Positions 1-64,000 of a DNA stretch of 64,000 nt are shown here, in pieces. A program made the position numbers and the translations under genes. Numbering within the stretch: the first letter of the stretch is position 1; the number at the start of each line of letters is the position of its first letter. This DNA comes from Symbiodinium sp. CCMP2592. Lineage: Eukaryota; Sar; Dinophyceae; Suessiales; Symbiodiniaceae. The stretch spans positions 120,060 to 184,059 of the forward strand of contig CAJNDT010005924.1 in the NCBI GenBank assembly GCA_905221615.1. The letters are read 5' to 3'. Under the pieces are notes generated by a model. The model had not been told where the DNA came from. It did no database searches and saw nothing but the letters and a program-made list of their open reading frames with translations.

Positions 1-390
1 CGGCGAGGTTTTGGGAACACAATAGCAAGTTGTCAACACAGTGCCTGAGGGTGTTTTAGGTTATCGTGATTCCCTTAGCATTTGGCATTGCAGGATAACG
101 AGAGGCCTAGCATCACGATCTTCCGCGCAAACTGACAGAGGTTGGCTGTTTTGCCGTTGTAGCAGCAGCAGTTGCTTGTGTGATTGTAGTGGTGGCACTT
201 GTCGCGGTGGTTATGGCTGAGTGTTGATGACTGACAGTGAACAGAAGGGTCGAGCCCCCGAAAGTCAGCACCTATTTACCACTGTTGCCAAGCTTGTAAG
301 CTCGTTCGCATCCCGAGCACTCAGTTGCAACGACCCGACCCACGACTGGTTCTCGTGACAAGTCTGCTACTGTTGCGTTGACAAGGTGGC
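1..390. other. no feature recognised
   Basis: I see no convincing reading frame, palindrome or tandem repeat here. The sequence is of mixed composition and leads into a simple repeat. Confidence 0.5.
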
Positions 391-499
391 ATGCTACACA
401 TCTTGCTGGTGACGATGGTTACGCTGACAGCGTCAACTGATTATGGTAATGATGATGGCAAAGATGATGATGCCCATCATGATGACAATGAGGTTGACA

Positions 500-632
500 A
501 GAATGACAAGCATGATGGTGGTGGTATGCGGCGGTGGTGGTGGTGGTGGTGGTGGTGGCGCTGGTGCTGGTGCTGGCGCTGGTGCTTGTGCTGGTGCTGG
601 TGCTGCTGGTGCAGGTGCTGGGCAGGTGCACG
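500..632. repeat. GGT / GCTGGT microsatellite
   Basis: A run of GGT grades into GCTGGT and GGTGCT hexamers. Long frames on both strands (poly-Trp/Cys, poly-Gly/Ala, poly-Thr) only translate this repeat and are not called as genes. Confidence 0.85.
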
Positions 633-792
633 CGCATCGCGCCACTCGTATCACACCCAGTCAACGGGAAAAACAAAAATCGCAAGCCCGCAACCAAGAT
701 CATGAGTAGAGTTCTGCGGTGCTGAAGTTCAGAACGGGCCTGACTGTAATGTCCGAACAAAAAGGCTTCGCATGTCGCCGAAACCCCACACA

Positions 793-926
793 GTAATGTA
801 GAGGCCTTGACAATTGGAATAGGGTTTGGCGGCTCCTTATTATTATAGGGTTTTGGCGGTTCCTTATTGTAAATATAGTATAATATACCCCCAAACCCTA
901 CTCTAATTATCAAGGCCCCTACATTA
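793..926. repeat. PE-H palindromic element
   Basis: The ends TAATGTAG and CTACATTA are inverted repeats, with further inverted matches inside (AATAGGGTTT / AAACCCTA). One half carries an extra copy of the CCTTATTATAGGGTTTTGGCGG core. On the plus strand the ends could act as GT and AG splice sites (TAAT|GTAG, CATTAG|). Confidence 0.75.
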
Positions 927-1159
927 GTGCTCAACCCTGTCGGTTTCGTGCCTCGCCGTTGCTTTGGCAGGCTCGAGGCATCGCCCCGCGAGCGCTTCTC
1001 TGGCGAGCTCCTGCTCTTAAAGGTGCTCTAAGATGTACCTTAACCCTGAACATCCTAACTACCTTGTTGAGGACTTACATAAGGAAATCATAATGAGTAA
1101 CCTCTGGGCTAAGGTAAGGATTATTCGGAAGCCGAAGCCCCAACAAGAAGGTACAAAGC

Positions 1160-1280
1160 CTCAACCCCGACCCTCGAAGCATACACCCCTAAAGGCCTAA
1201 ACTGGACTTAGGAACTAGGATTCTTAAAGGGCTCTCTAAAAGGGATCTATAGGGTTCCTTAAAGGGATCTAGGGGGTTTA
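1160..1280. repeat. dispersed AAGGGATCTATAGGGTTCC minisatellite (PE-M)
   Basis: Degenerate copies of a roughly 21-bp unit, GGGATCTATAGGGTTCCTTAAA. The same unit recurs in patches all over the window, usually next to PE-A palindromes. Confidence 0.6.
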
Positions 1281-1292
1281 GGGTTTAGGGTT

Positions 1293-1412
1293 TACTTAGG
1301 GGATCATGGGACTTACTGGGTTAAATTTAGGGTAACTCTACTTATAACCTACTTATAACCCCAATTAAGGTACTTATAACCTTACCTACTAAGTCCCATG
1401 ATCCTCCAAGTA
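1293..1412. repeat. PE-A palindromic element
   Basis: Inverted ends of the form ACTTRGRGGATCATGGGACTTA and TAAGTCCCATGATCCTCCAAGTA. The body consists of TTATAAGTA-type repeats in both orientations. This is the commonest family in the window. Confidence 0.85.
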
Positions 1413-1620
1413 CACCCCTAGAGCCCTAAACCCTTACACCCTAAAGCCCCAAACCCCTGAACCCTAAACCCTAAATCCACTCATAGAACCCTGACAGATC
1501 CCTTTAAAGGAACCCCTATGGATCCCTTTAACGGAACTCTCCCCTAAACCCTAAGCCGTTGGATGTTGTCAGCTTGAAGATGCCACAGGGTAGTGGGGTT
1601 CTCGTCTCGAAACCCTGGGT

Positions 1621-1685
1621 GTTGTTGGGTTTAGGATTTAGTTTAGGGTTTAGGGTTAGGGTTTAGGGTTTACGGTTTAGGGTTG
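1621..1685 (+). repeat. interstitial TTTAGGG repeats
   Basis: Short degenerate array of the plant/dinoflagellate telomere unit, GGGTTTAGGGTTAGGGTTTAGG. Confidence 0.85.
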
Positions 1686-1889
1686 TTTTTTGTTGTCACG
1701 GGCAGTGTGGACGAAGTGCCAGCAGAGGTTTGGGGGGGGAGAGGGGGGGGGGGGAGCCATGGTTTGCGATCGAGGGGGTCAGAAACGGTTTGAGGTGTAG
1801 GGTTTAGGAGCTAGTTTCCAACAGAGCTGGAAACTTCGACCTTGGGTGGTCTTGGGTAGTTTCACGGTGTGAACTCGGGGGTTTGGGGC

Positions 1890-1993
1890 TTGGGGCATTG
1901 CTGTTGGCATGCTTATTCTGAAGTTCATACCACCATACTGGCCTTGCAGAACTGAACAGGGTAGGACTGCATTAGATTCGATGAAAGCCACCC
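1890..1993 (-). CDS. candidate exon, unknown protein
   Basis: After a CAG|GG acceptor at 1993 an open frame reads GVAFIESNAVLPC... then QGQYGGMNFRISMPTAMPQ. Residue composition is protein-like and the frame is free of the surrounding simple repeats. The donor end is not certain. No family recognised; no neighbouring exon could be joined. Confidence 0.35.
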
Positions 1994-2025
1994 CTGCCTT
2001 AAACCTCGGACCTAGGCACTTTCAG

Positions 2026-2071
2026 GCCGCACACTGTTGGAACCTGGTGAAGAAAAGCCTTCCGTGAACAG
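2026..2071 (+). CDS. candidate 46-nt exon, unknown protein
   Basis: A short open segment (GRTLLEPGEEKPSVN) is bounded by TTCAG|G and CAG|GTATCT, i.e. good acceptor and donor sites. A second plus-strand segment after CAG at 2119 (NIERPLLAKAMAASGAPSL..., ending in TAG near 2210) may be the next exon, but the phase of the join is unresolved. Confidence 0.35.
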
Positions 2072-2391
2072 GTATCTCTTCGAGGTTCCGAATAGCTTCT
2101 GACTTTGGACCCAGAACATCGAAAGGCCTCTGCTTGCAAAAGCAATGGCTGCATCCGGCGCTCCAAGCCTTAGCTCTGGAGTCCTTGTTCTTCATGTTCC
2201 CCAGCTTGTGGCATAGATGTCAAGGGTGGGGTTTTAGGATGGATGTTGATGTTGAAGGGATGGCTTCCTTGCGCATATCTACATCCATGGACCGACTCGT
2301 GCAAAATGCGCATTGATGTGAGTACTGTTAGATGCGTTGCTTGGCGACTGTTGGTATTAGGAGCCGGCTTGAGCACCATTATTGTTACTTT

Positions 2392-2394
2392 TAC

Positions 2395-2469
<75 letters not shown>

Positions 2470-2617
2470 TGGTAGTAGTAGTAGTAGTAGCAGTAGTAGT
2501 AGTAGTAGTAGTAGTAGTTGTAGTAGTAATAGTAGTAGTGGTAGTAGTAGTAGTAGTAGTAGTAGTCGTAGTCGTACTCGTAGTCGTAGTCGTAGTCGTA
2601 CTCGTAGTCGTAATCGT

Positions 2618-2649
<32 letters not shown>

Positions 2650-2717
2650 TAGTCGTAGTGGTAGTGGTAGTGGTAGTGGTAGTGGTAGTGGTAGTGGTAG
2701 TGGTAGTAGTAGTAGTA

Positions 2718-2781
<64 letters not shown>

Positions 2782-2858
2782 CCGTAGTCGTAGTCGTGGT
2801 CGTAGTCGTGGTAGCAGTAGTAGTAGCAGTAGTGGTAGTAGCAGTAGTGGAAGTAGTG

Positions 2859-2896
<38 letters not shown>

Positions 2897-3112
2897 TGTA
2901 GTAGTAGTAGTAGTCGTTAGTAGTCCTAGTAGTAATAGTAGTAATAGTAGTAGTAGCAGTAGTAGCAGTAGTAGCAGTAGTAGCAGTAGTAGCAGTAGTA
3001 GCAGTAGTAGTAGTAGTAGTAGTAGCAGCAGTGCATGTAGCAGTACTGGTGGAAGTAGTAGTGGTAGAAGTAGTAGAAGTAGTAGAAGTAGTAGTAGTAG
3101 TAGCAGCAGCAG
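2392..3112. repeat. 700-bp AGT/TAG trinucleotide microsatellite
   Basis: Almost pure (AGT)n with internal blocks of CGT, GGT and AGC variants. The blocks form their own sub-arrays, such as (CGTAGT)n near 2570-2640 and (GTAGTG)n near 2655-2705. The resulting poly-Ser and poly-Val frames are not genes. Confidence 0.95.
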
Positions 3113-3258
3113 GGAGCCGTCAGTAGTAGTAAGTAACTCACATCCCCTGGCTTTGTTAAGGTTTAGAGAAACTGGGCTGTGTCCAAGAGGCGTTCGAAGA
3201 TTTCCATAGACTGAGAATCTCCGACCGGCATTGGAAATGGAAGACCTTTCAGAAAGCG

Positions 3259-3966
3259 CTAGTTGCTCCTTGCTGTTTGCTTCATATGTTCATATCTGGT
3301 TGCGGGCCTCGGAGATTGAGGTTGATAACTTAGGGCATTTGGGCCTCCGGGGGTTTCACGGATTAAAGGTTCCGGTCTTGGCAAAAGGCCGGCCGTTTCT
3401 AGTGATTCCAGTGCAGACCTTGCAGCTGCAACTCCCACTTCTTCTGCTGCTCCTCCTGCTAATCCTCCGAATCTGCTGCTGACCTTAAATAACAATAGGA
3501 TCCCAAGTGTGATTTGACGTAGCTTCCTTAAGTACGGCACTGCTCCTACTCCAACTCCTGGTCTTACTCCTGCCATCAAGACGACGAGGGAGCAGAGGAC
3601 GAGGATGAGGATGAACTTGAGCATGTGACGATGAGCATAAGAGGGGTGTCTTGTGCGGAAGGTGATTTGCATGTACCACAATGACGACCATTGTTGGATG
3701 AGAACCATGATGATGACAATGCTGGCGGATGCCGATGCTGTTGCTGCAGCGCGAATCTTACCAGCTGTTCTCAGGGCTTGAGTGCCTGGTTCTTAGTAGG
3801 GAATGGGGCAGTGGGCTATGGGGACTATAATTGGGGATTACATAGGGACTACTATAGGGATCCTTGCCCCCCCATTCCCAGCGAAGCACCAGGCAGGTTA
3901 GCCATCAAGCCTGTAATCCTCAACCCAAAAAGACACGTGGACCCGCAATTGCCACACGAGATGCCT
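3259..3966 (-). CDS. two-exon membrane protein, C-terminal part
   Basis: Exon 1 runs from about 3966 (acceptor AAG|G) to 3890 and reads ISCGNCGSTC...GLMANLP. Exon 2 runs from 3785 to a TAG stop at 3259. Exon 2 contains three hydrophobic stretches (around SIVIIMVLIQQWSSLWYM, MLKFILILVLCSLVVLMAGV and ITLGILLLF), then an Ala/Glu-rich and Pro-rich tail ending YEHMKQTARSN. The join CCT G|GC ACT keeps frame, and the intron removed is exactly a PE-I palindrome with GT and AG ends. The product is probably a membrane protein; no family recognised. The N-terminus lies upstream and was not found. Confidence 0.6.
3786..3889 (-). repeat. PE-I palindromic element acting as a GT-AG intron
   Basis: The palindrome spans about 3783-3895 (TGCCTGGTTCTTAGTAGGG ... 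CGAAGCACCAGGCA). Read on the minus strand, the hairpin begins CCTG|GTGCTTCG and ends ACCAG|GC. Removing 104 nt joins two coding frames without a shift. Confidence 0.75.
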
Positions 3967-4129
3967 TAGAGGGATCAAGCTCCAGCTCTATATCAAGCCG
4001 CAAGAACGGAAACCTACAGTCACGACGGACTAGAAATCTAGGACTGCTTTCCATACAACAGCTGTTAGCATCTCTCAGCTTGCCTCAAAAAAAGGTGCCG
4101 CAAAGCCCTCATGGGACCCTGAAACTCCT

Positions 4130-4240
4130 AAACCTCAAACCCCTAAACCTTGAACCCTAACCCCCCACCCTAAACCCTTAACCCTTAACTCCTAAACCCC
4201 AAACCCTGAACTCCTTGACCCCAAACCCTTGAACCCCTAA
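4130..4240. repeat. degenerate CCCTAAA repeats
   Basis: Variants of CCCTAAACCC, CCTGAACTCC and similar, typical of the inter-element DNA in this window. Confidence 0.6.
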
Positions 4241-4272
4241 AAATTGAATCTTCCGAAAGCCCGAGTCACACC

Positions 4273-4385
4273 TACCCAGAGACTCCAATATCCCTTAATT
4301 AAGGAATATTCCTTAAATCATATTAGGGATCCAATTAAATATTGAGGTATATTACTTAATTAAGGGATATTGGAGTCTCTGGGTA
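4273..4385. repeat. PE-E palindromic element
   Basis: Ends TACCCAGAGACTCCAATATC and its inverse GATATTGGAGTCTCTGGGTA. The interior has TTAATTAAGG and its inverse around a GGATCC centre. Confidence 0.9.
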
Positions 4386-4424
4386 CTCAACGACCCCAAA
4401 CCTGCCGGTCTGAAGACTTCCGAC

Positions 4425-4548
4425 TACTTGGAGGATCATGGGACTTAGCAAGTCAGGTTATAAGTACCTTAATTGGGGTTATAAGTAGTTATAAGTAGAG
4501 GTACCCTAATCATAACCCTAGTTACTAAGTCCCATGATCCTTTAACTA
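4425..4548. repeat. PE-A palindromic element
   Basis: TACTTGGAGGATCATGGGAC at one end and GTCCCATGATCCTTTAACTA at the other. It lies 39 bp from the PE-E copy before it. Confidence 0.9.
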
Positions 4549-4859
4549 GGGGTAGCAGGGGTAGGGATTGGAGTAGAGGGAGTACTAGGAGTAGCAGGGG
4601 TAGGGGAAGTAGGCGTAGTAGGATTAGTAGGGGTACACCCCACCATGCAAAATGACCTGGTGCTGAAATTTCAGGGTTTAGAGTTTAGATATACCGATAA
4701 AGCCCCCACCATGGCTTAGAGTTTCCCTGAACGCTAAACCCTTAACCTTAAAATCCGGGATTAAGAGCTTCCGTACATAAACCCTGAACCCTAAATTGAG
4801 GGCTTCGCGTTTCCCTATAAACCCTAAACCCTGAACCCTAAATTCAGGGCTTAGGGTAG

Positions 4860-5095
4860 TTTCCCTAGACCCTAAACCCTAAACCCTAAACCCTGAATTA
4901 GGGTCCGAGCCTACGTCTGACAAGCTTGACGCGACTCTCGAAAGTGTCACCTGGCTCGATCGTAGCAAGGGTTTAGGGTTTAGAGGTTTAGGGTTTAGGG
5001 GTTTAGGGTTTAGGGTTTAGGGTTTAGAGGTTTAGGGTGTAGGGTTGAAGGGGGTTGATTTTTAGGGGTTTAGGGTTTACTTAGGGGTTTAGGGT
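4860..5095. repeat. interstitial telomeric repeats in both orientations
   Basis: CCCTAAA copies near 4865-4900 are followed by TTTAGGG copies from 4968 to 5095. Confidence 0.85.
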
Positions 5096-5484
5096 TTAGG
5101 ACCAGGCTTGAATTCAAAGCAGCCTCCAACCCTGGCTTTTGTGCATCAGAGTCTCATGGCTTCTGCTTCAGAGTTGTGTGGTTCGATTCTGGGATTTAAG
5201 AAATGGCTCAGTTGCAGGCACTGAGTTGGGTGAGTTAGTGCTAAACTCAAGAGTAACCTAGGAATAAAAAGGGTGCCCTTTTTGGGTTAAATTAAAGGGC
5301 TACTACGGGAACCTGAACCCTTAGAAAAACTGAACGAGGGCCCGCTCTAGGTCCTAGAGGGTGTTTGCGTTTAGTATCCAGCCTGTCTGGTTGAGCGATG
5401 TTTGTGGTTGTTTAGGGTTTAGGGTTTGTAAGCTAAGGTGATGGAACCTAAGTCCTTCTCTGAGCACCAATATTCGCGTGGACT

Positions 5485-5600
5485 GCTTGGAGGTTCATGG
5501 GTAGTTATATGTAGGGTTGTAAGTAGGATACTATGGTTATAACCTATAGTATGGGAGTTATAACGCCTCTTATAACGAACTACCCATGAACCTCCAAGTG
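5485..5600. repeat. PE-B palindromic element
   Basis: GCTTGGAGGTTCATGGGTAG and the inverse CTACCCATGAACCTCCAAG. It shares the CTTGGAGG terminus and TTATAAGTA core with PE-A. It sits between two protein-like segments, so it may be an intron. Confidence 0.85.
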
Positions 5601-5702
5601 GCGAATCTTGAAGGAAATGGGGCGCGACAAATCTCGACTTCTAGCAGCCTTGGGCCTAGGTGTCCTTGACGACAAAGCCAAAAGCCAAACACACCAATAA
5701 TC
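5601..5702 (+). CDS. candidate terminal exon, unknown protein
   Basis: Directly after the CCAAG end of a PE-B element the frame reads WRILKEMGRDKSRLLAALG...DDKAKSQTHQ and stops at TAA. The segment before the element (VMEPKSFSEHQYSRGL) could be the preceding exon. A second frame (VANLEGNGARQIS...) is also open, so the phase is uncertain. Confidence 0.35.
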
Positions 5703-5730
5703 AAACTACGAGCCCATGCCGACAACTTGT

Positions 5731-5837
5731 CTAATTAGGAACCTGGTTAGGAAACCTTGGGCCCGTAGAGTCCTTTTATGAAGCCTACTATTTTGGGGCT
5801 ATAGGCCCAGGGTCTCTTAAGCAGGTTCCTGCATTAG
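5731..5837. repeat. unassigned imperfect palindrome
   Basis: CTAATTAGGAACCTGGTTAG pairs with the inverse CTTAAGCAGGTTCCTGCATTAG; the centre carries GGGCCC-type inverted pairs. Confidence 0.5.
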
Positions 5838-5879
5838 TCTGCAAAACTCAGGATACAAGCACACTAAGCTCCGACAGCT

Positions 5880-6052
5880 AATGTGGGGGCCTTAAATAAA
5901 TGATTAGAACAAGGTTCTGGCAGCCTGGCATACACCACTCTATAAGTCAAGTGGGAAGCCAAAGGAGCAGTATCGAATAGCGACTTGGAAATTCTAGCAT
6001 GGTTTTGGGGCCCATTATACTATAATCATAAAAAGATAATAATAAGCGGCCC
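5880..6052. repeat. PE-H element interrupted by an insertion
   Basis: TAATGTGGGGGCCTTAAATAA at the left and GCGGCCCCTGTTA at the right match the PE-H ends. About 85 bp of unrelated sequence (near 5915-6000) separates the two halves. A short poly-T run follows at 6066. Confidence 0.55.
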
Positions 6053-6514
6053 CTGTTAGGGAAGTTTTTTTTTTTTTTTTAAAGTGTAATGGTGACCTGA
6101 CGGCTCCTGCTACTACGAGCGTACACTGGAGTGAAACACTACCGAGGACGAGGTCAAAGAACTGAAAGTCACCCGTTTAGGGTTAAGGGTTTTAGGGCTA
6201 AGGTTCAGGGTTCTGGAAAATCAAGGGTGTAGGGTTTCGAATTCAGACTTAACAGTAGGGGTCTAGTATTCTAGTAAACCCGTAAATCTGACCCTTAAGT
6301 CCTAGAGTTAAACAATAAACACGAACTAGTCATGAAGCCAAAAGACCCCAACCCTAAACCCTAAACCCCAAAAGACCCCAACAATTTGAGCACACGGTCG
6401 TCGCGCCTGGTTCCCTGTCGGCTCTCCACCCTTGACGGATTCGTTAGGGCCTGGGCTTGGAAGGCTGAAACCGAGTTGAGTTTAGGGTCTTGGGTTTCGG
6501 GCTGAGGGTTACAA

Positions 6515-6740
6515 AGTTCATGGGGCTTAGTAACTAGGGTTATAATTATGGTAACTCTACTTATAACTACTTATAACCCCAATTAAGGTACTTATAACCT
6601 TACTTACTCAGTCCCATGATCCTCCCAAGTAGACCCTAAACCCTAAACCCTATAGACCCCTTTAAGGAACCCCTATAACTATAGATCCCTTTAAGGAGCC
6701 CTTTTAAGGAACCCTTACTAAGTCCCATGATCCTCCAAGT
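6515..6740. repeat. PE-A element, PE-M units and an extra PE-A half
   Basis: A full PE-A copy (about 6515-6632) is followed by three PE-M units (GATCCCTTTAAGGAACCCC type). A lone right end, TACTAAGTCCCATGATCCTCCAAGTA, follows at 6715-6740. The same order recurs near 63.8-64.0 kb. Confidence 0.75.
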
Positions 6741-7144
6741 AGGGAGAGTGAGGAGGGCTTTGGGTTCCTGGGTTTCAGCTGTAGGGTTCCATGACCCCAA
6801 ACACTAAACTCCCTGAGGAAACTCCCCAAGGACCCCCGATTTCCATACCGCAAGCACTCTTAAACTCCTATAAACCTTAAACCCCTAAACCTTGAACCCT
6901 AACCCCCAACCCTAAACCCCTAAACCCTAAACCACTAACTCCTAAACCCCAACCCGAAACTCCTTGAACTGAGGTCTGCGCTTTGATTGGCGCCAGCAGA
7001 CAGGACAGTGAGGTTGGCCAACCTGGGATTTAGGGCTTCGGATTAGGGGTTTAGGGTTCAGGCTTTTTCCTTCAATCAGGCTTAGGCTTTAGGGTTAGCT
7101 AGAATGGTTGGGATAAGGCTTAGGGTGAAGGGTCAGCTACGGCT

Positions 7145-7262
7145 TACTTGGAGGCTCATGGGTGGTTATAAGTAGGGTTACAAGTAGGATAACTATGGTT
7201 ACAACCCATATTAGGGGGCTTAGAACCCCACTTATAACTACCATTAACTACCCATGAACAGT
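7145..7262. repeat. PE-B palindromic element
   Basis: TACTTGGAGGCTCATGGGTGG at the left; AACTACCCATGAAC at a truncated right end. TTATAAGTAGG-type core. Confidence 0.8.
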
Positions 7263-7691
7263 AGGGTTGAATTAGCGTTTGGGTTTGGGGTAGGGCTGTG
7301 CTTCGGCTCCGGGAGTTTTGGGTTAGATTGGCTAAGGCTTTGGGTTCAGAGCTCGATTGGCTTTAGGGTTTACGGTCTGGGCTGAAATATAGTGAGGGCT
7401 CTCCAGGAATATGTGTGTGTGTATATATATATATATATTACTGTATAAAGGTACGTAGATAGACTCAGATACGTAGATAGATGGATAGACAGCTTTTTGT
7501 TCGACTCCCATGTACTGGTGGTATGTTCTCCAAGCCGAACATGACACATGTCCGCCTAAACCCTAGACTCTAAACCCTGCACCCTAAACTCTAAACCCTA
7601 AACCCGTAAACCCTAATCTAGACAGTACAGGCTCCGTTAATCTCTTGGAGCTCAGCCCAGTCATTTTTGACGTGGGTCTGCAAGCATGGGG

Positions 7692-7818
7692 CTGCCAATT
7701 CCCTAAGGGTCCATGTGCCCAAATAGTTTGTACATTGGCTTTAAAGTACGCCCTATATGGGTACATTGAGCCCCAAGTATAGACTATTTGGGCACATGGA
7801 CCCTTAGGGAATTGGTAG
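7692..7818. repeat. PE-C palindromic element with long arms
   Basis: CCAATTCCCTAAGGGTCCATG and its perfect inverse bound a body with CCCAAATAGT and its inverse. Minus-strand coding-like segments lie on both sides (QMGAVSGAKD to the right, THVKNDWAELQEINGACTV to the left), so it may be intronic. Confidence 0.85.
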
Positions 7819-8482
7819 TCTTTCGCTCCGGAAACAGCTCCCATCTGGAAAAGCCCTAATTTTAGGCAGCAGGGGCCTTTACATTCTACTTTGCTTTGAC
7901 ATTCTACTGGTACTTTAAATAAGGAGCCCTAAGGAATAAGATTGGCAACTGGTAACTAGCCCGTCTTATGTATCACGTGTGAGTCACATGTCCTCAGCTG
8001 AAGCGACAAGGCCTGGTCAAAACACTGAACTCTATTTGAGACAGGCAGCAATCGGTACTGCTCTTGGAGCATCCGTGTCTGCTGCTGGAGAGCTCCCATG
8101 ACCTGCAGGGCTTGGGCTTTGAGCTTTCGAGTGTGGGTTTTGAGTTTAAGACTCCTCCTCCAGATCCTCCAGCCTCAGCCCTGAACGCTGACTTCAGACT
8201 TCATACTGTTAAACCCAAACCCCGGAGCCGGATAGAAGCTGGAACTTCGAAAACTAACGCAGGCTGCAGCGCCCGAACTTAAACCCTGAATCGTAGTGCA
8301 GGCCTCCCTCCTGAGCCTGAAAGCTCTGACATTCTAGGTTCGGGGTTTAGGGTTCAGGGTTTAGGGTTCAGGGTTTAGGGTTGACGAGTTCGGGGTTTCA
8401 GGTTTGGTTTTCGATGTGAGGCCAACCCTCAAGTGCGAGTGTGAGGTTCCTTCCCTTGGCGAGCCACAGGAGACTAAATTCC

Positions 8483-8563
8483 AAGGGGAAAAGGAGGGGC
8501 CCTTAATAAGGACCCCTATTTATAGGGTAGGGGTCCCCATGAAGGGTCCCTCCTTTTCCCCTT
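8483..8563. repeat. unassigned short palindrome
   Basis: AAGGGGAAAAGGAGGGGCCC pairs with GGGTCCCTCCTTTTCCCCTT. Confidence 0.75.
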
Positions 8564-8570
8564 CGATAAA

Positions 8571-8653
8571 TGGGTGGTTGTCAATATTTATTATAATACG
8601 GCACCTAATATTTAGGCTACCCCAAAAGGGACCATAATTTTGTCAACCACCCA
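8571..8653. repeat. PE-G palindromic element
   Basis: TGGGTGGTTGTCAA and TTGTCAACCACCCA ends, with the AATACGGCACCTAATA core found in all PE-G copies. It is only 7 bp from the preceding palindrome. Confidence 0.85.
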
Positions 8654-8967
8654 AATGCCAAGCGTAGACCGCGAGCCTTAAACCACCTTGGTCTAGCTTG
8701 AAAGGAAACCAGGCTAACTTCGCTCTCATCAACATCTTCTCCACCAGCATCATCATGTTAGCCAAGAGCAGCATACGCAATACAACAATAACATACCCTC
8801 ATTACACGAGAGTACAGTAGACACGATGGCATGCATGATGATGTTGACGAGGGTGGTACTGATGCTGAAGAGTCGTCAGTGTCAAAGCATCAAAACTTTC
8901 ATTTCGGTCTCCTGTAGCTCAGCTGCTAGGGTTTAGGGTTTAGGGTTTGGGGTTACACATAAAGCAA

Positions 8968-9067
8968 GACCAACAAACAGGCAGGCAGACAGATAGACGG
9001 ACAGACAGATCGACAGGCAGACGGACAGACAAACAGACAGACGGATGGACGGAGAGACCGAAAGACG
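8968..9067. repeat. CAGA/GACA tetranucleotide repeat
   Basis: Imperfect tandem CAGACAGA/GACGGACA units. Confidence 0.85.
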
Positions 9068-9142
9068 GAGGAACGATTTTCGGGTCGAAGGGACGAGTGA
9101 CAAGAGGGTGTAAGCTCTGGTTAAGCAGAACAGGCCGGGTAC

Positions 9143-9437
9143 CTCCTTCTGGATCAGCGACTGTATCTGCATTGTCTTGTACCTTGGGGAAAGCCAGGTG
9201 GGAGTTTCCGAAAACTAGGGATACCTTACTTTGGGGTCCTTCTAATCAGGATCCTACTATTTAGGGTACTATATTAGGGTCCCTATTTTCGGAAACTCCC
9301 ATGTTCCTACCCTATTCTTGCAATACGGTCGCAGCGATTACCCACGATCTCTGTCAGCTCGACATGGCCCGACATGGAACCAATGCCAGGATGCTTGACG
9401 ATGGAGTGCATGACAATGGGATCTCGTTTCCGGAAGC
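9143..9437 (-). CDS. two candidate exons, unknown protein
   Basis: Exon 9437-9311 follows a GGAG|GC acceptor and reads GFRKRDPIVMHSIVKHPG...VELTEIVGNRCDRIARI, ending AATAGG|GTAGG. After a 128-nt intron that contains a PE-F palindrome, exon 9182-9143 (acceptor CCAAG|G, donor GGAG|GTACCC) reads YKTMQIQSLIQKE in a compatible phase. The frame is clean across both. No family recognised. It lies just downstream of the EF-hand exons on the same strand and could belong to that gene. Confidence 0.45.
9200..9300. repeat. PE-F palindromic element inside an inferred intron
   Basis: GGGAGTTTCCGAAAA and the inverse TTTTCGGAAACTCCC, with the shared core TAGGGTACTATATTAGGGTCC. Confidence 0.85.
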
Positions 9438-9600
9438 CTCCAAGAAGGTATTATCGGTTAGCTCCGAACCTGCACATTAGTTCTGGTCCTATGTTGTTAG
9501 CCAGTATCATCTTCGTCAATTCTGATCTAACTGTCACCTTCATATAAGCGACGACGATGTCGACGACGACAGCGGCTACTCCTGCTACGACCAGTTACTA

Positions 9601-9701
9601 CGGTTGATGATATAAACCCTGCATTACCTTAAGGACCCTAAACTATGGGAATTATGGTAGATTCCTTATTATGGGTAATGCAGGATTTATATCGTCGACC
9701 G
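9601..9701. repeat. PE-D palindromic element with TA target duplication
   Basis: CGGTTGATGATATAAAC ... ATATCGTCGACCG, flanked by TA at 9599-9600 and 9702-9703. The core CCCTAAACTATGGGAATTATGG is invariant in the family. Confidence 0.85.
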
Positions 9702-10201
9702 TATATGTCATCTACGGCGACGACGCCGACGTTTCTGGGCACCTCTGCTTTTGGGGTTGATCTTTGCGACAGAGCCATCAACGTAACAGGTTCAGGTTCG
9801 TTAAGGTTTAGGGTTTAGGGGGGTTAGTTGGATTCCTCTTTGTCGTGGCGAAACCCTAAAACCCGAACCCAATGCCCCAGGCCCCAACTCTGCCTCCCAG
9901 ATGTGTGCAAAAGTCGAGATAGGGCACAGCACCAGTGTTCTCCTCAGCACAGCAGCCAACTCGCTCACCGCCTTTTAGGGTTTCAGGGCTTAGACTGAAC
10001 ACCCCCCCCCCCTGCAATACATCGTTTAAGCATCAGTGCAGGGCTTAACCGATGAACCCAAGCTGTAGTTCCACTTTGGTCTTGGACTTTGGGATATTGC
10101 AGCACGCGAACTCCAAATTGAGATGGCTTGGAATGCCAAGAAGTTGACGCCCTTTCAGAAGGCCGGAGCCTAAAGCCGAAGCCCTGAACAATACGACATA
10201 C

Positions 10202-11286
10202 CGTAAACATCGTCTGAGCATCGGAATCCAGTACGCTGAAGATCGTCTCGATCTCTTCACGCCTCTTTGGTGCAGGGCGCAAGCTCAACACTCCAAGGTG
10301 GAGTGAGAAGGCAACAACACCCCAACAACAAAATTGCAGTACAGGTTTCTATACTGAACTTAGAACCCTAGCAAAAATTAGAAAAATACAATTTTAGCTG
10401 TTTCTCGGGAATTATAATAACCAAAAATTAACAGCTATTTCTAGGTACCCCTAAGGTTTCAGCCCTACGGCTTGGCCAGCTGCTACACCCTAAATCCGTT
10501 CAGGGTGCTCCACGATCGAGACCTGTGCAGCTTCTGCGTTGTCAACAAGGCTTTCGAGCTACGGTTTAGGGTTTAGGGTTTAGTCTTCGTGAAGTGGTCT
10601 CAGATGATCTCAGTTCACGGTAGGGGGCGATGGTGTCAGAGCGGACAAGCTTTCAGGTCTGAATGCCTCAAACCGAAACTCCTGAACTCTGAGTTTTCAT
10701 TACTCATAAGTAACCCTAATCCTAAATCTTCCGGCCATGAGGAACCCTGTCTAGGGCTTAGGTTCAGTGTTTAAGGGAATCGCGACTATGATGGTGATTA
10801 TGCTGCCAAAGCAATATCGTCTTGAAACCCTGTAAGGACTTTCGTGTTTCAAGGTTTAGGTTGGGACTTGAGGCTGAAACCGTGCTTCAAGCCTAAGATG
10901 CAAAGCCCAAATCCTACTTGTGCTCCGAATAAGGTCTCCCTACAAGGATGTCAAACAAAAGCGAAAACCAACAACACGCCTGTTGGGGGGGGTGCTTTTC
11001 AACCGGTCTAATAAACAACTCGCTTGACAAAACACCCAATCTCCGTCTTTGTGCCTGATGTCCATGGACTCCATGAGCCTCTGAAAGCCATCCATGCTGT
11101 CCTTAAGGTTTAGGGCTTGGGGTTTAGGGTTCCGGGTTTACTTCCCGGGATTGCACGTCAGGCTTGAAACATGGTGGGGTTGCTTTCTGAGGGGTTTGGC
11201 CGAGTGACGAATCCGTTGAGGATCTCCTCTAAAGACATCAGACCATTTCCATCATCGTCCAGACCAGCACAAAGCTTTGCCAGCTC
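10202..11286 (-). CDS. EF-hand calcium-binding protein, partial exons
   Basis: Three minus-strand exons are clear. (1) 11286-11158, acceptor AATCAG|GAG, reads ELAKLCAGLDDDGNGLMSLEE; the loop DDDGNGLMSLEE has D1, D3, N5, G6 and E12 of a canonical EF-hand. A TGA follows at 11158, so either this exon ends earlier or this is one end of the gene. (2) 11101-11036, acceptor TTAAG|G, reads DSMDGFQRLMESMDIRHKDG. (3) 10264-10202 reads EEIETIFSVLDSDAQTMFT, a second EF-hand start, and ends at a canonical GTATGT donor. A segment near 11.34-11.43 kb (SYEHLKRTFSEANRSS) may be an earlier exon. EF-hand pairs of this kind occur in calmodulin-like proteins and at the cytoplasmic ends of protist ion channels; the window does not decide between these. 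Confidence 0.6.
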
Positions 11287-11583
11287 CTGATTTGGAGGAC
11301 GACAAAAGGTGGCAACACAAGTTTTTCAGAAGATTCGCATCCACAAGTCTGAAGTTCCGGTCTCGCAGTGGGAAGAGCGGTTGGCTTCAGAGAACGTCCG
11401 CTTCAGATGTTCATACGAGATGCAGGAACGAGGATTTAGGTCCAGGGTTTACAGTTCAAGCATTCGTGTCTAGGGTATCCCATCATCTACACTCTTCGGA
11501 GCCATTCGGGACGCCTGACCTATGCTGTCCAAGGCCACTGTACTGTGAAAGCTGAGAGGACGGTTTCAGATTTGGCTTGAATA

Positions 11584-11710
11584 GGGCCCCAAAAAAGCAC
11601 ATAAGTACAAATTAGGGTAGGGATATCCCACATAAACCCGCTTATAATGAAGCCCAATAAGGCAGGGATATCCCCATAAAATGCTGATGCTTATGTGCCC
11701 TTTGGGTCCC
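11584..11710. repeat. unassigned palindrome with TA flanks
   Basis: GGGCCCCAAAAAAGCACATAAG pairs with CTTATGTGCCCTTTGGGTCCC; TA stands directly outside both ends. Confidence 0.65.
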
Positions 11711-11802
11711 TAATTGAAGATGTTTGAGCATGGCGGGTTGGGCTCCAAAGCCCGAGCATCGCTCAACAAGACGCTCACAGAGGATCTCAGGACTCATCTA
11801 TT

Positions 11803-11878
11803 AAGGCTTCTGGGCCCAAAGACCATACTATACAAGTCCTAAACCCTAAACCCGTTCAAGTTTTGATCCCTAAGGAAA
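11803..11878. repeat. PE-Q palindromic element (diverged)
   Basis: TTAAGGCTTCTGGGCCCAAAGACC and TTTTGATCCCTAAGG resemble, in reverse, the copy at 28.64 kb. Confidence 0.5.
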
Positions 11879-11969
11879 CATACATGGAACATTGGCATCA
11901 TGGCAGAATCGATTCGACCAGACTCGACTCCAACTCCTTAGCCCTCTCTGAGCCTGCACATGGCGATTA

Positions 11970-12082
11970 CATGGGTAGTTGTCAAAATTCAAGTCCCTTT
12001 TTTGGGGGGTACCCTAAATAATCGGTGCCGTATTATGATGGGGACCCCAAAAGGGACAATAATTCTGACAACCTCCCACATG
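11970..12082. repeat. PE-G palindromic element
   Basis: CATGGGTAGTTGTCAAAATT and TTCTGACAACCTCCCACATG ends; the core includes CGGTGCCGTATTATGAT. Confidence 0.8.
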
Positions 12083-12239
12083 AGACTACGAGTTCCTTGG
12101 TTACGTGCGCCGCCTTTTTGACTTGAGGTTCAAGCGGTGGTCCCTTTATGTAGTTCAAGATAACCCCCCTATTGCCTAAAACCTGGGACCCAGTCATAGC
12201 TATATTCTTCTGCATCTCTCAACCCTAATTGAACCCCAA

Positions 12240-12960
12240 AACCCCTAACCCCTAAACCCTGAACCCCTGAACCCCTGAACCCCTAAACCCCTAACCCTCG
12301 ACGCCTAAACCCCTAAACCCCTTTTCAACCCTTAAAGATCCCCGTAAAAGGAAATTGTATAGATCCTGTTGAAGAGCCGTGATAAAACCGTTTAAAGGAG
12401 CCCGCATAGATCCCTAAACCCTAAAACCCGAACACCTGAACCCCTAAACCCCTGAAGCCCAAAACCCTAAATCCTAAACCCCTTATATAGCCCTTACAGA
12501 TCCCTTTAAAAGGGGCCCTCATAAGATCCCTTGAAAGCAACCCTTATGGATCCTTTTAAATGAGCCCTGAAGGATCCCTTTAAAGGAACCCCTTAAACTC
12601 CAAACCCCAAACCCTAAACCCTAAACCCCAAAACCCTAAACCCTAACCCTTTGAATGAGCCCTTATAGATCCTGTTAAAGGAGCCCTTGTTAGATCCCTT
12701 TAAAGGAGCCCTTATTTGAAAAGAAACCCTAAAACAAATCTAAACACTAAACCCTAACCCTTTAAAGGAGCCCCTCTCCTCCATGTTTTTGGTCCTCTCC
12801 AGGTCTTTCACCTTCAACTTCTGGGCCTCGTCGTTGTTCTGAGCTTCAGCCTGTCAGAGAACTCCTTTAAAAGGGAGCCTATAGGGGCTCCTTTAAAGGG
12901 ATCTTTCAGGGTTTTGTAAGTGGATTTAGGGTTTAGGGTTTAGGGGTTCAGTCTTTCAGA
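12240..12960. repeat. CCCTAAA variants and PE-M minisatellite
   Basis: About 700 bp of CCCTAAACCC variants interspersed with at least ten PE-M units (GATCCCTTTAAAGGAGCCC type). I see no palindrome family and no credible frame. Confidence 0.7.
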
Positions 12961-13076
12961 TTTTGGGGATCCAGCGTTTTTCGTCGCTAATTAAGGGTGC
13001 CTTATGTAGCAGGTGGATCTTCAGAACCTTTCAAAACTCGGGGTCCCTGGCCGTAATGTGGACCCCACCGTGGAAT

Positions 13077-13081
13077 TTCAT
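13077..13081. repeat. target site duplication TTCAT (left)
   Basis: TTCAT directly outside the left LTR; it matches the five bases directly outside the right LTR. Confidence 0.9.
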
Positions 13082-13451
13082 TGTGATTGTGGGTTGACTT
13101 GATCAGGGCTCTGAGTATCGGTGACGATGCTGAATGTCGGACTTGTCTGCAGCTGCTGCTGTTGCTGCTGCTGCTGTTGAAGTCTGGTTCTGATCTGAAA
13201 GGGAACATCATCAAGAGAGGAGTATGGGGATGACATCCCCAACACCCCTTTTCATCAACCCCGAACCCTCAACACCCAAGTACACTTCTCGATTTCTTTC
13301 GCTGTCATCTTGAGCCACGCACGGTGGCCATGCTAATCTTCTGGTATCGTTCCTGCCAAAAGCAAGGTGTCATCCTTGCGCAGGGGTTATGCAGACGCTC
13401 TGCTGCACAATCTTCAACTGATCTCGCACAGCTACTACAGATGCAAACACA
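13082..13451 (-). repeat. 3' LTR
   Basis: 370 bp, TGTGATTG...CAAACACA on the plus strand, so the terminal inverted repeat is TGTG/CACA. It appears identical to 21,639-22,008 and contains the CTG run that codes for the poly-Gln tract in the other copy. Confidence 0.95.
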
Positions 13452-13463
13452 CTCCTCCTCACC
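13452..13463 (-). other. polypurine tract
   Basis: On the minus strand GGTGAGGAGGAG directly abuts the 3' LTR, the normal position for the plus-strand DNA primer. Confidence 0.8.
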
Positions 13464-13866
13464 TGACAAGCCAACGGCCTGGAGGGTGCTCAAACTGTTG
13501 CATCAAAGTAGCGGTTACGTTATCAAAGTCGCAGGGCCTCGGAGTCTTTACATGCCATGCCCCCGGAATGGCCAGGCCTTGGGAACCCTTTCTTTTTTCG
13601 AGGTGCTTGATTGTTCTTGATCCCCAGTGGGCTAAACTGCGACATTATCAAGCTAATTTCGCCCTGTACTAATCAGTGGACGTTCCAATGGCGATATCAT
13701 GCATGCCTGCGCCGTGTGTTCTCACAGTGGCAGACAACTCAACCTCTCAGCGACCACCTGGAAACTCATGAGAGACTCAGATGATGCAGAGAAGGAATAT
13801 AGGAGCTATGCAAGTGCTTCGGTTGCAAATAAAAACTCCCATCACGTCGTTGTGCGAAAGCGTGTC

Positions 13867-16686
13867 TCAGCTAACATGTATGTTGTCATCATGAACTCGG
13901 CACACACCAATGGCTCTGCGAAACTGCTCCAACTTCAGACGAGGAAGAGTCTTTGTAAGCAAATCAGCGGTCAACTCGCTCCCGGCCTTGTGTGACAATG
14001 CAATTCCGGACTCTTTAAGCACATCACGGATCCACGATGCACGGAGTCCGAAATGCCTTGTTCTCCAAAGCGTTTCCTGGAACCGCGGCTTGGTCAAGGA
14101 AGCAATGGAGGCGGCATTGTCGCCTTCCGCCAACTTTTCACTGACTTCTCCAAGCTGTGTGACATAACATTCAAGTCGTAGCATGTCCGCAAGGGCATCG
14201 GCCATGGCAGCAGTTTCAGCTTCACATGTTGAGAATGCGGTCAAAGTTTGTCGCGTTGACTTGTACATCAAGGTGTTCCCGCCCCACTTAACCAAGTAGC
14301 CTGAACGTGAGCGCGATGCTCCACTCCCGAATGATGCATCTGACTCCAGTGACAAACTATTGCATGAATTGGCTGCAAACCACATGCCAAAAAACATAGT
14401 ATATCGAATGTACTTCCACATGCCTACAACCTTTTGCAACACCATGTCCGGCCTTAAGACGATCATCGTCGAAAGTATACCGCATGTTGCCGCAATGTCT
14501 GGTCTTGTCTTTGTGGCAAGCCACATCAAAGTGCCCAGCTCACGGTGAGCTTGCTTCAAGATCTTTGGCTCACATTGTTGCTCATTTCCTTTTGAAATCT
14601 TTCCTTCCTCAACCTGGGGTAGACAAGGACTGCCGCTCAAATGCAGATAGCCTCTCAAGTTGAGTTGTTTCACAACCCATCGCTGCTGGGATGTGGCAAC
14701 CCCCCTGTCATGGAAGAATACTTGAATGCCAACAAACACCAGCTCAGGCTTCTTCATCACTTCAAGAGACCCTCTTGTCCACTTCTGGTTTGCGTCACGA
14801 GATATCATCCCTTGAAGTTTTCCCTTCCACGATTTAAGGATAAATTCCCCAATTCGCAAGATTGCCTCCGTCTCACCAATGGCAAGCACATCATCAACAA
14901 AGACGCATGCCACAGCCACAAGCTCCTGAGTATCGCGCCTCTTGATCAAGAAAACGCCGCCAATCCCTTTCATGGCCTCAATCACCAAAACAGGCTGCTC
15001 ATCTCCTGCAGCTGGCTCAAGGATCGCCCCACTCAGGATTGAATCCCGATGTTCTTCCCATCTAGCCGGGGATTGACGCAGGCCGTATATTGCCCTCAAA
15101 GCTCGTAGCCATACGCCTTCTGCAATCAAGCCAAGTTTCACTAATGATTTTGGCGGTTGCATGAGTATGATGTCACTTCCGGTCAACACGGCATTGAGAA
15201 AGGCTGCACTTATATCAAGTGATAGCGCTGCCCACGTCACATGCATCGCCAAGAGCGTCAACATCAAACGTAGCACCTCAATTGGCACTGTTTCAGCTGC
15301 GTTTGCATCCTTCATTCCAGGCTTGACCTCTTCGAAGTTTCCACAAACGCACAATCGAACCTTCGGCTTAAAGCGCTTCTGCTCGGACGCCTTCACCTCG
15401 TCAGCTGACTGCGATGCTGAGCCTTGTTTGTGTTTACTCTCAGATTCACCATTCGATTTCTCATCACACTTGTCCCCCTGCATTAGCAGAGGTTTCCGGG
15501 TACAAACAACCGTCATCGGAAGCACCTTAGGCAAACGCTGATGTGGTCCAATACCCAATTCTTCTCGGGCTCGGTTGATGTTCACCTCTACCCATGCTGT
15601 GTTTGTGACCATGTTTGATACTTCGTCTCCAGCTGCCTTAATCCACGGCTGACGGTCTTGTTCTGATCCTGTGAAGAAAATGCTACTGGGCACTGGTTCT
15701 CCTGTGACTTCTTCCTCAGCCAAAAGCCGGAGAGCAACTTCCATTTCATTCATGGCATCCTCAGTGTCGGCGTCGAACACCCGATACCAGTTGTCCTTGC
15801 ACTCCTCCTGAAAAGACTCAGTATGTTCACCGTTGGCAGCCACAATGGGTCCAGAGGGCTCCGGCTCAACCAAGAATCCATGACCGAAGAGGCTGAACAA
15901 AAGCTCTGGCTTCAAGTGTTCCTTGAAACGTTGTTTGATGATGTCAGAAGCCGTGTTTCCATCATTCCATGCCTGTACTGCCCCAGTTGCTTCCTCAACT
16001 GTGATCAAGTCTGCAGGTGGTGCATCCCAACAAACATCCCCACAAGTGCTGATCCATACAACCTGGTCCTGAGGTCCCTTCTCCAGCCTCCAGCGCGGGG
16101 ATTGTTTGTCAACCAACACTGGCATTCGTGCTACTCTCACTGCAGTGCCTCCGTCACGCACTACCATGACTCGGGCTCCCCCTGGAGTGCGTTCATCATT
16201 CGCCAGGAAGATCCCTTCTTCAGCTTTGGGAGCAAAGGGGTGAGTGTCAGGACTAACAGGCTTTCGCAAAAGTACTGTGTCACCCATATGGGGACGATCC
16301 TTAGGAATGACCAATTTCAAAGCGCGACATCGCCTAAGAAACGTTGCTTCCAAAATGGCTTCGTCCCATAACTGCAGTGGCAATTGAGCATGGAGTAAAA
16401 GCGATGCTGCAGCTTGCTTCAGGATGCCAACTAGACGCTCAGCTCTGCCATTCTGTTGTGGATTGTATGGAGCACTCCTGGTTGGCCAAAGGCTGCAACT
16501 TTCCACCTCCTTTTGAAATGCCCCACCCACGAACTCCTTTCCAGCATCGCTGTGGATGCGAAATACCGAGGGAGTTCCTTGCACAAGTGAGATAATCTGA
16601 CACATCACTGAGTTCAATGCCTTGGCCACCTCTGACGACTGCTTTGTGTAGTAACCGAGAAAACGGAAGATCATCACCATCAACAC
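13867..16686 (-). CDS. pol: copia pol C-terminal part: integrase core end, reverse transcriptase, RNase H
   Basis: Residue numbers count from the first codon of the 939-residue open frame (16,686); that codon is GTG, and translation probably continues from the upstream frame. The integrase residues HSD (D47) and NGRAE (E83) are 35 residues apart, completing a D,D35E triad whose first Asp lies in the upstream frame. RT follows, with RLCVCGNF, SLDISAAFLNA, YGLRQSPARWE and the catalytic FVDD (D598, D599; copia usually has YVDD). RNase H has ESDASF (D783), CEAETAAMADA, EGDNAAS and SELTADLLTK. No stop interrupts the frame, so RT and RNase H look functional. It overlaps the upstream frame by 248 nt in +1 phase. 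Confidence 0.9.
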   Translation of the reverse strand: MLMVMIFRFLGYYTKQSSEVAKALNSVMCQIISLVQGTPSVFRIHSDAGKEFVGGAFQKEVESCSLWPTRSAPYNPQQNGRAERLVGILKQAAASLLLHAQLPLQLWDEAILEATFLRRCRALKLVIPKDRPHMGDTVLLRKPVSPDTHPFAPKAEEGIFLANDERTPGGARVMVVRDGGTAVRVARMPVLVDKQSPRWRLEKGPQDQVVWISTCGDVCWDAPPADLITVEEATGAVQAWNDGNTASDIIKQRFKEHLKPELLFSLFGHGFLVEPEPSGPIVAANGEHTESFQEECKDNWYRVFDADTEDAMNEMEVALRLLAEEEVTGEPVPSSIFFTGSEQDRQPWIKAAGDEVSNMVTNTAWVEVNINRAREELGIGPHQRLPKVLPMTVVCTRKPLLMQGDKCDEKSNGESESKHKQGSASQSADEVKASEQKRFKPKVRLCVCGNFEEVKPGMKDANAAETVPIEVLRLMLTLLAMHVTWAALSLDISAAFLNAVLTGSDIILMQPPKSLVKLGLIAEGVWLRALRAIYGLRQSPARWEEHRDSILSGAILEPAAGDEQPVLVIEAMKGIGGVFLIKRRDTQELVAVACVFVDDVLAIGETEAILRIGEFILKSWKGKLQGMISRDANQKWTRGSLEVMKKPELVFVGIQVFFHDRGVATSQQRWVVKQLNLRGYLHLSGSPCLPQVEEGKISKGNEQQCEPKILKQAHRELGTLMWLATKTRPDIAATCGILSTMIVLRPDMVLQKVVGMWKYIRYTMFFGMWFAANSCNSLSLESDASFGSGASRSRSGYLVKWGGNTLMYKSTRQTLTAFSTCEAETAAMADALADMLRLECYVTQLGEVSEKLAEGDNAASIASLTKPRFQETLWRTRHFGLRASWIRDVLKESGIALSHKAGSELTADLLTKTLPRLKLEQFRRAIGVCRVHDDNIHVS

Positions 16687-19600
16687 TCAAGTTGGCTACC
16701 ATGAAGTACCGATGTCCTGAGAAAGCATGGGGATGTGGCCCGGACAAATCAAGAGATAACGTTCCTCGCGCAACATCCTCAGCTGTGAGTCGCCTGCTCT
16801 TCCGCTTATGTCCAGCAGACTCCGAGCACTTTGGACAGTGCCTCTCATACAAGCCCTTTGAACACTTCGACTGGAGCAACTGCACTGCCCTCTGTCGCGC
16901 TGCCTCATCGAAGCTTGACGCTAAAGATTTCTCTTCCAAGGCACAGGCTATCCATGGATCTACAGGCTCGGACGCAGGAGTCAGCAACGTAACTCCACAC
17001 ACCTTACACCTTCCCGAACTCCCCGAAGACCTAAAACCCTCGAACCCAATCACAGAGTCCTCATCATCACTTTCATCATCATCAGAAGGAGTCGCATCGT
17101 GCGATGTGGTAGCGATGCTTCTACTGGGGCTTTGCTTGGCTTGGGATGTGATTTGTTGTAACTGCTGCGGCGGCAGGTTGAACCCCAAGTCGCACAAGCA
17201 CTGATGTGTGTCAATGTCCCCTTTGTCCAAGCATCTCGGAGTGTAACAGGTCACAATGCCTCTTACTCCCCTATGCTTGTCCGCTCCATGCCACTGCCGA
17301 GCGTTGAAGGTGTGAGCTTGACGGCTCACCTCCAAAAGATTTCCAACCTTGATCTCATCTCCGACGATCCTTCGCTTCACCATGCCATGACTGTCTTCTA
17401 TCCACAATCGTCCTCCAGTGAATTTGGTCAGTCCAATCACTCCACTTTTGGAGCTGACCTCATTTGTCAGGTCACGATGTGGCGTCAGAGTTGCGTCGAT
17501 GGCAATCTGAAAAGTTGCATAGGTGAGGCCTGGAAGCTCTTGTCGAATAAATGCATTTACCAGTTTGCACAAGTTTGGTCTTTGTCTCGTCAAGTTCGTG
17601 ATTCCAACTATCCCACCGTGACAGTAGTAACCGAAGATCCACATTTTAGCTCTTCTCGAGGACATAGGCAGCGATGCATTCCGAACAACCTCCCACAGCT
17701 CTTCATACGTGATGGAACCCTTCGCTAGCACCTCGCGCGCCAGTGTCTCGCTCTTGAGAACCTCATCTGTGAATTCCACTCCTGCACACATCGTTTCCTC
17801 ATTCCAGGTGTCTTGCATCAGCTGCTCCAATGTGCAAGTGTCACACTCAACCCAGCCTTCATCATCACCCCCAGCTTTCGCCAGCAAAGCTGACGAAGTT
17901 TGAGCCTTGTGAAATCTGGATAGCATGATCCTAATCGGCCTGAAGTCCTGCCAAGAAAGAAATGGTAAGCCATTCTGTATAAGGCATTCAATTGTTTGAT
18001 GTCTACCATGCTGATCCAAATATGTCACTGTTGCACCGCTCTGATTCCAAGAAAACGCTCCCCCTGCATCAACCAATCTGCGGACACTGAGCAGCCAGTC
18101 CCTGGACGATGGGCTAGCCTGTATACACAGTTCGCCATCCCTAGTTTTCACAGCCGGAACATGATCACCTGATGCCGTCACAACCGTTGTGCGCTTACCT
18201 CCGCTCTCTTTGATGTCGCTCGTCCAAGGCCTGATCGTTTCATTTGCTCCAGAATCAACCAGAACTGAAGGCATCGTAACCTGTGGCACTGCTGCTGTAC
18301 TGCCTGTCGGTTGATCTATACACTCTAGTCGTGCAGCAATGTTTGTTTTCTTAGCACCAACCAAACTCGGGATATCATCACAATCCTCCAATGCAATACA
18401 ACGCATCGCCGTGGGCACGTCTCCTCCTGAAGATATGGCACTAGACCTCGGACTACCTTGCTCATCATCCGGTTCACCTCCACTGTCATGCGATGGGAAT
18501 TCCGCATGCACCTCAAAAACCTCTGCTGTTGCTTGCGCCACTTGGAAAGCCTGTCTATCTGAAGACCTGATGTCAAAAGCTGCAGCTTTCGCCAGAGGAG
18601 TTATAGGATAACCCATGCGTGGCAAGCCAACTGAAGCTGTGTCGGAATGTGAGTGTGCGCCTTGTGCACCTTGATGGGAAGATGAAGAAGCAGCCTGACT
18701 CATCCCTGACTCCGGCCACGGATTCACTCGAGGCCTCTGCTGATGTCTCACTATTGCAATATGACGCTCTCTCCCAGTCTCTTGTTCAATCAGCCAGATA
18801 ACAAAGACTGGTCTTGCAATATCATCCTCAAACATTATCTGGACCACATCACATCGCAACATGTCTACACCCTCTACTACAGGAATCACTCCCCTCTCAT
18901 CTTCATCAAGAGGGTCATGCAAGATGGTCCACCAGATGGGCCAGTCAATCGCATTCGGATTCGTGACCTGGCGGAAAGCCCGATGGGCCTGGGCCTGGAC
19001 GTGTCCGGATCTGCTCCAAACAACGTACTCCTCGAAACTGAGATCTAAAGTCCACAACGGTTCAGGTTGACGTTGTAGATTTAAAATCTCATCTGAACCA
19101 TCTGATTCTGACTCCTCACTAGAAAACTCACCACGCTCAACCTCTGACCAGTCTGGAGTTTGACCATCGGCGCGCATGGGAATCCCTGAAACGCTCAAGT
19201 TATCAATGTCACTGTCGCTGGTATCTCCCTCTGCCCTTCTTGCCATAGAAGCCCGTGCTCCAGTTGAACAAGAAACTGCTGGAGTGTACGCTGCACCAAC
19301 TAAAGCTGGAACATCATCATCATCTGCTTTCGCTGCTGCTGCTGTTGATGATGCTGCTGCCTTAGCTGCTGCCTTCGCTGCTGCTTTAGCTGCTGCCTTT
19401 GCAGCTGCTGCCGTTTTTTTCTCGGCCTTGGCTTTCACCTTGGCCTCCGCCACGGCATTGGCATCAGCCTTGGGAGCTGGCGGGACCTTTGGCTCAGGCT
19501 TGGTAACCTGACCACCCTTTCCAGGCTTTCCCCCATCTTTTCCATCCTTGCCCTTTGCACCCTTTCCCTTCTGGTCTCCACCACTCGATTTCTCATGTCG

Positions 19601-21802
19601 AAATGTGCATGCGCTGCCCTTCAAACAGCCTCGAGCCGTATTAAAGTATGCGCAAAGCGGCCTTGTACCCTTTCCCTCCACCTGGTTAGCTGAGGGGATA
19701 GAGTACTCATTCCCACCATCACTCCTCGATGCCGATCGTGGTTTGCCTGCCTCTTCAGCTTGAAGCTTCATAGCCTCGGCCTCCAACACTTTCATGTACA
19801 CTTCCACCCCCTCTGGGGTAGGGATCTGGATGTTGGACTGAAGACGCATGATTCCCAACCGTACACTGAGAGCTTGATGTTTCTTCTCAAGTGGCTTAAC
19901 CATCAGATCAAGAGCTGCAATTGATTCATGTGCTGCCAAGGCTGGGATAGCAAGATGTGCAGCCCTCTGCATTGCTAGACGATACCTCCGCAAAGTGGCA
20001 GTCAATTCTTCACCATGGTTTGCAACAGGTGGCGTACGCAAATACTGCAACAATGAGTTCTTTTCTCGGATCCCTCCAGGCGTCATCTGCTCATAGATGG
20101 ATTCCAAAAGCACTATAGTAGATATACCATCCTGGGTATTGCCCCGCTCAAGCGCATGTGTCTTTATCTTGTTCGGAAGCAACTTCAAAAGTGTAAGAGA
20201 CAGCCTAGTCTCAAATTCCTTGTCAACTGACTGTGCCGCCGGCACCGGATCACTGAAGCCTTGCTCCATCCTCTTCTCATATCTACGCTGTCCCTCATCA
20301 AGTCTCCTCCTGAAGAAATCAGCGAAGTTGGGATGGATAGCTTCTGCAACCGCTGCCACTTCGGTGGTCCACTGCCTGAAATGCACGCCTTGTTCCCATG
20401 CTTCCGATGCATTGCTGTTCAACTTTGGCATGTCTTTCAAGAGCTTCCAAGCTGACGATGATACTTCAGTTTGCTTCCTCGCGCTCTTTGGCAACCCAGG
20501 TGGTGATGATTCAAGATGAGTCTGCCTAGCTGACGGTCCAAAGCTAAGACTACTCAGCGGTGCATTGTCTTCGTCATCATCATACCAACCCATGTCCACT
20601 TGCTCCGAACTTAAATCCTTCCCAGCTTCTGGAGTCATGTTGTACCTTTCTGGCCTCGAGGATCCAATAATCCGGGGCGTAGTGGGCTCGGCTGATGACT
20701 GCTGGCTCACTTTGTCTGCAAACATAGGAGCAGGCTGACGTGGTGCGTTGGCCTGTTCCCTCACCCGACCATCGTTCAAGTGTACAGACAGCAAATCCAA
20801 CTGTTTGCTTATCTCATCATAGCGCTGCTGAAGTGTACTAGTGGTTCTCTCATAATCCACCATGCTCTCCAACACGCTCATAGTCTTCTTGGCCTCGGCC
20901 TCATGACTTGCTAATGAAGCTTCCAGACTACTCCGAAGTTTATCCTGCTCCACTTGCAAATCCATGAGGCGTCGTGACCAATCAAGACCATCATTCTTTG
21001 ACATACACTCTTCAAGCACATACTGCTTAAGAGATTCATGAATCATGTCGTCGTCTCGACTGCCTTGCCTGGTCTCAAGCGATGCAAGAGTCACCTTCAT
21101 CGAGGCAACCTCACTCCTCAATGCGTCCACTGATTCGCTTGATCCATACAAAGCTTTCACATCTCGTTCTATGGCCTCCAAACGAGCCCCCATCGTTGAC
21201 TCGAATGTAACCTGACTTCGTGATACTTGGGCTACAACCCTTTCCAACTGCTGAATATGATTCGCCATGTCCTTAACCACGCCATCGGCTGATGTCAAGG
21301 ATGCCTCTTGCGTCTGGGCAGCATATAGCAAGCTGGAAGTCTGTAACTTGACACTCTCCAAGTCACCCGTCAAGCTGGAAACACACGCAGCCAATCGCTG
21401 AGTGCGGGCTTCAAGTTCTAATGCCACCTGATGCACATTAGCCTGGATGTCCTGAGCTGACGTTGCATCGTTGTTGACTGCATGATTGGCCTGAATCAGC
21501 TGAAAGATGTCTGCTGGGGCTTGGATCTGCAACATCTGCTGTAGCCTCATCTGCACCATCTCTTGTGTTGCTGGAGCTACTGATGCTGCTGCAGTTGTTG
21601 CTGAGTGCTCGTCAAGCATAATTGGGCTACTCATAACCTGTGATTGTGGGTTGACTTGATCAGGGCTCTGAGTATCGGTGACGATGCTGAATGTCGGACT
21701 TGTCTGCAGCTGCTGCTGTTGCTGCTGCTGCTGTTGAAGTCTGGTTCTGATCTGAAAGGGAACATCATCAAGAGAGGAGTATGGGGATGACATCCCCAAC
21801 AC
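16439..21802 (-). CDS. gag-pol: copia gag-pol N-terminal part: gag, CCCH finger, protease, 2OG-Fe(II)-like domain, integrase start
   Basis: 1,787 residues. The first ATG lies inside the 5' LTR, so the first 54 or so codons, including a poly-Gln run at about 24-32, are LTR-coded. Residues about 100-350 look coiled-coil; 450-690 form the capsid-like gag region (AWEQGVHFRQWTTEV). A C-x8-C-x5-C-x3-H zinc finger sits at C717, C726, C732 and H736, replacing the usual CCHC knuckle, followed by Lys/Gly-rich and Ala/Lys-repeat linkers. The protease motif is VDSGAN (D1183). Residues about 1,380-1,525 form an extra domain with PHRD (H1442, D1444), FTGGRLW, WHG (H1505) and GVRG (R1514), the iron and 2-oxoglutarate ligands of the Fe(II) dioxygenase fold. 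Integrase begins with HCPKC and D1685 (SLDLSGPHP). The frame then runs out after a T4 run. Confidence 0.9.
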   Translation of the reverse strand: MLGMSSPYSSLDDVPFQIRTRLQQQQQQQQQLQTSPTFSIVTDTQSPDQVNPQSQVMSSPIMLDEHSATTAAASVAPATQEMVQMRLQQMLQIQAPADIFQLIQANHAVNNDATSAQDIQANVHQVALELEARTQRLAACVSSLTGDLESVKLQTSSLLYAAQTQEASLTSADGVVKDMANHIQQLERVVAQVSRSQVTFESTMGARLEAIERDVKALYGSSESVDALRSEVASMKVTLASLETRQGSRDDDMIHESLKQYVLEECMSKNDGLDWSRRLMDLQVEQDKLRSSLEASLASHEAEAKKTMSVLESMVDYERTTSTLQQRYDEISKQLDLLSVHLNDGRVREQANAPRQPAPMFADKVSQQSSAEPTTPRIIGSSRPERYNMTPEAGKDLSSEQVDMGWYDDDEDNAPLSSLSFGPSARQTHLESSPPGLPKSARKQTEVSSSAWKLLKDMPKLNSNASEAWEQGVHFRQWTTEVAAVAEAIHPNFADFFRRRLDEGQRRYEKRMEQGFSDPVPAAQSVDKEFETRLSLTLLKLLPNKIKTHALERGNTQDGISTIVLLESIYEQMTPGGIREKNSLLQYLRTPPVANHGEELTATLRRYRLAMQRAAHLAIPALAAHESIAALDLMVKPLEKKHQALSVRLGIMRLQSNIQIPTPEGVEVYMKVLEAEAMKLQAEEAGKPRSASRSDGGNEYSIPSANQVEGKGTRPLCAYFNTARGCLKGSACTFRHEKSSGGDQKGKGAKGKDGKDGGKPGKGGQVTKPEPKVPPAPKADANAVAEAKVKAKAEKKTAAAAKAAAKAAAKAAAKAAASSTAAAAKADDDDVPALVGAAYTPAVSCSTGARASMARRAEGDTSDSDIDNLSVSGIPMRADGQTPDWSEVERGEFSSEESESDGSDEILNLQRQPEPLWTLDLSFEEYVVWSRSGHVQAQAHRAFRQVTNPNAIDWPIWWTILHDPLDEDERGVIPVVEGVDMLRCDVVQIMFEDDIARPVFVIWLIEQETGRERHIAIVRHQQRPRVNPWPESGMSQAASSSSHQGAQGAHSHSDTASVGLPRMGYPITPLAKAAAFDIRSSDRQAFQVAQATAEVFEVHAEFPSHDSGGEPDDEQGSPRSSAISSGGDVPTAMRCIALEDCDDIPSLVGAKKTNIAARLECIDQPTGSTAAVPQVTMPSVLVDSGANETIRPWTSDIKESGGKRTTVVTASGDHVPAVKTRDGELCIQASPSSRDWLLSVRRLVDAGGAFSWNQSGATVTYLDQHGRHQTIECLIQNGLPFLSWQDFRPIRIMLSRFHKAQTSSALLAKAGGDDEGWVECDTCTLEQLMQDTWNEETMCAGVEFTDEVLKSETLAREVLAKGSITYEELWEVVRNASLPMSSRRAKMWIFGYYCHGGIVGITNLTRQRPNLCKLVNAFIRQELPGLTYATFQIAIDATLTPHRDLTNEVSSKSGVIGLTKFTGGRLWIEDSHGMVKRRIVGDEIKVGNLLEVSRQAHTFNARQWHGADKHRGVRGIVTCYTPRCLDKGDIDTHQCLCDLGFNLPPQQLQQITSQAKQSPSRSIATTSHDATPSDDDESDDEDSVIGFEGFRSSGSSGRCKVCGVTLLTPASEPVDPWIACALEEKSLASSFDEAARQRAVQLLQSKCSKGLYERHCPKCSESAGHKRKSRRLTAEDVARGTLSLDLSGPHPHAFSGHRYFMVANLSVDGDDLPFSRLLHKAVVRGGQGIELSDVSDYLTCARNSLGISHPQRCWKGVRGWGISKGGGKLQPLANQECSIQSTTEWQS
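16660..16663 (-). other. frame break in integrase (homopolymer TTTT)
   Basis: On the sense strand the downstream frame is +1 relative to the upstream one, and coding similarity passes from one frame to the other around a TTTT run. A 1-nt insertion, an assembly error, or +1 ribosomal slippage on UUU-U would all fit. Confidence 0.7.
21623..21638 (-). other. primer binding site, half-tRNA-iMet type
   Basis: Directly inside the 5' LTR the sense strand reads GGTTATGAGTAGCCCA. Its first nine bases are complementary to CUCAUAACC, the anticodon loop and adjoining stem of initiator tRNA-Met. Drosophila copia is known to prime from an internal fragment of this tRNA. Confidence 0.6.
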
Positions 21803-22008
21803 CCCTTTTCATCAACCCCGAACCCTCAACACCCAAGTACACTTCTCGATTTCTTTCGCTGTCATCTTGAGCCACGCACGGTGGCCATGCTAATCTTCTG
21901 GTATCGTTCCTGCCAAAAGCAAGGTGTCATCCTTGCGCAGGGGTTATGCAGACGCTCTGCTGCACAATCTTCAACTGATCTCGCACAGCTACTACAGATG
22001 CAAACACA
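21639..22008 (-). repeat. 5' LTR
   Basis: 370 bp, same sequence as the 3' LTR as far as I can see. The gag start codon at 21,802 lies inside it, about 207 nt from the outer end. Confidence 0.95.
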
Positions 22009-22013
22009 TTCAT
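22009..22013. repeat. target site duplication TTCAT (right)
   Basis: Matches 13,077-13,081. Confidence 0.9.
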
Positions 22014-22046
22014 AAATAAGACTTTAACACTGTAAGGCCTTGAACA

Positions 22047-22234
22047 TTAATAGGGTCTATGAAACCAACGTCGAACGTATGTGAACTCAGATGTTGTAAG
22101 GCGTTTAAAGACCCGGAGTTTTTGAAACACCGGGTCATCGGGAATAATTATTTCATGGAGATCTGCCTGAATCCGACGCACCGTCGTGCGTAAACACTGA
22201 ATCTGAAACAGCCCCTGCACTTTCTGCTCTCCGC
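22047..22234 (-). CDS. candidate terminal exon, unknown protein
   Basis: After a TTCAG|GC acceptor the frame reads GEQKVQGLFQIQCLRTTVRR... DLHEIIIPDDPVFQKLRVF... YVRRWFHRPY and ends at TAA. The charge and hydrophobic pattern is protein-like with no simple-repeat content. It begins 39 bp from the retrotransposon, which did not interrupt it. No family recognised. Confidence 0.5.
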
Positions 22235-22362
22235 CTGAACCTAAAATCGTAGACATCGACTCTAACCGTCTCTGACCCCGGTGCCCAACCTGAACTTGAA
22301 ACTCACCGGCCCTCTAATGAATCCCAATCCTAAAGCTCGATCCGGAATATCTTACCCACGCG

Positions 22363-22635
22363 GCCGAAAACGCCCTATCACCCGATCTCATTGTGACAGG
22401 AGGCAGCCCTCTCCACTATGACGGCCAAGATGAGATTCCTGAGATGTGACGCACCGTATTTTTTCCCGGCGCTAAGAAAAGCTTGGTGTCGATTGTTACT
22501 CTGAATGCTACGGCCGCGGTTTCGCAAGGCTCTTTTGCTGTTGAGGCCATGATTGGCCTTCGCACTGTCGCCGACGGCGTCGTTCTCTTGTTCGTAATCG
22601 TCTCCAGCGGGCACCTATATAGCCGCAATCTATAG
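22363..22635 (+). pseudogene. protein-like frame with one internal TGA
   Basis: A plus-strand frame reads ALSPDLIVTGGSPLHYDGQ... EIPEM, then TGA (22,447), then continues as RTVFFPGAKKSLVSIVTLNA... AVEAMIGLRTVADGVVLLF... to TAG. Both sides look coding, with GC-rich third positions. It may be a pseudogene or an unrecognised short intron; no family recognised. Confidence 0.4.
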
Positions 22636-22639
22636 CCGG

Positions 22640-22890
22640 TCACTGTCTCTCAGGCAAACTCTAGCCAATCCTAGACCCTTTACAACCTGATGAACAACCC
22701 TACAGGCTACACGACCCGAAACCTGATGCAATCCTAAGCCGCCAGCGACCTAGTCTTTAAAGGAACCTAAACGCTCAGTGACCCCAAACACTGACCCCCA
22801 AAGCCCTGGAAACCATGAGGCCTTCTAAAACCCTAAACCACAAAAGCCCGAAAACCCTGAAGTCCTGAACCCTAACCCCAACGTGTAACT
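22640..22890. other. degenerate CCCTAAA-type DNA, no gene seen
   Basis: Mixed CCCTAAA/CCTGAAACC variants without a palindrome or credible frame. Confidence 0.5.
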
Positions 22891-22893
22891 ACT

Positions 22894-22968
22894 CCAAACC
22901 CTACAAAATAGTAGGTTATGACCCCTTAATTATTATAGGGTAGAACCCCCAAAACAGTAGGTTTTTGG
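22894..22968. repeat. PE-N palindromic element
   Basis: CCAAACCCTACAAAATAGTAGG and AAAACAGTAGGTTTTTGG. A second copy lies reversed at 40,756-40,830. Confidence 0.75.
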
Positions 22969-22969
22969 A

Positions 22970-24560
22970 TCCCCGGGAAAACCCTAAAGCCCTGAAAACA
23001 CCAAACACCCTAACCCCACCGCTCTAAACCCCAAAACCCCAACACCCCTGAAACCCTGAAAACCCTACAACCCTAAACCCTAAACACCCACCGCTGGCCG
23101 AGGATCATAACCCCGAGGGAGACCTCGGCTCACGATTCTACGGCAAAGCTTAAACTGGTCGCTAGGGTTTAGGGCGCAGCATTTGTAGGGCGTAATACAG
23201 GAGCCTTAGTAATTACCTATAGTATTTTGAGAGCTGCTTATCACAGATAGGTGCCTGAACCCTAAACCAAAAGCTACTATTTTGACAGCTCCTTATTATA
23301 ACTATACTATGACAAGGCCTTGCGGGAGTTGTGCTCAAAGCGTCAGTTCGGCATGTGTTCGGGGTTTAACTTAGTCTTGAAGGCTTCAGCCTCTGCATGC
23401 CTGCGAACTGCAAAAAATTCTTGAGACCCCTGTTCAACCAGACAGATCACGGAACCCAAAGTCCTCACGCCATCGTGCTTGAACCCTAAACCCCAAACCC
23501 TGCACCCCGAAACTCCGAATCCCCGAAACCCCTCAACCCTATGAGCTCTAAACCTTAAGCCCGACACCCCGGAACCCTAAAACTCTGACCCGCCCAAACC
23601 CAAAACCCTGAACCCGAAACTCTAAAGCCAAGCCCTAATTAACAACCTGGGCCCCATAGATCCCTTTAAGGGAACCTTATAAAGGGACCCAAGTATAGAT
23701 CCCAAATTACAAGAAGCTTCGCCAAGGTCTGCCCTGCAGCCCCGGGGATTCGCTCCCGGCTGTCTTGAGCGGCATCTCTTTTAGGGTTTAGGGTTTATAG
23801 GGTTTTTGTACTGAAACGATCCCACTCAAACCCCTGAACCCCAACCCCTAAACCGCAGGGAGCTCGGCAGGACTGCTCATGGTATGTAGCTTCCAGGTCT
23901 GAATCCCGCCTTAAACATCGGCAGGCTATGACTCAAGATCTACATCGTATATGTTTTAGAGTACAGGGTTCAGCGTTTTGGGTTTTCAAGGTTATGTATA
24001 TAGGAGGTTTACGGGTCAGGGTTTGGGATTTATGGTTTAGGGTTTAGGCGGGCTTTGGGGTTTGTTGAAGTGCTGCCCAGGGACACTCATGAGGATGGCA
24101 AAGAGGATAAAGGCGGCAGGAGGGTGTTCTTTGACCAGCGGAACCGAGATCTCACCTGCTGCCGAGTTAGGGTTCAGGGTTTGGGGTCGGGCTTTAGGGC
24201 TTTTAGCGCTTTAGGGTTTAAGGCTAGGGTTTAGGAGTTTCAATTGAAGGCTTTCTGGCTCCAGGCCTATAATGAATGACTTACAGCCGGCAAAGAGGTG
24301 TGGCCGGATTTTGTGGATCCTATAGTTTCCATTATACATTATGCTCATCGGTAAATTAGCAGGAGTAGTTTTTGTAGCCTCTAATTAAGTGTATGTTGGG
24401 TCGACCAGGAAAGTACTCAGCTCGACCCGGAACTGGGGGTTCCGGGCGGTGAACGAGGGTTTCGCAGTAGATCGAACTCGAATCCAGCCTCAAACTCCGG
24501 AATGCCTTGGAGGCCTCTCGGCACGATAAAAGAACATGGGCCGTTTCGGGGAAGACACTT
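22970..24560. other. CCCTAAA/TTTAGGG-rich intergenic DNA
   Basis: Degenerate telomere-like repeats dominate. A partial PE-H-like stretch lies at about 23,190-23,330, with isolated PE-M units near 23,655-23,700. No convincing gene. Confidence 0.5.
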
Positions 24561-24565
24561 CTTAT

Positions 24566-24654
24566 CCCAAGGGTTCAAGTACTCCTCATGTATATTCTTT
24601 GGTACCTCAGCAAGCATCAAAGTCCTATGATGAAGAGTACTTGGACTCTTTGGG
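24566..24654. repeat. PE-O palindrome
   Basis: CCCAAGGGTTCAAGTACTC pairs with GAGTACTTGGACTCTTTGGG. Confidence 0.65.
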
Positions 24655-25008
24655 CATCCCCCAAACCCTAAACCTTAAACCCCTAAGCCCTAAACCCATA
24701 AACCCCTCACCTCTAAACCGTAAACCCCTAAACCCTAAACCCCTAAAACCCTAAACCCTAAACTCGCGGCCGAAGTTCCCCAAGCGTCGCCCGCCACGAT
24801 CTGCTGAAAGAGTGTTAATCCGGCCTGTAGCTCTGGTGGTTTCTGGTTTAGGGCTTGGGGTTTAGAGCTAGTGGTTAGGGTTTAGACTTTAGGGCTTAGG
24901 GTTTAGGGTTCACAAACCATGCATCCCAAAACACCCCCCATGAAACACATATTCCCGAAAGCTTCGCGAAGGGTTCTTCCGTGTGGAACGCCGCAGTTGA
25001 GTACATAG

Positions 25009-25370
25009 ATGACAGACATAGAATCAACTTACTTGACTCCATACTTTACTCTACACTTGATACTTGACTCTACACTTGATACTTACTTACTTACTTGTGA
25101 CTTACTCTGTGACTTACTCTGTGACTTACTCTGTGACTTACTCTTAACTTACTCTGTGACTTACTCTGTGACTTACTCTCTGACTTACTTACTCTCTGAC
25201 TTACTCTCTGACTTACTCTGTACCTCTCTACATACTCTCTACATCTCGTGACTTACTCTTGACTTACTCTGTGATTTACTCTGTGACTTACTCTCTGACT
25301 TACTCTCTGACTTACTCTCTGACTTACTCTCTACCTCTCTACATACTCTCTACATCTCGGTATCTAAATC
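25009..25370. repeat. GTGACTTACTCT 12-bp minisatellite
   Basis: About 25 imperfect copies of CTGTGACTTACT / CTCTGACTTACT. Confidence 0.9.
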
Positions 25371-25415
25371 TCTCTTCTAAAGCCAGGGGTGGCACCGTCG
25401 TCGTCCATCGGGAAT

Positions 25416-26526
25416 GCAACCCTTCCCAAGGATTCGCCTCCTCGAGCGCCCAAACGCTAGGTAAAGTTACACATTTTAGGGTTCCCGCGCAACCCTTCCC
25501 AGGGATTCGCTGCCTCGGGCGTTCAAACGCAAGGTAAAGTGACACATTTTAGGCGCACCGCGCAACCCTTCCCAGGGATTCGCTGCCTCGGGCGTTCAAA
25601 CGCTAGGTAAAGTGACACATTTTAGGCGCACCGCGCAACCCTTCCCAGGGATTCGCCTCCTCGAGCGCCCAAACGCTAGGTAAAGTTACACATTTTAGGC
25701 GCCCGGCGCAACCCTTCCCAGGGATTCGCCTCCTCGAGCGCCCAAACGCTAGGTAAAATTACACATTTTAGGCGCCCGGCGCAACCCTTCCCAGGGATTG
25801 GAACTCTCGAGCGCCCAAACGCTAGGTAAAGTTACACATTTTAGGCGCGCCGCGCAACCCTTCACAGGGATTCGCCTCCTCGGGCGTTCAAACGCGAGGT
25901 AAAGTTACACATTTTGCGGTTCCCGCGCAACCCTTCACAGGGATTCGCTTCCTCGGGTGTTCAAACGCGAAGTAAAGTTACACATTTTGCGGGCGCCGCG
26001 CAACCCTTCACAGGGTTTGGGCGCAGCTCAACTGCATTTTGCAACCCTTCACAGGGATTGGCATTTTGCAACCCTTCACAGGGATTGGCATGGTCGAATG
26101 CACGAACGCTAGGTAAAGTTGCATTTTTTGATGTGCATTGAAATGAATTTTGCAACCCTTCACAGGGATTGGCGTGGTCGAGTGTTCGAACGCGAGGTAA
26201 AGTTGCAATTTTTTATGTGCATTGAGATGAATTTTGCAACCCTTCACACAGATTGGCGTTGTCGAGTGTTCGAACGCGAAGTAAAGTTATTACTTTTGAT
26301 GTGCATTGAGGTGAAACTTGCAACCCTTCACAGAAATTGGCGTTGTCGAGTGTTCGAACGCGAGGTAAAGTTGCAATTTTTTATGTGCATTGAGATGAAT
26401 TTTGCAACCCTTCACACAGATTGGCGTTGTCGAGTGTTCGAACGCGAAGTAAAGTTATTACTTTTGATGTGCATTGAGGTGAAACTTGCAACCCTTCACA
26501 GAAATTGGCGTTGTCGAGTGTTCGAA
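25416..26526. repeat. tandem array, period 73 bp changing to 84 bp
   Basis: GCAACCCTTC recurs at 25,416, 25,489, 25,562, 25,635, 25,708, 25,781, 25,854, 25,927 and 26,000 (73 bp each). After a disturbed unit it recurs at 26,068, 26,152, 26,236, 26,320, 26,404 and 26,488 (84 bp each). Both forms share GCAACCCTTCACAGGGATT and CGAACGCGAGGTAAAGTT. In the 84-bp half (28 codons) a frame stays open across units; I take this as a by-product. Confidence 0.95.
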
Positions 26527-26728
26527 CTAGTACTAGTACTACTACTACCACTACCACTACTACAACTATTATTACTACTACTACTGCTACTACTACCACT
26601 ACTACAAAATACTACTACTACTACTACTGCTACTACTACTACTACTGCTACTACTACTAGTACTACTACTACTACTACTACTACTACTACCACTACTACT
26701 ACCACTACTACTGCTACTGCTACTACTG

Positions 26729-26761
<33 letters not shown>

Positions 26762-26952
26762 GTACCACAACAACAACTACAACTACAACAACAACTACTA
26801 CTACTACTACTACGACCACGACTGCGACTACGCGACGACGACTACTACTACAACTACTACGACTACCACTACTATCACTACTACTAGTACTGGTACTGCT
26901 AGTACTACTACTGCTACTGCTACTACTACTACTACTACTACTGCTGCGACAT
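26526..26952. repeat. ACT trinucleotide microsatellite
   Basis: (ACT)n with GCT, AGT and ACA variants, starting directly at the edge of the 84-bp array. Confidence 0.95.
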
Positions 26953-27129
26953 AAAGTGACCATGCATAGAGTCATAGAGTCACGTTGAAACCACAGTAAT
27001 CAGGGATGTCTATATAGTGAGGTTCCGGAGCTAGGAAAGGAAGACTTCTGCGTCATGTTGGACTATACTCTAAACCCGCTAAACCTGAACATTAGTGTTC
27101 ATAGAGTGAACTACATCAAGTCAAGTGCG

Positions 27130-27415
27130 TGGTACATAGATGACTCCATGACTCTATGACTCTTTCTCACTCTGACGCTATGACTCTATAACACTATGAC
27201 TCTATGATTCTGTCTCACTGTGACTCTATGACTCTATATGACTCTATGACTCTTTGAACTATGACTTGTGCTTGACATGTACTCGACTCTATTTCTCGAT
27301 GACTCTATGAACTATGACTTGTACGACTCTTGACTGTATGTGACACTCCGACTCTGTGACTCGGTGCTTTTGACTCGGTGACTCTACGACCCTATACACT
27401 GGATTCTATGACGTA
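27130..27415. repeat. ATGACTCT minisatellite
   Basis: Irregular tandem copies of GACTCTATGACTCTAT with spacer variants. Confidence 0.85.
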
Positions 27416-27459
27416 GCGTAACACTCTTCGCTGATGATGCTTTCGGGCCAATTGTCTTC

Positions 27460-27462
<3 letters not shown>

Positions 27463-27506
<44 letters not shown>
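27463..27506. repeat. AT dinucleotide repeat
   Basis: (TA)n with one CA interruption. Confidence 0.9.
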
Positions 27507-27508
<2 letters not shown>

Positions 27509-27694
27509 CACATACAAAGACAGGAAGACTCAAATAATGAACGCAAAGGGGAAAGAACGACAGAAATAACGAAAGCCCTACTGGAGGGTTTGGAGTTCAG
27601 GGTTTAGGCTAGGTTTGGGGTTGTGGGCTTAGGTAGAGTTTGGGAGGCGAGTAGGCTTGTGGCTTTGCAAAGTGTTACCGGGTTGGTTTTGTAT

Positions 27695-27822
27695 GATGGG
27701 GACCGTTTGGGCGGTAAGGGGGAGGGGGGTAGGGGATAGGCCTTATGAAGTCCTTATTACAGGTAGTACGGCCCCCTGACCCCCCCCCTCCCCTACTCCT
27801 GTCAGGGTCCCTATGATTGTAG
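27695..27822. repeat. PE-P G-rich palindrome
   Basis: GGGGGAGGGGGGTAGGGGATAGG pairs with CCCCCCCTCCCCTACTCC; ATGGGGACCG pairs with GGTCCCTAT. Related copy at 37.67 kb. Confidence 0.6.
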
Positions 27823-27896
27823 GGTTTAGGGCTTTCGGCTATATGCAGAGTTCAAGCCCTGAGCCCCGAGCCCCGACCGCTAAACTGGGCCCTTGT

Positions 27897-28070
27897 GAAG
27901 GAACTTAGTTTTAAGTTACCATACGGTTGATGATATAAATCCTGCTTCACCTTAAGGACCCTAAACTATGGGAATTATGGTACATTCCTTATTAGGGGTA
28001 ATGCAGGATTTATGTCATCAACAGTAGTAAGGAAACCCTGAATAATTACGATAGATCCCTTTTTATGGTA
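27897..28070. repeat. PE-R element with nested PE-D
   Basis: GGGCCCTTGTGAAGGAACTTAG...AAGTTACCATA and AGTAAGGAAACC...TATGGTAACC are PE-R halves. A complete PE-D (27,924-28,024) with TA on both sides splits them. Confidence 0.65.
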
Positions 28071-28387
28071 ACCCAAACCCCAAACTCAATTCCTAAACGA
28101 ATACCACAGGAAATTTCAAGCAATATTTCGGACCAGCGGGGTTTGGCTCGGCTTTGCCGGTTTCGGAGGGCGAAGGGCTGTGCTAAGAGGCCCAGACACT
28201 GCATGTTTAGGCTTTCAGGGCTCATAGGGTTTAGGGCTCATGGGGTGTATAGGGTTTACAAGGGTTAGGGTTTAGGGCTTGCGGTTGACAAATAGGGTTG
28301 ACAAGTCACTGGACGGTGAAGGTCTGCTGTGCTTGTTATGTAGGGGCTGAGGGAGCGAGATCACTTACTGCATTGCATGACCCAACC

Positions 28388-28570
28388 CTACTGCACCGGC
28401 GACGCCGGTGCAGAGGGGGGTAAGTGCAGCGCTGTCTTAGTCCTACCGAAGCAGAACGGGTATATGAACATGTCCACGCGTCGCCTCCAGTATGTACTAG
28501 TGCAACTGGCGAAGCTAAGCAGCGATGACGCAGGGTGAACTTCGTCGAGCCAAATTTCAGGGCATTTCAT
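28388..28570 (-). CDS. candidate terminal exon, unknown protein
   Basis: The open frame reads EIWLDEVHPASSLLSFAS... TYWRRRVDMFIYPFCFGRT ... and ends at TAG after a Pro/Ser-rich tail. Composition is protein-like and repeat-free. Start or acceptor unknown; no family recognised. Confidence 0.35.
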   Translation of the reverse strand: MKCPEIWLDEVHPASSLLSFASCTSTYWRRRVDMFIYPFCFGRTKTALHLPPSAPASPVQ

Positions 28571-28639
28571 CGCAGCACGATCAACCGTTCTCTAACCCGT
28601 ACAATACCTCCAGAACCTCGTCGAAGCCCACACCCCTAG

Positions 28640-28702
28640 GGATCAAAATAGCCCAAAAGCCTTACATAGTATGGTCTTTGGGCCCAAAAGCCTTAATGTA
28701 TG
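28640..28702. repeat. PE-Q palindromic element
   Basis: CCCCTAGGGATC...GGCCCAAAAGCC centre and TTAGATCCCTAGGG right end. Confidence 0.6.
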
Positions 28703-29009
28703 AGTCCTTAGATCCCTAGGGAACGCCATATTTGCAGCTCTGCGGCTGCGAAGACAGAGTCGAAGCCATCTCTGCAGTGATCACAGGGATACTGATCTGT
28801 GTAGTCCACCAGCGAGTTCAACTCGGGGTTCAGGGTTTAGGAAGTTTAGGGTTTAGGGTTCAGGAGTCAAAGGGTTTAGGTTTAGGAGAGACTCAAACCT
28901 GGGCCTATGGTTTCGGTTCTCAGGAGGTTGGAGGGACCGACTACTACCTGTAGGTCTGTAGGTCTCGGAATACGTAATGCAGGAGCCTTTCCCAAAGGGT
29001 CCTATGTAC

Positions 29010-29191
29010 CACAGCACAGAGGATCCTTTGAGTTTGTGATCAAACGAGTTGTATCAGGCTCCTTGACAAAACCTATGCGCGCAAGTCGCTGCCACATGAT
29101 GAACGGAAGCGTTGAGGCCCCGCGTCGTTGTGTGTTGCTTGCTTTACATGCTCGCACCTATATGACCAGTATACGTCTCTGCAAACTATAG
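29010..29191 (+). CDS. candidate terminal exon, unknown protein
   Basis: The frame reads RGSFEFVIKRVVSGSLTKPM...CHMMNGSVEAPRRCVLLALH...TSIRLCKL and ends at TAG. It is free of repeats. No family recognised and no flanking exon found. Confidence 0.35.
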
Positions 29192-29229
29192 GTTAAATAG
29201 CCGGGGATGCATACCCTAATAGAGTCTGA

Positions 29230-29340
29230 TCCCTAAAACTACATGTACCCAAATTATATATACTTCGGGCCCAATGTACCAATGCAGGGAACACTTTAAG
29301 GCTAAAGTACATACTATTTGGGTAGATGGACCCTTTGGGG
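29230..29340. repeat. PE-C palindromic element
   Basis: ACATGTACCCAAATTATATA and ACTATTTGGGTAGATGGACCC around a GGGCCC centre. Confidence 0.8.
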
Positions 29341-29399
29341 ATAGAGATGTAGGTATGTAGCATTATACACACATGTGCCAGGCTTGCACTGGCATTGGC

Positions 29400-29523
29400 T
29401 ACTTGGAGGGGCAGGGGACTTAGTAAGTCGTTCAGAAGTAGGGTTATAATTGGGGTAACTCCATTTAGGGTACTTATAACTCTACTTACAACCTACTTAC
29501 TAAGTCCCGTGCCCTTCCAAGTA
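29400..29523. repeat. PE-A' palindromic element
   Basis: TACTTGGAGGGGCAGGGGAC and its inverse GTCCCGTGCCCTTCCAAGTA; TTATAA(C/G)T core as in PE-A. Confidence 0.9.
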
Positions 29524-29624
29524 TGGTTCTGGCGTCCAAGAAAAACGGCGCAGGGTCTACGTTGCAGCACTGGGCTTTGGGCCATCCCCTAAACCCCTAT
29601 AAACCCTAAACCCCTAAACTAGTT

Positions 29625-29711
29625 CATGGTTGGGATAGGATCAAAAATGTACATTTTTGTTCCTTATTGGGTTTAAGTACCCATAGAAATCTAAAATGTT
29701 ACCCAACTATG
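29625..29711. repeat. unassigned palindrome
   Basis: CATGGTTGGGATAGG pairs with TGTTACCCAACTATG; AAAATGTACATTTTTG lies near one arm. Confidence 0.6.
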
Positions 29712-29902
29712 ACAAAGTAAGCCCTAAACCCTAAACCCCGTCATCAACCCGCCTCGAAGCTCTAGATCCCCCCCGAGCATTCAGGCAGTTAACGGTTTTG
29801 GTTTCGGGCTTACCCATCGGCCCCATAGAGTTCAGGGTTTAGGGTTTAGGGGATCCTTTAAGGGATCCATAAGGGTACTGTAAGGGTTTCGGGTTTCGGG
29901 CT

Positions 29903-29995
29903 TACCCATCGGCCCCATAGTAGTTCCTTTTTGGGATTACCTTATAGGGTTCTACATATGGACCCCGAAAGGAACTGCTATGGGGCCTATGGGTG
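29903..29995. repeat. PE-K palindromic element
   Basis: TACCCATCGGCCCCATAGTAG and CTGCTATGGGGCCTATGGGTG with AGTTCCTTTTTGG / CCGAAAGGAACT. A lone left arm also lies at about 29,811-29,828. Confidence 0.85.
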
Positions 29996-30228
29996 GGGGT
30001 TAAATCCTACGAGGGCCGAAAGAAACGAACGTGCACGTCTGCTGAAGCCCCCAACTGCAAGCTCTTGCTGCCCTGCTGAAGCCCTCAAATGCAAGCTCTT
30101 GTTGCGGTCCACGTCCAACTCATCCGCTCACGCTATTCTTCACTCTCAATATTGCTATTCTTATCTTTGTTACGGTCGTTATACTGTCTTTCAGGATGTT
30201 TCTGGGACGCCACGTCTGCCCCAGGTTC

Positions 30229-32050
30229 TCAGCTTCTGAGTCTTTGACCTCGACCGCAGAGCCTTCGTCTCAGGCTAGACTTAAAGAACAGCACTGCCAG
30301 CAACAGCACCAGTGCCAACAAAGCACTTGAAGTCCATATGCTGTTCGCACAAAGCGAAGCATCCGGGGAGGCCGCAGCCTCAGGTCGAGGTGGTGTAGTG
30401 AAAGGAGCGGCGCCATAAGCCAGTCGGCTGGCGGTGGTTTGCAGCAGCACCACCAGTCCCACACACAAAAGAATGCCCACATCCACCATGAAATTTCTCA
30501 GGCAAGATTTCTGTTTTGCGGCAAAGAAGTCTGACAATATGTAGATCAGATCCACGGCAACAATGGCCCACACCCCACAGGTTAAGCACATTCCAATGCC
30601 AAAAGACAGCACACAGGAGGAAGGAGCACCACTTTTCCATAACGCACAGGTGATATCCACCCATCCTCCCAAGTACGGGCAGATCGTCAACAAGTGATAG
30701 AACCAAGGCACCTCAATCACGCGGAATCTCTCAACCAACTCCTCGCAAAGCTTTCCCCGCACGAAGCTTTCGAAGTCCTCTTCGCTGCCATACCACTTGC
30801 GAATTGCGCCATACACAAATCTCCGATCAAAGTCGTTCTTGCAATCTACCATTGCCAGGTCAAAGTTTTCCAGTTGCCAAATCGCCACATGCTTCTCCCT
30901 CATGAAGGAACGAACGACTTGGATGAGGGGAAGAATCAGACCAAAGCATACAAGAGCTTGAATGCCAGCCAAGCCCCTTACAGTTGGAAATTGCAATGTT
31001 ACGAGATAGGTCCCCTGAATAGCCGCAATGCCGAAAAACGACTTGAGGATGAGGTTCTCCACGAAGATCGGCTGAAATGCGATCCTCCCCGATGGGTTCG
31101 CTGTCCGATAAGCAGCTAATTCAAAAACGCCTGGGCTCTTGTTAAAGGGTTTATCTTTAAGATACCACAATGCGGAAACCATACTATTTACTATAGATGC
31201 CCTACTTGTATTATGGTAACTTAGCTTGAACCCCTTAACAAGGACCCAGACACACCAAAGCCTTGAGAGATACGGCGGACTCCAAAGGATTCGCAGCTCC
31301 TCAGTCACCGATAGCCAGCCGCCAATGCCATAGATCCCTCGTTGCTTGAGTTGCATGTTCGTCTGGTGAATGCAGACAAGGTCAAGAAAGACGTTGACAG
31401 AATTCCTTGGCTGACTTCTGAACCCCTCTTAACAGCTAAACTTTTGGCTTCCTTATTATAGTTCATGTGGACGCCCAAGAAGCTAAGTCCTAAGAGCCAA
31501 CCAGAATAAGGCCAAGGTTCTTTCTTGGAAGATATGGAGAGAGAAGGAGCATGGAAGCTCCGCAGGTTGGGATCAATAGCAGTGCCCAGGGGCCGAGAGC
31601 GCAAACCTCGCCATAGCCCCTGAACTGCGCGACGTAGATCATTGGCATGGGAAGAGCATCAATGGCATAGAGTAGCAGAGCCATGAAGACACCGAGAAAG
31701 CAGCCAAGCAGTGCGTAGTGCCAGTTGAAAGCCAACAGCAAGGACCAAAACTTCAGTCGCCCTGGCGTGTGCCACGTGTGGGACAAGAACATGTCGTATC
31801 CGCTTCCTGGTTTTCCCAGTGACCACAATGCTTCCAGCTCGTTCTCCGCCATCTTGTGTGGTTGGAGCCGCCAAATCCAGCCAGCCCGTTGAAAGGAAGA
31901 CCCTAATGAGACGGATCGAAGGATTTCCTCGTCCACCACCAGTAGCTGGGCTTCCGCCGCCACTGCCGTCCGAGCGCCCGATAGACCTACCGGCGAGGCA
32001 GAACCACTGTCGGGGGATGAACCCTCCGATGAAAACTCCTCGTCAACCAC
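30229..32050 (-). CDS. TIR-like multi-pass membrane protein
   Basis: Exon at about 32,050-31,502, then a 91-nt GT-AG intron (PE-L), then 31,410 to a stop at 30,229, with a possible further intron at 31,251-31,129. Motifs in order: NELEAL, SGYDMFLSHTW (TIR-like first box), two TM segments, then VFLDLVCIHQTN, RGIYGIGGWL, LWSPPYLSRLWCV and FELAAYR (the last two resemble the TIR SxWCxxEL box), followed by at least four TM segments and a basic C-terminus. Splicing CTG|GTTGGC...TCAG|CCA keeps frame. I have seen this SHTW...LSRLWCVFEL arrangement in dinoflagellate proteins of unknown function (recollection, not a search). No in-frame ATG precedes SHTW except one at NELEAL, so an upstream exon is likely. 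Confidence 0.7.
31129..31251 (-). repeat. PE-R palindrome inserted in the TIR-like gene
   Basis: CTGGGTCCTTGTTAAGGGG and its inverse CCTTTAACAAGAGCCCAG bound a 119-bp hairpin. It separates WCV from FELAAYR and adds 41 in-frame codons if not removed. Removing 123 nt restores the motif, but the ends would be GT...GC or the like, not GT...AG. Confidence 0.7.
31411..31501 (-). repeat. PE-L element acting as a GT-AG intron
   Basis: The minus strand reads CTG|GTTGGCTCTTAGGACTT ... AAGTCAG|CC. A homologous 85-bp copy with the same ends lies outside any gene at 59,626-59,710. Confidence 0.75.
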
Positions 32051-32099
32051 GGCGGCACTCCTTTGCTTGTACAGCTTGCTAAGGGAACTAGAGGGTAAT

Positions 32100-32458
32100 T
32101 GGTCTGTGGGGTGGTATAACGATTCTGATAGCCCACCACAATAGTGAAAGCCTTCTTACTCTGCCAACAAGACTCAGTGCCTTGCCGAGGATTTCAGAGC
32201 GAGCAACTGCCGGGTCAACGCATGCGTCGTCATGACAGCAGCTGCTAGAGGAGAGGCCCATAGCGCGCCGGAATGCATGTAACTTGCTGATTATTTTGTG
32301 GGCAATGTGGCCGGTGCATGTCATGTGTTCTACTTCGGCTGGGGGGAGGTTCAGAAGCTTCGCCGATCACCCTTCAGCTTGCTAAAGCCTTGCCCTTCAC
32401 AGCATTCCCTGCCTTTCCGAAAAGCGGTTCTGAGCCTTTTCACCAAAACGTTGAAGAC
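32100..32458. other. upstream of the TIR-like gene, no defined feature
   Basis: Open minus-strand frames (e.g. HIAHKIISKLHAFRRAMG) may contain a first exon, but no join was found. Confidence 0.35.
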
Positions 32459-32459
32459 A

Positions 32460-32560
32460 CGCGGTTGATGATACAAATCCTTCATTACCCATAATAAGGA
32501 ATACAAACCATAATTCCCATAGTTTAGGGTCCTTAAGGTAATGCAGGATTTACATCCGGA
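32460..32560. repeat. PE-D element, right end truncated
   Basis: GCGGTTGATGATACAAATCC at the left, family core in reverse order, and the match stops at ATTTACATCC. Confidence 0.75.
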
Positions 32561-32662
32561 GCCCGAAGCCCTGAAAACGAAGCCCTAAAAGCCTGCAACC
32601 GTAAGGGCAGAGACAAGCGCATGCTTCCTATCCAGAAATTTCGAACTGACTGAATAACCCTC

Positions 32663-32827
32663 AGGGCCCATGTACCCAAATAGGGCCAAAGTATATACTA
32701 TTCGGGAGTCTCCGAAAATAGGGGACCCTAAAATAGTACCCTAAATAGTAGGATCCTTATTATAAGGACCCCAGATTAAGGTATCACCAATTTTCGGAAA
32801 CCCCCATTCGGGTGCATGGACCCTTAG
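32663..32827. repeat. PE-C element with nested PE-F
   Basis: PE-C arms AGGGCCCATGTACCC and GGGTGCATGGACCCTTA are split by a 100-bp PE-F (32,704-32,803) flanked by ATTC on both sides. Confidence 0.85.
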
Positions 32828-32934
32828 GGTAGAGATGTTGGGGATTCGGAGATCTGGGGGGCCAGGGGTCGCGGTTCAAGCGGAATCACAGTCGAAAGCT
32901 GCACTTTCTGATACCTGAAGCCGAGATGATGCCA

Positions 32935-33172
32935 CTACCCTAAACCCTAAACCCCTAGACCCTAAACTACCCTAAACCTAAACCCTAAACTACCCTAAAC
33001 CTAAACCCTAAACTACCCTAAACCTAAACCCTAAACTACCCTCAACCTAAACCCTAAACTACCCTAAACCTAAACCCTAAACCTAAACCCTAAACTACCC
33101 TAAACTACCCTAAACCTAAACCCTAAACCTAAACCCTAAACTACCCTAAACCTAAACCCTAAACCCTCCGGT
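32935..33172. repeat. telomere-like higher-order array, 23-bp unit
   Basis: Repeats of CCCTAAACTACCCTAAACCTAAA: two CCCTAAA units plus CTA and CCTAAA, in about ten copies with some units dropped. Confidence 0.85.
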
Positions 33173-33236
33173 TCCCCCGTGCCCATAGCTCCGAGACCTA
33201 CACTGAACATCTCATCCCGAAGCCCTAAACCTTGGG

Positions 33237-33349
33237 TACCCAGAGACTCCAATGTCCCTGAATTAAGGAACATACCTTAAATTATAGTAGGATCTCTAAT
33301 ATGATTTAAGGAATCTTCCTTAAATAAGGGATATTGGAGTCTCTGGGTA
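33237..33349. repeat. PE-E palindromic element
   Basis: TACCCAGAGACTCCAATGTCC and GGATATTGGAGTCTCTGGGTA. Confidence 0.9.
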
Positions 33350-33448
33350 CTGCCCCCATACAGTAACAGTCTATAATAGGGCTACTATTAAGAGCCTAAT
33401 TTATCTATATTCCAAAGATTATCCAACCGTTACTGAGTGAGGGCAGTA
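33348..33448. repeat. PE-S palindrome sharing a TA with PE-E
   Basis: TACTGCCCCCATACAGTAAC and GTTACTGAGTGAGGGCAGTA. Its first TA is the last TA of the PE-E copy. Confidence 0.7.
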
Positions 33449-33558
33449 CCCAACCTAAACCCCTAAACTTGAAGCCCTGAGACCCCCCGGGCTCCACCAC
33501 AATGATATAGCAACTATAAGGAAACACTGCAACTGAATATGCCGACCCCTGTCCCCCC

Positions 33559-33776
33559 GGGTCCCTGTGCCCAAATACGGTTGATGATATAAATCCTGCA
33601 TTACCTTGAGGACCCTAAACTATGGGAATTATGGTATATTCCTTATTATGGGTAATGCAGGATTTCTATCATCAACCGTGGTATATGCTCTGGGCCCAAT
33701 GTACCTACATAGGGAGTACCTTAAGGCTATAGTGTATAATGAATATATTATCTATCTGGGAGCATGGACCCTTTGG
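33559..33776. repeat. PE-C element with nested PE-D
   Basis: GGTCCCTGTGCCCAAATA continues at GTATATGCTCTGGGCCC. A complete PE-D (33,578-33,678) sits between, with TA on the left and TG (mutated TA) on the right. Confidence 0.85.
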
Positions 33777-33822
33777 GTATAATAACCTAGAAGTAAGTAT
33801 ATCATTGCGGTCCCACGCAGAC

Positions 33823-36258
33823 CCGAATTCCATGCTGCGGCACGGGGTGTAGAAGCTCCACCGCGATAATGGCCCAGACGAGGATAGCCTTGCTAGTAGC
33901 CAGAGACTCCAATGTCCCTTAATTAAGGAATATACCTTAAATTATAGTAGGATCCCTAATATGAGTTAAGGAATATTCCAGGGATATTGGAGTCTCTGGG
34001 TAGCTCTTGCACTTCGGTGGGATTTTGAAACCCTAACTTTCCCTATACACTTTGCGTCGATGTCTGAAAAATTTCGGGTATCGTGGCGTCGACGCTAGCT
34101 CCTCCTCCCTCCCTTCATCCCCCTCACAGAAGCACCCAGAATGCGTGTTCAGCCATAAGTGAACCCCGAGACGGAGGATGCCTCAGTCTGGGCGTTTATG
34201 GCTCTGGCCTGTTGTCCTATATGGGGGTTTCCGAAAATCGGGGACCGTAATATAGCACCCTAAACAGTAGGATCCTTATTGTAAGGACCCCAAACTGAGG
34301 TACCCCGAATTTTCGGAAACTCCAATATGATGGGGCTCTAAATGGCTCGGGCTGAAGAATCGGTGGCTTAATCTCCAAAGTCAACTCGAGCTCAGGAGCT
34401 TACATAACTTGTCCTGGGCAAATGACCAGGAAGCACAAACAGCTGCCGATACCCTAAAGCGTAAACCCTGAAGCTGTAGCCGTGTAGCGGTCTTTCCAAC
34501 CTGAATTAGTTCATGTTGAAGATTTCAGCATCGGACCCTTCAGCCCAAGTCTAGGGGCCTTAGTACCATGCTTTGGTTAACAAACGGGGTACCATGGCCA
34601 AGTATTCCGATCTCTATATTTAATCTAGGCTTTGCTAAACCTACGGCTGCAGCCTAACTTTCGCACGATTTGTGAAGTTAACGAGCAGGAACGTTTTCAC
34701 TGCGAGAACCAAGAATAAAAGTCTTTCTGCAAGCCTGGCGGCCGCTCGCAAGATGCAGCAGGAGATATTCAACTCTGTGTTGTTTGTGGAAACCCTTTGA
34801 AATTCACACCCTAAACCCTAAACCCTACACTTCTCTTTACACCCAAAAAAGATGTCCCTCAACTTCATTCTTGCCCTCCTAAACCCCGACTCGAATGCGA
34901 TACAACCTGTGGGCCTACCATAGAAGTCATACACTGTGATCACAACCCCCCCAGCCGAAAAAGCCTGGAACAGTGGCAACAAGAGTGACATCAAACTGGT
35001 GAGTAAGACTTAGTAACTAGTAATACTGTGCTGAGGTCTCCTTCTTAATTCTGGATATACTATAATGATGTAATCAAGCGACTAAACCTGCTGTATGGGC
35101 TTGGGAAAGACCAAACCGGCCGCAGTGCTGAAAAGCACGACAAGGGGTGGCAGGTCTTGAACTGAGGGAACCAGAGGCCTAGGGATCCTGCTGCTAAGCG
35201 TTTATATCTGGGCACCTCCCCTGCTGCATACTAATTATTTAAAGGAACATGAATCTGCAATGCTGAACGCCATTCGCAAGCCCTATACCTGGATCCTAAA
35301 AAACCTCCCTTTCTAGGGCTCCCTATTATGATTTCCTGAGTCCTTGAAAAGGTAGGTTCTTCAGGGTCCAGGTATCCCTTACAGTAAACCCAAAATCCTG
35401 ATCCCCGGAACCCTAACACTAAACTCGCAACCCGACACCAGCACCGAACCTGAAACTCGATGCCCCCCAAGCCCCAAAGCCTGAACACTGAACCCCAACC
35501 CCCAGGAAACACCAACACCAAAACTCGAAGCACACCTAAACACAAACCATAAGGTTGGGATGTCCCAGAATCCCCACGACTTTGAAATTCAAGAAGATGG
35601 GATATCCCACCCGCAAGCTTATGTTTGGGTGCTTCTTTGGCTCCTGAACCTTGGGCTATCAAGTTTCAGACCCACTCCTTGAACTAAGTTCCTGAGAGCA
35701 AGGCCGACATTAAGATGACGGAGCCGAAGATAATGGCCTTTGCTCTAAGTTTGCTGAGGGTTGGCGCAGGCTTTAGGGTTTAGGATTACATATAAATAGT
35801 AGGGCAGCGGGTATGTGAAGCTAGAAGCCTCGTGGATGACGCGCAGAAAGGATTGAATATTGCTTGTACCTAGATCCGATAATGCATTGCCTTTTCATGG
35901 CTTATGACCAAATCCTACCCTGAAAAGGAAGGTACGACATTCTAGGGGGCTGTCTTGGAACATTGCGAAGCATCCGCAGTATCAGTACGACGAAGAAACG
36001 GAGACGGTGTAAATCTCTGCTCTCGTATGCTTGAGCACCCCCAAACCCTGAACCATAAACCCAAACTAACACCGTTTGGCGGGGTTTGGGTCAGCCTTGG
36101 CTGCCAAACTGCCCTGCAGCAAGGCCATGCATCTAAGGCTTCGAGCAAAACTCAGGCCAAGAGGTTTAGGAGGCTGCGAGGCTGCAACATTTAGGGGTCT
36201 AGGGTTTAGGGGTTAGCGACTGGGGTTTCGGGTTTTTGAAATGTATATATATATATAT

Positions 36259-36314
<56 letters not shown>

Positions 36315-36426
36315 TGTATTACATGTGTCCCCCTCCCCCAAGATCTACGCTTGCACGCTTCATACTATCTCGAATCCGGAAACAGTAAATCCAGGCTCTG
36401 GAAACCTGCAAACATAAGTATACATA

Positions 36427-36470
<44 letters not shown>

Positions 36471-39400
36471 TATATGTATATACACACCACACATATATAT
36501 ATATATATACATACATTCTATCGCCGAAGTACTTACATACGAGCCTCTTTAAGCTCAAAATATCTGCTAGACAGCTTGTAGGAGTTCCTTGACTCGCTAG
36601 ATTCCAGAGCTCTGAAGATCCAACCAGAACCCCAAATGAGAGTTTCCGAAAATGGTGGACCCTGATACCTAGTTGCTTAGTTCACAAGCCCCCAAAGTGT
36701 ACACTTTCTGTTTTATAGTGCGTCGTATTATTCCAAAAAGTGTAAAGTGTATCCACTCAGCTACTAAGAATATGGTACCCTAAAAAGCAGGATCCTTTTG
36801 TAAGGACCCCCCAAATAAGGGACCCCTACTGTTCTGAAACCCTAAAGCCTTACAGAGCCGTTTAAAGGAATCCTTATAGTACCGTTACAGTAACCCTGTA
36901 AAGGAACCCTAAGGTACCCCAAATTTTCGGAAACTCCCAAATGGGTGGTTGTCAAAATTATGGTCCCTTTTAGGTGCCGTACTATATTAGGGACCCAAAA
37001 CGGGACCATAATTTTGTCAACCACCCAAATGTGTCCGGGGACCCAGCCTTGACAGAGGAGTACAGTCCCGTGATGAGCCTGCGGGTAGCGTCAAGGGATC
37101 AGGGCGTTCCTTCAAAGGGATTTTGATTTAAAACGGGCTCCTTAAAGGGATCTACAGGGGTTTTTTATAAAGGGGTTTAGGGTTAAGGGTTTAGAGATGC
37201 TTTAGGTTCATGGGTCAGCAAGAGCAATCTAGCACTGATGGCCAGAGAATCCGACCACGACAAAACTACACAGTTCTCAGCCCATGCGGGTGGATCACCA
37301 GGATTGGAGAAGACTGCAAAATAGTGTCCTTCGATCATGATTTCCCAGCCCTACATGCGATGCTTCTCTGACCTCAAACGTTATGAAACATTTGATGGTG
37401 AAACATTTGATGGAAGCCATGTCGTCCTAGTTTAATGCTAGGATTTTGTCGAACATGGCTACATGATGCACATTAGTGCTTCAAGTCACCGAAGCTGTTG
37501 TTGTTATATTTTGCGGGGCGTTTGAAACGCCCCTATCCATAAAACCTGCCTTTCTGGGGTTCCCTTAGAGAGCCAGGCTATTTGGGGTCGAGGAAGGACT
37601 TGAACTCCCGTGGCTTGAACCTGAGCACCCAAAATCCGAAACCTGCTAGGCCTGTAGTGTAGGGGCCTTGAGTAGGGGGAGGGGGGGCAGGGGGCCTTCA
37701 TGCCCATAATAAGGCCTGTTGACGGAAATACAGCCCCCTACACCCATCACCCCTACCCCCCCCGGACGGTCCCTATGATTGATCAGAAGCTTTAACAGCT
37801 GTCATCAATATAACCTTGCTATATAAGATACCCCTTAGATATGTTAACACCTTCTTCTGATTATCCAGGATCCTATAGCAAGCAGAGCCCCTGCAAGACT
37901 GAGCCTTGAGGATTTCGGGCTTTAGGGTCAAGGGGTTCTAGCGCTAGGGTGAAGCCGCTTTGACCAAGCAAGGCGTCCAGCTGTTTCATTATGATATTCA
38001 AACTAATATTCGAAGAGGGCTCCTCTTGAGGGGGTGCCTCTCAAAGGGGTACTGTACAGGATTGCTAGATAGGATACAGACTGGGTTTGTTGCAGGGGTC
38101 TTAATAGTAGAACAGAATGTTAATTGTAATTGATCAGGCTTCTCTACCATCTCTGCCAAAGAACCCAGAACCAGCAATACCAAACCGCCAAAGCGCTGAC
38201 AGCCCAAACCAGCCAACAAGCTAGACCGGAAACCTGAACCCGAAACCTGGGACCTGAACCTAACTCTGTAAAACCCGACACCCTTGACCCCCAAACACCA
38301 AAATCCCAAAAGCGCTATGCCCAAAAATATCCCGAAAACCCTATCTGAGTAATCCCCCTCTAGTCCCTAGATAATTCCGCTATGAAGGTTACTTACTTGC
38401 TTATTACCAGAAAGTTGGAACATCATTATCCTCAAGGTAAAGTAGAGGGAATCCTAGCACTAATCAGCCTAAGTCCATGTTCCAATTTTCTGGAAGTCAC
38501 TATCCGCTAAGGGTCCATGTGCCCAAATAGTATATACTTTGGGCCCAATGTACCCATATAGGGAATACTTTAAGGTCAATGCATATACTATTTGGGTACA
38601 TGGACCCTTATATCCTGAACCCTTATAGATCCCTGAAAGATCCCTTTAAAGGAACCCTTATGGTACCCTTACAGAATCCCTAGTTACTCTAGTTGGGTAG
38701 ATGGACCCTTATATCCTAAACCCCTATAGATCCCTGATAGATCTCTTTAAAGGAGCCCTTATGGTACCCTTAAAGGAGACCCCTGTTTGGGCACATGGTC
38801 CCTTATTCATAAGGAGCCAAGGAGCAAATAAAACTCCGGGATGGAGATGAGAACTCGCGCGGCCCCTGGACTCAGCATGCTTTATGTTTGGGGGGCTGGT
38901 TTGGGGGTTTAGGGTTTGTGGGTTCAGGGGTCTAGGGTTTAGGGTGCTTCGGCCTTAGCTGGCCTTATAGGCTAGGGGAGTTCAAAATCTAAGATTTGGG
39001 GCTTTAGGGCCTCGCGCTACCTGGCCTTTAGGATTTCAACATGTGCAGCTTTGGAATTCTGTTAACACCCTACCTGGAGAATGTGCCAGAAGGGCGTGGC
39101 TACCTCAAATTAATCAGAAATGTTCTGCCCGTCAAACTCCCTGGCCCCTGTCGAGTAGAGTCCTCAACCTAGAAACCCAATGCTGGCACCGGCACGATGA
39201 CGAGCAGTCGAGACCAATACGCCAACCACGAGTTACAGCAACAGCACCAACACCGATGCCACGCAACGTCACTTATAAATAAGACGAATGCCGCATGGGT
39301 TCGTGCAAGGCGAACCACACGGCACATTCGCAGGAGGCTCCTCAGCGTTTCAGCTTGTACTAAAACCCTAAACCCAAACCTTTTGAGAGCGTTTGGGATG

Positions 39401-42400
39401 GGGAATGACAAGACATGGCGTTCTAGGATTCTAGGCTATGCGAATTGAGCCTACGATACCTTCCTAGTTCCCGAGATTCCTGACACCGAAGCGGCTGACC
39501 CATTAAATGATATGTACATGCACGTACATACATACACATTCTATATATATATATATATACACATATTATGTGTATACATGTAAACCTGTATACATGTACA
39601 CGTGTGTACATGTAAATGTGCATGTGTGCATATGTGTATATGTAAATGCACGTTTACATGTACCAACATACTTACGAACAAGCATACAGATACACATACA
39701 CAGACACATGGCAGGGTTCTACGAGACCAAACTCAACAGTTATATACTCGGCCAACCTGAGTTCTGGGTTACGATGCGGACCGGAGCCCAAAGGCTACGT
39801 GAGGTCTGTGCAAGGTTGCGAGGATCGCCGGACGTAAGCTTGACGCACGATGGTTCATGTACCAGGACCCCCCAACGGCCCTCTATGGAACTTTATGGTC
39901 CCTGGTGGCGGGTATTTAGGGTGTATTAGAGGGTATTTGGGGGGTCTAGGTAGGGTTGAGGACTTCGTCGCGGAGGGTTTCGGGATACAACGCCCAAGTG
40001 GACAAGCGCAGAATGCAAATGCAAGCAGTTGCACAAATGCAGCCAGGGCTCACATTTACCATACCTGTCTGCCAGGGACACTAGAGGACTCTTCACAGTC
40101 TTAATGTGCTGCATTCATCTCTCCTGAGTATATGTGTCGACCCCTAAACCTGTCTTAGCTGACCGATTTAGAGCGTGTTCGGCAAACAAGGCACGAACTT
40201 GCATGCATGTCCTCGACGAGCACACGGCGATGTCTTGCAAGCAGCGTGTTAGCCCTGTACCAGGGCTAGGTCGCACAAACACGAATACCCGTAGCCCTAA
40301 ACCCAGGAACCTTAAATTAAACTCTCAACTCACAAAGCCTAAACCCTAAACCCAAACCTGGAACCCCAAACCCCAAAGCCTTAAGCCCTAAACCCAGAAA
40401 CCTTAAACCCTAAACCCCGTAAACAAAATAGGCCCCTAAATCCTAAAACCGCGTTCCATGTCTTCCCCTGTCGCCTTCCGAGTGCCCAGGTTTCGGGCCA
40501 GCTGTCAGCATCGTACGCAGAGACTCCAATATCCCTTAATTAAGGATTATACCTTAAAATATATGAGGATCCCACTAGAAATTTAAGGTATACTCCTTAA
40601 TCAAGCTATATTGGTCTGGGTACCCATGTGCCCACACAGGCTTCCTTTAAGGGGTGCCTTTAAGGGTTTATCTTAAGGGTATATTTTAAGGGTTCTACAA
40701 GGGCTTGAGGGCTGGGGGTCGAAGGGTCCATGGACCCAAACAGTACCTGGAAATGCAAAAACCTACTGTTTTAGGGGTTCTACCCGATAATTACGGGGTT
40801 CTAACCTATATACTATTTTGTAGGTTTTGGAGTTACAGGCATATCCTTTGGGGCCAGTGTAGCTATATACGGACCACATTAAGGCGAATGTATATGCTAT
40901 TTGGGCAAGTGGACACTTAAGTTTTTTTTTAGCGCCCTGAAGCTCCAGATACCAATTCTATCGGCTGCTACTAACCGTAGATTATGCAACCCGGTCACAA
41001 AACCCTAAACCATAAACCCTAAAACTTAAACAAAGCCCGCACTGAAGTGTATTTTAAAACGACTGCCCACCTTCCAAAAGTGTGCCGCCCCAGCCAAGGA
41101 TGACTGTCAAGAGGTCGATCATATTCCACACATTGGAGAAGTAGAGCCCTGGAGGCTTTCAGCTCAGGGAGAAACTCTAAACCCTAAGCCCCTAAACCCA
41201 GAACCCTAAACTCTAAACCCCAAACCCGAAGCACCTAAACCCAGAACCAGAACCAACCCTAAGCCCCTAGACCCATGCAAAACCGTAAACTCTAAACCCC
41301 AAACCCTAAGCACCTAAACCCACCAGAACCAACCCTAACCGCAAACCCTAAGCACCTAAACGCAGAACCAACCCTGAGTCCCTAAACCCAGAACCCTAAA
41401 GTCTAAACCCCAAACCCTAAACCCAGAACCAGAACCAACCCTAAGCCCCTAAACCCAGAACCCTAAACTCTAAACCCCAAACCCTAAGCCCTGAAATCTT
41501 AGAGTTCAGGGAGAGACCTGTGGCGAGGAGTTCCGGGCCGGCGGGTTGGGGGGCCAGGTTTGGTGGCTTCGGGCGTCGGGTTTGGGGTGTAGGGTTTAGG
41601 GTTTAAGGTGTAGGGTTTAGGGTGTCTTCATAGTTCGTCGCGAAGCTCAAATTTCTAGGCTTCCAGACATGAAAAGGATTCAGTGCTGCGTCTAGAGTTC
41701 CGACAGCAATGGACCTATGCTGAAGACCCGAATTCACAGAACCCAGCCCCTGATCTGAAACCGCGGCTCAAACCGAAATCAGGCACAACATGCAGCGTCT
41801 CTGAAGATTGTCTACTTCTCATACCTATACCTCTACTACGGGGGCCGCAGGAGCCTTAACACATAGAGATGATGTTTGGTTATCTCGGGACTATCACAAG
41901 GCATTAAATTAAAAGCTCACTGACGCACGCACAAGCTCCGAGCCCCTAGCTCAAGTCACGCCTAGGGAACCGGAACCGTGGAAACCCTTGCATGAAAAGC
42001 CCACCCAAACCACGAAACGAGATACCCTCCCGATGCATCCCCGGGACTAGTAGGCCAAGGTGAAGGGGTGCGGCCTAAGCAGTAATCACGAAGGCCTGCA
42101 CCGAGTATTGTGTAAACAGACAGGTACGGCTTAAGTGTACTAGCATACTCTCACACAAATGCTTCCGGCCGCATACATATGCGTACAACACGGGTAAGGT
42201 ACACCCGTCTATGCGTATGTCTGCGATGCCATCCAACTATCTATCTCTCTCTATCTATCTATCGATCTATCTATCTATGTGTATATATATATATACACAT
42301 ACATATATGGTTGCACCCCGGCGGCCCCCCCACAGTGCACAACTATATACATAGATGTGTATGTGTATCCGCAACTACACTAGTATGCGTATGTAGATCT

Positions 42401-43192
42401 AGGAAAAGATGCATAGATGTAAACAAATATGTCGATACTGATATAAATATTGGTATGCATGTTTATGCAAAAGCAGAGAGCGAGAGCTAACGAATTACTT
42501 TCTTGTTCATAGGGATAAAACGTAGATCTGTACCCTTGTATGACACTAGGTGTTCTCAACTATGCAGCTCATACTGGGAGAAAGTTCAATCCAGTCACAT
42601 CGCTCCACGAAGCATCGGGCACAGCATTCTACCTGTGGAACATGTTGTCAAGTACGGTTGGGGCTTCGGGCTTTCTGTTGCAGTAGGCCAGTAAGCAGCT
42701 CAGAACCCTTTAGCCGGGTTTATGCACACCGTCTTGATGCCGGTTGCCGGAATATAAGGGCCTAAATGAACAAAATATGGTTGGAGAGATCCGAAGCTGG
42801 GCTCCGATAGAGAAGACCAACGCACTCAGCAGATAACTCAGACATGTCAAACTCCATCGAATAATCGGTTTGGGGTTTAGGGTTTCGGGTCTTAGGGTTT
42901 CGGGTTTCAAGTCTTAGGGTTTAAGGTATTTAGGGATTTGAGTGATCAAGGCGTAGCCTCTTCACCCAAAGACCGTTCCTGCTAGTGCTCCTATTTACTG
43001 TTCTGTGGCCAAACCCTAAACCCTAAACCGTCCTACTGGACCGCTCTTACGACATCTTGCGGAATAGCGGCGTACGGAAAAGTGCGATTTACATGGCCTG
43101 GCCATAGCCGGTTGGTCCTGTTTTTTAGGATTCTACGGGGTGAATGGGGGGGTTGTGCTCGCCGAAACCAGGAGTAGGTCAACCTTCTATTA

Positions 43193-43232
<40 letters not shown>

Positions 43233-43868
43233 GTATACGTACTTTGGACTGTTTGGGTTAAGACGACAGATGCCGCATGCTAACTGGCTTACGGTTTGGG
43301 GATTAGGGGGTCTAGGACTTTACTCGGCTCCACATGCTTCGTCTGTAACCCACAACATCTGAAGCCTAAACCTTCAGCTCAAGCCCGATTCCCAGCCGAA
43401 AGGAACAACCCCTTCGGTGGTACGAAGGCTCTGTAAACAGCGCAAATGCCCTTTCTAACCCTAATCTGCTACTGTAATCTTCCAACTACTGTTTGAAGCC
43501 GACCACACAAAACCCGAACAGCCCTACTGTTGTTTGAACCCTAGACTCCATGCACCTAAGTCCCCACGGACTCTGAAGCCCAGCATCCAAAACCACCGTA
43601 AAATCTGAAACCCTCACCCTGGAACCCCTGACCCTATAAAACCCTAAACCCTGAAACCCTCTCCAGTCCGAAGCGCGCTGTAGATTCCCAGCAGAGCCAG
43701 GTTCATCTGCCAGAGCCATATCACGAGAGTGCTGCGGACCTTGTAAAGGGAACTCCAGAAAGTTGGAATATGGTTTCATGGTAGGGTACCCTATAATTTA
43801 CCTTAAAGGGGTTACGATAATGATATTCCAATTTTCTGGCTTCTACTGTATGGCATCGGAGATACATA
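33823..43868 (-). CDS. voltage-gated cation channel, partial, many small exons
   Basis: Exons found, N to C: 43,868-43,847 (22 nt); 43,752-43,668 (SLYKVRSTLVIWLWQMNLAL, S1-like); about 42,859-42,791 (RWSLTCLSYLLSALVFSIGA, S2-like); about 41,148-41,071 (LYFSNVWNMIDLLTVILGWG, S3-like); 39,353-39,286 (LRSLLRMCRVVRLART, S4, arginines every third residue); 35,753-35,692 (LRAKAIIFGSVILMSALLS, S5-like); 34,042-34,005 (KLGFQNPTEVQ); 33,892-33,823 (KAILVWAIIAVELLHPV). Where both sides are known, joins keep frame, with AG acceptors and GT, GC or GA donors. The likely role is voltage-dependent cation flux across a membrane. The pore and C-terminus lie beyond 33.8 kb and were not found. Grouping as one gene is inferred from order, strand and segment identity. 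Confidence 0.55.
33893..34004 (-). repeat. PE-E element acting as a GC-AG intron
   Basis: The minus strand reads CAAGA|GCTACCCAGAGACTCC ... TCTCTGGCTACTAG|C. Removal joins FQNPTEVQ to DKAILVWAII in frame. Confidence 0.7.
34224..34324. repeat. PE-F element with ATATG duplication
   Basis: GGGGTTTCCGAAAAT ... ATTTTCGGAAACTCCA, with ATATG at 34,219-34,223 and 34,325-34,329. Confidence 0.8.
34729..34801 (+). CDS. candidate terminal exon, unknown protein
   Basis: The frame SLAAARKMQQEIFNSVLFVE... ends at TGA. A plus-strand segment near 34,496-34,590 (PELVHVEDFSIGPFSPSLG) is similar in quality. No family recognised. Confidence 0.3.
34803..35280. other. no gene recognised
   Basis: A few CCCTAAA units at 34,808-34,830, otherwise mixed sequence. 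Confidence 0.4.
35285..35375. repeat. PE-T palindrome with CCCT flanks
   Basis: ATACCTGGATCCT pairs with AGGGTCCAGGTAT. CCCT stands directly outside each end and may be a 4-bp duplication. Confidence 0.65.
36241..36512. repeat. two AT dinucleotide repeats
   Basis: (AT)n at 36,241-36,302 and 36,428-36,512, separated by about 120 bp of mixed sequence. Confidence 0.9.
36639..36938. repeat. composite PE-F element with nested palindrome
   Basis: GAGAGTTTCCGAAAAT starts a PE-F. A different hairpin (about 36,678-36,770, AGTTGCTTAGT / CTCAGCTACT) interrupts it. The right end is duplicated with PE-M units between the two TTCGGAAACTCCC-type ends, as in the copy at 51.5-51.9 kb. Confidence 0.7.
36942..37027. 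repeat. PE-G palindromic element
   Basis: TGGGTGGTTGTCAAAATTATGG and its inverse, 3 bp from the composite PE-F. Confidence 0.9.
37216..37350 (-). CDS. candidate exon, unknown protein
   Basis: After ATGTAG|GG the frame reads GWEIMIEGHYFAVFSNPGD ... AENCVVLSWSDSLAISARLLLL. It lies between the S4-like and S5-like exons of the channel gene on the same strand, but I cannot show that it belongs to it. Confidence 0.4.
37672..37862. repeat. PE-P palindrome followed by PE-V palindrome
   Basis: GGGGGAGGGGGGGCAGGGGG with CCCCCTACACCC...CTACCCCCCCC; then TGATCAGAAGCTTTAACAG with GTTAACACCTTCTTCTGAT (37,780-37,862). Confidence 0.6.
38405..38494. repeat. PE-J palindromic element
   Basis: ACCAGAAAGTTGGAACAT and ATGTTCCAATTTTCTGG. 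Confidence 0.8.
38508..38602. repeat. PE-C palindromic element
   Basis: TAAGGGTCCATGTGCCCAAATAG and CTATTTGGGTACATGGACCCTTA. Confidence 0.9.
38582..38800. repeat. 111-bp tandem duplication of a PE-C arm plus PE-M units
   Basis: TTGGGTACATGGACCCTTATATCC with following PE-M units at 38,582 recurs at 38,693 with a few changes. A third PE-C-like arm follows at 38,788. Confidence 0.75.
39505..39720. repeat. TACATG/TGTATA-rich simple sequence
   Basis: Irregular CATGTA, TGTGTA and TATATA repeats. Confidence 0.8.
39960..40500. other. no assigned gene; one protein-like segment
   Basis: A minus-strand frame near 39,990-40,108 (HIKTVKSPLVSLADRYGKCE) looks protein-like, but no acceptor-donor pair was found. 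The right part is CCCTAAA variants. Confidence 0.35.
40514..40622. repeat. PE-E palindromic element
   Basis: TACGCAGAGACTCCAATATCC and TATATTGGTCTGGGTA. Confidence 0.85.
40723..40918. repeat. PE-C element with nested PE-N
   Basis: AGGGTCCATGGACCCAAACAG ... CTATTTGGGCAAGTGGACACTTA. PE-N (40,756-40,830) splits the left arm from the centre. Confidence 0.75.
41172..41495. repeat. telomere-derived tandem array, about 75-bp unit
   Basis: Units of AACCCTAAACTCTAAACCCC...AAGCACCTAAACCCAGAACC...AACCAACCCTAAGCCCC repeat about four times with gaps. Confidence 0.75.
41500..42170. other. no gene recognised
   Basis: A short TTTAGGG patch at 41,585-41,630, then mixed sequence without a convincing frame or palindrome. 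Confidence 0.4.
42239..42309. repeat. CTAT/TATA simple repeat
   Basis: CTATCTATCTAT followed by (TA)n. Confidence 0.85.
43183..43232. repeat. AT dinucleotide repeat
   Basis: (AT)n with GT interruptions. Confidence 0.9.
43753..43846 (-). repeat. PE-J element acting as a GT-AG intron
   Basis: The minus strand reads ATACA|GTAGAAGCCAGAAAATTGG ... CCAACTTTCTGGAG|TTCCC. It joins a 22-nt exon to the S1-like exon of the channel gene in frame. Confidence 0.65.
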
Positions 43869-43870
43869 CT

Positions 43871-43980
43871 GAAGGGGCCTTGAATAATTAGAACTGGGTT
43901 TTGGGACCCATTGTACTACATTGAAAACAAAGGACGCCCAAACTAGTATTGGTAATTATGTAGGCCGCCATATTAAGGTA
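43871..43980. repeat. PE-H palindromic element
   Basis: GAAGGGGCCTTGAATAATTAG and TTATGTAGGCCGCCATATTA. Directly upstream, on the minus strand, of the 22-nt exon. Confidence 0.7.
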
Positions 43981-44309
43981 ACGAAATCTTGAGAAGGTGT
44001 GGGTTCTGTTCAGGGTTCTATAATGCATTCAGGGGTGTAGGCGCCGTACCAACTACAGCATCACAAGACTTTACAGGAAATCCCAGTAGTAGTAACTTTT
44101 CTGACCCGTTTATTATCTAACACGCCGGGGTACAGGCCACAAACTGATATGCTTGGGAGCCTCAAGGATTCGCTCAATTTCATTGTGATGAGGCTAACAG
44201 ACCACGGAGACTATCTATAGACATAAGGCTTAGCGAATAGTCATGAACTAGAATAGTGGGGAGCACTTCCCAAGCCTTGCATGGGTGTAGTTCTATACAG
44301 AGATTCACG

Positions 44310-44440
44310 GAGACTTGCAAGTCAAGACATTCCCAAATAATCTAAGCTCATTAGATATAAAGAACATACCTCAAATCATAAAGAGGATCCCTCTATAATG
44401 TAAAATTGAGTCCTGAACGAAAGTGTCTTGGAGTCTTGGG
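44310..44440. repeat. diverged PE-E element
   Basis: CAAGACATTCCCAAATAATC and GTGTCTTGGAGTCTTGGG with a GAGGATCC centre. Confidence 0.4.
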
Positions 44441-44544
44441 AACCTTGGGTTCAGAGAGCTGCAGGAACCACCGAGCATCTGGCTGGGCATTCTTCGTATC
44501 TCTCTGCATATTCCGGGTAGCACCTCACAGACGGACTGGACGCT

Positions 44545-44850
44545 TTGAGGGTTCTATGCAAGGGCTTGTTTGAAAGAGTTCTATACGCGCGCTCTTATCA
44601 ATGTTTTATGCAAGAGTATCTTTAAGGGTTCTGTACTTTACGGGTTCTGTATGAGGGTTGCTTTAATGGTTCTATACACATGCTCCTTTTTAAAGTTTCT
44701 GTAAGAGTGTTGCATTATGCATGCATCAAACGTCTTATACACAGGCTCCTCTACGGGTTAACGGTTTAACGGTTCTATACAAAGGGTTTCTTGAAGGTTT
44801 CTGCAAAAGCATTCCTTTGACAGCTTCTTTAGGGAATCTATAGAACTTTA
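44545..44850. repeat. degenerate 25-30 bp minisatellite
   Basis: About eleven copies of GGTTCTATACAAGGGCTCCTTTAA with heavy divergence; related to PE-M. Confidence 0.65.
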
Positions 44851-44859
44851 CATGGATGT

Positions 44860-45440
44860 CAAAAAGGTGCTGTAATGCGACAGGTTCAGGGCTTGCGGTT
44901 TCTTGTTCGTAGGACTACAGACTACAGTGACTATAGGCTTTTGCGATGATGTCGGGATTAAGGTTTCGGGTATCGGAAGTAAAGTACCCGCCCAAATTCC
45001 AAGCTTACCTACTCGTTTCAGGCGTGATGCTTCTGGGATTGTATGCGGCCTTGGACACGGCAACTTTCGAGGGCTAAACTATGGCAACGCCATATTCCAA
45101 ACCCGGACCGCAAACTTTAAACGCTTGGCATCTGTCTGTTATGCTGGAGACCTGTACATCGGCCTGCATCCCGAATCTTGAGGGATTACGGTTTAGGGTT
45201 TAAGTTTAGGGTTCAGCAGCTCCGGATTGAGCAGTGTTATTAGTAGAGAGTAGAGTTGTATTTACGGCTTTGATATAACACCACCCACCCCGAGGATCCC
45301 ATAACCTCAATCAAAAACCGACCTTTCTGTTTTAGTTCGGATTACTGGTTTAGGGTTCAGACAACTGCTTAGTAGAGTATTTTCAATATTATTGTAAAGT
45401 TCGGACTACTGTTTAGGGCTCAGGGTTCGAACTACCGGAG
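44860..45440. other. no gene recognised
   Basis: Open frames occur but show no splice-bounded or protein-like segment. Confidence 0.35.
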
Positions 45441-45444
45441 CCTA

Positions 45445-45520
45445 AGCGAGTTTGGTGCGCTCCCGGGTGAGGCCACATCTTGAGTGTGTTGCCGTTGAGC
45501 AGGGCGTGGGCAAAAAATCG
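45445..45520 (-). CDS. candidate exon, unknown protein
   Basis: The frame reads RFFAHALLNGNTLKMWPHPG. Boundaries unclear; same strand as the neighbouring exon groups. Confidence 0.3.
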
Positions 45521-45701
45521 GCATGCTAACACCCTAAACCCTCAAACACAGTGAAACCCTGAAACCATTCACCCTACAACCCTGAAACCTGAAAGCCCTA
45601 AATCCTTACTTCATACAACATATAAAAGCTGAACCACTAAACTCCCCTAAACCCCTAAACCCCCAAACTCTACACCCTTAAACCCCTAAAGGCCGGCTAG
45701 C

Positions 45702-45815
45702 TGCTTGGAAGGGCAGGGGACTTAGTAAGTAGGTTATCAGTAGAGTTATAAGTACCCTAAATGGAGTTATCGCAATTATACCCCTACTTATGAAAAGTCC
45801 CCTGCCCCTCCAGGT
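45702..45815. repeat. PE-A' palindromic element
   Basis: TGCTTGGAAGGGCAGGGGAC and GTCCCCTGCCCCTCCAGG. Confidence 0.85.
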
Positions 45816-45917
45816 GGAGAATCCGAAGACGTGGGAGCCCGGAGCAGGGCTTTTCATGCGGCCGTTTCCATATTTATCTCCCCCTTGTCGCCAGAAATAT
45901 AGCAATACTGATGAATC

Positions 45918-46052
45918 CATAGATAGATAGTAGGTATAGATAGACAGATGGATAGATGAGAATATGAGAAGGTTAGATATCTAGATGGGTAGATGAGAAG
46001 GACAGACAGACAGATAGATAGCTCAGTAGATAGAGAAGATAGATAGGCAGTC
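45918..46052. repeat. GATA/GACA tetranucleotide repeat
   Basis: AGATAGAT, GACAGACA and AGATGAGA variants. Confidence 0.85.
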
Positions 46053-46163
46053 AGATCGTCCGACCGATAGGTGGCAGATGATAGAAGACAGAAACCCATG
46101 CCACACATCCCCGACCTGATCGTAAATAAACACAGAACAACCCCTGAAGCCCTGAGCCCGGTC

Positions 46164-46263
46164 TTAGCGTGCCAGTTGCTGAGCATCCGTGTCAGCTTCG
46201 TGGATGATTAAGCCCATGTTACCTTGCTTGATGTTGGGCATTGTAAGCTTGGTGTCGCAGAGG
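46164..46263 (-). CDS. candidate terminal exon, unknown protein
   Basis: After CCTAG|C the frame reads LCDTKLTMPNIKQGNMGLII HEADTDAQQLAR and stops at TAA. A GT donor (CAAG|GTAACA) occurs inside, so the exon may be shorter and the gene may continue. No family recognised. Confidence 0.45.
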
Positions 46264-46646
46264 CTAGGGCTGAGGGCCTCTAGGAGGGCTGAGGGGCTCT
46301 AGGACTTAAGGCTCTAGAGTGTTGCGACGTTGAAGGCAACGAGGGCTGTACTAGTTTGGGGGTGGGGTTCGGGCCAGCACCGGCTGATGGGCCCTCGTGC
46401 CCATCGCTTTCTGATGACTTGCTGTAGCTATCATTATTTTTTTCGTATTACCAATGTTTTTACAAAATACATTCTTAAAGTCAGTACTGTTATCAACTAT
46501 TCTTATGTTATCTATTCATTTAGCTATTTTGCAACTCATTTTAATCATCAATGGCAGTGCTTCCGCGGCTTCCGTGCCAAGGTTTGAGGGACCTGCAGCC
46601 GAACTGCGACATTGGCCGAGCAGGCCCCGGGTAACTGGAGCTATAA

Positions 46647-46784
46647 CCCTAAGGTCCACATACCCAAATAGTATATGGACCCACGTTCCCAAATAGTACA
46701 TATTTTGGGCCCAATGTACGTATATGTGGAGCACGTTCAGGCCAATCCAATGTATATACTAGTTGGGTACGTGGACTCTTAGGG
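46647..46784. repeat. PE-C element with duplicated left arm
   Basis: GGTCCACATACCCAAATAGTA is followed at once by GGACCCACGTTCCCAAATAGTA, then the GGGCCC centre and TTGGGTACGTGGACTCTTAG. Confidence 0.8.
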
Positions 46785-46799
46785 TAGATGCTTATGCAA

Positions 46800-48230
46800 C
46801 GAGAATACCTAGGTGGACTTCACATGCAATGTATCCTTTCTCCAACTATTTCGAAGCCTTCAGCGTTGTCGTGTCCAACGCACACCTCTTCAAACTGCTT
46901 AGAGATTGGGTTTAGGGTTTAGGGGGATCTGGCAAACTGTTACACCGAAAGCTACATCCTATCACAGAACCTCGGCCCAAACGATACTTGGTCCTGCAAC
47001 CTTCAAAACTGACCAACGAGGGTTTCACGGTTTAGGGTTTAGGGTTATGCTGAAACAAATAATCAGGACGACAGGCCTTAAGATGAAACAAAGAGTAAGG
47101 ACGAGAGGCCTTAAGATCCCAAACCCTGAATATGGTCAGGTCACTGACTACGCGCGCGTGTGCAGTCTTTGTATATTGTCAGCACATCGAGGCTTTCGCT
47201 GTAACCCAAACCCCCTGCACTTGCAAGGAAACCTTCTCTTCGTACTGGACCAAGACACTGAGGGCGAAGCTCGAGTTCTGTGGGTGGGGTTCCGAAACTC
47301 GCGGGTAGTATCTTGGAATCCTGAACCCCGCACGAGGTTCTGTGCCTGGGCCTGTGCAGGTTTTACGGTTCAGTGCTTTTGGGCTTGGGCTTCTTGGCTT
47401 TGGGGGTTTAGGGTTGAAGTGATGACGCTTTTGAATAATCCGTAAGCTATACTGAGTTGACCTGCTGCCACGGAGCAAATGATGACTGCGCCCATGCAGG
47501 TCTCAAAAGCCTGCGGCAAGAGTAGCTGAGGCAGCTTCAATGACCCTACACCTTAAAATCCTAAACGACTAAAACCTAAACCCTAAATCCTAAGCCCTAG
47601 CGAACCCAAATTCTCAGTAAGACCCTCGAGCACCACCAGAAACTACACGGCCAACACTCTTAGTAAAAACACCCAAAGCCAAACGTTTACCGACATCCCC
47701 AAACCCGAAAAGCCCTAAAACTCTAAAAGCCCTGAACAGTTGAAGTCGCCCTAGAAGACTTCAGCAAGCTTAGAGAACCCCCCAAAGTCCAGAAACCCGA
47801 AGCCCTAATTGTACAACCCTAAACCCTCAACCCCTAACCCCTAAACCCCACACCGTAGAACCTAAACCCTCAACCCTACATCCACTCTTTGAAGGCCCGC
47901 ACCTGAGATAGCACGACCTTTGCTGCTCGGATCCTGGCACATGGGAAGGATAATGTAGGGCACCCCAATAGTTAGAGTAGAATTCTTCGATAGGTTATTG
48001 TTGAAGATGTTCCATCGAGGGGCCTGAATTCTTAAAGGTTTGGGGTTTAGGGTTTCGGGTTTGGTATATGTATCGGGCTCGCAATCGGGTTCCTTTGTGG
48101 GTAGCGTTTAACGGGGTTCACAATTCGGAGAGGTAAACTACCCATAATACTCACAATGTTCATCAAACGAAACACAGTAATGATGACAGCAATAATGATA
48201 ATGGACTGAATCTTCAACAGTATAAACAAA
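46800..48230. other. mostly non-coding; no assigned gene
   Basis: TTTAGGG/CCCTAAA patches (46,910; 47,030; 47,560-47,880). A plus-strand segment at about 47,220-47,330 (GNLLFVLDQDTEGEARVLW) is protein-like but unbounded. Confidence 0.35.
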
Positions 48231-48233
48231 AGG

Positions 48234-48331
48234 GGGCTTAACAATTACAATAGGGTTCTGGGGTCCTTATACCATGACTATACGTACTAAGGACCCCCCA
48301 AAAAATAGTATAAGGTATTGTTTAGGCCCCG
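48234..48331. repeat. PE-H palindromic element
   Basis: AACAATTACAATAGGGTTC and AAGGTATTGTTTAGGCCCC with GGTCCTTATACCATG / TACTAAGGACC inside. Confidence 0.7.
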
Positions 48332-48334
48332 TTT

Positions 48335-49194
48335 CACAGTGTTTGTTTGGACTGTGAGTCTCCAACGGTGGCATTTCATGCCACACAAGACTGCAGTCTA
48401 GGGGGTTGGGGTTTCGGGTTTAGGGTCAGCAGTCCTGAACCCTTGGGTCACCCCGGATACGAATGCTCTCCACCATCAAACAAAACTACAGCAACTAAAG
48501 CATCACCCTAACAGCGCAAAACCAATGCTAATGCATGAACCGTAATCCCCGGACCACACCCGAATTACCCACACCCCTGAACAAGATAACCCGTAAAATG
48601 CCTTTAAATCCAAGTCTTAAATCCAAACCCAAAATGCCCGATGAGCCCCTATAAGCTTCAGAGATGAGAACTCGAGAAATCCTCCACGTAGACCACGTCT
48701 TGTTGCCATGGTCATCCTCCACACTACATGTGTACGGCTTGCATTCAGGATTTTGGGTGGTTTTGCGTTCTGGTTTTAGGCTTTAAGGTTCTGTTTGCGT
48801 GGGGGTTTAGCGTTCTTTGGTTTTGTGATCGTGGCCCGAAGAAAAGGCATACGGCTTCTAGGATAAAGCTTTGTAAAGTAGGAACCTGACGGAATCGCGA
48901 CGCCATAAGGTCTACTGTCAGGTGGGGCTCGGGCTGTGAGGCTTAGGCTTCGGGGTTTGGGGTGTACAGCTCAGGGCTTGGAAGCGCTGAACTCAAGAAT
49001 CTTGATCCAGAAACCCTAAACCCTGAACCCTACACCAGAACTGAAATGGCGAAGGGCCCCTGTAGGGAATCCTAAACCCGGTACTCCGAATCCTCAATTC
49101 TGTCCCCAAGGCTTTTCGGTGGCCGACCCGACATCCTCATCCTCCAACCCACAAGCCCTGGTATCTTCTATCTCCTCTGAGTCTCCATGTCGGG
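48335..49194 (-). CDS. group of candidate exons, unknown protein
   Basis: Exon 49,194-49,100 (acceptor GGTAG|CC) reads RHGDSEEIEDTRACGLEDED VGSATEKPWGQ, acidic. Exon 48,723-48,649 (acceptor TGTAG|T) reads VEDDHGNKTWSTWRISRVLI SEAYR. Exon 48,390 to about 48,335 (acceptor CTGCAG|TC) reads LCGMKCHRWRLTVQTNTV and runs into a PE-H palindrome. A segment at about 48,445-48,500 (LFDGGEHSYPG) may be another. All are on the same strand and in order, upstream of the channel exons. I cannot tell whether they form its N-terminus or a separate gene. Confidence 0.45.
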
Positions 49195-49225
49195 CTACCT
49201 TATGGGATCCAAAATGTAGAATATA

Positions 49226-49328
49226 AGAGTTCCCGAAAATCAGGGGTACCTTATTTGGGGGTGTCCTTGTAATAGGGATCCTACTTTGTAGGGTACTATA
49301 TTAGGGTCCCCTATTTTCGGAAACTCCC
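49226..49328. repeat. PE-F palindromic element
   Basis: AGAGTTCCCGAAAATCAGG and CCTATTTTCGGAAACTCCC. Confidence 0.85.
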
Positions 49329-49339
49329 ATCTCGGTTAA

Positions 49340-49531
49340 ACCAAAAGGGAACGGCAATGGAGACTATAGAACCTCTTAGGATGTCCTTAAGGGGGGGTGG
49401 TCCAAGGGGGGTAGGTAACCTAGTAGTCCCCATTATTCCCCAATACTCCCTAAGCTTCCCTAAGGTTCCCCAAGGCTCCCTAGTACCCTCCCCCCTTGAA
49501 CCACCCCCCCTTAAGGACCCTATAAACCTCT
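49340..49531. repeat. PE-K half followed by a 164-bp G/C-skewed palindrome (PE-W)
   Basis: CCAAAAGGGAACGGCAATGGAG is a PE-K arm. Then CCTCTTAGGATGTCCTTAAG...GGGGGGGTGG pairs with CCACCCCCCCTTAAGGACC...AACCTCT, with AAGGGGGG / CCCCCCTT inside. Confidence 0.75.
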
Positions 49532-49568
49532 GGTCCGGCTCCTGTGGCTTTTTCAACTTTCCCATCCC

Positions 49569-49722
49569 TACTTGGAGGTTTAGGGTTTAGGGTTTAGGGT
49601 TTAGGGTTTAGGGTTTAGGGTCCTGGGCAGTTATAAGTAAGGTTATAAGTAGGACAACTATGGTTATAAGCTATAATACGGGAGTAATAACCCACGTATA
49701 ACTACCCATGAACCTGAAAGTA
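49569..49722. repeat. PE-B element carrying a telomeric array in one arm
   Basis: TACTTGGAGG is followed by six to seven perfect TTTAGGG units (49,578-49,620). PE-B then resumes at TGGGCAGTTATAAGTAAGG and ends ACTACCCATGAACCTGAAAGTA. Confidence 0.85.
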
Positions 49723-49729
49723 AGGGTTA

Positions 49730-49850
49730 GCATGTACTTTGGCCTTAAAAGTATTCCCTATATCGGTACACTGGGCCCAAAGTGTGTGTTTGTGTGTGTA
49801 TATATATATATATATATACATGTGTGCATCCTTAGGGTATCTGAGGATTT
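49730..49850. repeat. PE-C fragment and AT repeat
   Basis: ACTTTGGCCTTAAAAGTATTCCC...GGGCCCAAAG, then (GT)n(AT)n, then CCTTAGGG. Confidence 0.65.
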
Positions 49851-49868
49851 CTAAGGATGCCTGAAGAC

Positions 49869-49976
49869 TAATGTCGGTGCCTTTTATAGTTGCCATAGGG
49901 TTTTGGGGGTTCCTTTTTAGAACCATAGTAGAATATCACCCAAAACCCTACTCGAATTCTTAAGGCCCCTACATTC
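49869..49976. repeat. PE-H palindromic element
   Basis: TAATGTCGGTGCC and GGCCCCTACATTC, with CATAGGGTTTTGGGGG / CCCAAAACCCTA. Confidence 0.8.
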
Positions 49977-50246
49977 ACTGCACGCCCTTGTGTTTTGGGC
50001 CCTGGGAACTTTGCCTGACTCTAGAGGCGACAACAATCGAGGAGGGAGGCAGGCTGCATGCTAGACCGGAAGCATCGGAAATGATCATATGGCCCTTTCG
50101 CGAGGCAGTCTTAGATGAAGCGAAGCAGTTCCACCTTCCACGGCTTCTTGCGGTACTTCCGGTATCGGAGGCTCCTCACCAGCCGAGGGTAGAGTACCGG
50201 CTTGAGGTCCCGGGCCCTTAACCAGCGATTTAAAAAGGAGCCTAAC

Positions 50247-50325
50247 CCCAGCGCTCCAAGTATACAAGTAGTACCTACTTTGGGGTCTAAAGTGTGTAAA
50301 TACTACCTACTTGGGGCTTTTTGGA
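50247..50325. repeat. PE-X palindrome
   Basis: GCGCTCCAAGTATACAAGTAGT pairs with ACTACCTACTTGGGGC...GGAGC. Confidence 0.5.
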
Positions 50326-50514
50326 GCCCCTGGGTAAGTAACGTGACACCTTCGTCCCGCGGCTTTGGCTGCTGTTCTCATGGCAGTGACGATCACCTCG
50401 ATGACAACAGCCGCCGTCAACAAACCCCTATCATAGGCACCACATACCTTCTGCCGCCACTATGGATATGACGGGCAAACTGAGAAGACATATTTCTGCC
50501 ACTCTTCTTATCCA

Positions 50515-50590
50515 CGCCGCCACCGCCACCACCTACACCCCATCCCCAACCAACCCCCTCCTCCCACCCCTAGCCCCAGCCCACACCACG
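50515..50590. repeat. C-rich low-complexity tract
   Basis: CCGCCACC, CCCCATCCCC and CCCACCCC runs. Confidence 0.8.
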
Positions 50591-50669
50591 AGCACGAGCC
50601 AACTTCGCCGAGAACGACGGTGCGGCTTGTCGACTTAGCGCTCGTTCTACTGCGGCCTGGGGGCCTCTA

Positions 50670-50837
50670 GGGAAACACAGGGACTACTTAAAGGATCATG
50701 GGACTTAGTAACAAGGGTTAAAATTAAGGTAGCTCTACTTATAGCTACTTATAACTCCAATTAAGGTACTTATGACGGTACTTATGACCTTACTTACTAA
50801 GTCCCATGATCCTCCAAGTAGGGAAACACAGGGACTA
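50670..50837. repeat. PE-A element with 17-bp flanking direct repeats
   Basis: GGGAAACACAGGGACTA at 50,670-50,686 and again at 50,821-50,837. Between them lies a PE-A copy (50,687-50,820), CTTAAAGGATCATGGGAC ... GTCCCATGATCCTCCAAGTA. Confidence 0.9.
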
Positions 50838-50896
50838 CCACAAGGGATGATGCTGATACCGCTTTTTGTATCCACTCTAACACCACCACTCCCCCC

Positions 50897-50962
50897 CTTA
50901 CGCATTAGCACGTCGCGTGATCTCCTGATGTTCTGCAGGGTCTCGTCCAAGTACGTGTTGTC
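50897..50962 (-). CDS. candidate 66-nt exon, unknown protein
   Basis: CTTGCAG|GAC acceptor; the frame reads DNTYLDETLQNIRRSRDVLM RK, 22 codons. The antisense frame is also open, but this strand has the AG|G acceptor typical of dinoflagellate introns. Confidence 0.4.
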
Positions 50963-51252
50963 CTGCAAGGAATGTGGGGTCGGATTCCCAGTACTTGACA
51001 CCTGCCGGCTAAATGATGTGCGCAGTATTCAATGCAAGGTATAGGACTACCTCGAAAGATCAAGTTGCATGTGGGTATAGTTCTCTTTACCCTAACTGTA
51101 CCAAAAGTGGAACACAACGTAGACAACACCCAATCATTCAAAGGCCTTCAAGGTGTCTTTGGTACTCCCGCTGGCCACAACCTCGGCTGCCACACACAGA
51201 CTCTACATTCCAATTGCATTCAATGCCAAATCCTAAGCTCTTAACTACCCTC

Positions 51253-51355
51253 GAGGGTCCATGTACCCAAATAGTACATGCTTTAGCCGTAAACTGTTCC
51301 CTATATAGGTACATGTGGGCCCAGAGTATATACTCTTTGGGTACATGGACCCTTA
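51253..51355. repeat. PE-C palindromic element
   Basis: GAGGGTCCATGTACCCAAATAG and TTTGGGTACATGGACCCTTA. Confidence 0.9.
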
Positions 51356-51477
51356 TACCCTAATCCCTGAAAGAACCCTTATGGATCCCTTGATGGAACC
51401 TTATGGTACCCCTAAAGGAATCCTAAACTCTCAACTACATTATACCGGGCATCGTCGACATCTTCGGATCCTTACAA

Positions 51478-51871
51478 ATGGGGGACCTTAATGTACTACC
51501 CTAACTGGTACGATCCTTGTTAGAAGGACCCCAAAGCAAGAGGTACTTGGGCGGCTTGTTAAGGCACACAAAGAGGAAAAAGGCACAACACCGCATTGAC
51601 ACGCTGCAAAAATGAAGGCACGCCAGGTGCCCAATCCCCAAGTCCACGCGTGGAAAATGGAAACATCCAGAAACATAAGAAACTGCGCGTGCCTGCATGA
51701 TCCTGTCGTCTGGGCAGGTGCAGGGGACACTCAAGGCCAAGTACCCCTAATTTTCGGAAACCTTAAACCCTTACAGAGCCCTTTAAAGGAACCGTTCTAG
51801 TACCCTTATTGTATAACCCTGCAAAGGATCCCTAAAGTACCCCTAATTTTCGGAAATTCCCTTCGGATCCT
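51478..51871. repeat. composite PE-F element with a 194-bp insertion
   Basis: PE-F sequence is broken at GTAC (51,543-51,546). Unrelated sequence follows (51,547-51,740, ends TTGGGCGGCTTG / CAAGGCCAA), then GTAC again and the PE-F right end, PE-M units and a second right end TTTTCGGAAATTCCC. Confidence 0.75.
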
Positions 51872-51899
51872 TACCGAGGGAACGGAAACCTACGCCGGT

Positions 51900-52140
51900 T
51901 ATCGGCTCGAAGGTTGGACAGGAGTTGGATTACATGCGGTTTCGGGTTTTCGGGTGTAGGGTTCAAGGGTTGAGAGTTGAGGGAAAAAAAGTGTTTAGGG
52001 GTTTAGGAGTTTAGGGGTTTAGGGTTTATAGGGCTCTGGATGGATCAGGAACACGTAAAGCCTGAAGGCTATTGCTAAGCCTGCAGCCCTAAGCCCTGGC
52101 AGCAGCGGAGAGCGTGGAATCGGCAATTTGCGTCCGGGAC
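51900..52140. other. short TTTAGGG patch, otherwise unassigned
   Basis: TTTAGGGGTTTAGG units at 51,993-52,030. A plus-strand segment at 52,098-52,140 (AAESVESAICVRDY) ends at the PE-J element. Confidence 0.35.
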
Positions 52141-52257
52141 TACAGTAGAAGCCAAAAAGTTGGAAACCCAATAGCCTCAATCCTTAAGAGTAATGTATAG
52201 GGAATCCCAGCACTATTTGGCCTTAACCCGGTTTCCAACTTTATGGCTTCTACTGTA
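52141..52257. repeat. PE-J palindromic element
   Basis: TACAGTAGAAGCCAAAAAGTTGG and CCAACTTTATGGCTTCTACTGTA. On the minus strand TACA|GTAGAAGCC ... CTGTAG|TC could be an intron joining NPPYPY to PDANCRFHALRC in frame. Confidence 0.85.
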
Positions 52258-52680
52258 TGGATACGGTGGATTGCTCAAGACTGGGGGGATCCCTTCCGGG
52301 GCACGTGTTTTACTAGTTATAAGTACTTAAACCATCTATCCTCGAGATGATACCTGGATCTGTTTTCCCTGAATTTCTCAGGGAGCCTTAGACTCACGAC
52401 GACCCGTCGATGATTCCTGCTGTATGGGTGAGCTCCAAGGTTGCAAGGTGTAGGGTGTCAGGGGGTTTCAGGGTTCAGAGCTCTTGTTCCTCATAGAGTA
52501 AGTCTCATAGTAACCCTAAGCCCTAGATCCTAACCCTTAAGGGAGCCCTTTATGGGAAGGAGTGGAGCAGCTAATCCAGTCAAGCCAAGGGGCCGATGCC
52601 CAAAACTCACTCCCTCTCACGGAGGCCGCCATGATGTCGGACGTCACTTTGGAGACTGGGTTCTTCTTAAGGCGGAAGTT

Positions 52681-52746
52681 AATTTAAGTTACCATAGTAG
52701 GTATCTGTAGGAAATGGTATTATGGTTTCCTTATTATGGCAACTTA
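52681..52746. repeat. PE-R palindromic element
   Basis: TAATTTAAGTTACCATAGTAGG and CCTTATTATGGCAACTTA. Confidence 0.65.
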
Positions 52747-52920
52747 TCTGAACATATAGCTGCATTCAAGAGCAACACCAAGCGAATCATCGCAAGCTAC
52801 GGGTCTGATTACAGCGCTCCTTTTGTGAAGACGGCTGTATCTTGCAAATTGTCGGGGCAGATCAGATTTTTCATGGCAAGGCTTGAGAGCTTCGCAGCTG
52901 CAGCATGGCTGGCTAACACA
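52739..52920 (+). CDS. candidate exon, strand uncertain
   Basis: The plus frame reads LSEHIAAFKSNTKRIIASYG ... KTAVSCKLSGQIRFFMARLE SFAAAAWLANT and ends at AACACAG|GTGTTT. A minus frame (SHAAAAKLSSLAMKNLICPD...) is also open after TGTTAG|. No family recognised. Confidence 0.35.
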
Positions 52921-53247
52921 GGTGTTTGGATGTTAGGACGAAGTGATCAGGGTAGGGGAACATCTTGTGAGTTTCCGTTTCTGTACGCATAATGTTCGGG
53001 TCTTTGATATGCCAGACAAGCCTGATCATATCTGCGTCTGCGACAACTCTCGCACATGTCAGCACTCAGTAAATCCATTCCACGCCCTCGGTAAACGCAC
53101 GGACAGTAGCCTACGCCCTGCGGAGTCACCCTAAACCCGAAACCCCTAAGCCCTAAACCCGCTTGAATATGCAGCCATATGCCGTTACCCACAAATTAAT
53201 CTCCACAAGGTGCGAAGGGTTCCATGTACCTGTATGGCATATGGTAA

Positions 53248-53354
53248 CCTAAGGGTCCATGTACCCAAATAGTATACACATTGGGCCCAATGTACCCATA
53301 TAGGGAGTACTTTAAGGCCAATGTATCTTTTATTTAGGTACATGGACCCTTAGG
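53248..53354. repeat. PE-C palindromic element
   Basis: CCTAAGGGTCCATGTACCC and GGTACATGGACCCTTAGG. Confidence 0.9.
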
Positions 53355-53463
53355 GTATGGTATATACTCAAGCCTCACAGCTGTATTTGTAAACGAATCC
53401 TTTTAGGCCTAAGTAGCTGGGTAGTTCTCTAGATTAGGGTCCCTTCTTAGGGCCCCAAAATCG

Positions 53464-53559
53464 TAGGTTATAAGTAGAGTTATAAGTACCCTAAATGGAA
53501 TTACCCCAATTATAACCCTACTTATGAACGACTTACTAAGTCCCCTGCCCCTCCAAGTA
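53464..53559. repeat. PE-A' element, left end missing
   Basis: Starts at GTAGGTTATAAGTAGAG and ends GTCCCCTGCCCCTCCAAGTA. PE-M units and another isolated right end follow to 53,640. Confidence 0.8.
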
Positions 53560-53732
53560 GACCCTAAACCCTAAACCCCATAGATCCCTTTAAGGAGCCA
53601 TTAAGATCCCTTGCTAAGTCCCCTGCCCTTCCAAGTTGGGGGAGGTTCTGCAAACCCGAATGACTGAAAGAGCTGACAGGCTAAGTAAATCGATCCGCCT
53701 CTCGATGCCAAGACGGTTTAGGATTTAGGCTT

Positions 53733-53836
53733 TACCTATCGTCTCCATTGGAGTTCCTTTTTTTGGTTTAACCAGTTATATATTAAGGATCCTATAAGGT
53801 AACCCCAAAAAGGAACTACAATGGAGACTATAGGTA
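53733..53836. repeat. PE-K palindromic element
   Basis: TACCTATCGTCTCCATTGGAG and CAATGGAGACTATAGGTA. Confidence 0.9.
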
Positions 53837-54081
53837 GGGTGTAGTTTTTGTTGGGAGGTGGTTTAGGGTCTATGGATAGATGTGAGAGCTCAGGGGCAAG
53901 GACTCTGCGTGATCTCACCAGCCGAAAACGATGTTGATCTGATCAAACTGTGTTTTCTGTGCCTACGACTTCTGTCTTCACTGCTTGAGACACCGAAGCA
54001 CCCGAACAACCGCAGCCCACTCCCTTCCTACAATAACCCTCCCTTCTGATGGGAGCTCAGATGCTTACTGTTACCCAGACC

Positions 54082-54188
54082 CCCCGGGAGGATCCAAAAA
54101 AGTAGATCCCTTAATGAGGGTTTCTATAAGGACCCTTAGCAGTATAGGGCCCCAAATTAGGGGACCTACTTTCTAGATCCTCCCGGGG
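54082..54188. repeat. PE-Z palindrome
   Basis: CCCCGGGAGGATCC and CTAGATCCTCCCGGGG, with AAGTAG / CTACTT inside. Confidence 0.85.
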
Positions 54189-54195
54189 CATTGGG

Positions 54196-54321
54196 TACTT
54201 AAAGGATCACGGGACTTAGTAACTAGGCTTATAATTAGGGGTAACTCTACTTACAACTACTTATAACTCCCATTATGGCACTTATAACCTTACTTACTAA
54301 GTCTCATGATCCTCCCAAGTA
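54196..54321. repeat. PE-A palindromic element
   Basis: TACTTAAAGGATCACGGGAC and GTCTCATGATCCTCCCAAGTA; 8 bp from PE-Z and followed by PE-M units to about 54,410. Confidence 0.85.
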
Positions 54322-54558
54322 GACCCTAAAGCCTAAACCCCATAGATCCCTTTCAAGAACCCCTATAGATCCCTTTAAGGAACCCTTTTAAGGAACCCTT
54401 ACTCAGAGTGGTTGCGTGGATTTGGACTGAGGGCCTGGGTTTTCAAGGGTTTAATGTAGGGGCTTCACGGTTTAGGGTGTAGGGGCCTTGTGACTAGGCT
54501 AGGGTTCCTTTAAAGGGTTCCTTAAAGGGGTCTATAAGGGATCTATCGTAAATTCTAT

Positions 54559-54665
54559 AATATAGGGGCCTTAAAATTAGAATAGGGTTTTGAGGCCCAT
54601 TGTACCATGCATATAACAAGCAACCCTCCAAAGTAGTATTGGTTAGTATTTAGGCCCTTGTATTA
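54559..54665. repeat. PE-H palindromic element
   Basis: AATATAGGGGCCTTAAAATTAG and TTAGGCCCTTGTATTA. Confidence 0.75.
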
Positions 54666-54700
54666 GGGGGGTGAGGACGAGGGTCTGAAGCCACGTCTAG

Positions 54701-54936
54701 TTTGGACGCGGATCAAGCCGGACTGAAGCTAGCAAGGTTCTGTCTGTACTGGCAATGACAACAAAACTGTCTGGTTCTTAGTAGGGAATGGGGGAATGGA
54801 TTATGGAGACTATTCTCGGGGATTTTATAAGGACTACTACAGGGATCATTCCCCCATTCCCTACTAAGCACCAGACGGTAACAGTCACGGTACTGCGAAG
54901 AAGACCCGGAGCGGCAGCAACAGTTCAATTGAGTGA
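54701..54936 (+). CDS. two-exon C-terminus of an unknown protein
   Basis: Exon 54,701-54,773 (acceptor CTAG|TTT) reads FGRGSSRTEASKVLSVLAMT TKLS. Exon 54,875-54,936 reads DGNSHGTAKKTRSGSNSSIE and ends at TGA. The join TCT G|AC keeps frame, and the 101-nt intron is exactly a PE-I palindrome with GT...AG ends. The tail is basic and Ser-rich. No family recognised. Confidence 0.55.
54774..54874 (+). repeat. PE-I palindromic element acting as a GT-AG intron
   Basis: GTCTG|GTTCTTAGTAGGG ... CCCTACTAAGCACCAG|AC. The palindrome runs from about 54,769 to 54,876. Confidence 0.75.
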
Positions 54937-54971
54937 CAGTGGTAAAACGAAGCGTAGCGATATGAGATAAC

Positions 54972-55070
54972 GTAGGGGCTTTTCAATTGGAATGGGGTGT
55001 GGATCCCAATAAATATACTCTACTCATAATAAGGAACCCTCACAATAATATTGGCGATTGTTAACGGCCC
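54972..55070. repeat. PE-H palindromic element
   Basis: GTAGGGGCTTTTCAATTGG and ATTGTTAACGGCCC with the family core in between. Confidence 0.65.
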
Positions 55071-55340
55071 TTTGAAAACACAACTCAGTCGGTCAAGGCC
55101 TGCAGTGCCTCCAGCACAGCACAGTTCGCCCCAAAACCCATAGCTTGCCTCGCTCAGAGGGGTGACCATTGGTCCTTTAGCGTTTCATTTCCAGCAGTAT
55201 TGAGCACGATCGGCAAGACCGCAACGTCGACGGTGTGGAATTGCAGAGGAGTTTATGCTGATTTCGGGGATTCGAGACTGCGGGTTGACAGCGAGTGGGA
55301 GTTTGGTGTTGAGGGTTTTTTTTGGAGCTTAGGGTTTGCG

Positions 55341-55450
55341 CTTGGAGGTTCATGGATAGTTATAAGTGGGGGTATCAGTCCCCCCACATAGGTCATAACC
55401 ATAGCTATCCTACTTATGACCCTACTTATAACTACCCATGAACCTCCAAG
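55341..55450. repeat. PE-B palindromic element
   Basis: CTTGGAGGTTCATGGATAG and CTACCCATGAACCTCCAAG. Confidence 0.9.
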
Positions 55451-55538
55451 TGGGGCCTTGATGCCCTAAACCCTAAACTTCAGACCATCCCAGTGAGTCT
55501 TAGTTCGGGCTGTTGGTCCTCATCTCCTACGCCAGACT

Positions 55539-55660
55539 ATGTGGATGCGTGGGTGGTTGTCGAAATTAGGGTCCCTTTTTGATTATAATACGGCACCTAA
55601 TCTTGAGGGTACCCAGAAAGGGATCATAATTTTGACGACCACCCATATGTGTATGCGTGG
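55539..55660. repeat. PE-G element with 14-bp flanking direct repeats
   Basis: ATGTGGATGCGTGG (55,539-55,552) and ATGTGTATGCGTGG (55,647-55,660) flank a PE-G copy with GTGGTTGTCGAAATT and AATTTTGACGACCACCC. Confidence 0.85.
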
Positions 55661-56185
55661 AGGTTGGCTGTTCAAAGAGGGTTCAGGGTCTACCTACCCC
55701 CAGAAGTAGGTAGAATAACGGCCCGACACCTATACGGGGCCATTGTTCTACATATTTTGGGGCGGTTCAAGCTGCCAACCCTTGCAGGCGAATGCAGGCG
55801 GTATCGTGTTTAGGATTTGATATCTACGGTCGCGCATGTCGCCTTCTTATTTAAGTGCTGACCTGAAGCCCTCTACCCTATGTAGAACCCCAAAACCCTA
55901 AACCCTTAACCCAGAACTTAGACTTAGACCCTTAACCCCTTCACCCTAAAGACCGTGCCACACGACACAAAGTCAAGAAAGCTACCGGCCGCTGCAATTC
56001 TGGGGTGAACTGTCAGGGTTAGTATAAGCAGTGCCATAAGAGCGACGAGACAATGAAATTTTGGGGTTGTAAGGGTTATCATAGGGTTTTCAGGGTTATC
56101 AACGGTTATCATAAGGATGCTGCACAGAGGTATTGTAAGGGTTAGGGGTGTGCGGGATTTAGGGGGCTCACATACTTGCTGCAGA

Positions 56186-56350
56186 CAGGGCGCCATCGAT
56201 TCAATGGTCTATGTGTTCTTCGGCCCAAAATACGAAGATGAACGGCAGCAACAAAGCTGGGGCTGGCGGAAGGGCAAACTGACGGCCACAACTCCAACAC
56301 TGCTACGGTATCCTATGTGTGCATTCCGTTTGCCTTGCAAGCAGAAGTAG
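56186..56350 (+). CDS. candidate terminal exon, unknown protein
   Basis: After CTGCAG|A the frame reads QGAIDSMVYVFFGPKYEDER QQQSWGWRKGKLT... MCAFRLPCKQK and ends at TAG. Aromatic and charged residues are well mixed. No family recognised. Confidence 0.5.
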   Translation, partial: QGAIDSMVYVFFGPKYEDERQQQSWGWRKGKLTATTPTLLRYPMCAFRLPCKQK

Positions 56351-56639
56351 AAGCACTGCAAAGGGTGAAAGCAAGCTCTGTCTTTGGTTGACAAGAAAGG
56401 CAACCCTTTAGCCACGCTAGAGGTTACTGCGCAGCTTTCGCCAAGCCCTTGGGCCAAAAGATGCGCGCGGAAATATCCGTCTGGTAGTAGAGCTTAGGGT
56501 GGAGGTTGGGGTTAAGCTGAAGGGCTTGGGCTTTTGGAGCGGATTTGGGACGCTTAGGCTTTTCTTTTAGTTCAGGGCATATGGTAAGGCAGTCTGCTCA
56601 GCTCCCCTTCGCATTGTGAGATGCTTAGGGTTTTTGGGC

Positions 56640-56985
56640 ACTGCTATGGCTGTTACAGTTGCAACTGCTGCTAATGTTGGCTGTCATTGTTGTTTCTCCC
56701 TCACTGACACTACTCATTGAGTTGACGTGTTAAATTTCATCACCGCGGCTGGAAGGACTGTGGTGCAGATCTTGGCGAGGATGGAGTTGAACGCTACTGA
56801 CATGATATTTCGACTAGCTGTTCCTTTATTACCACATCGGTTTACAACCACAGCCGGCATCACTGCATTTGAGTACATGGCGCTTCTTCCGAAGACTCCT
56901 AGCTCGGCACCTCTGAGAACTGCAACGACTTCTGTTGCTGAGGACAAATTCAAGCCTTCTAAACCCAATACAACCGGATCATACA
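56640..56985. other. open frames on both strands, not assigned
   Basis: A minus frame (GTASRNIMSVAFNSILAKIC...) and a plus frame (ITAAGRTVVQILARMELN...) are both open for about 250 bp. I cannot choose between them. Confidence 0.3.
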
Positions 56986-56990
56986 GTCTC

Positions 56991-57110
56991 TACTTGGAGG
57001 ATCATGGGTGTTAGTAAGTAAGGCTATAAGTACCTTAAATGGGGTTATAAGTAGTTCCCAGTAGAGTTACCCTAATTATAACCTTACAAAGTCCCATGAT
57101 CCTTTAAGTA
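56991..57110. repeat. PE-A palindromic element
   Basis: TACTTGGAGGATCATGGGTG and GTCCCATGATCCTTTAAGTA. Confidence 0.9.
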
Positions 57111-57157
57111 TCCTGGTCTCAACACTTGTATGCGAGTCTGGTCTCAGATGTTGAACT

Positions 57158-57421
57158 ATGAACGGCTTTCTGTTATGCCCTGCTCGGACCTGTGCTACAG
57201 CATTCTGTCGTAAAAGAGTCATACTGAAGCAGCTTCTAGCAGGACTTTTGGCTACTGAAAGGCACTATATAACCTCGAAAGACCGAGCACAAATTGAAGC
57301 ATATGGGCAGCCGGCAGGGAATGCGAAGAGAGAACGACACCCAAATCCCGGACACCACAGCCTAGAGATTAGAATAACTGCACATGACAAGCAAGCTCTG
57401 CTCGGTGCACGGCCCAAGTAG
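57158..57421 (+). CDS. candidate terminal exon, unknown protein
   Basis: The frame reads ...CRKRVILKQLLAGLLATERH YITSKDRAQIEAYGQPAGNA... LEIRITAHDKQALLGARPK and ends at TAG. The PE-A palindrome just upstream may be its intron. Start not determined; no family recognised. Confidence 0.45.
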   Translation: MNGFLLCPARTCATAFCRKRVILKQLLAGLLATERHYITSKDRAQIEAYGQPAGNAKRERHPNPGHHSLEIRITAHDKQALLGARPK

Positions 57422-57492
57422 TTGGGAAGAGCTCGTCGCAAAGGCGAGTGCAAAGGTGCCAAACAGGAGCTCCCTCGTGATCGAAGAGGAAT

Positions 57493-57600
57493 TTTGGGGC
57501 CTTAAAAATTAGAAAGGGGTCTGGCGGGATATATTATACTATAACTTTAAAAAGAAGGAACCGTCAAAATCCTATTCTGATTGTTAAGGCTCCTCTATTA
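57493..57600. repeat. PE-H palindromic element
   Basis: TTTTGGGGCCTTAAAAATTAG and GATTGTTAAGGCTCCTCTATTA. Confidence 0.75.
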
Positions 57601-57766
57601 GCCAATTGAAGACTCCGGCTGCAGGGCCGGGTTTATCGTGCTATACCGGCTTTGGATGCAGCGATGCTTAACGCACATGTATGGACTGGAATGCTGTGCA
57701 TCATTTTGATGACGAAAACCCGGAGATTTGAACAGAAGCTGGTCCTGAACCCTAAACCCTAAGCCG

Positions 57767-58138
57767 TCATGTTTTGGAGATGGGCTTGACGAGCCTACAG
57801 GCCCAGCTGTCTGGGACATAGTAGGGAATGGGGGAATGGGTTATTGAGACTTGTATAGGGGACATCAAGGCACTATCATAGGGAACCATTCCCACATTCC
57901 CTACAAAGAACCAGGAAGCCAGTCTTGCACCAGGTAAGGTTGATGTAGAGTGAGACTGCAAGGCGTGCGTCACCGTCCTCCAGCTTGGGATTTGAACTTT
58001 GGTCAGGGAATGTGATCTTCCATCGTGACATCTGACCTTACAGGCGCCCGGAACACGGGCCTGCAGTACTTCGGTGCGATGCAGTCGAAGTCGCAATCTT
58101 GAGTTGGCTGAAGCAAGCCAGGAGTGTGCGACTTCGAT
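57767..58138 (-). CDS. exon between two palindromes plus short terminal exon
   Basis: Exon 58,138-57,912 begins right at the CTCCCAG end of a PE-F palindrome and reads IEVAHSWLASANSRLRLRLH RTEVLQARVPGACKVRCHDG...TLPGARLAS. It ends TCCTG|GTTCTT, the start of a PE-I palindrome. Exon 57,806-57,767 reads WACRLVKPISKT and ends at TGA. The 105-nt intron is a multiple of 3, so unspliced RNA would also be open. No family recognised. Confidence 0.55.
   Translation of the reverse strand: MEVAHSWLASANSRLRLRLHRTEVLQARVPGACKVRCHDGRSHSLTKVQIPSWRTVTHALQSHSTSTLPGARLASWFFVGNVGMVPYDSALMSPIQVSITHSPIPYYVPDSWACRLVKPISKT
57807..57911 (-). repeat. PE-I palindromic element acting as a GT-AG intron
   Basis: CTG|GTTCTTTGTAGGGAATG ... 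CTATGTCCCAGACAG|C. Two AG acceptors, 4 nt apart, are possible at the far end. Confidence 0.65.
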
Positions 58139-58140
58139 CT

Positions 58141-58243
58141 GGGAGTTTCCAAAAAACAAGGGTACCGTATTTTGGGTTCCTTATAACAAGGATCCTACTA
58201 CTTGGGATACTATATTAGGGTCCCCTATTTTCGGAAACCCCCA
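58141..58243. repeat. PE-F palindromic element
   Basis: GGGAGTTTCCAAAAAAC and CTATTTTCGGAAACCCCC. Its minus-strand end supplies the CCCAG acceptor of the adjoining exon. Confidence 0.85.
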
Positions 58244-58374
58244 CTTGGGTTGAATCAAGCTGGCTGCTAGGAATAATGTGCCTCTGGGTCCTTTATTAGA
58301 ACTCCACTTCTAAAATGTCTTCGCCCAAAGCCCTGATCGAAACATTCCTAAACCCTTTGTACCATAACCCCAAA

Positions 58375-58790
58375 AACCTTAGACCCTAAACCCCTGAACC
58401 CTAAAACCCTAAACCCTGAATCCAAAAACCCTAAAACCCTAAACGCCTGAACCCAAAACCCTAAAACCCAAAACCCTAAGTCTCGAAAAATAACTACAAC
58501 CTAAGCCTCCCTAAACCCCTAAACCCTAAACCCCTGAATCCGAACGCCCTAAACCCACCTCTCCCAGCACCGCGAGCTTCTCCCCTCGAACTCGGGCGAC
58601 CCCTGGAGGAGACTGCGACAATTAGGGTTTAACGTTCAGGGCTTTCAGGTTTAGGGTTTAGTGCTTAGGGTTCATGGCTTTCGGATTTAGGGCTTCGGGG
58701 TTTAGGGTTTTGGGATTATAGTTTAGGGGTTAGGGGTTTAGGGATTTCGGGATTCAGGGCTTTAGGGTTTAGGGGTTTATGGTTTACTTA
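58375..58790. repeat. CCCTAAA block then TTTAGGG block
   Basis: Degenerate CCCTAAA variants (58,375-58,560), a 60-bp gap, then TTTAGGG variants (58,625-58,780). Confidence 0.8.
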
Positions 58791-58908
58791 TGTTCATTGG
58801 ACTTCGTAACTAGGATTATAATTATGGTAACTCTACTTATAACTACTTATAACCCCAATTAAGGTACTTATAACTCCTTACTTACTAAGTCCCATGATCC
58901 TTGAAGTA
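58785..58908. repeat. PE-A palindromic element
   Basis: TACTTATGTTCATTGGACTTCG and AAGTCCCATGATCCTTGAAGTA; left arm diverged. Confidence 0.85.
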
Positions 58909-58919
58909 GTGACGATGGG

Positions 58920-59500
58920 TTTAGGGGTTAGGGGTTTAGGGATGTAGGCGTTTAGGGCTTACAAGCTTTATAAGGCGTTACAAAGAGCCCTGACGAACTA
59001 GACTACAGCATGTAAAGGGCTGTTTCAGAATTCAGGGTCTCTACAAGGGCAGTGGTTGGTTTTGAATGGGTTCGTGAAGGGTCTAGTCTGAGAGGTTAAG
59101 AACGTTGTTCTGTACCGTTCATTCAGGCTTCTATCGTAGGTCCGCGGTGCATGGCATTTGTTAGGCCTCCTCGAGGGTTTGGGGCTGTGGAAGTACGGTA
59201 GACAGGTGTAAATCCCTCAAGCAAGACCGGGTGGGGTTCAGGGGTTAGGGTTGGGGTTTTCTCCAGATGTGGACGACACAGCAGCTCAAACGCACAGGAA
59301 AAGGAACAACCGACGTTTCTATCACTGGGTTCCTAAGTAGCACCTTTATTATAAGGGTACCCTTTTCTCCTAGTATTCGAATATACCCAGCACCCTATCA
59401 GCAGCAAAGCGCAAACTTCAACTCCGGATCTCGAGCAGAATCACCCAACATCATAGTCTGCAGTCGCCCTTCTCCTCGGCATCATCATAAACCCTAATCG
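58920..59500. other. no assigned gene
   Basis: Some TTTAGGG-like units at the left; mixed sequence to the right with an unbounded plus-strand frame. Confidence 0.35.
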
Positions 59501-59503
59501 CGC

Positions 59504-59607
59504 TACCTAGAGGGTCATACCCGACACCTACTTTAGGATACCTACTTTCCCATATGACAAAAGTAGGTACCCTCAACAAGGGGTGCTTGGGTATGACCCT
59601 CTAGGTA
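59504..59607. repeat. PE-Y palindrome
   Basis: TACCTAGAGGGTCATACCC and GGGTATGACCCTCTAGGTA; ACCTACTTT / AAAGTAGGT inside. Confidence 0.9.
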
Positions 59608-59756
59608 CCTATAGTCTCCATTGTACTGACATATCCCTACAAGTTAAACTTTTAGCCTCCTTATTATAGTTCTCATTCAATCCTGCAAAGTTAAAGTCCT
59701 AAGAGCCAACCAGAAGACGCCAAGAACAAAAGGAACTACAATTGAGACGATGGGTA
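59606..59756. repeat. PE-K element with nested PE-L
   Basis: TACCTATAGTCTCCATTGTA ... AAAAGGAACTACAATTGAG...GGGTA, interrupted by an 85-bp PE-L copy (59,626-59,710). The PE-L copy shares CTGAC, TTTTAGCCTCCTTATTATAG and AAGTCCTAAGAGCCAAC with the intron at 31.4 kb. Confidence 0.8.
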
Positions 59757-59857
59757 CGGTTGATGCTCTAAATCCTGCATTACCCATATTAAGGAATGTA
59801 CCATAATTCCCATAGTTTAGGGCCCTTAAGGTAATGCAGGGTTTATATCATCAACCG
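59757..59857. repeat. PE-D element with TA duplication
   Basis: CGGTTGATGCTCTAAATCC and TTATATCATCAACCG, TA on both sides; the left TA is the last TA of PE-K. Confidence 0.9.
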
Positions 59858-59863
59858 TAGTAT

Positions 59864-59965
59864 TCTAAGTAGGTTATAAGTAGAGTTATAAGTACCCTGA
59901 ATGGAGTTACCCCAGTTATAACCCTACTTATGAACGACTTACTAAGTCCCCTGCCCTTCCAAGTA
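59864..59965. repeat. PE-A' element, left end missing
   Basis: CTAAGTAGGTTATAAGTAGAG ... GTCCCCTGCCCTTCCAAGTA. Confidence 0.8.
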
Positions 59966-60097
59966 TTCGATTATTCGGCTTTAACTGGTCTTTTGGTACG
60001 GCTGCTTTGGCCCAAGGAGGTTCTCGCAGCTTCTGCACTCATAGGATTGTAGTTGCTTCATGGCTCCATAAGGTTCAGAATAGTTCACGGTGTGTAG

Positions 60098-60185
60098 TGA
60101 GCCCCAGAAAGTTGGACCATGGATGTAGGATGAATAGTGCTGGGAGTCCTCAAGGCACGAGGATTTTGATGTTCCAACTGCTCTA
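60098..60185. repeat. partial PE-J element
   Basis: CCCCAGAAAGTTGGACCATGG and TGATGTTCCAACTGCTCT. Confidence 0.55.
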
Positions 60186-60321
60186 GGGTTTAGCATGGCT
60201 TAGCAATGTTGAGCATTTAGGGCGGGCTTGGGCTCGAGCTATACCGACGGCCTCTTCCTGACTTTCGTGCCAGCGATCTGGAACCAACGATGCGCCGCTC
60301 TTGTGGCTGCCTAGGCCGTTT

Positions 60322-60402
60322 CCTAAACCCTAAACCCTAAACCCTAAACCCTAAACCCTAAACCCTAAACCCTAAACCCTAAACCCTAAACCCTAAACCC
60401 TA
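60322..60402 (-). repeat. perfect (CCCTAAA) array, about 11 units
   Basis: Uninterrupted telomere-type repeat, C-rich strand on plus. Confidence 0.95.
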
Positions 60403-60502
60403 CAAAGCCCAAACTGGATCAGATAAACCCCGAGTCTTCTGCACCGAAAGCTGTAGAGTACAGGCCCGCTTGAATATGCGAACCGTGAACCCGAAACACG
60501 AG

Positions 60503-60575
60503 GGTTTAGGGGTTTAGGGTTTAGGGTTTAGGGTTTAGGGTTTAGGGGTTTAGGGTTTAGGGTTTAGGGTTTAGG
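60503..60575 (+). repeat. TTTAGGG array, about 10 units
   Basis: Near-perfect TTTAGGG units, inverted relative to the array 100 bp to the left. Confidence 0.95.
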
Positions 60576-60699
60576 TACCGAACATTGAAGTCGAAAGGGG
60601 TGGTGTCTTTCCTTATCGGAATCCGGACAAATTCGACCTTCCTGGGAGAACTGCGCAAGGTCTATGATTCGGCGGGGTTCAAAAGAGCGCCCTAAACCC

Positions 60700-60813
60700 T
60701 ACTTGGAGCTTCATGGGTAGTTATCAGTAGCGTTATAAGTAGGATAACTATGGTTAGAACCTTTATTAGGGGACTTATAACCCCACTTATCACTGCCCAT
60801 GAGCCTCCAAGTA
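60700..60813. repeat. PE-B palindromic element
   Basis: TACTTGGAGCTTCATGGGTAG and CTGCCCATGAGCCTCCAAGTA. Confidence 0.9.
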
Positions 60814-60958
60814 AATGATATCATGGCTTGTTTCCTGCTCGGACCGCTTCCTGCCCATTCCGCGTTTTGAAATCGAAGCTCACACTTCGTCTGGAACGGG
60901 GCTGGGGAATGTACTATAGGGGCTATGATGAGACTTGGGGTATATGGTATAGTAGAAT

Positions 60959-60964
<6 letters not shown>

Positions 60965-60999
<35 letters not shown>

Positions 61000-61000
61000 T
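60965..61000. repeat. AT dinucleotide repeat
   Basis: (TG)n then (TA)n. Confidence 0.85.
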
Positions 61001-61024
61001 ACTACTCTTAAGGATGCCGCCGGA

Positions 61025-61130
61025 AGAATCTTGGCGATGATTCCTTGAACTTTTAAGGGATCGCTGCTATTCTCAAATACAGCACTCTCAGCGCCGCACT
61101 CAGGCTGCTCCAGATCCTGGGTCGGACTGG
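61025..61130 (-). CDS. candidate exon, unknown protein
   Basis: The frame reads ASPTQDLEQPECGAESAVFE NSSDPLK. Bounded on the upstream side by TTAAG. No family recognised. Confidence 0.3.
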
Positions 61131-61195
61131 CTTAAGGTTTAGGGTTGTAGGGTTTAGGGTTTTAGGGTTCAGGGTTTTAGGGTTTAGGGTTTCGG

Positions 61196-61272
61196 GGTCC
61201 ATGTACCCAAATAGTATATAAAGTACTCCTCTATGGTACATTGGGCCTAAAATCTATACTATTTGGATACAT
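61196..61272. repeat. short PE-C element
   Basis: GGGTCCATGTACCCAAATAG and CTATTTGGATACAT. Confidence 0.75.
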
Positions 61273-61429
61273 CGCGGCAACACGGGGGCCTTGATAATTA
61301 GAACAGGGCTTTGGGCCACATTACGCTGTAACTGTAACCTGTGTTGCGTTCAGAAGCGTTGTTGAACCCGTATGATTGTGCAACTCGAAGGGGTCCAAGT
61401 ATTCGGTCACCTTAAAATGGTTCATTTAA

Positions 61430-61560
61430 GGCTTCCTCTTAAAGGGTTGCCTTCAAATGGATCCTGTAAAGGGCTCCTTTATGGGTTGCTTTTCAAGGGA
61501 TCCTGGTTAAGGGTTGGTTCCTTTAAGGGTTCCTTTAAAATGATCCAGTCTTATTGCAAG
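61430..61560. repeat. PE-M minisatellite
   Basis: Six degenerate units of AAAGGGTTCCTTTAAGGGATCC type. Confidence 0.7.
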
Positions 61561-62195
61561 GGGGTTGAAAGTTGTACGGCTTGTTAGGTCCAGGGTTTGG
61601 GATTCTCTTGTCAGGCCTGTGTCATACTTCGGGGTATGAGCCTTCGGGTTGTCTGAGCGTTGGGAGCAGCCGTAGGCGTCTCTGAACTCAAGCCCCAAAG
61701 CAATTCTAGAGTCTATGCGGCCCTATACCCAGACTACGCCCCCTCCAAATCCAAAGCAGGCCACCCTGCTGCAAAGCCCACCCAGAGTCCCAGAACCCGA
61801 GACTGTGGTTTAGGGTCGGGAATGCATCGCTCTAAACCCTAAACCCTAAACCCCAAATGTCGGAGAACATGCAGTTTCTGCGAGCCTCACGGGACCCTAG
61901 AGACCTAAACCGGTCCCAGACTCGATGCAGGGCCGTAGTCCAGCAGCCGGCGGGCCGTAATCTGACTCTAATGCTTTGCTTTGGGAGTTCAGGGCTTTCG
62001 GCTTTGATTGTCTTCAAAACGTAGGGTGGGTTGGGAGTTTATGAGGGATCTGTGAGGAATCTTGTCATACCAAGCTGCTAGTCATTTAGCCCCTCTATTC
62101 CGTGTTTGCGGGGCTTTGAATTTGGGTTAATCTCCATACCAGCCTCAGAAACCTGATAAAGAGACTATGTTTAATCGTCTCTTGGGCAACTCTAG

Positions 62196-62287
62196 GTCTT
62201 TTCTGCTCGCGCGCCCGAGGATTCGGGGATCTAAGGGCGGAGACGTCTCGCTGCAGCTACACTCCAAGGGCTTCATGATCATTCTTG
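62196..62287 (+). CDS. candidate exon, unknown protein
   Basis: CTAG|G acceptor and CTTG|GTAATT donor bound the frame SFLLARPRIRGSKGGDVSLQ LHSKGFMIIL. The next exon was not found. No family recognised. Confidence 0.45.
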
Positions 62288-62337
62288 GTAATTCTTTGTG
62301 GTGGGGACAAGCAGGATGGGGATGAAGAGGGGGGGGG

Positions 62338-62430
62338 GCTGGTTGTCCAAATTAGGGTCCCTTTTTGGGTCCCTATTATCATACGGCACCTATTTTTTAG
62401 GATACCCAAAATGGGACCATAATTTTTGGC
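62338..62430. repeat. PE-G palindromic element (diverged)
   Basis: GGGGCTGGTTGTCCAAATTAGG and CCATAATTTTTGGCTGGG, with CATACGGCACCTA core. Confidence 0.7.
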
Positions 62431-62502
62431 TGGGCGTGTTTATGAGAGAATAGCAACAAGAAGGAATCCTAAAGAGGTAGCGGCAGTAGCCATTCAGGCT
62501 TC

Positions 62503-62729
62503 TACTTGGAGGATCATGGGACTTAGTAAGGGTTCCTTAAAAGGGCTCTTTAAGGGGATCTATAGGGTTCCTTAAAGGGATCTACAGGGTTTACGGTTGA
62601 GGGTCTACTTGGAGGATCATGGGACTTAGTAAGTAAGGTTATAAGTACCTTAATTGGGGTTATAAGTAGTTATAAGTAGAGTTACCCTAATTATAGCCCT
62701 AGTTATTAAGTCCCATGATCCTTTAAGTA
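62503..62729. repeat. PE-A half, PE-M units, then full PE-A
   Basis: A lone left arm TACTTGGAGGATCATGGGAC (62,503), PE-M units, then a full PE-A at 62,606-62,729. PE-M units follow to 62,800. Confidence 0.85.
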
Positions 62730-62865
62730 AACCCCTAAACCCTAAACCCCATAGATCCCTTTAAGGAACCCTATAGATCCCTTTCAAAGAGCCCTAGTTA
62801 CTAAGGCCTGAGGGACCTCAGGTCTAAGGTCTGGGGTCTTAGACCCTAAACCCAGGGTCGTTTAA

Positions 62866-63068
62866 TACAGGGGCCTCAATAATTACCCATACTACGGTTG
62901 ATGATATATATATATATATATCCTGCATTACCTTAAGGACCCTAAACTATGGTGTATATTCCTTATTATGGGTAATGCAGGACGTATAGCATCAACTGTA
63001 TTTTGTGGGGTTCCGTATTGTATTTATAGTATAACAATATGCCCCCAAACCCTATTCTAATTATCAAT
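62866..63068. repeat. PE-H element with nested PE-D
   Basis: TACAGGGGCCTCAATAATTA ... CCAAACCCTATTCTAATTATCAA is PE-H. A PE-D copy (62,895-62,998) with TA on both sides interrupts it. Confidence 0.8.
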
Positions 63069-63162
63069 TACCCTAAGGCCCCAAAGTAGTTCCTTTTTGG
63101 GGTTCGTATATAGAATCCTACAAGGTAATCCCAAAAAGGAACTACTATGGAGCCTCTGGGTA
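63069..63162. repeat. PE-K palindromic element
   Basis: TACCCTAAGGCCCCAAAGTAG and CTACTATGGAGCCTCTGGGTA. Confidence 0.9.
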
Positions 63163-63225
63163 AGGCCCTATACTAGGCTTCGAGTTCTAGGCTTTCGGGT
63201 TCCAGGGTTTGGGGCTTAGGGTTTT

Positions 63226-63418
63226 GTACCCAGAGAGCCCAGTACCTAGGGTTCCTTTAAAGGGATCTATAAGGGATCTATAAGGTTTAGGGTATAGGGT
63301 TTAGGGTTTAGGGGACTCCAATACCCCCTAATTAAGGAATGTGGCTTAAGTTATATAGGGCTTCATATTATGATTTACGCTATATTCCTTAATTAAGGGG
63401 TATTGCGCTCTCTGGGTA
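63226..63418. repeat. PE-E element split by PE-M and TTTAGGG units
   Basis: TACCCAGAGAGCCC is separated from GGACTCCAATACCCCCTAATT by about 60 bp of PE-M and TTTAGGG. The right arm ends TTGCGCTCTCTGGGTA. Confidence 0.8.
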
Positions 63419-63555
63419 GGGTTCAGGGTTTACGTTGTAGGCTTCAGGGTTGGGGCTCAGGGAGGGCTTCAACCCTACACCCTGAACCCTAATTCAACCC
63501 TAAAGCCTGAACGCTAAACCCTGAACCCTAAGCCCTAAACCCAGGATATGCTACC

Positions 63556-63665
63556 CTAAGGGTCCATGTACCTAAATAGTATATACATTGGCCTTAAAGT
63601 ACTCGCTATATGGGTACATTGGGCCCAATTTAAAGTATATACTATTTGGGTACATGGACCCTTAG
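63556..63665. repeat. PE-C palindromic element
   Basis: CTAAGGGTCCATGTACC and GGTACATGGACCCTTAG. GCTACC stands just outside both ends. Confidence 0.9.
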
Positions 63666-63764
63666 GGCTACCGTAAGGTTCAAGGTTTGGGCTGAAGGAG
63701 GGAGGGGGAGTTCCTGGTCGAGTTTCGGCCCCAGACCTGACATTTCGATACCTACGCCACACTG

Positions 63765-63985
63765 TACTTGGAGGACCATAGGACTTATAGGGTTATAATT
63801 AGGGTAACTCTACTTATAACTACTTATAACCCCAATTAAGGTACTTATAACCTTACTTACTAAGTCCCATGATCCTCCAAGTAGACCCTCAACCGTAAAC
63901 CCTGTAGATCCCTTTAAGGAACCCTATAGATCCCCTTAAAGAGCCCTTTTAAGGAACCCTTACTAAGTCCCATGATCCTCCAAGC
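63765..63985. repeat. PE-A element, PE-M units and PE-A right half
   Basis: Full PE-A at 63,765-63,883, then PE-M units, then the isolated end TACTAAGTCCCATGATCCTCC. Same order as at 6.5-6.7 kb. Confidence 0.85.
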
Positions 63986-64000
63986 AGGCCTTAGACCCCT

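What the first reader, a model, noticed from the sequence alone, without database searches (positions are those of the whole stretch)
793..63985. Many families of short palindromes that appear to double as introns (introner system)
Seen: at least twenty families of 75-165 bp imperfect palindromes, about 80 copies in 64 kb, nested and recombined. At 3.8, 31.4, 33.9, 43.8, 54.8 and 57.9 kb, copies lie exactly between coding segments with GT or GC at the start and AG at the end, and their removal keeps frame. Known: introner elements derived from DNA transposons have been reported in dinoflagellates and other algae. Inferred: here many unrelated hairpin families share one route, with the terminal inverted repeat giving both splice sites (e.g. 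CTGGT / ACCAG).
Basis: partly seen in the sequence, partly recalled or inferred. Interest (0 to 1): 0.93.

Follow-up and report, generated by a model that had tools for sequence, protein, structure and literature searches.

The report
Jumping hairpin DNA that becomes introns
In this dinoflagellate-like genome, small hairpin-shaped jumping DNAs insert into genes and appear to behave as removable introns, because the four letters copied at each landing site supply one splice signal and the element's own end supplies the other; such elements are already known from related algae, but here one short stretch of a gene family seems to have been hit again and again.

Summary
The palindromes are real: 44 strong hairpins in the window, 0 in each of three shuffles; the families recur elsewhere in the 1.1-Gb genome. 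The intron claim holds in kind, not in detail. Homologues support both excisions.

I inferred 30 introns in two unrelated gene families; G[T/C/A]...AG ends were required by the scan. Not required: in the 29 counted, every downstream exon starts with G, 25 introns have C at position 5, and intron positions 2-4 repeat the downstream exon (56 of 87; 26.7 expected; 0 of 20,000 shuffles). One element family makes GT-, GC- and GA-AG introns. So the 5' splice site comes from a 4-bp target duplication and the 3' site from the element's end; the inverted repeat does not give both. This matches introners published for Symbiodinium microadriaticum.

Least expected: in 19 genes of one family introns sit at 8 positions within 18 nt, suggesting recurrent insertion (sliding is not excluded). 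No transcript data were available.

The parts
31521..32155 (-). exon (open region; true 5' end not determined) of a gene with 59 homologues, nearest named one Effrenium voratum; no Pfam match
31406..31520 (-). introner intron 1, 115 nt, GA-AG: target copy GAAC, element CTTGGC...GCCAAG, second copy GAAT (3 of 4).
31254..31405 (-). exon between the two introner introns
31131..31253 (-). introner intron 2 (family A), 123 nt, GT-AG, stop-free: GTGT + CTGGGTCC...GAGCCCAG, then GCGT (3 of 4).
   Evidence: removing its 41 residues improves the match to 58 of 59 homologues; 8 of 9 aligned homologues lack them, P0002 has them; hairpin z -5.5
30229..31130 (-). last exon with stop codon
29619..29717 (-). 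dispersed copy of family C; 88% over 104 nt to an intron of paralogue L070; flanks CTTA/TTTA
10349..10455 (-). dispersed copy of family B (introns in L043, L055, L011); flanks AAAC/AAAC
52656..52746 (.). partial dispersed copy of family A (69-76% to family A introns)
59642..59724 (-). partial dispersed copy of the intron-1 family; its 3' end runs into another hairpin
11583..11662 (-). partial copy similar (79% over 80 nt) to an intron of paralogue L045
54767..54878 (+).
57806..57919 (.).
3783..3895 (.). F1 element, no coding support on its short side; next ORF without homologues
33897..34002 (.).
43753..43846 (.).
4273..4385 (.). F4 element with TA-like flanks
33236..33350 (.). F4 element
63554..63667 (.). 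F3 element (CCCTAAGGGTCCATGTACC)
59755..59859 (.). F5 element (TACGGTTGATG); others at 9599, 27922, 33577

Best explanation
Several of the hairpin families are introners: non-autonomous, MITE-like DNA elements with 5'-CT...AG-3' ends and a 4-bp target duplication. Insertion into an exon whose 4 bp start G[T/C/A] yields G[T/C/A]NN + CT...AG + G[T/C/A]NN. The spliceosome uses the first copy of the target as donor and the element's terminal AG as acceptor, and so restores the exon exactly. Copies landing on other 4-mers stay outside coding sequence. Shown: element families, 4-bp repeats, dispersed copies, donor identity following the target, and homologues without the inserts. Inferred: splicing itself, DNA transposition, and purging of copies that cannot splice. 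Many of the other palindromes are MITEs with other ends and were not seen as introns.
For: A splice scan that required G[TCA]..AG and a fixed spliced length, and did not use repeats, found 17 introns in 23 inputs at one site (3 without intron, 3 unresolved) and 5 in 21 inputs at another (15 without, 1 unresolved). The 29 introns counted (those 22 plus 7 placed otherwise): GT 12, GA 9, GC 8; downstream exon starts with G in 29 of 29; C at position 5 in 25; positions 2-4 repeated 56 of 87 against 26.7 (0 of 20,000); positions 5-8 36 of 116 against 30.2 (1,427 of 20,000), so the repeat is 4 bp. Family A makes GT (window), GA (L071, L011a) and, by eye, GC (L011d) introns. Of 12 dispersed copies looked at, 4 show a clear duplication, none starting with G in the orientation of the intron copies: CTAT/CTAT, AAAC/AAAC, CTTA/TTTA, TGAT/TAAT. 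Second gene family: removing three introner introns from the leucine-rich-repeat gene in L011 gives 119 aa without a gap, 88% identical to P0062, an ORF on a 1,360-base contig.
Against: No RNA reads; that P0062 is transcript-derived is only guessed from its contig length. The G[TCA] and AG ends were a condition of the scan, so they are no evidence. Over 23 introns, 12-bp terminal inverted repeats are not significant (112 against 103.5, p 0.11), and 12 of 17 introns at the hot spot have folding z above -1; only a few are clear hairpins. 2 of 29 introns share just 1 of 4 letters with the exon and 7 share 2 of 4. 8 of 12 dispersed copies show no clear duplication or are incomplete; AAAC reads GTTT on the other strand. 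Of three CCT-type gene introns read by eye, 1 has C at position 5, and each repeats only 2 of 4 letters. P0002, 91% identical, carries intron 2 as coding sequence. Seven of the 29 introns (window intron 1, L011 a-d, L078, L079) were placed by eye, by family match or by homologues, so they are less unbiased than the other 22.
Confidence: 0.87

Rival explanations
1. One reading: the terminal inverted repeat itself carries both GT/GC and AG, so a copy is a complete intron wherever it lands.
For: At 31.4 kb the GT...AG inside the element also keeps frame (91 of 115 nt removed, 24 left). F1 ends read CTGGT/ACCAG.
Against: 6-10 extra residues against aligned homologues and lower scores in 51 of 59; donors vary GT/GA/GC within family A; five of six junctions have no coding support.
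Confidence: 0.05
2. Ordinary MITEs that merely lie in old introns or between genes; the intron borders are ancestral and the hairpins are passengers.
For: Most window copies have no coding support; L051's intron holds an F7 element and L011 intron a holds a nested hairpin. Many paralogues share a broad intron location.
Against: In families A, B and C the element spans border to border and the duplication abuts both splice sites; intronless paralogues exist for the same site (L054, L075, L077).
Confidence: 0.08
3. The clustered positions in the paralogues are one ancestral intron that slid, not repeated insertion.
For: Offsets 38 (5 genes), 41 (4) and 46 (3) are shared; paralogues are old and the tree is poorly resolved (3 of 19 inner branches starred).
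Against: The direct repeat matches the local exon at the different positions; family B elements, 77% alike, sit at offsets 46 and 50 in paralogues from different parts of the tree; one supported clade (100/99) of six genes has offsets 50, 38, 38, 41, none and none.
Confidence: 0.25

Closest known systems
Introners of Symbiodinium microadriaticum (Gozashti et al. 2022, PMC9860276, Fig. 2B legend; passages seen)
   Same: 4-bp target duplications, terminal inverted repeats, 3' splice site in the element, 5' splice site from the duplication.
   Different: Sequence kinship not tested. Here one family is seen to give GT, GC and GA donors, and many insertions cluster in 18 nt of a paralogue family.
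Introners of dinoflagellates incl. Polarella glacialis (Roy et al. 2023, not held; seen only as summarised in PMC11453091) and of Symbiodiniaceae incl. Effrenium (PMC11114475, passages)
   Same: Many introner families, recent activity, same group of algae.
Introner elements of Amoebophrya (Farhat et al. 2021, PMC7789003, passages)
   Same: Inverted repeats plus 3-5 nt direct repeats at intron borders.
   Different: There they were defined among introns with non-canonical splice sites; here G[TCA]..AG introns were looked for and found.
Introner-like elements of fungi with parallel gains (PMC4457414, passages)
   Same: Insertions within 15 bp of introns of other species, argued to be parallel gains and not sliding.
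   Different: 3 cases in 4 genes there; here 8 positions in 18 nt over 19 genes of one family in one genome.

Membership tests
Introners (introner elements) | Similar introns at non-homologous positions in unrelated genes | tested here: met
   Family A: window intron 2, L071 intron, L011 a and (by eye) d; family B: L043, L055, L011 c
Introners (introner elements) | Similarity spans the intron from border to border | tested here: met
   Families A, B, C
Introners (introner elements) | Spliced from transcripts | not testable with these tools
   No RNA reads; homologue continuity only
Introners (introner elements) | Homologous genes without the insert | tested here: met
   8 of 9 aligned homologues lack the intron-2 residues, and removing them improves the match to 58 of 59; these are proteins, so an intron spliced out there is not excluded. 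At DNA level L054, L075, L077 have no intron at the site
S. microadriaticum-type introners | 4-bp target duplication | tested here: met
   positions 2-4 repeated, positions 5-8 not; 4 of 12 dispersed copies with a clear duplication
S. microadriaticum-type introners | 5' splice site from duplication, 3' from element | tested here: met
S. microadriaticum-type introners | Terminal inverted repeats | tested here: inconclusive
   8-10 of 12 letters in window introns 1 and 2, L070, L071; not significant over 23 introns
S. microadriaticum-type introners | Sequence homology to the published families | not tested
   Those sequences were not on hand
DNA transposon superfamily of these elements | Cognate transposase | not tested
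   None searched

The most novel reading that the evidence does not exclude
An 18-nt coding stretch (codons for about D/S/T-R-L-W-C-V) in a large paralogue family is an insertion hot spot where different introner families have landed independently at 8 or more neighbouring G[TCA] positions. Parallel intron gain is then close to the rule, and 'conserved' intron locations in dinoflagellate gene families need not be ancestral. The group's tolerance of GC and GA donors is the imprint of donors drawn from target duplications.
Probability: 0.5. Interest if true: 0.75.

Novelty: new member of a known kind. Interest (0 to 1): 0.58.

Why it matters
It shows from sequence alone how a jumping element can become an exon-neutral intron, and that one element family makes GT-, GC- and GA-AG introns according to where it lands. 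That ties the odd splice donors of dinoflagellates to the way introns are born. The clustered insertions bear on whether shared intron positions mean common ancestry. It also warns that stop-free introners (window intron 2; P0002) can be taken for protein.

Tried and rejected
Rfam scan of the window: no match. Pfam on nine window ORFs: only RVT_2 in a copia-like element; the spliced window protein has no Pfam match. Homologue search for the 3.8-kb ORF: none. A script failed for a missing module and one for a bad motif; both were rewritten. An early spliced model of intron 2 used a wrong 3' border and gave 0 of 59 improved; it was replaced. The count of 51 of 59 for intron 1 was the same in both. 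A first automatic search for 4-bp duplications with CT...AG ends allowed perfect matches only and found 6 of 272 hairpins; a looser one that also asked for 40 open residues on each side found 2, window intron 2 and one at 39859-39949 that was not followed. The splice scan gave no result for L078-L083; L078 and L079 were then placed by eye, L080-L083 and L041 were left out of the counts for lack of one border. In three of the five introns a second placing scored within 8 units of the best. Considered and rejected: TIR-borne splice sites; stop-free intron 2 as a true protein insert (insert 24 of 39 identical to P0002 against 304 of 318 in flanks); terminal repeats as a general mark of all these introns (not significant). 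The genome-wide copy number of family A could not be had: that request did not complete.
Full report
Setting. The window is one 64-kb piece of a contig in a 1,098,105,373-base, 5,383-contig genome. The source is therefore very probably a dinoflagellate of that order (inference). The species was not identified.

Observation. A gapped inverted-repeat scan finds 44 hairpins of score 40 or more and none in three shuffles. In 285.7 kb (the window and 27 loci, fetched for a copy of family F1 and so not random) 261 of 328 hairpins pass a low-complexity filter, in 24 families of two or more and 43 singletons. F1 searched in the whole genome gave 1,031 first-look candidates, of which 40 were scored and 40 matched, the window's own copy included. 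Families differ in how they end. F1 has CTGTCTGG/CCAGACAG with 4-bp duplications outside (0.62 matched against 0.33 expected). F4 has CCAGAG/CTCTGG ends with short, TA-rich flanks. F11 (6 copies) has about 5-bp duplications. F2, F5, F6, F8 and F9 are mostly flanked by TA-like ends.

The six junctions. Joined frames at five of them are, on their shorter side, no longer than at 14-36% of 4,000 random sites. At 3.8 kb the total frame is longer than usual (200 aa, p 0.017), but its ORF has no homologue. At 31.4 kb the frames are long. The exon-neutral solution is 31520-31406 (115 nt, GA-AG) and 31253-31131 (123 nt, GT-AG). The exception, P0002, reads through intron 2. There the insert is 24 of 39 identical and the flanks 304 of 318, as expected if the insert is not coding.

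Borders. Both introns have the form target copy, CT...AG, target copy: GAAC/GAAT and GTGT/GCGT.

Paralogues. A search with P0001 gave 106 matches (93 of 436 candidates scored). Of the 103 rows outside the window gene, 26 end at residues 145-158 and 28 start at 140-154, while 32 run through. I chose the loci for fetching mostly because they broke there, so the set is biased towards intron carriers. A scan that fixed the spliced length, required G[TCA]..AG and scored the peptide against 54 homologues resolved 17 introns in 23 inputs, the window gene included; 3 had none and 3 were unresolved. Offsets were 33, 37 (2), 38 (5), 41 (4), 46 (3), 48 and 50. Two more, L078 (44) and L079 (37), were read by eye: 19 genes, eight positions. 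Five introns in 21 inputs were found in the upstream region, at five different offsets; 15 had none there and 1 was unresolved.

Statistics. Over 29 introns (22 from the scan, plus window intron 1, L011 a-d, L078 and L079) the donors are GT 12, GA 9 and GC 8; G[TCA] and AG ends were a condition of the scan. Not conditioned: all 29 downstream exons begin with G, 25 introns have C at position 5 (binomial 1.4e-12 on interior composition), positions 2-4 repeat the downstream exon in 56 of 87 cases (26.7 expected, 0 of 20,000 shuffles), and positions 5-8 do not (36 of 116, 30.2 expected, 1,427 of 20,000). Terminal inverted repeats over 23 introns are not significant (p 0.11). They are obvious only in a few, which I read as the younger ones.

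Families in introns and outside. Family A: window intron 2 (GT), L071 (GA), L011 a (GA) and, by eye, L011 d (GC), with dispersed copies in L026 and L021 and at 52656 in the window. Family B: L043 (GT), L055 (GT), L011 c (GA), with dispersed copies in L009, L012, L025 and at 10349 in the window. Family C: L070, and 29619 in the window at 88%. Of 12 dispersed copies looked at, four have a clear duplication (CTAT, AAAC, CTTA/TTTA, TGAT/TAAT); the others, L012 and L025 among them, show none or are incomplete. The same element therefore takes its donor from the landing site.

Second gene family. L011 (contig C4679), fetched for an F1 copy, holds a leucine-rich-repeat gene (Pfam LRR_6) with five such introns: a 8251-7977, b 7857-7714, e 7628-7487, c 7367-7265, d 7151-6962 (a-d are in the 29, e is the thirtieth). 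By eye, removing a and b keeps a 30-residue repeat spacing. Removing e, c and d gives 119 residues without a gap, 88% identical to P0062, an ORF on a 1,360-base contig; leaving any of these three in puts stops in every frame. P0062 may be a transcript assembly; this is a guess from its contig length.

Hot spot or sliding. In a tree of 22 proteins, a supported clade of six (100/99) has offsets 50, 38, 38, 41, none and none, and a pair (96/95) has 37 and 33. Family B elements 77% alike sit four bases apart in paralogues from different parts of that tree. This favours repeated insertion. Only 3 of 19 inner branches are well supported and some offsets are shared, so sliding or inheritance is not excluded for those.

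Comparison. Gozashti et al. 2022 (PMC9860276, passages) describe in S. microadriaticum 4-bp duplications, terminal inverted repeats, 3' site in the element and 5' site from the duplication: the same route. Roy et al. 2023 on dinoflagellate introners is not held; I saw it only as summarised in PMC11453091 (passages). Parallel gains of introner-like elements within 15 bp are described in fungi (PMC4457414, passages). The listings of my searches for 'introner' with dinoflagellate, Symbiodinium, terminal inverted repeat, direct repeat, hotspot and intron sliding showed no title or abstract on a hot spot of this density in dinoflagellates, but most subscription papers are outside the library.

Verdict.

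Noticed in passing
window 13867-21808 (-): Large copia-like retrotransposon remnant in two long open frames (939 and 1789 aa); Pfam RVT_2 in the shorter one.
   Followed up: partly
window, e.g. 60322-60575, 32937-33165, 41172-41495: Many short TTTAGGG-like (telomere-type) arrays dispersed through the window, some facing each other as hairpins.
   Followed up: no
window 4273-4385, 33236-33350 and L014, L015, L018, L021, L027: Family F4 seems to have short duplications of free sequence with TA preferred, odd for a TA-specific element.
   Followed up: partly
L051 intron (C1480), L083 (C902), L011 intron a, L025 4846-4944: Hairpins nested in introns or in other hairpins: F7 elements inside paralogue introns, another hairpin inside introner a, family B beside or inside F1.
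   Followed up: partly
P0002: A protein record about 91% identical to the window gene carries introner 2 as coding sequence, apparently an ORF call through a stop-free introner.
   Followed up: yes
window 39859-39949 (+): A further candidate hairpin with GTAC/GTAG flanks and 117 and 51 open residues on its sides.
   Followed up: no
L037 2757-4918: CCT-type chaperonin gene with three GC-AG introns read by eye; one looks like GCAG+CT...AG+GCGC.
   Followed up: partly
window 25416-26527: Long arrays of 73-bp and 84-bp units next to each other.
   Followed up: no
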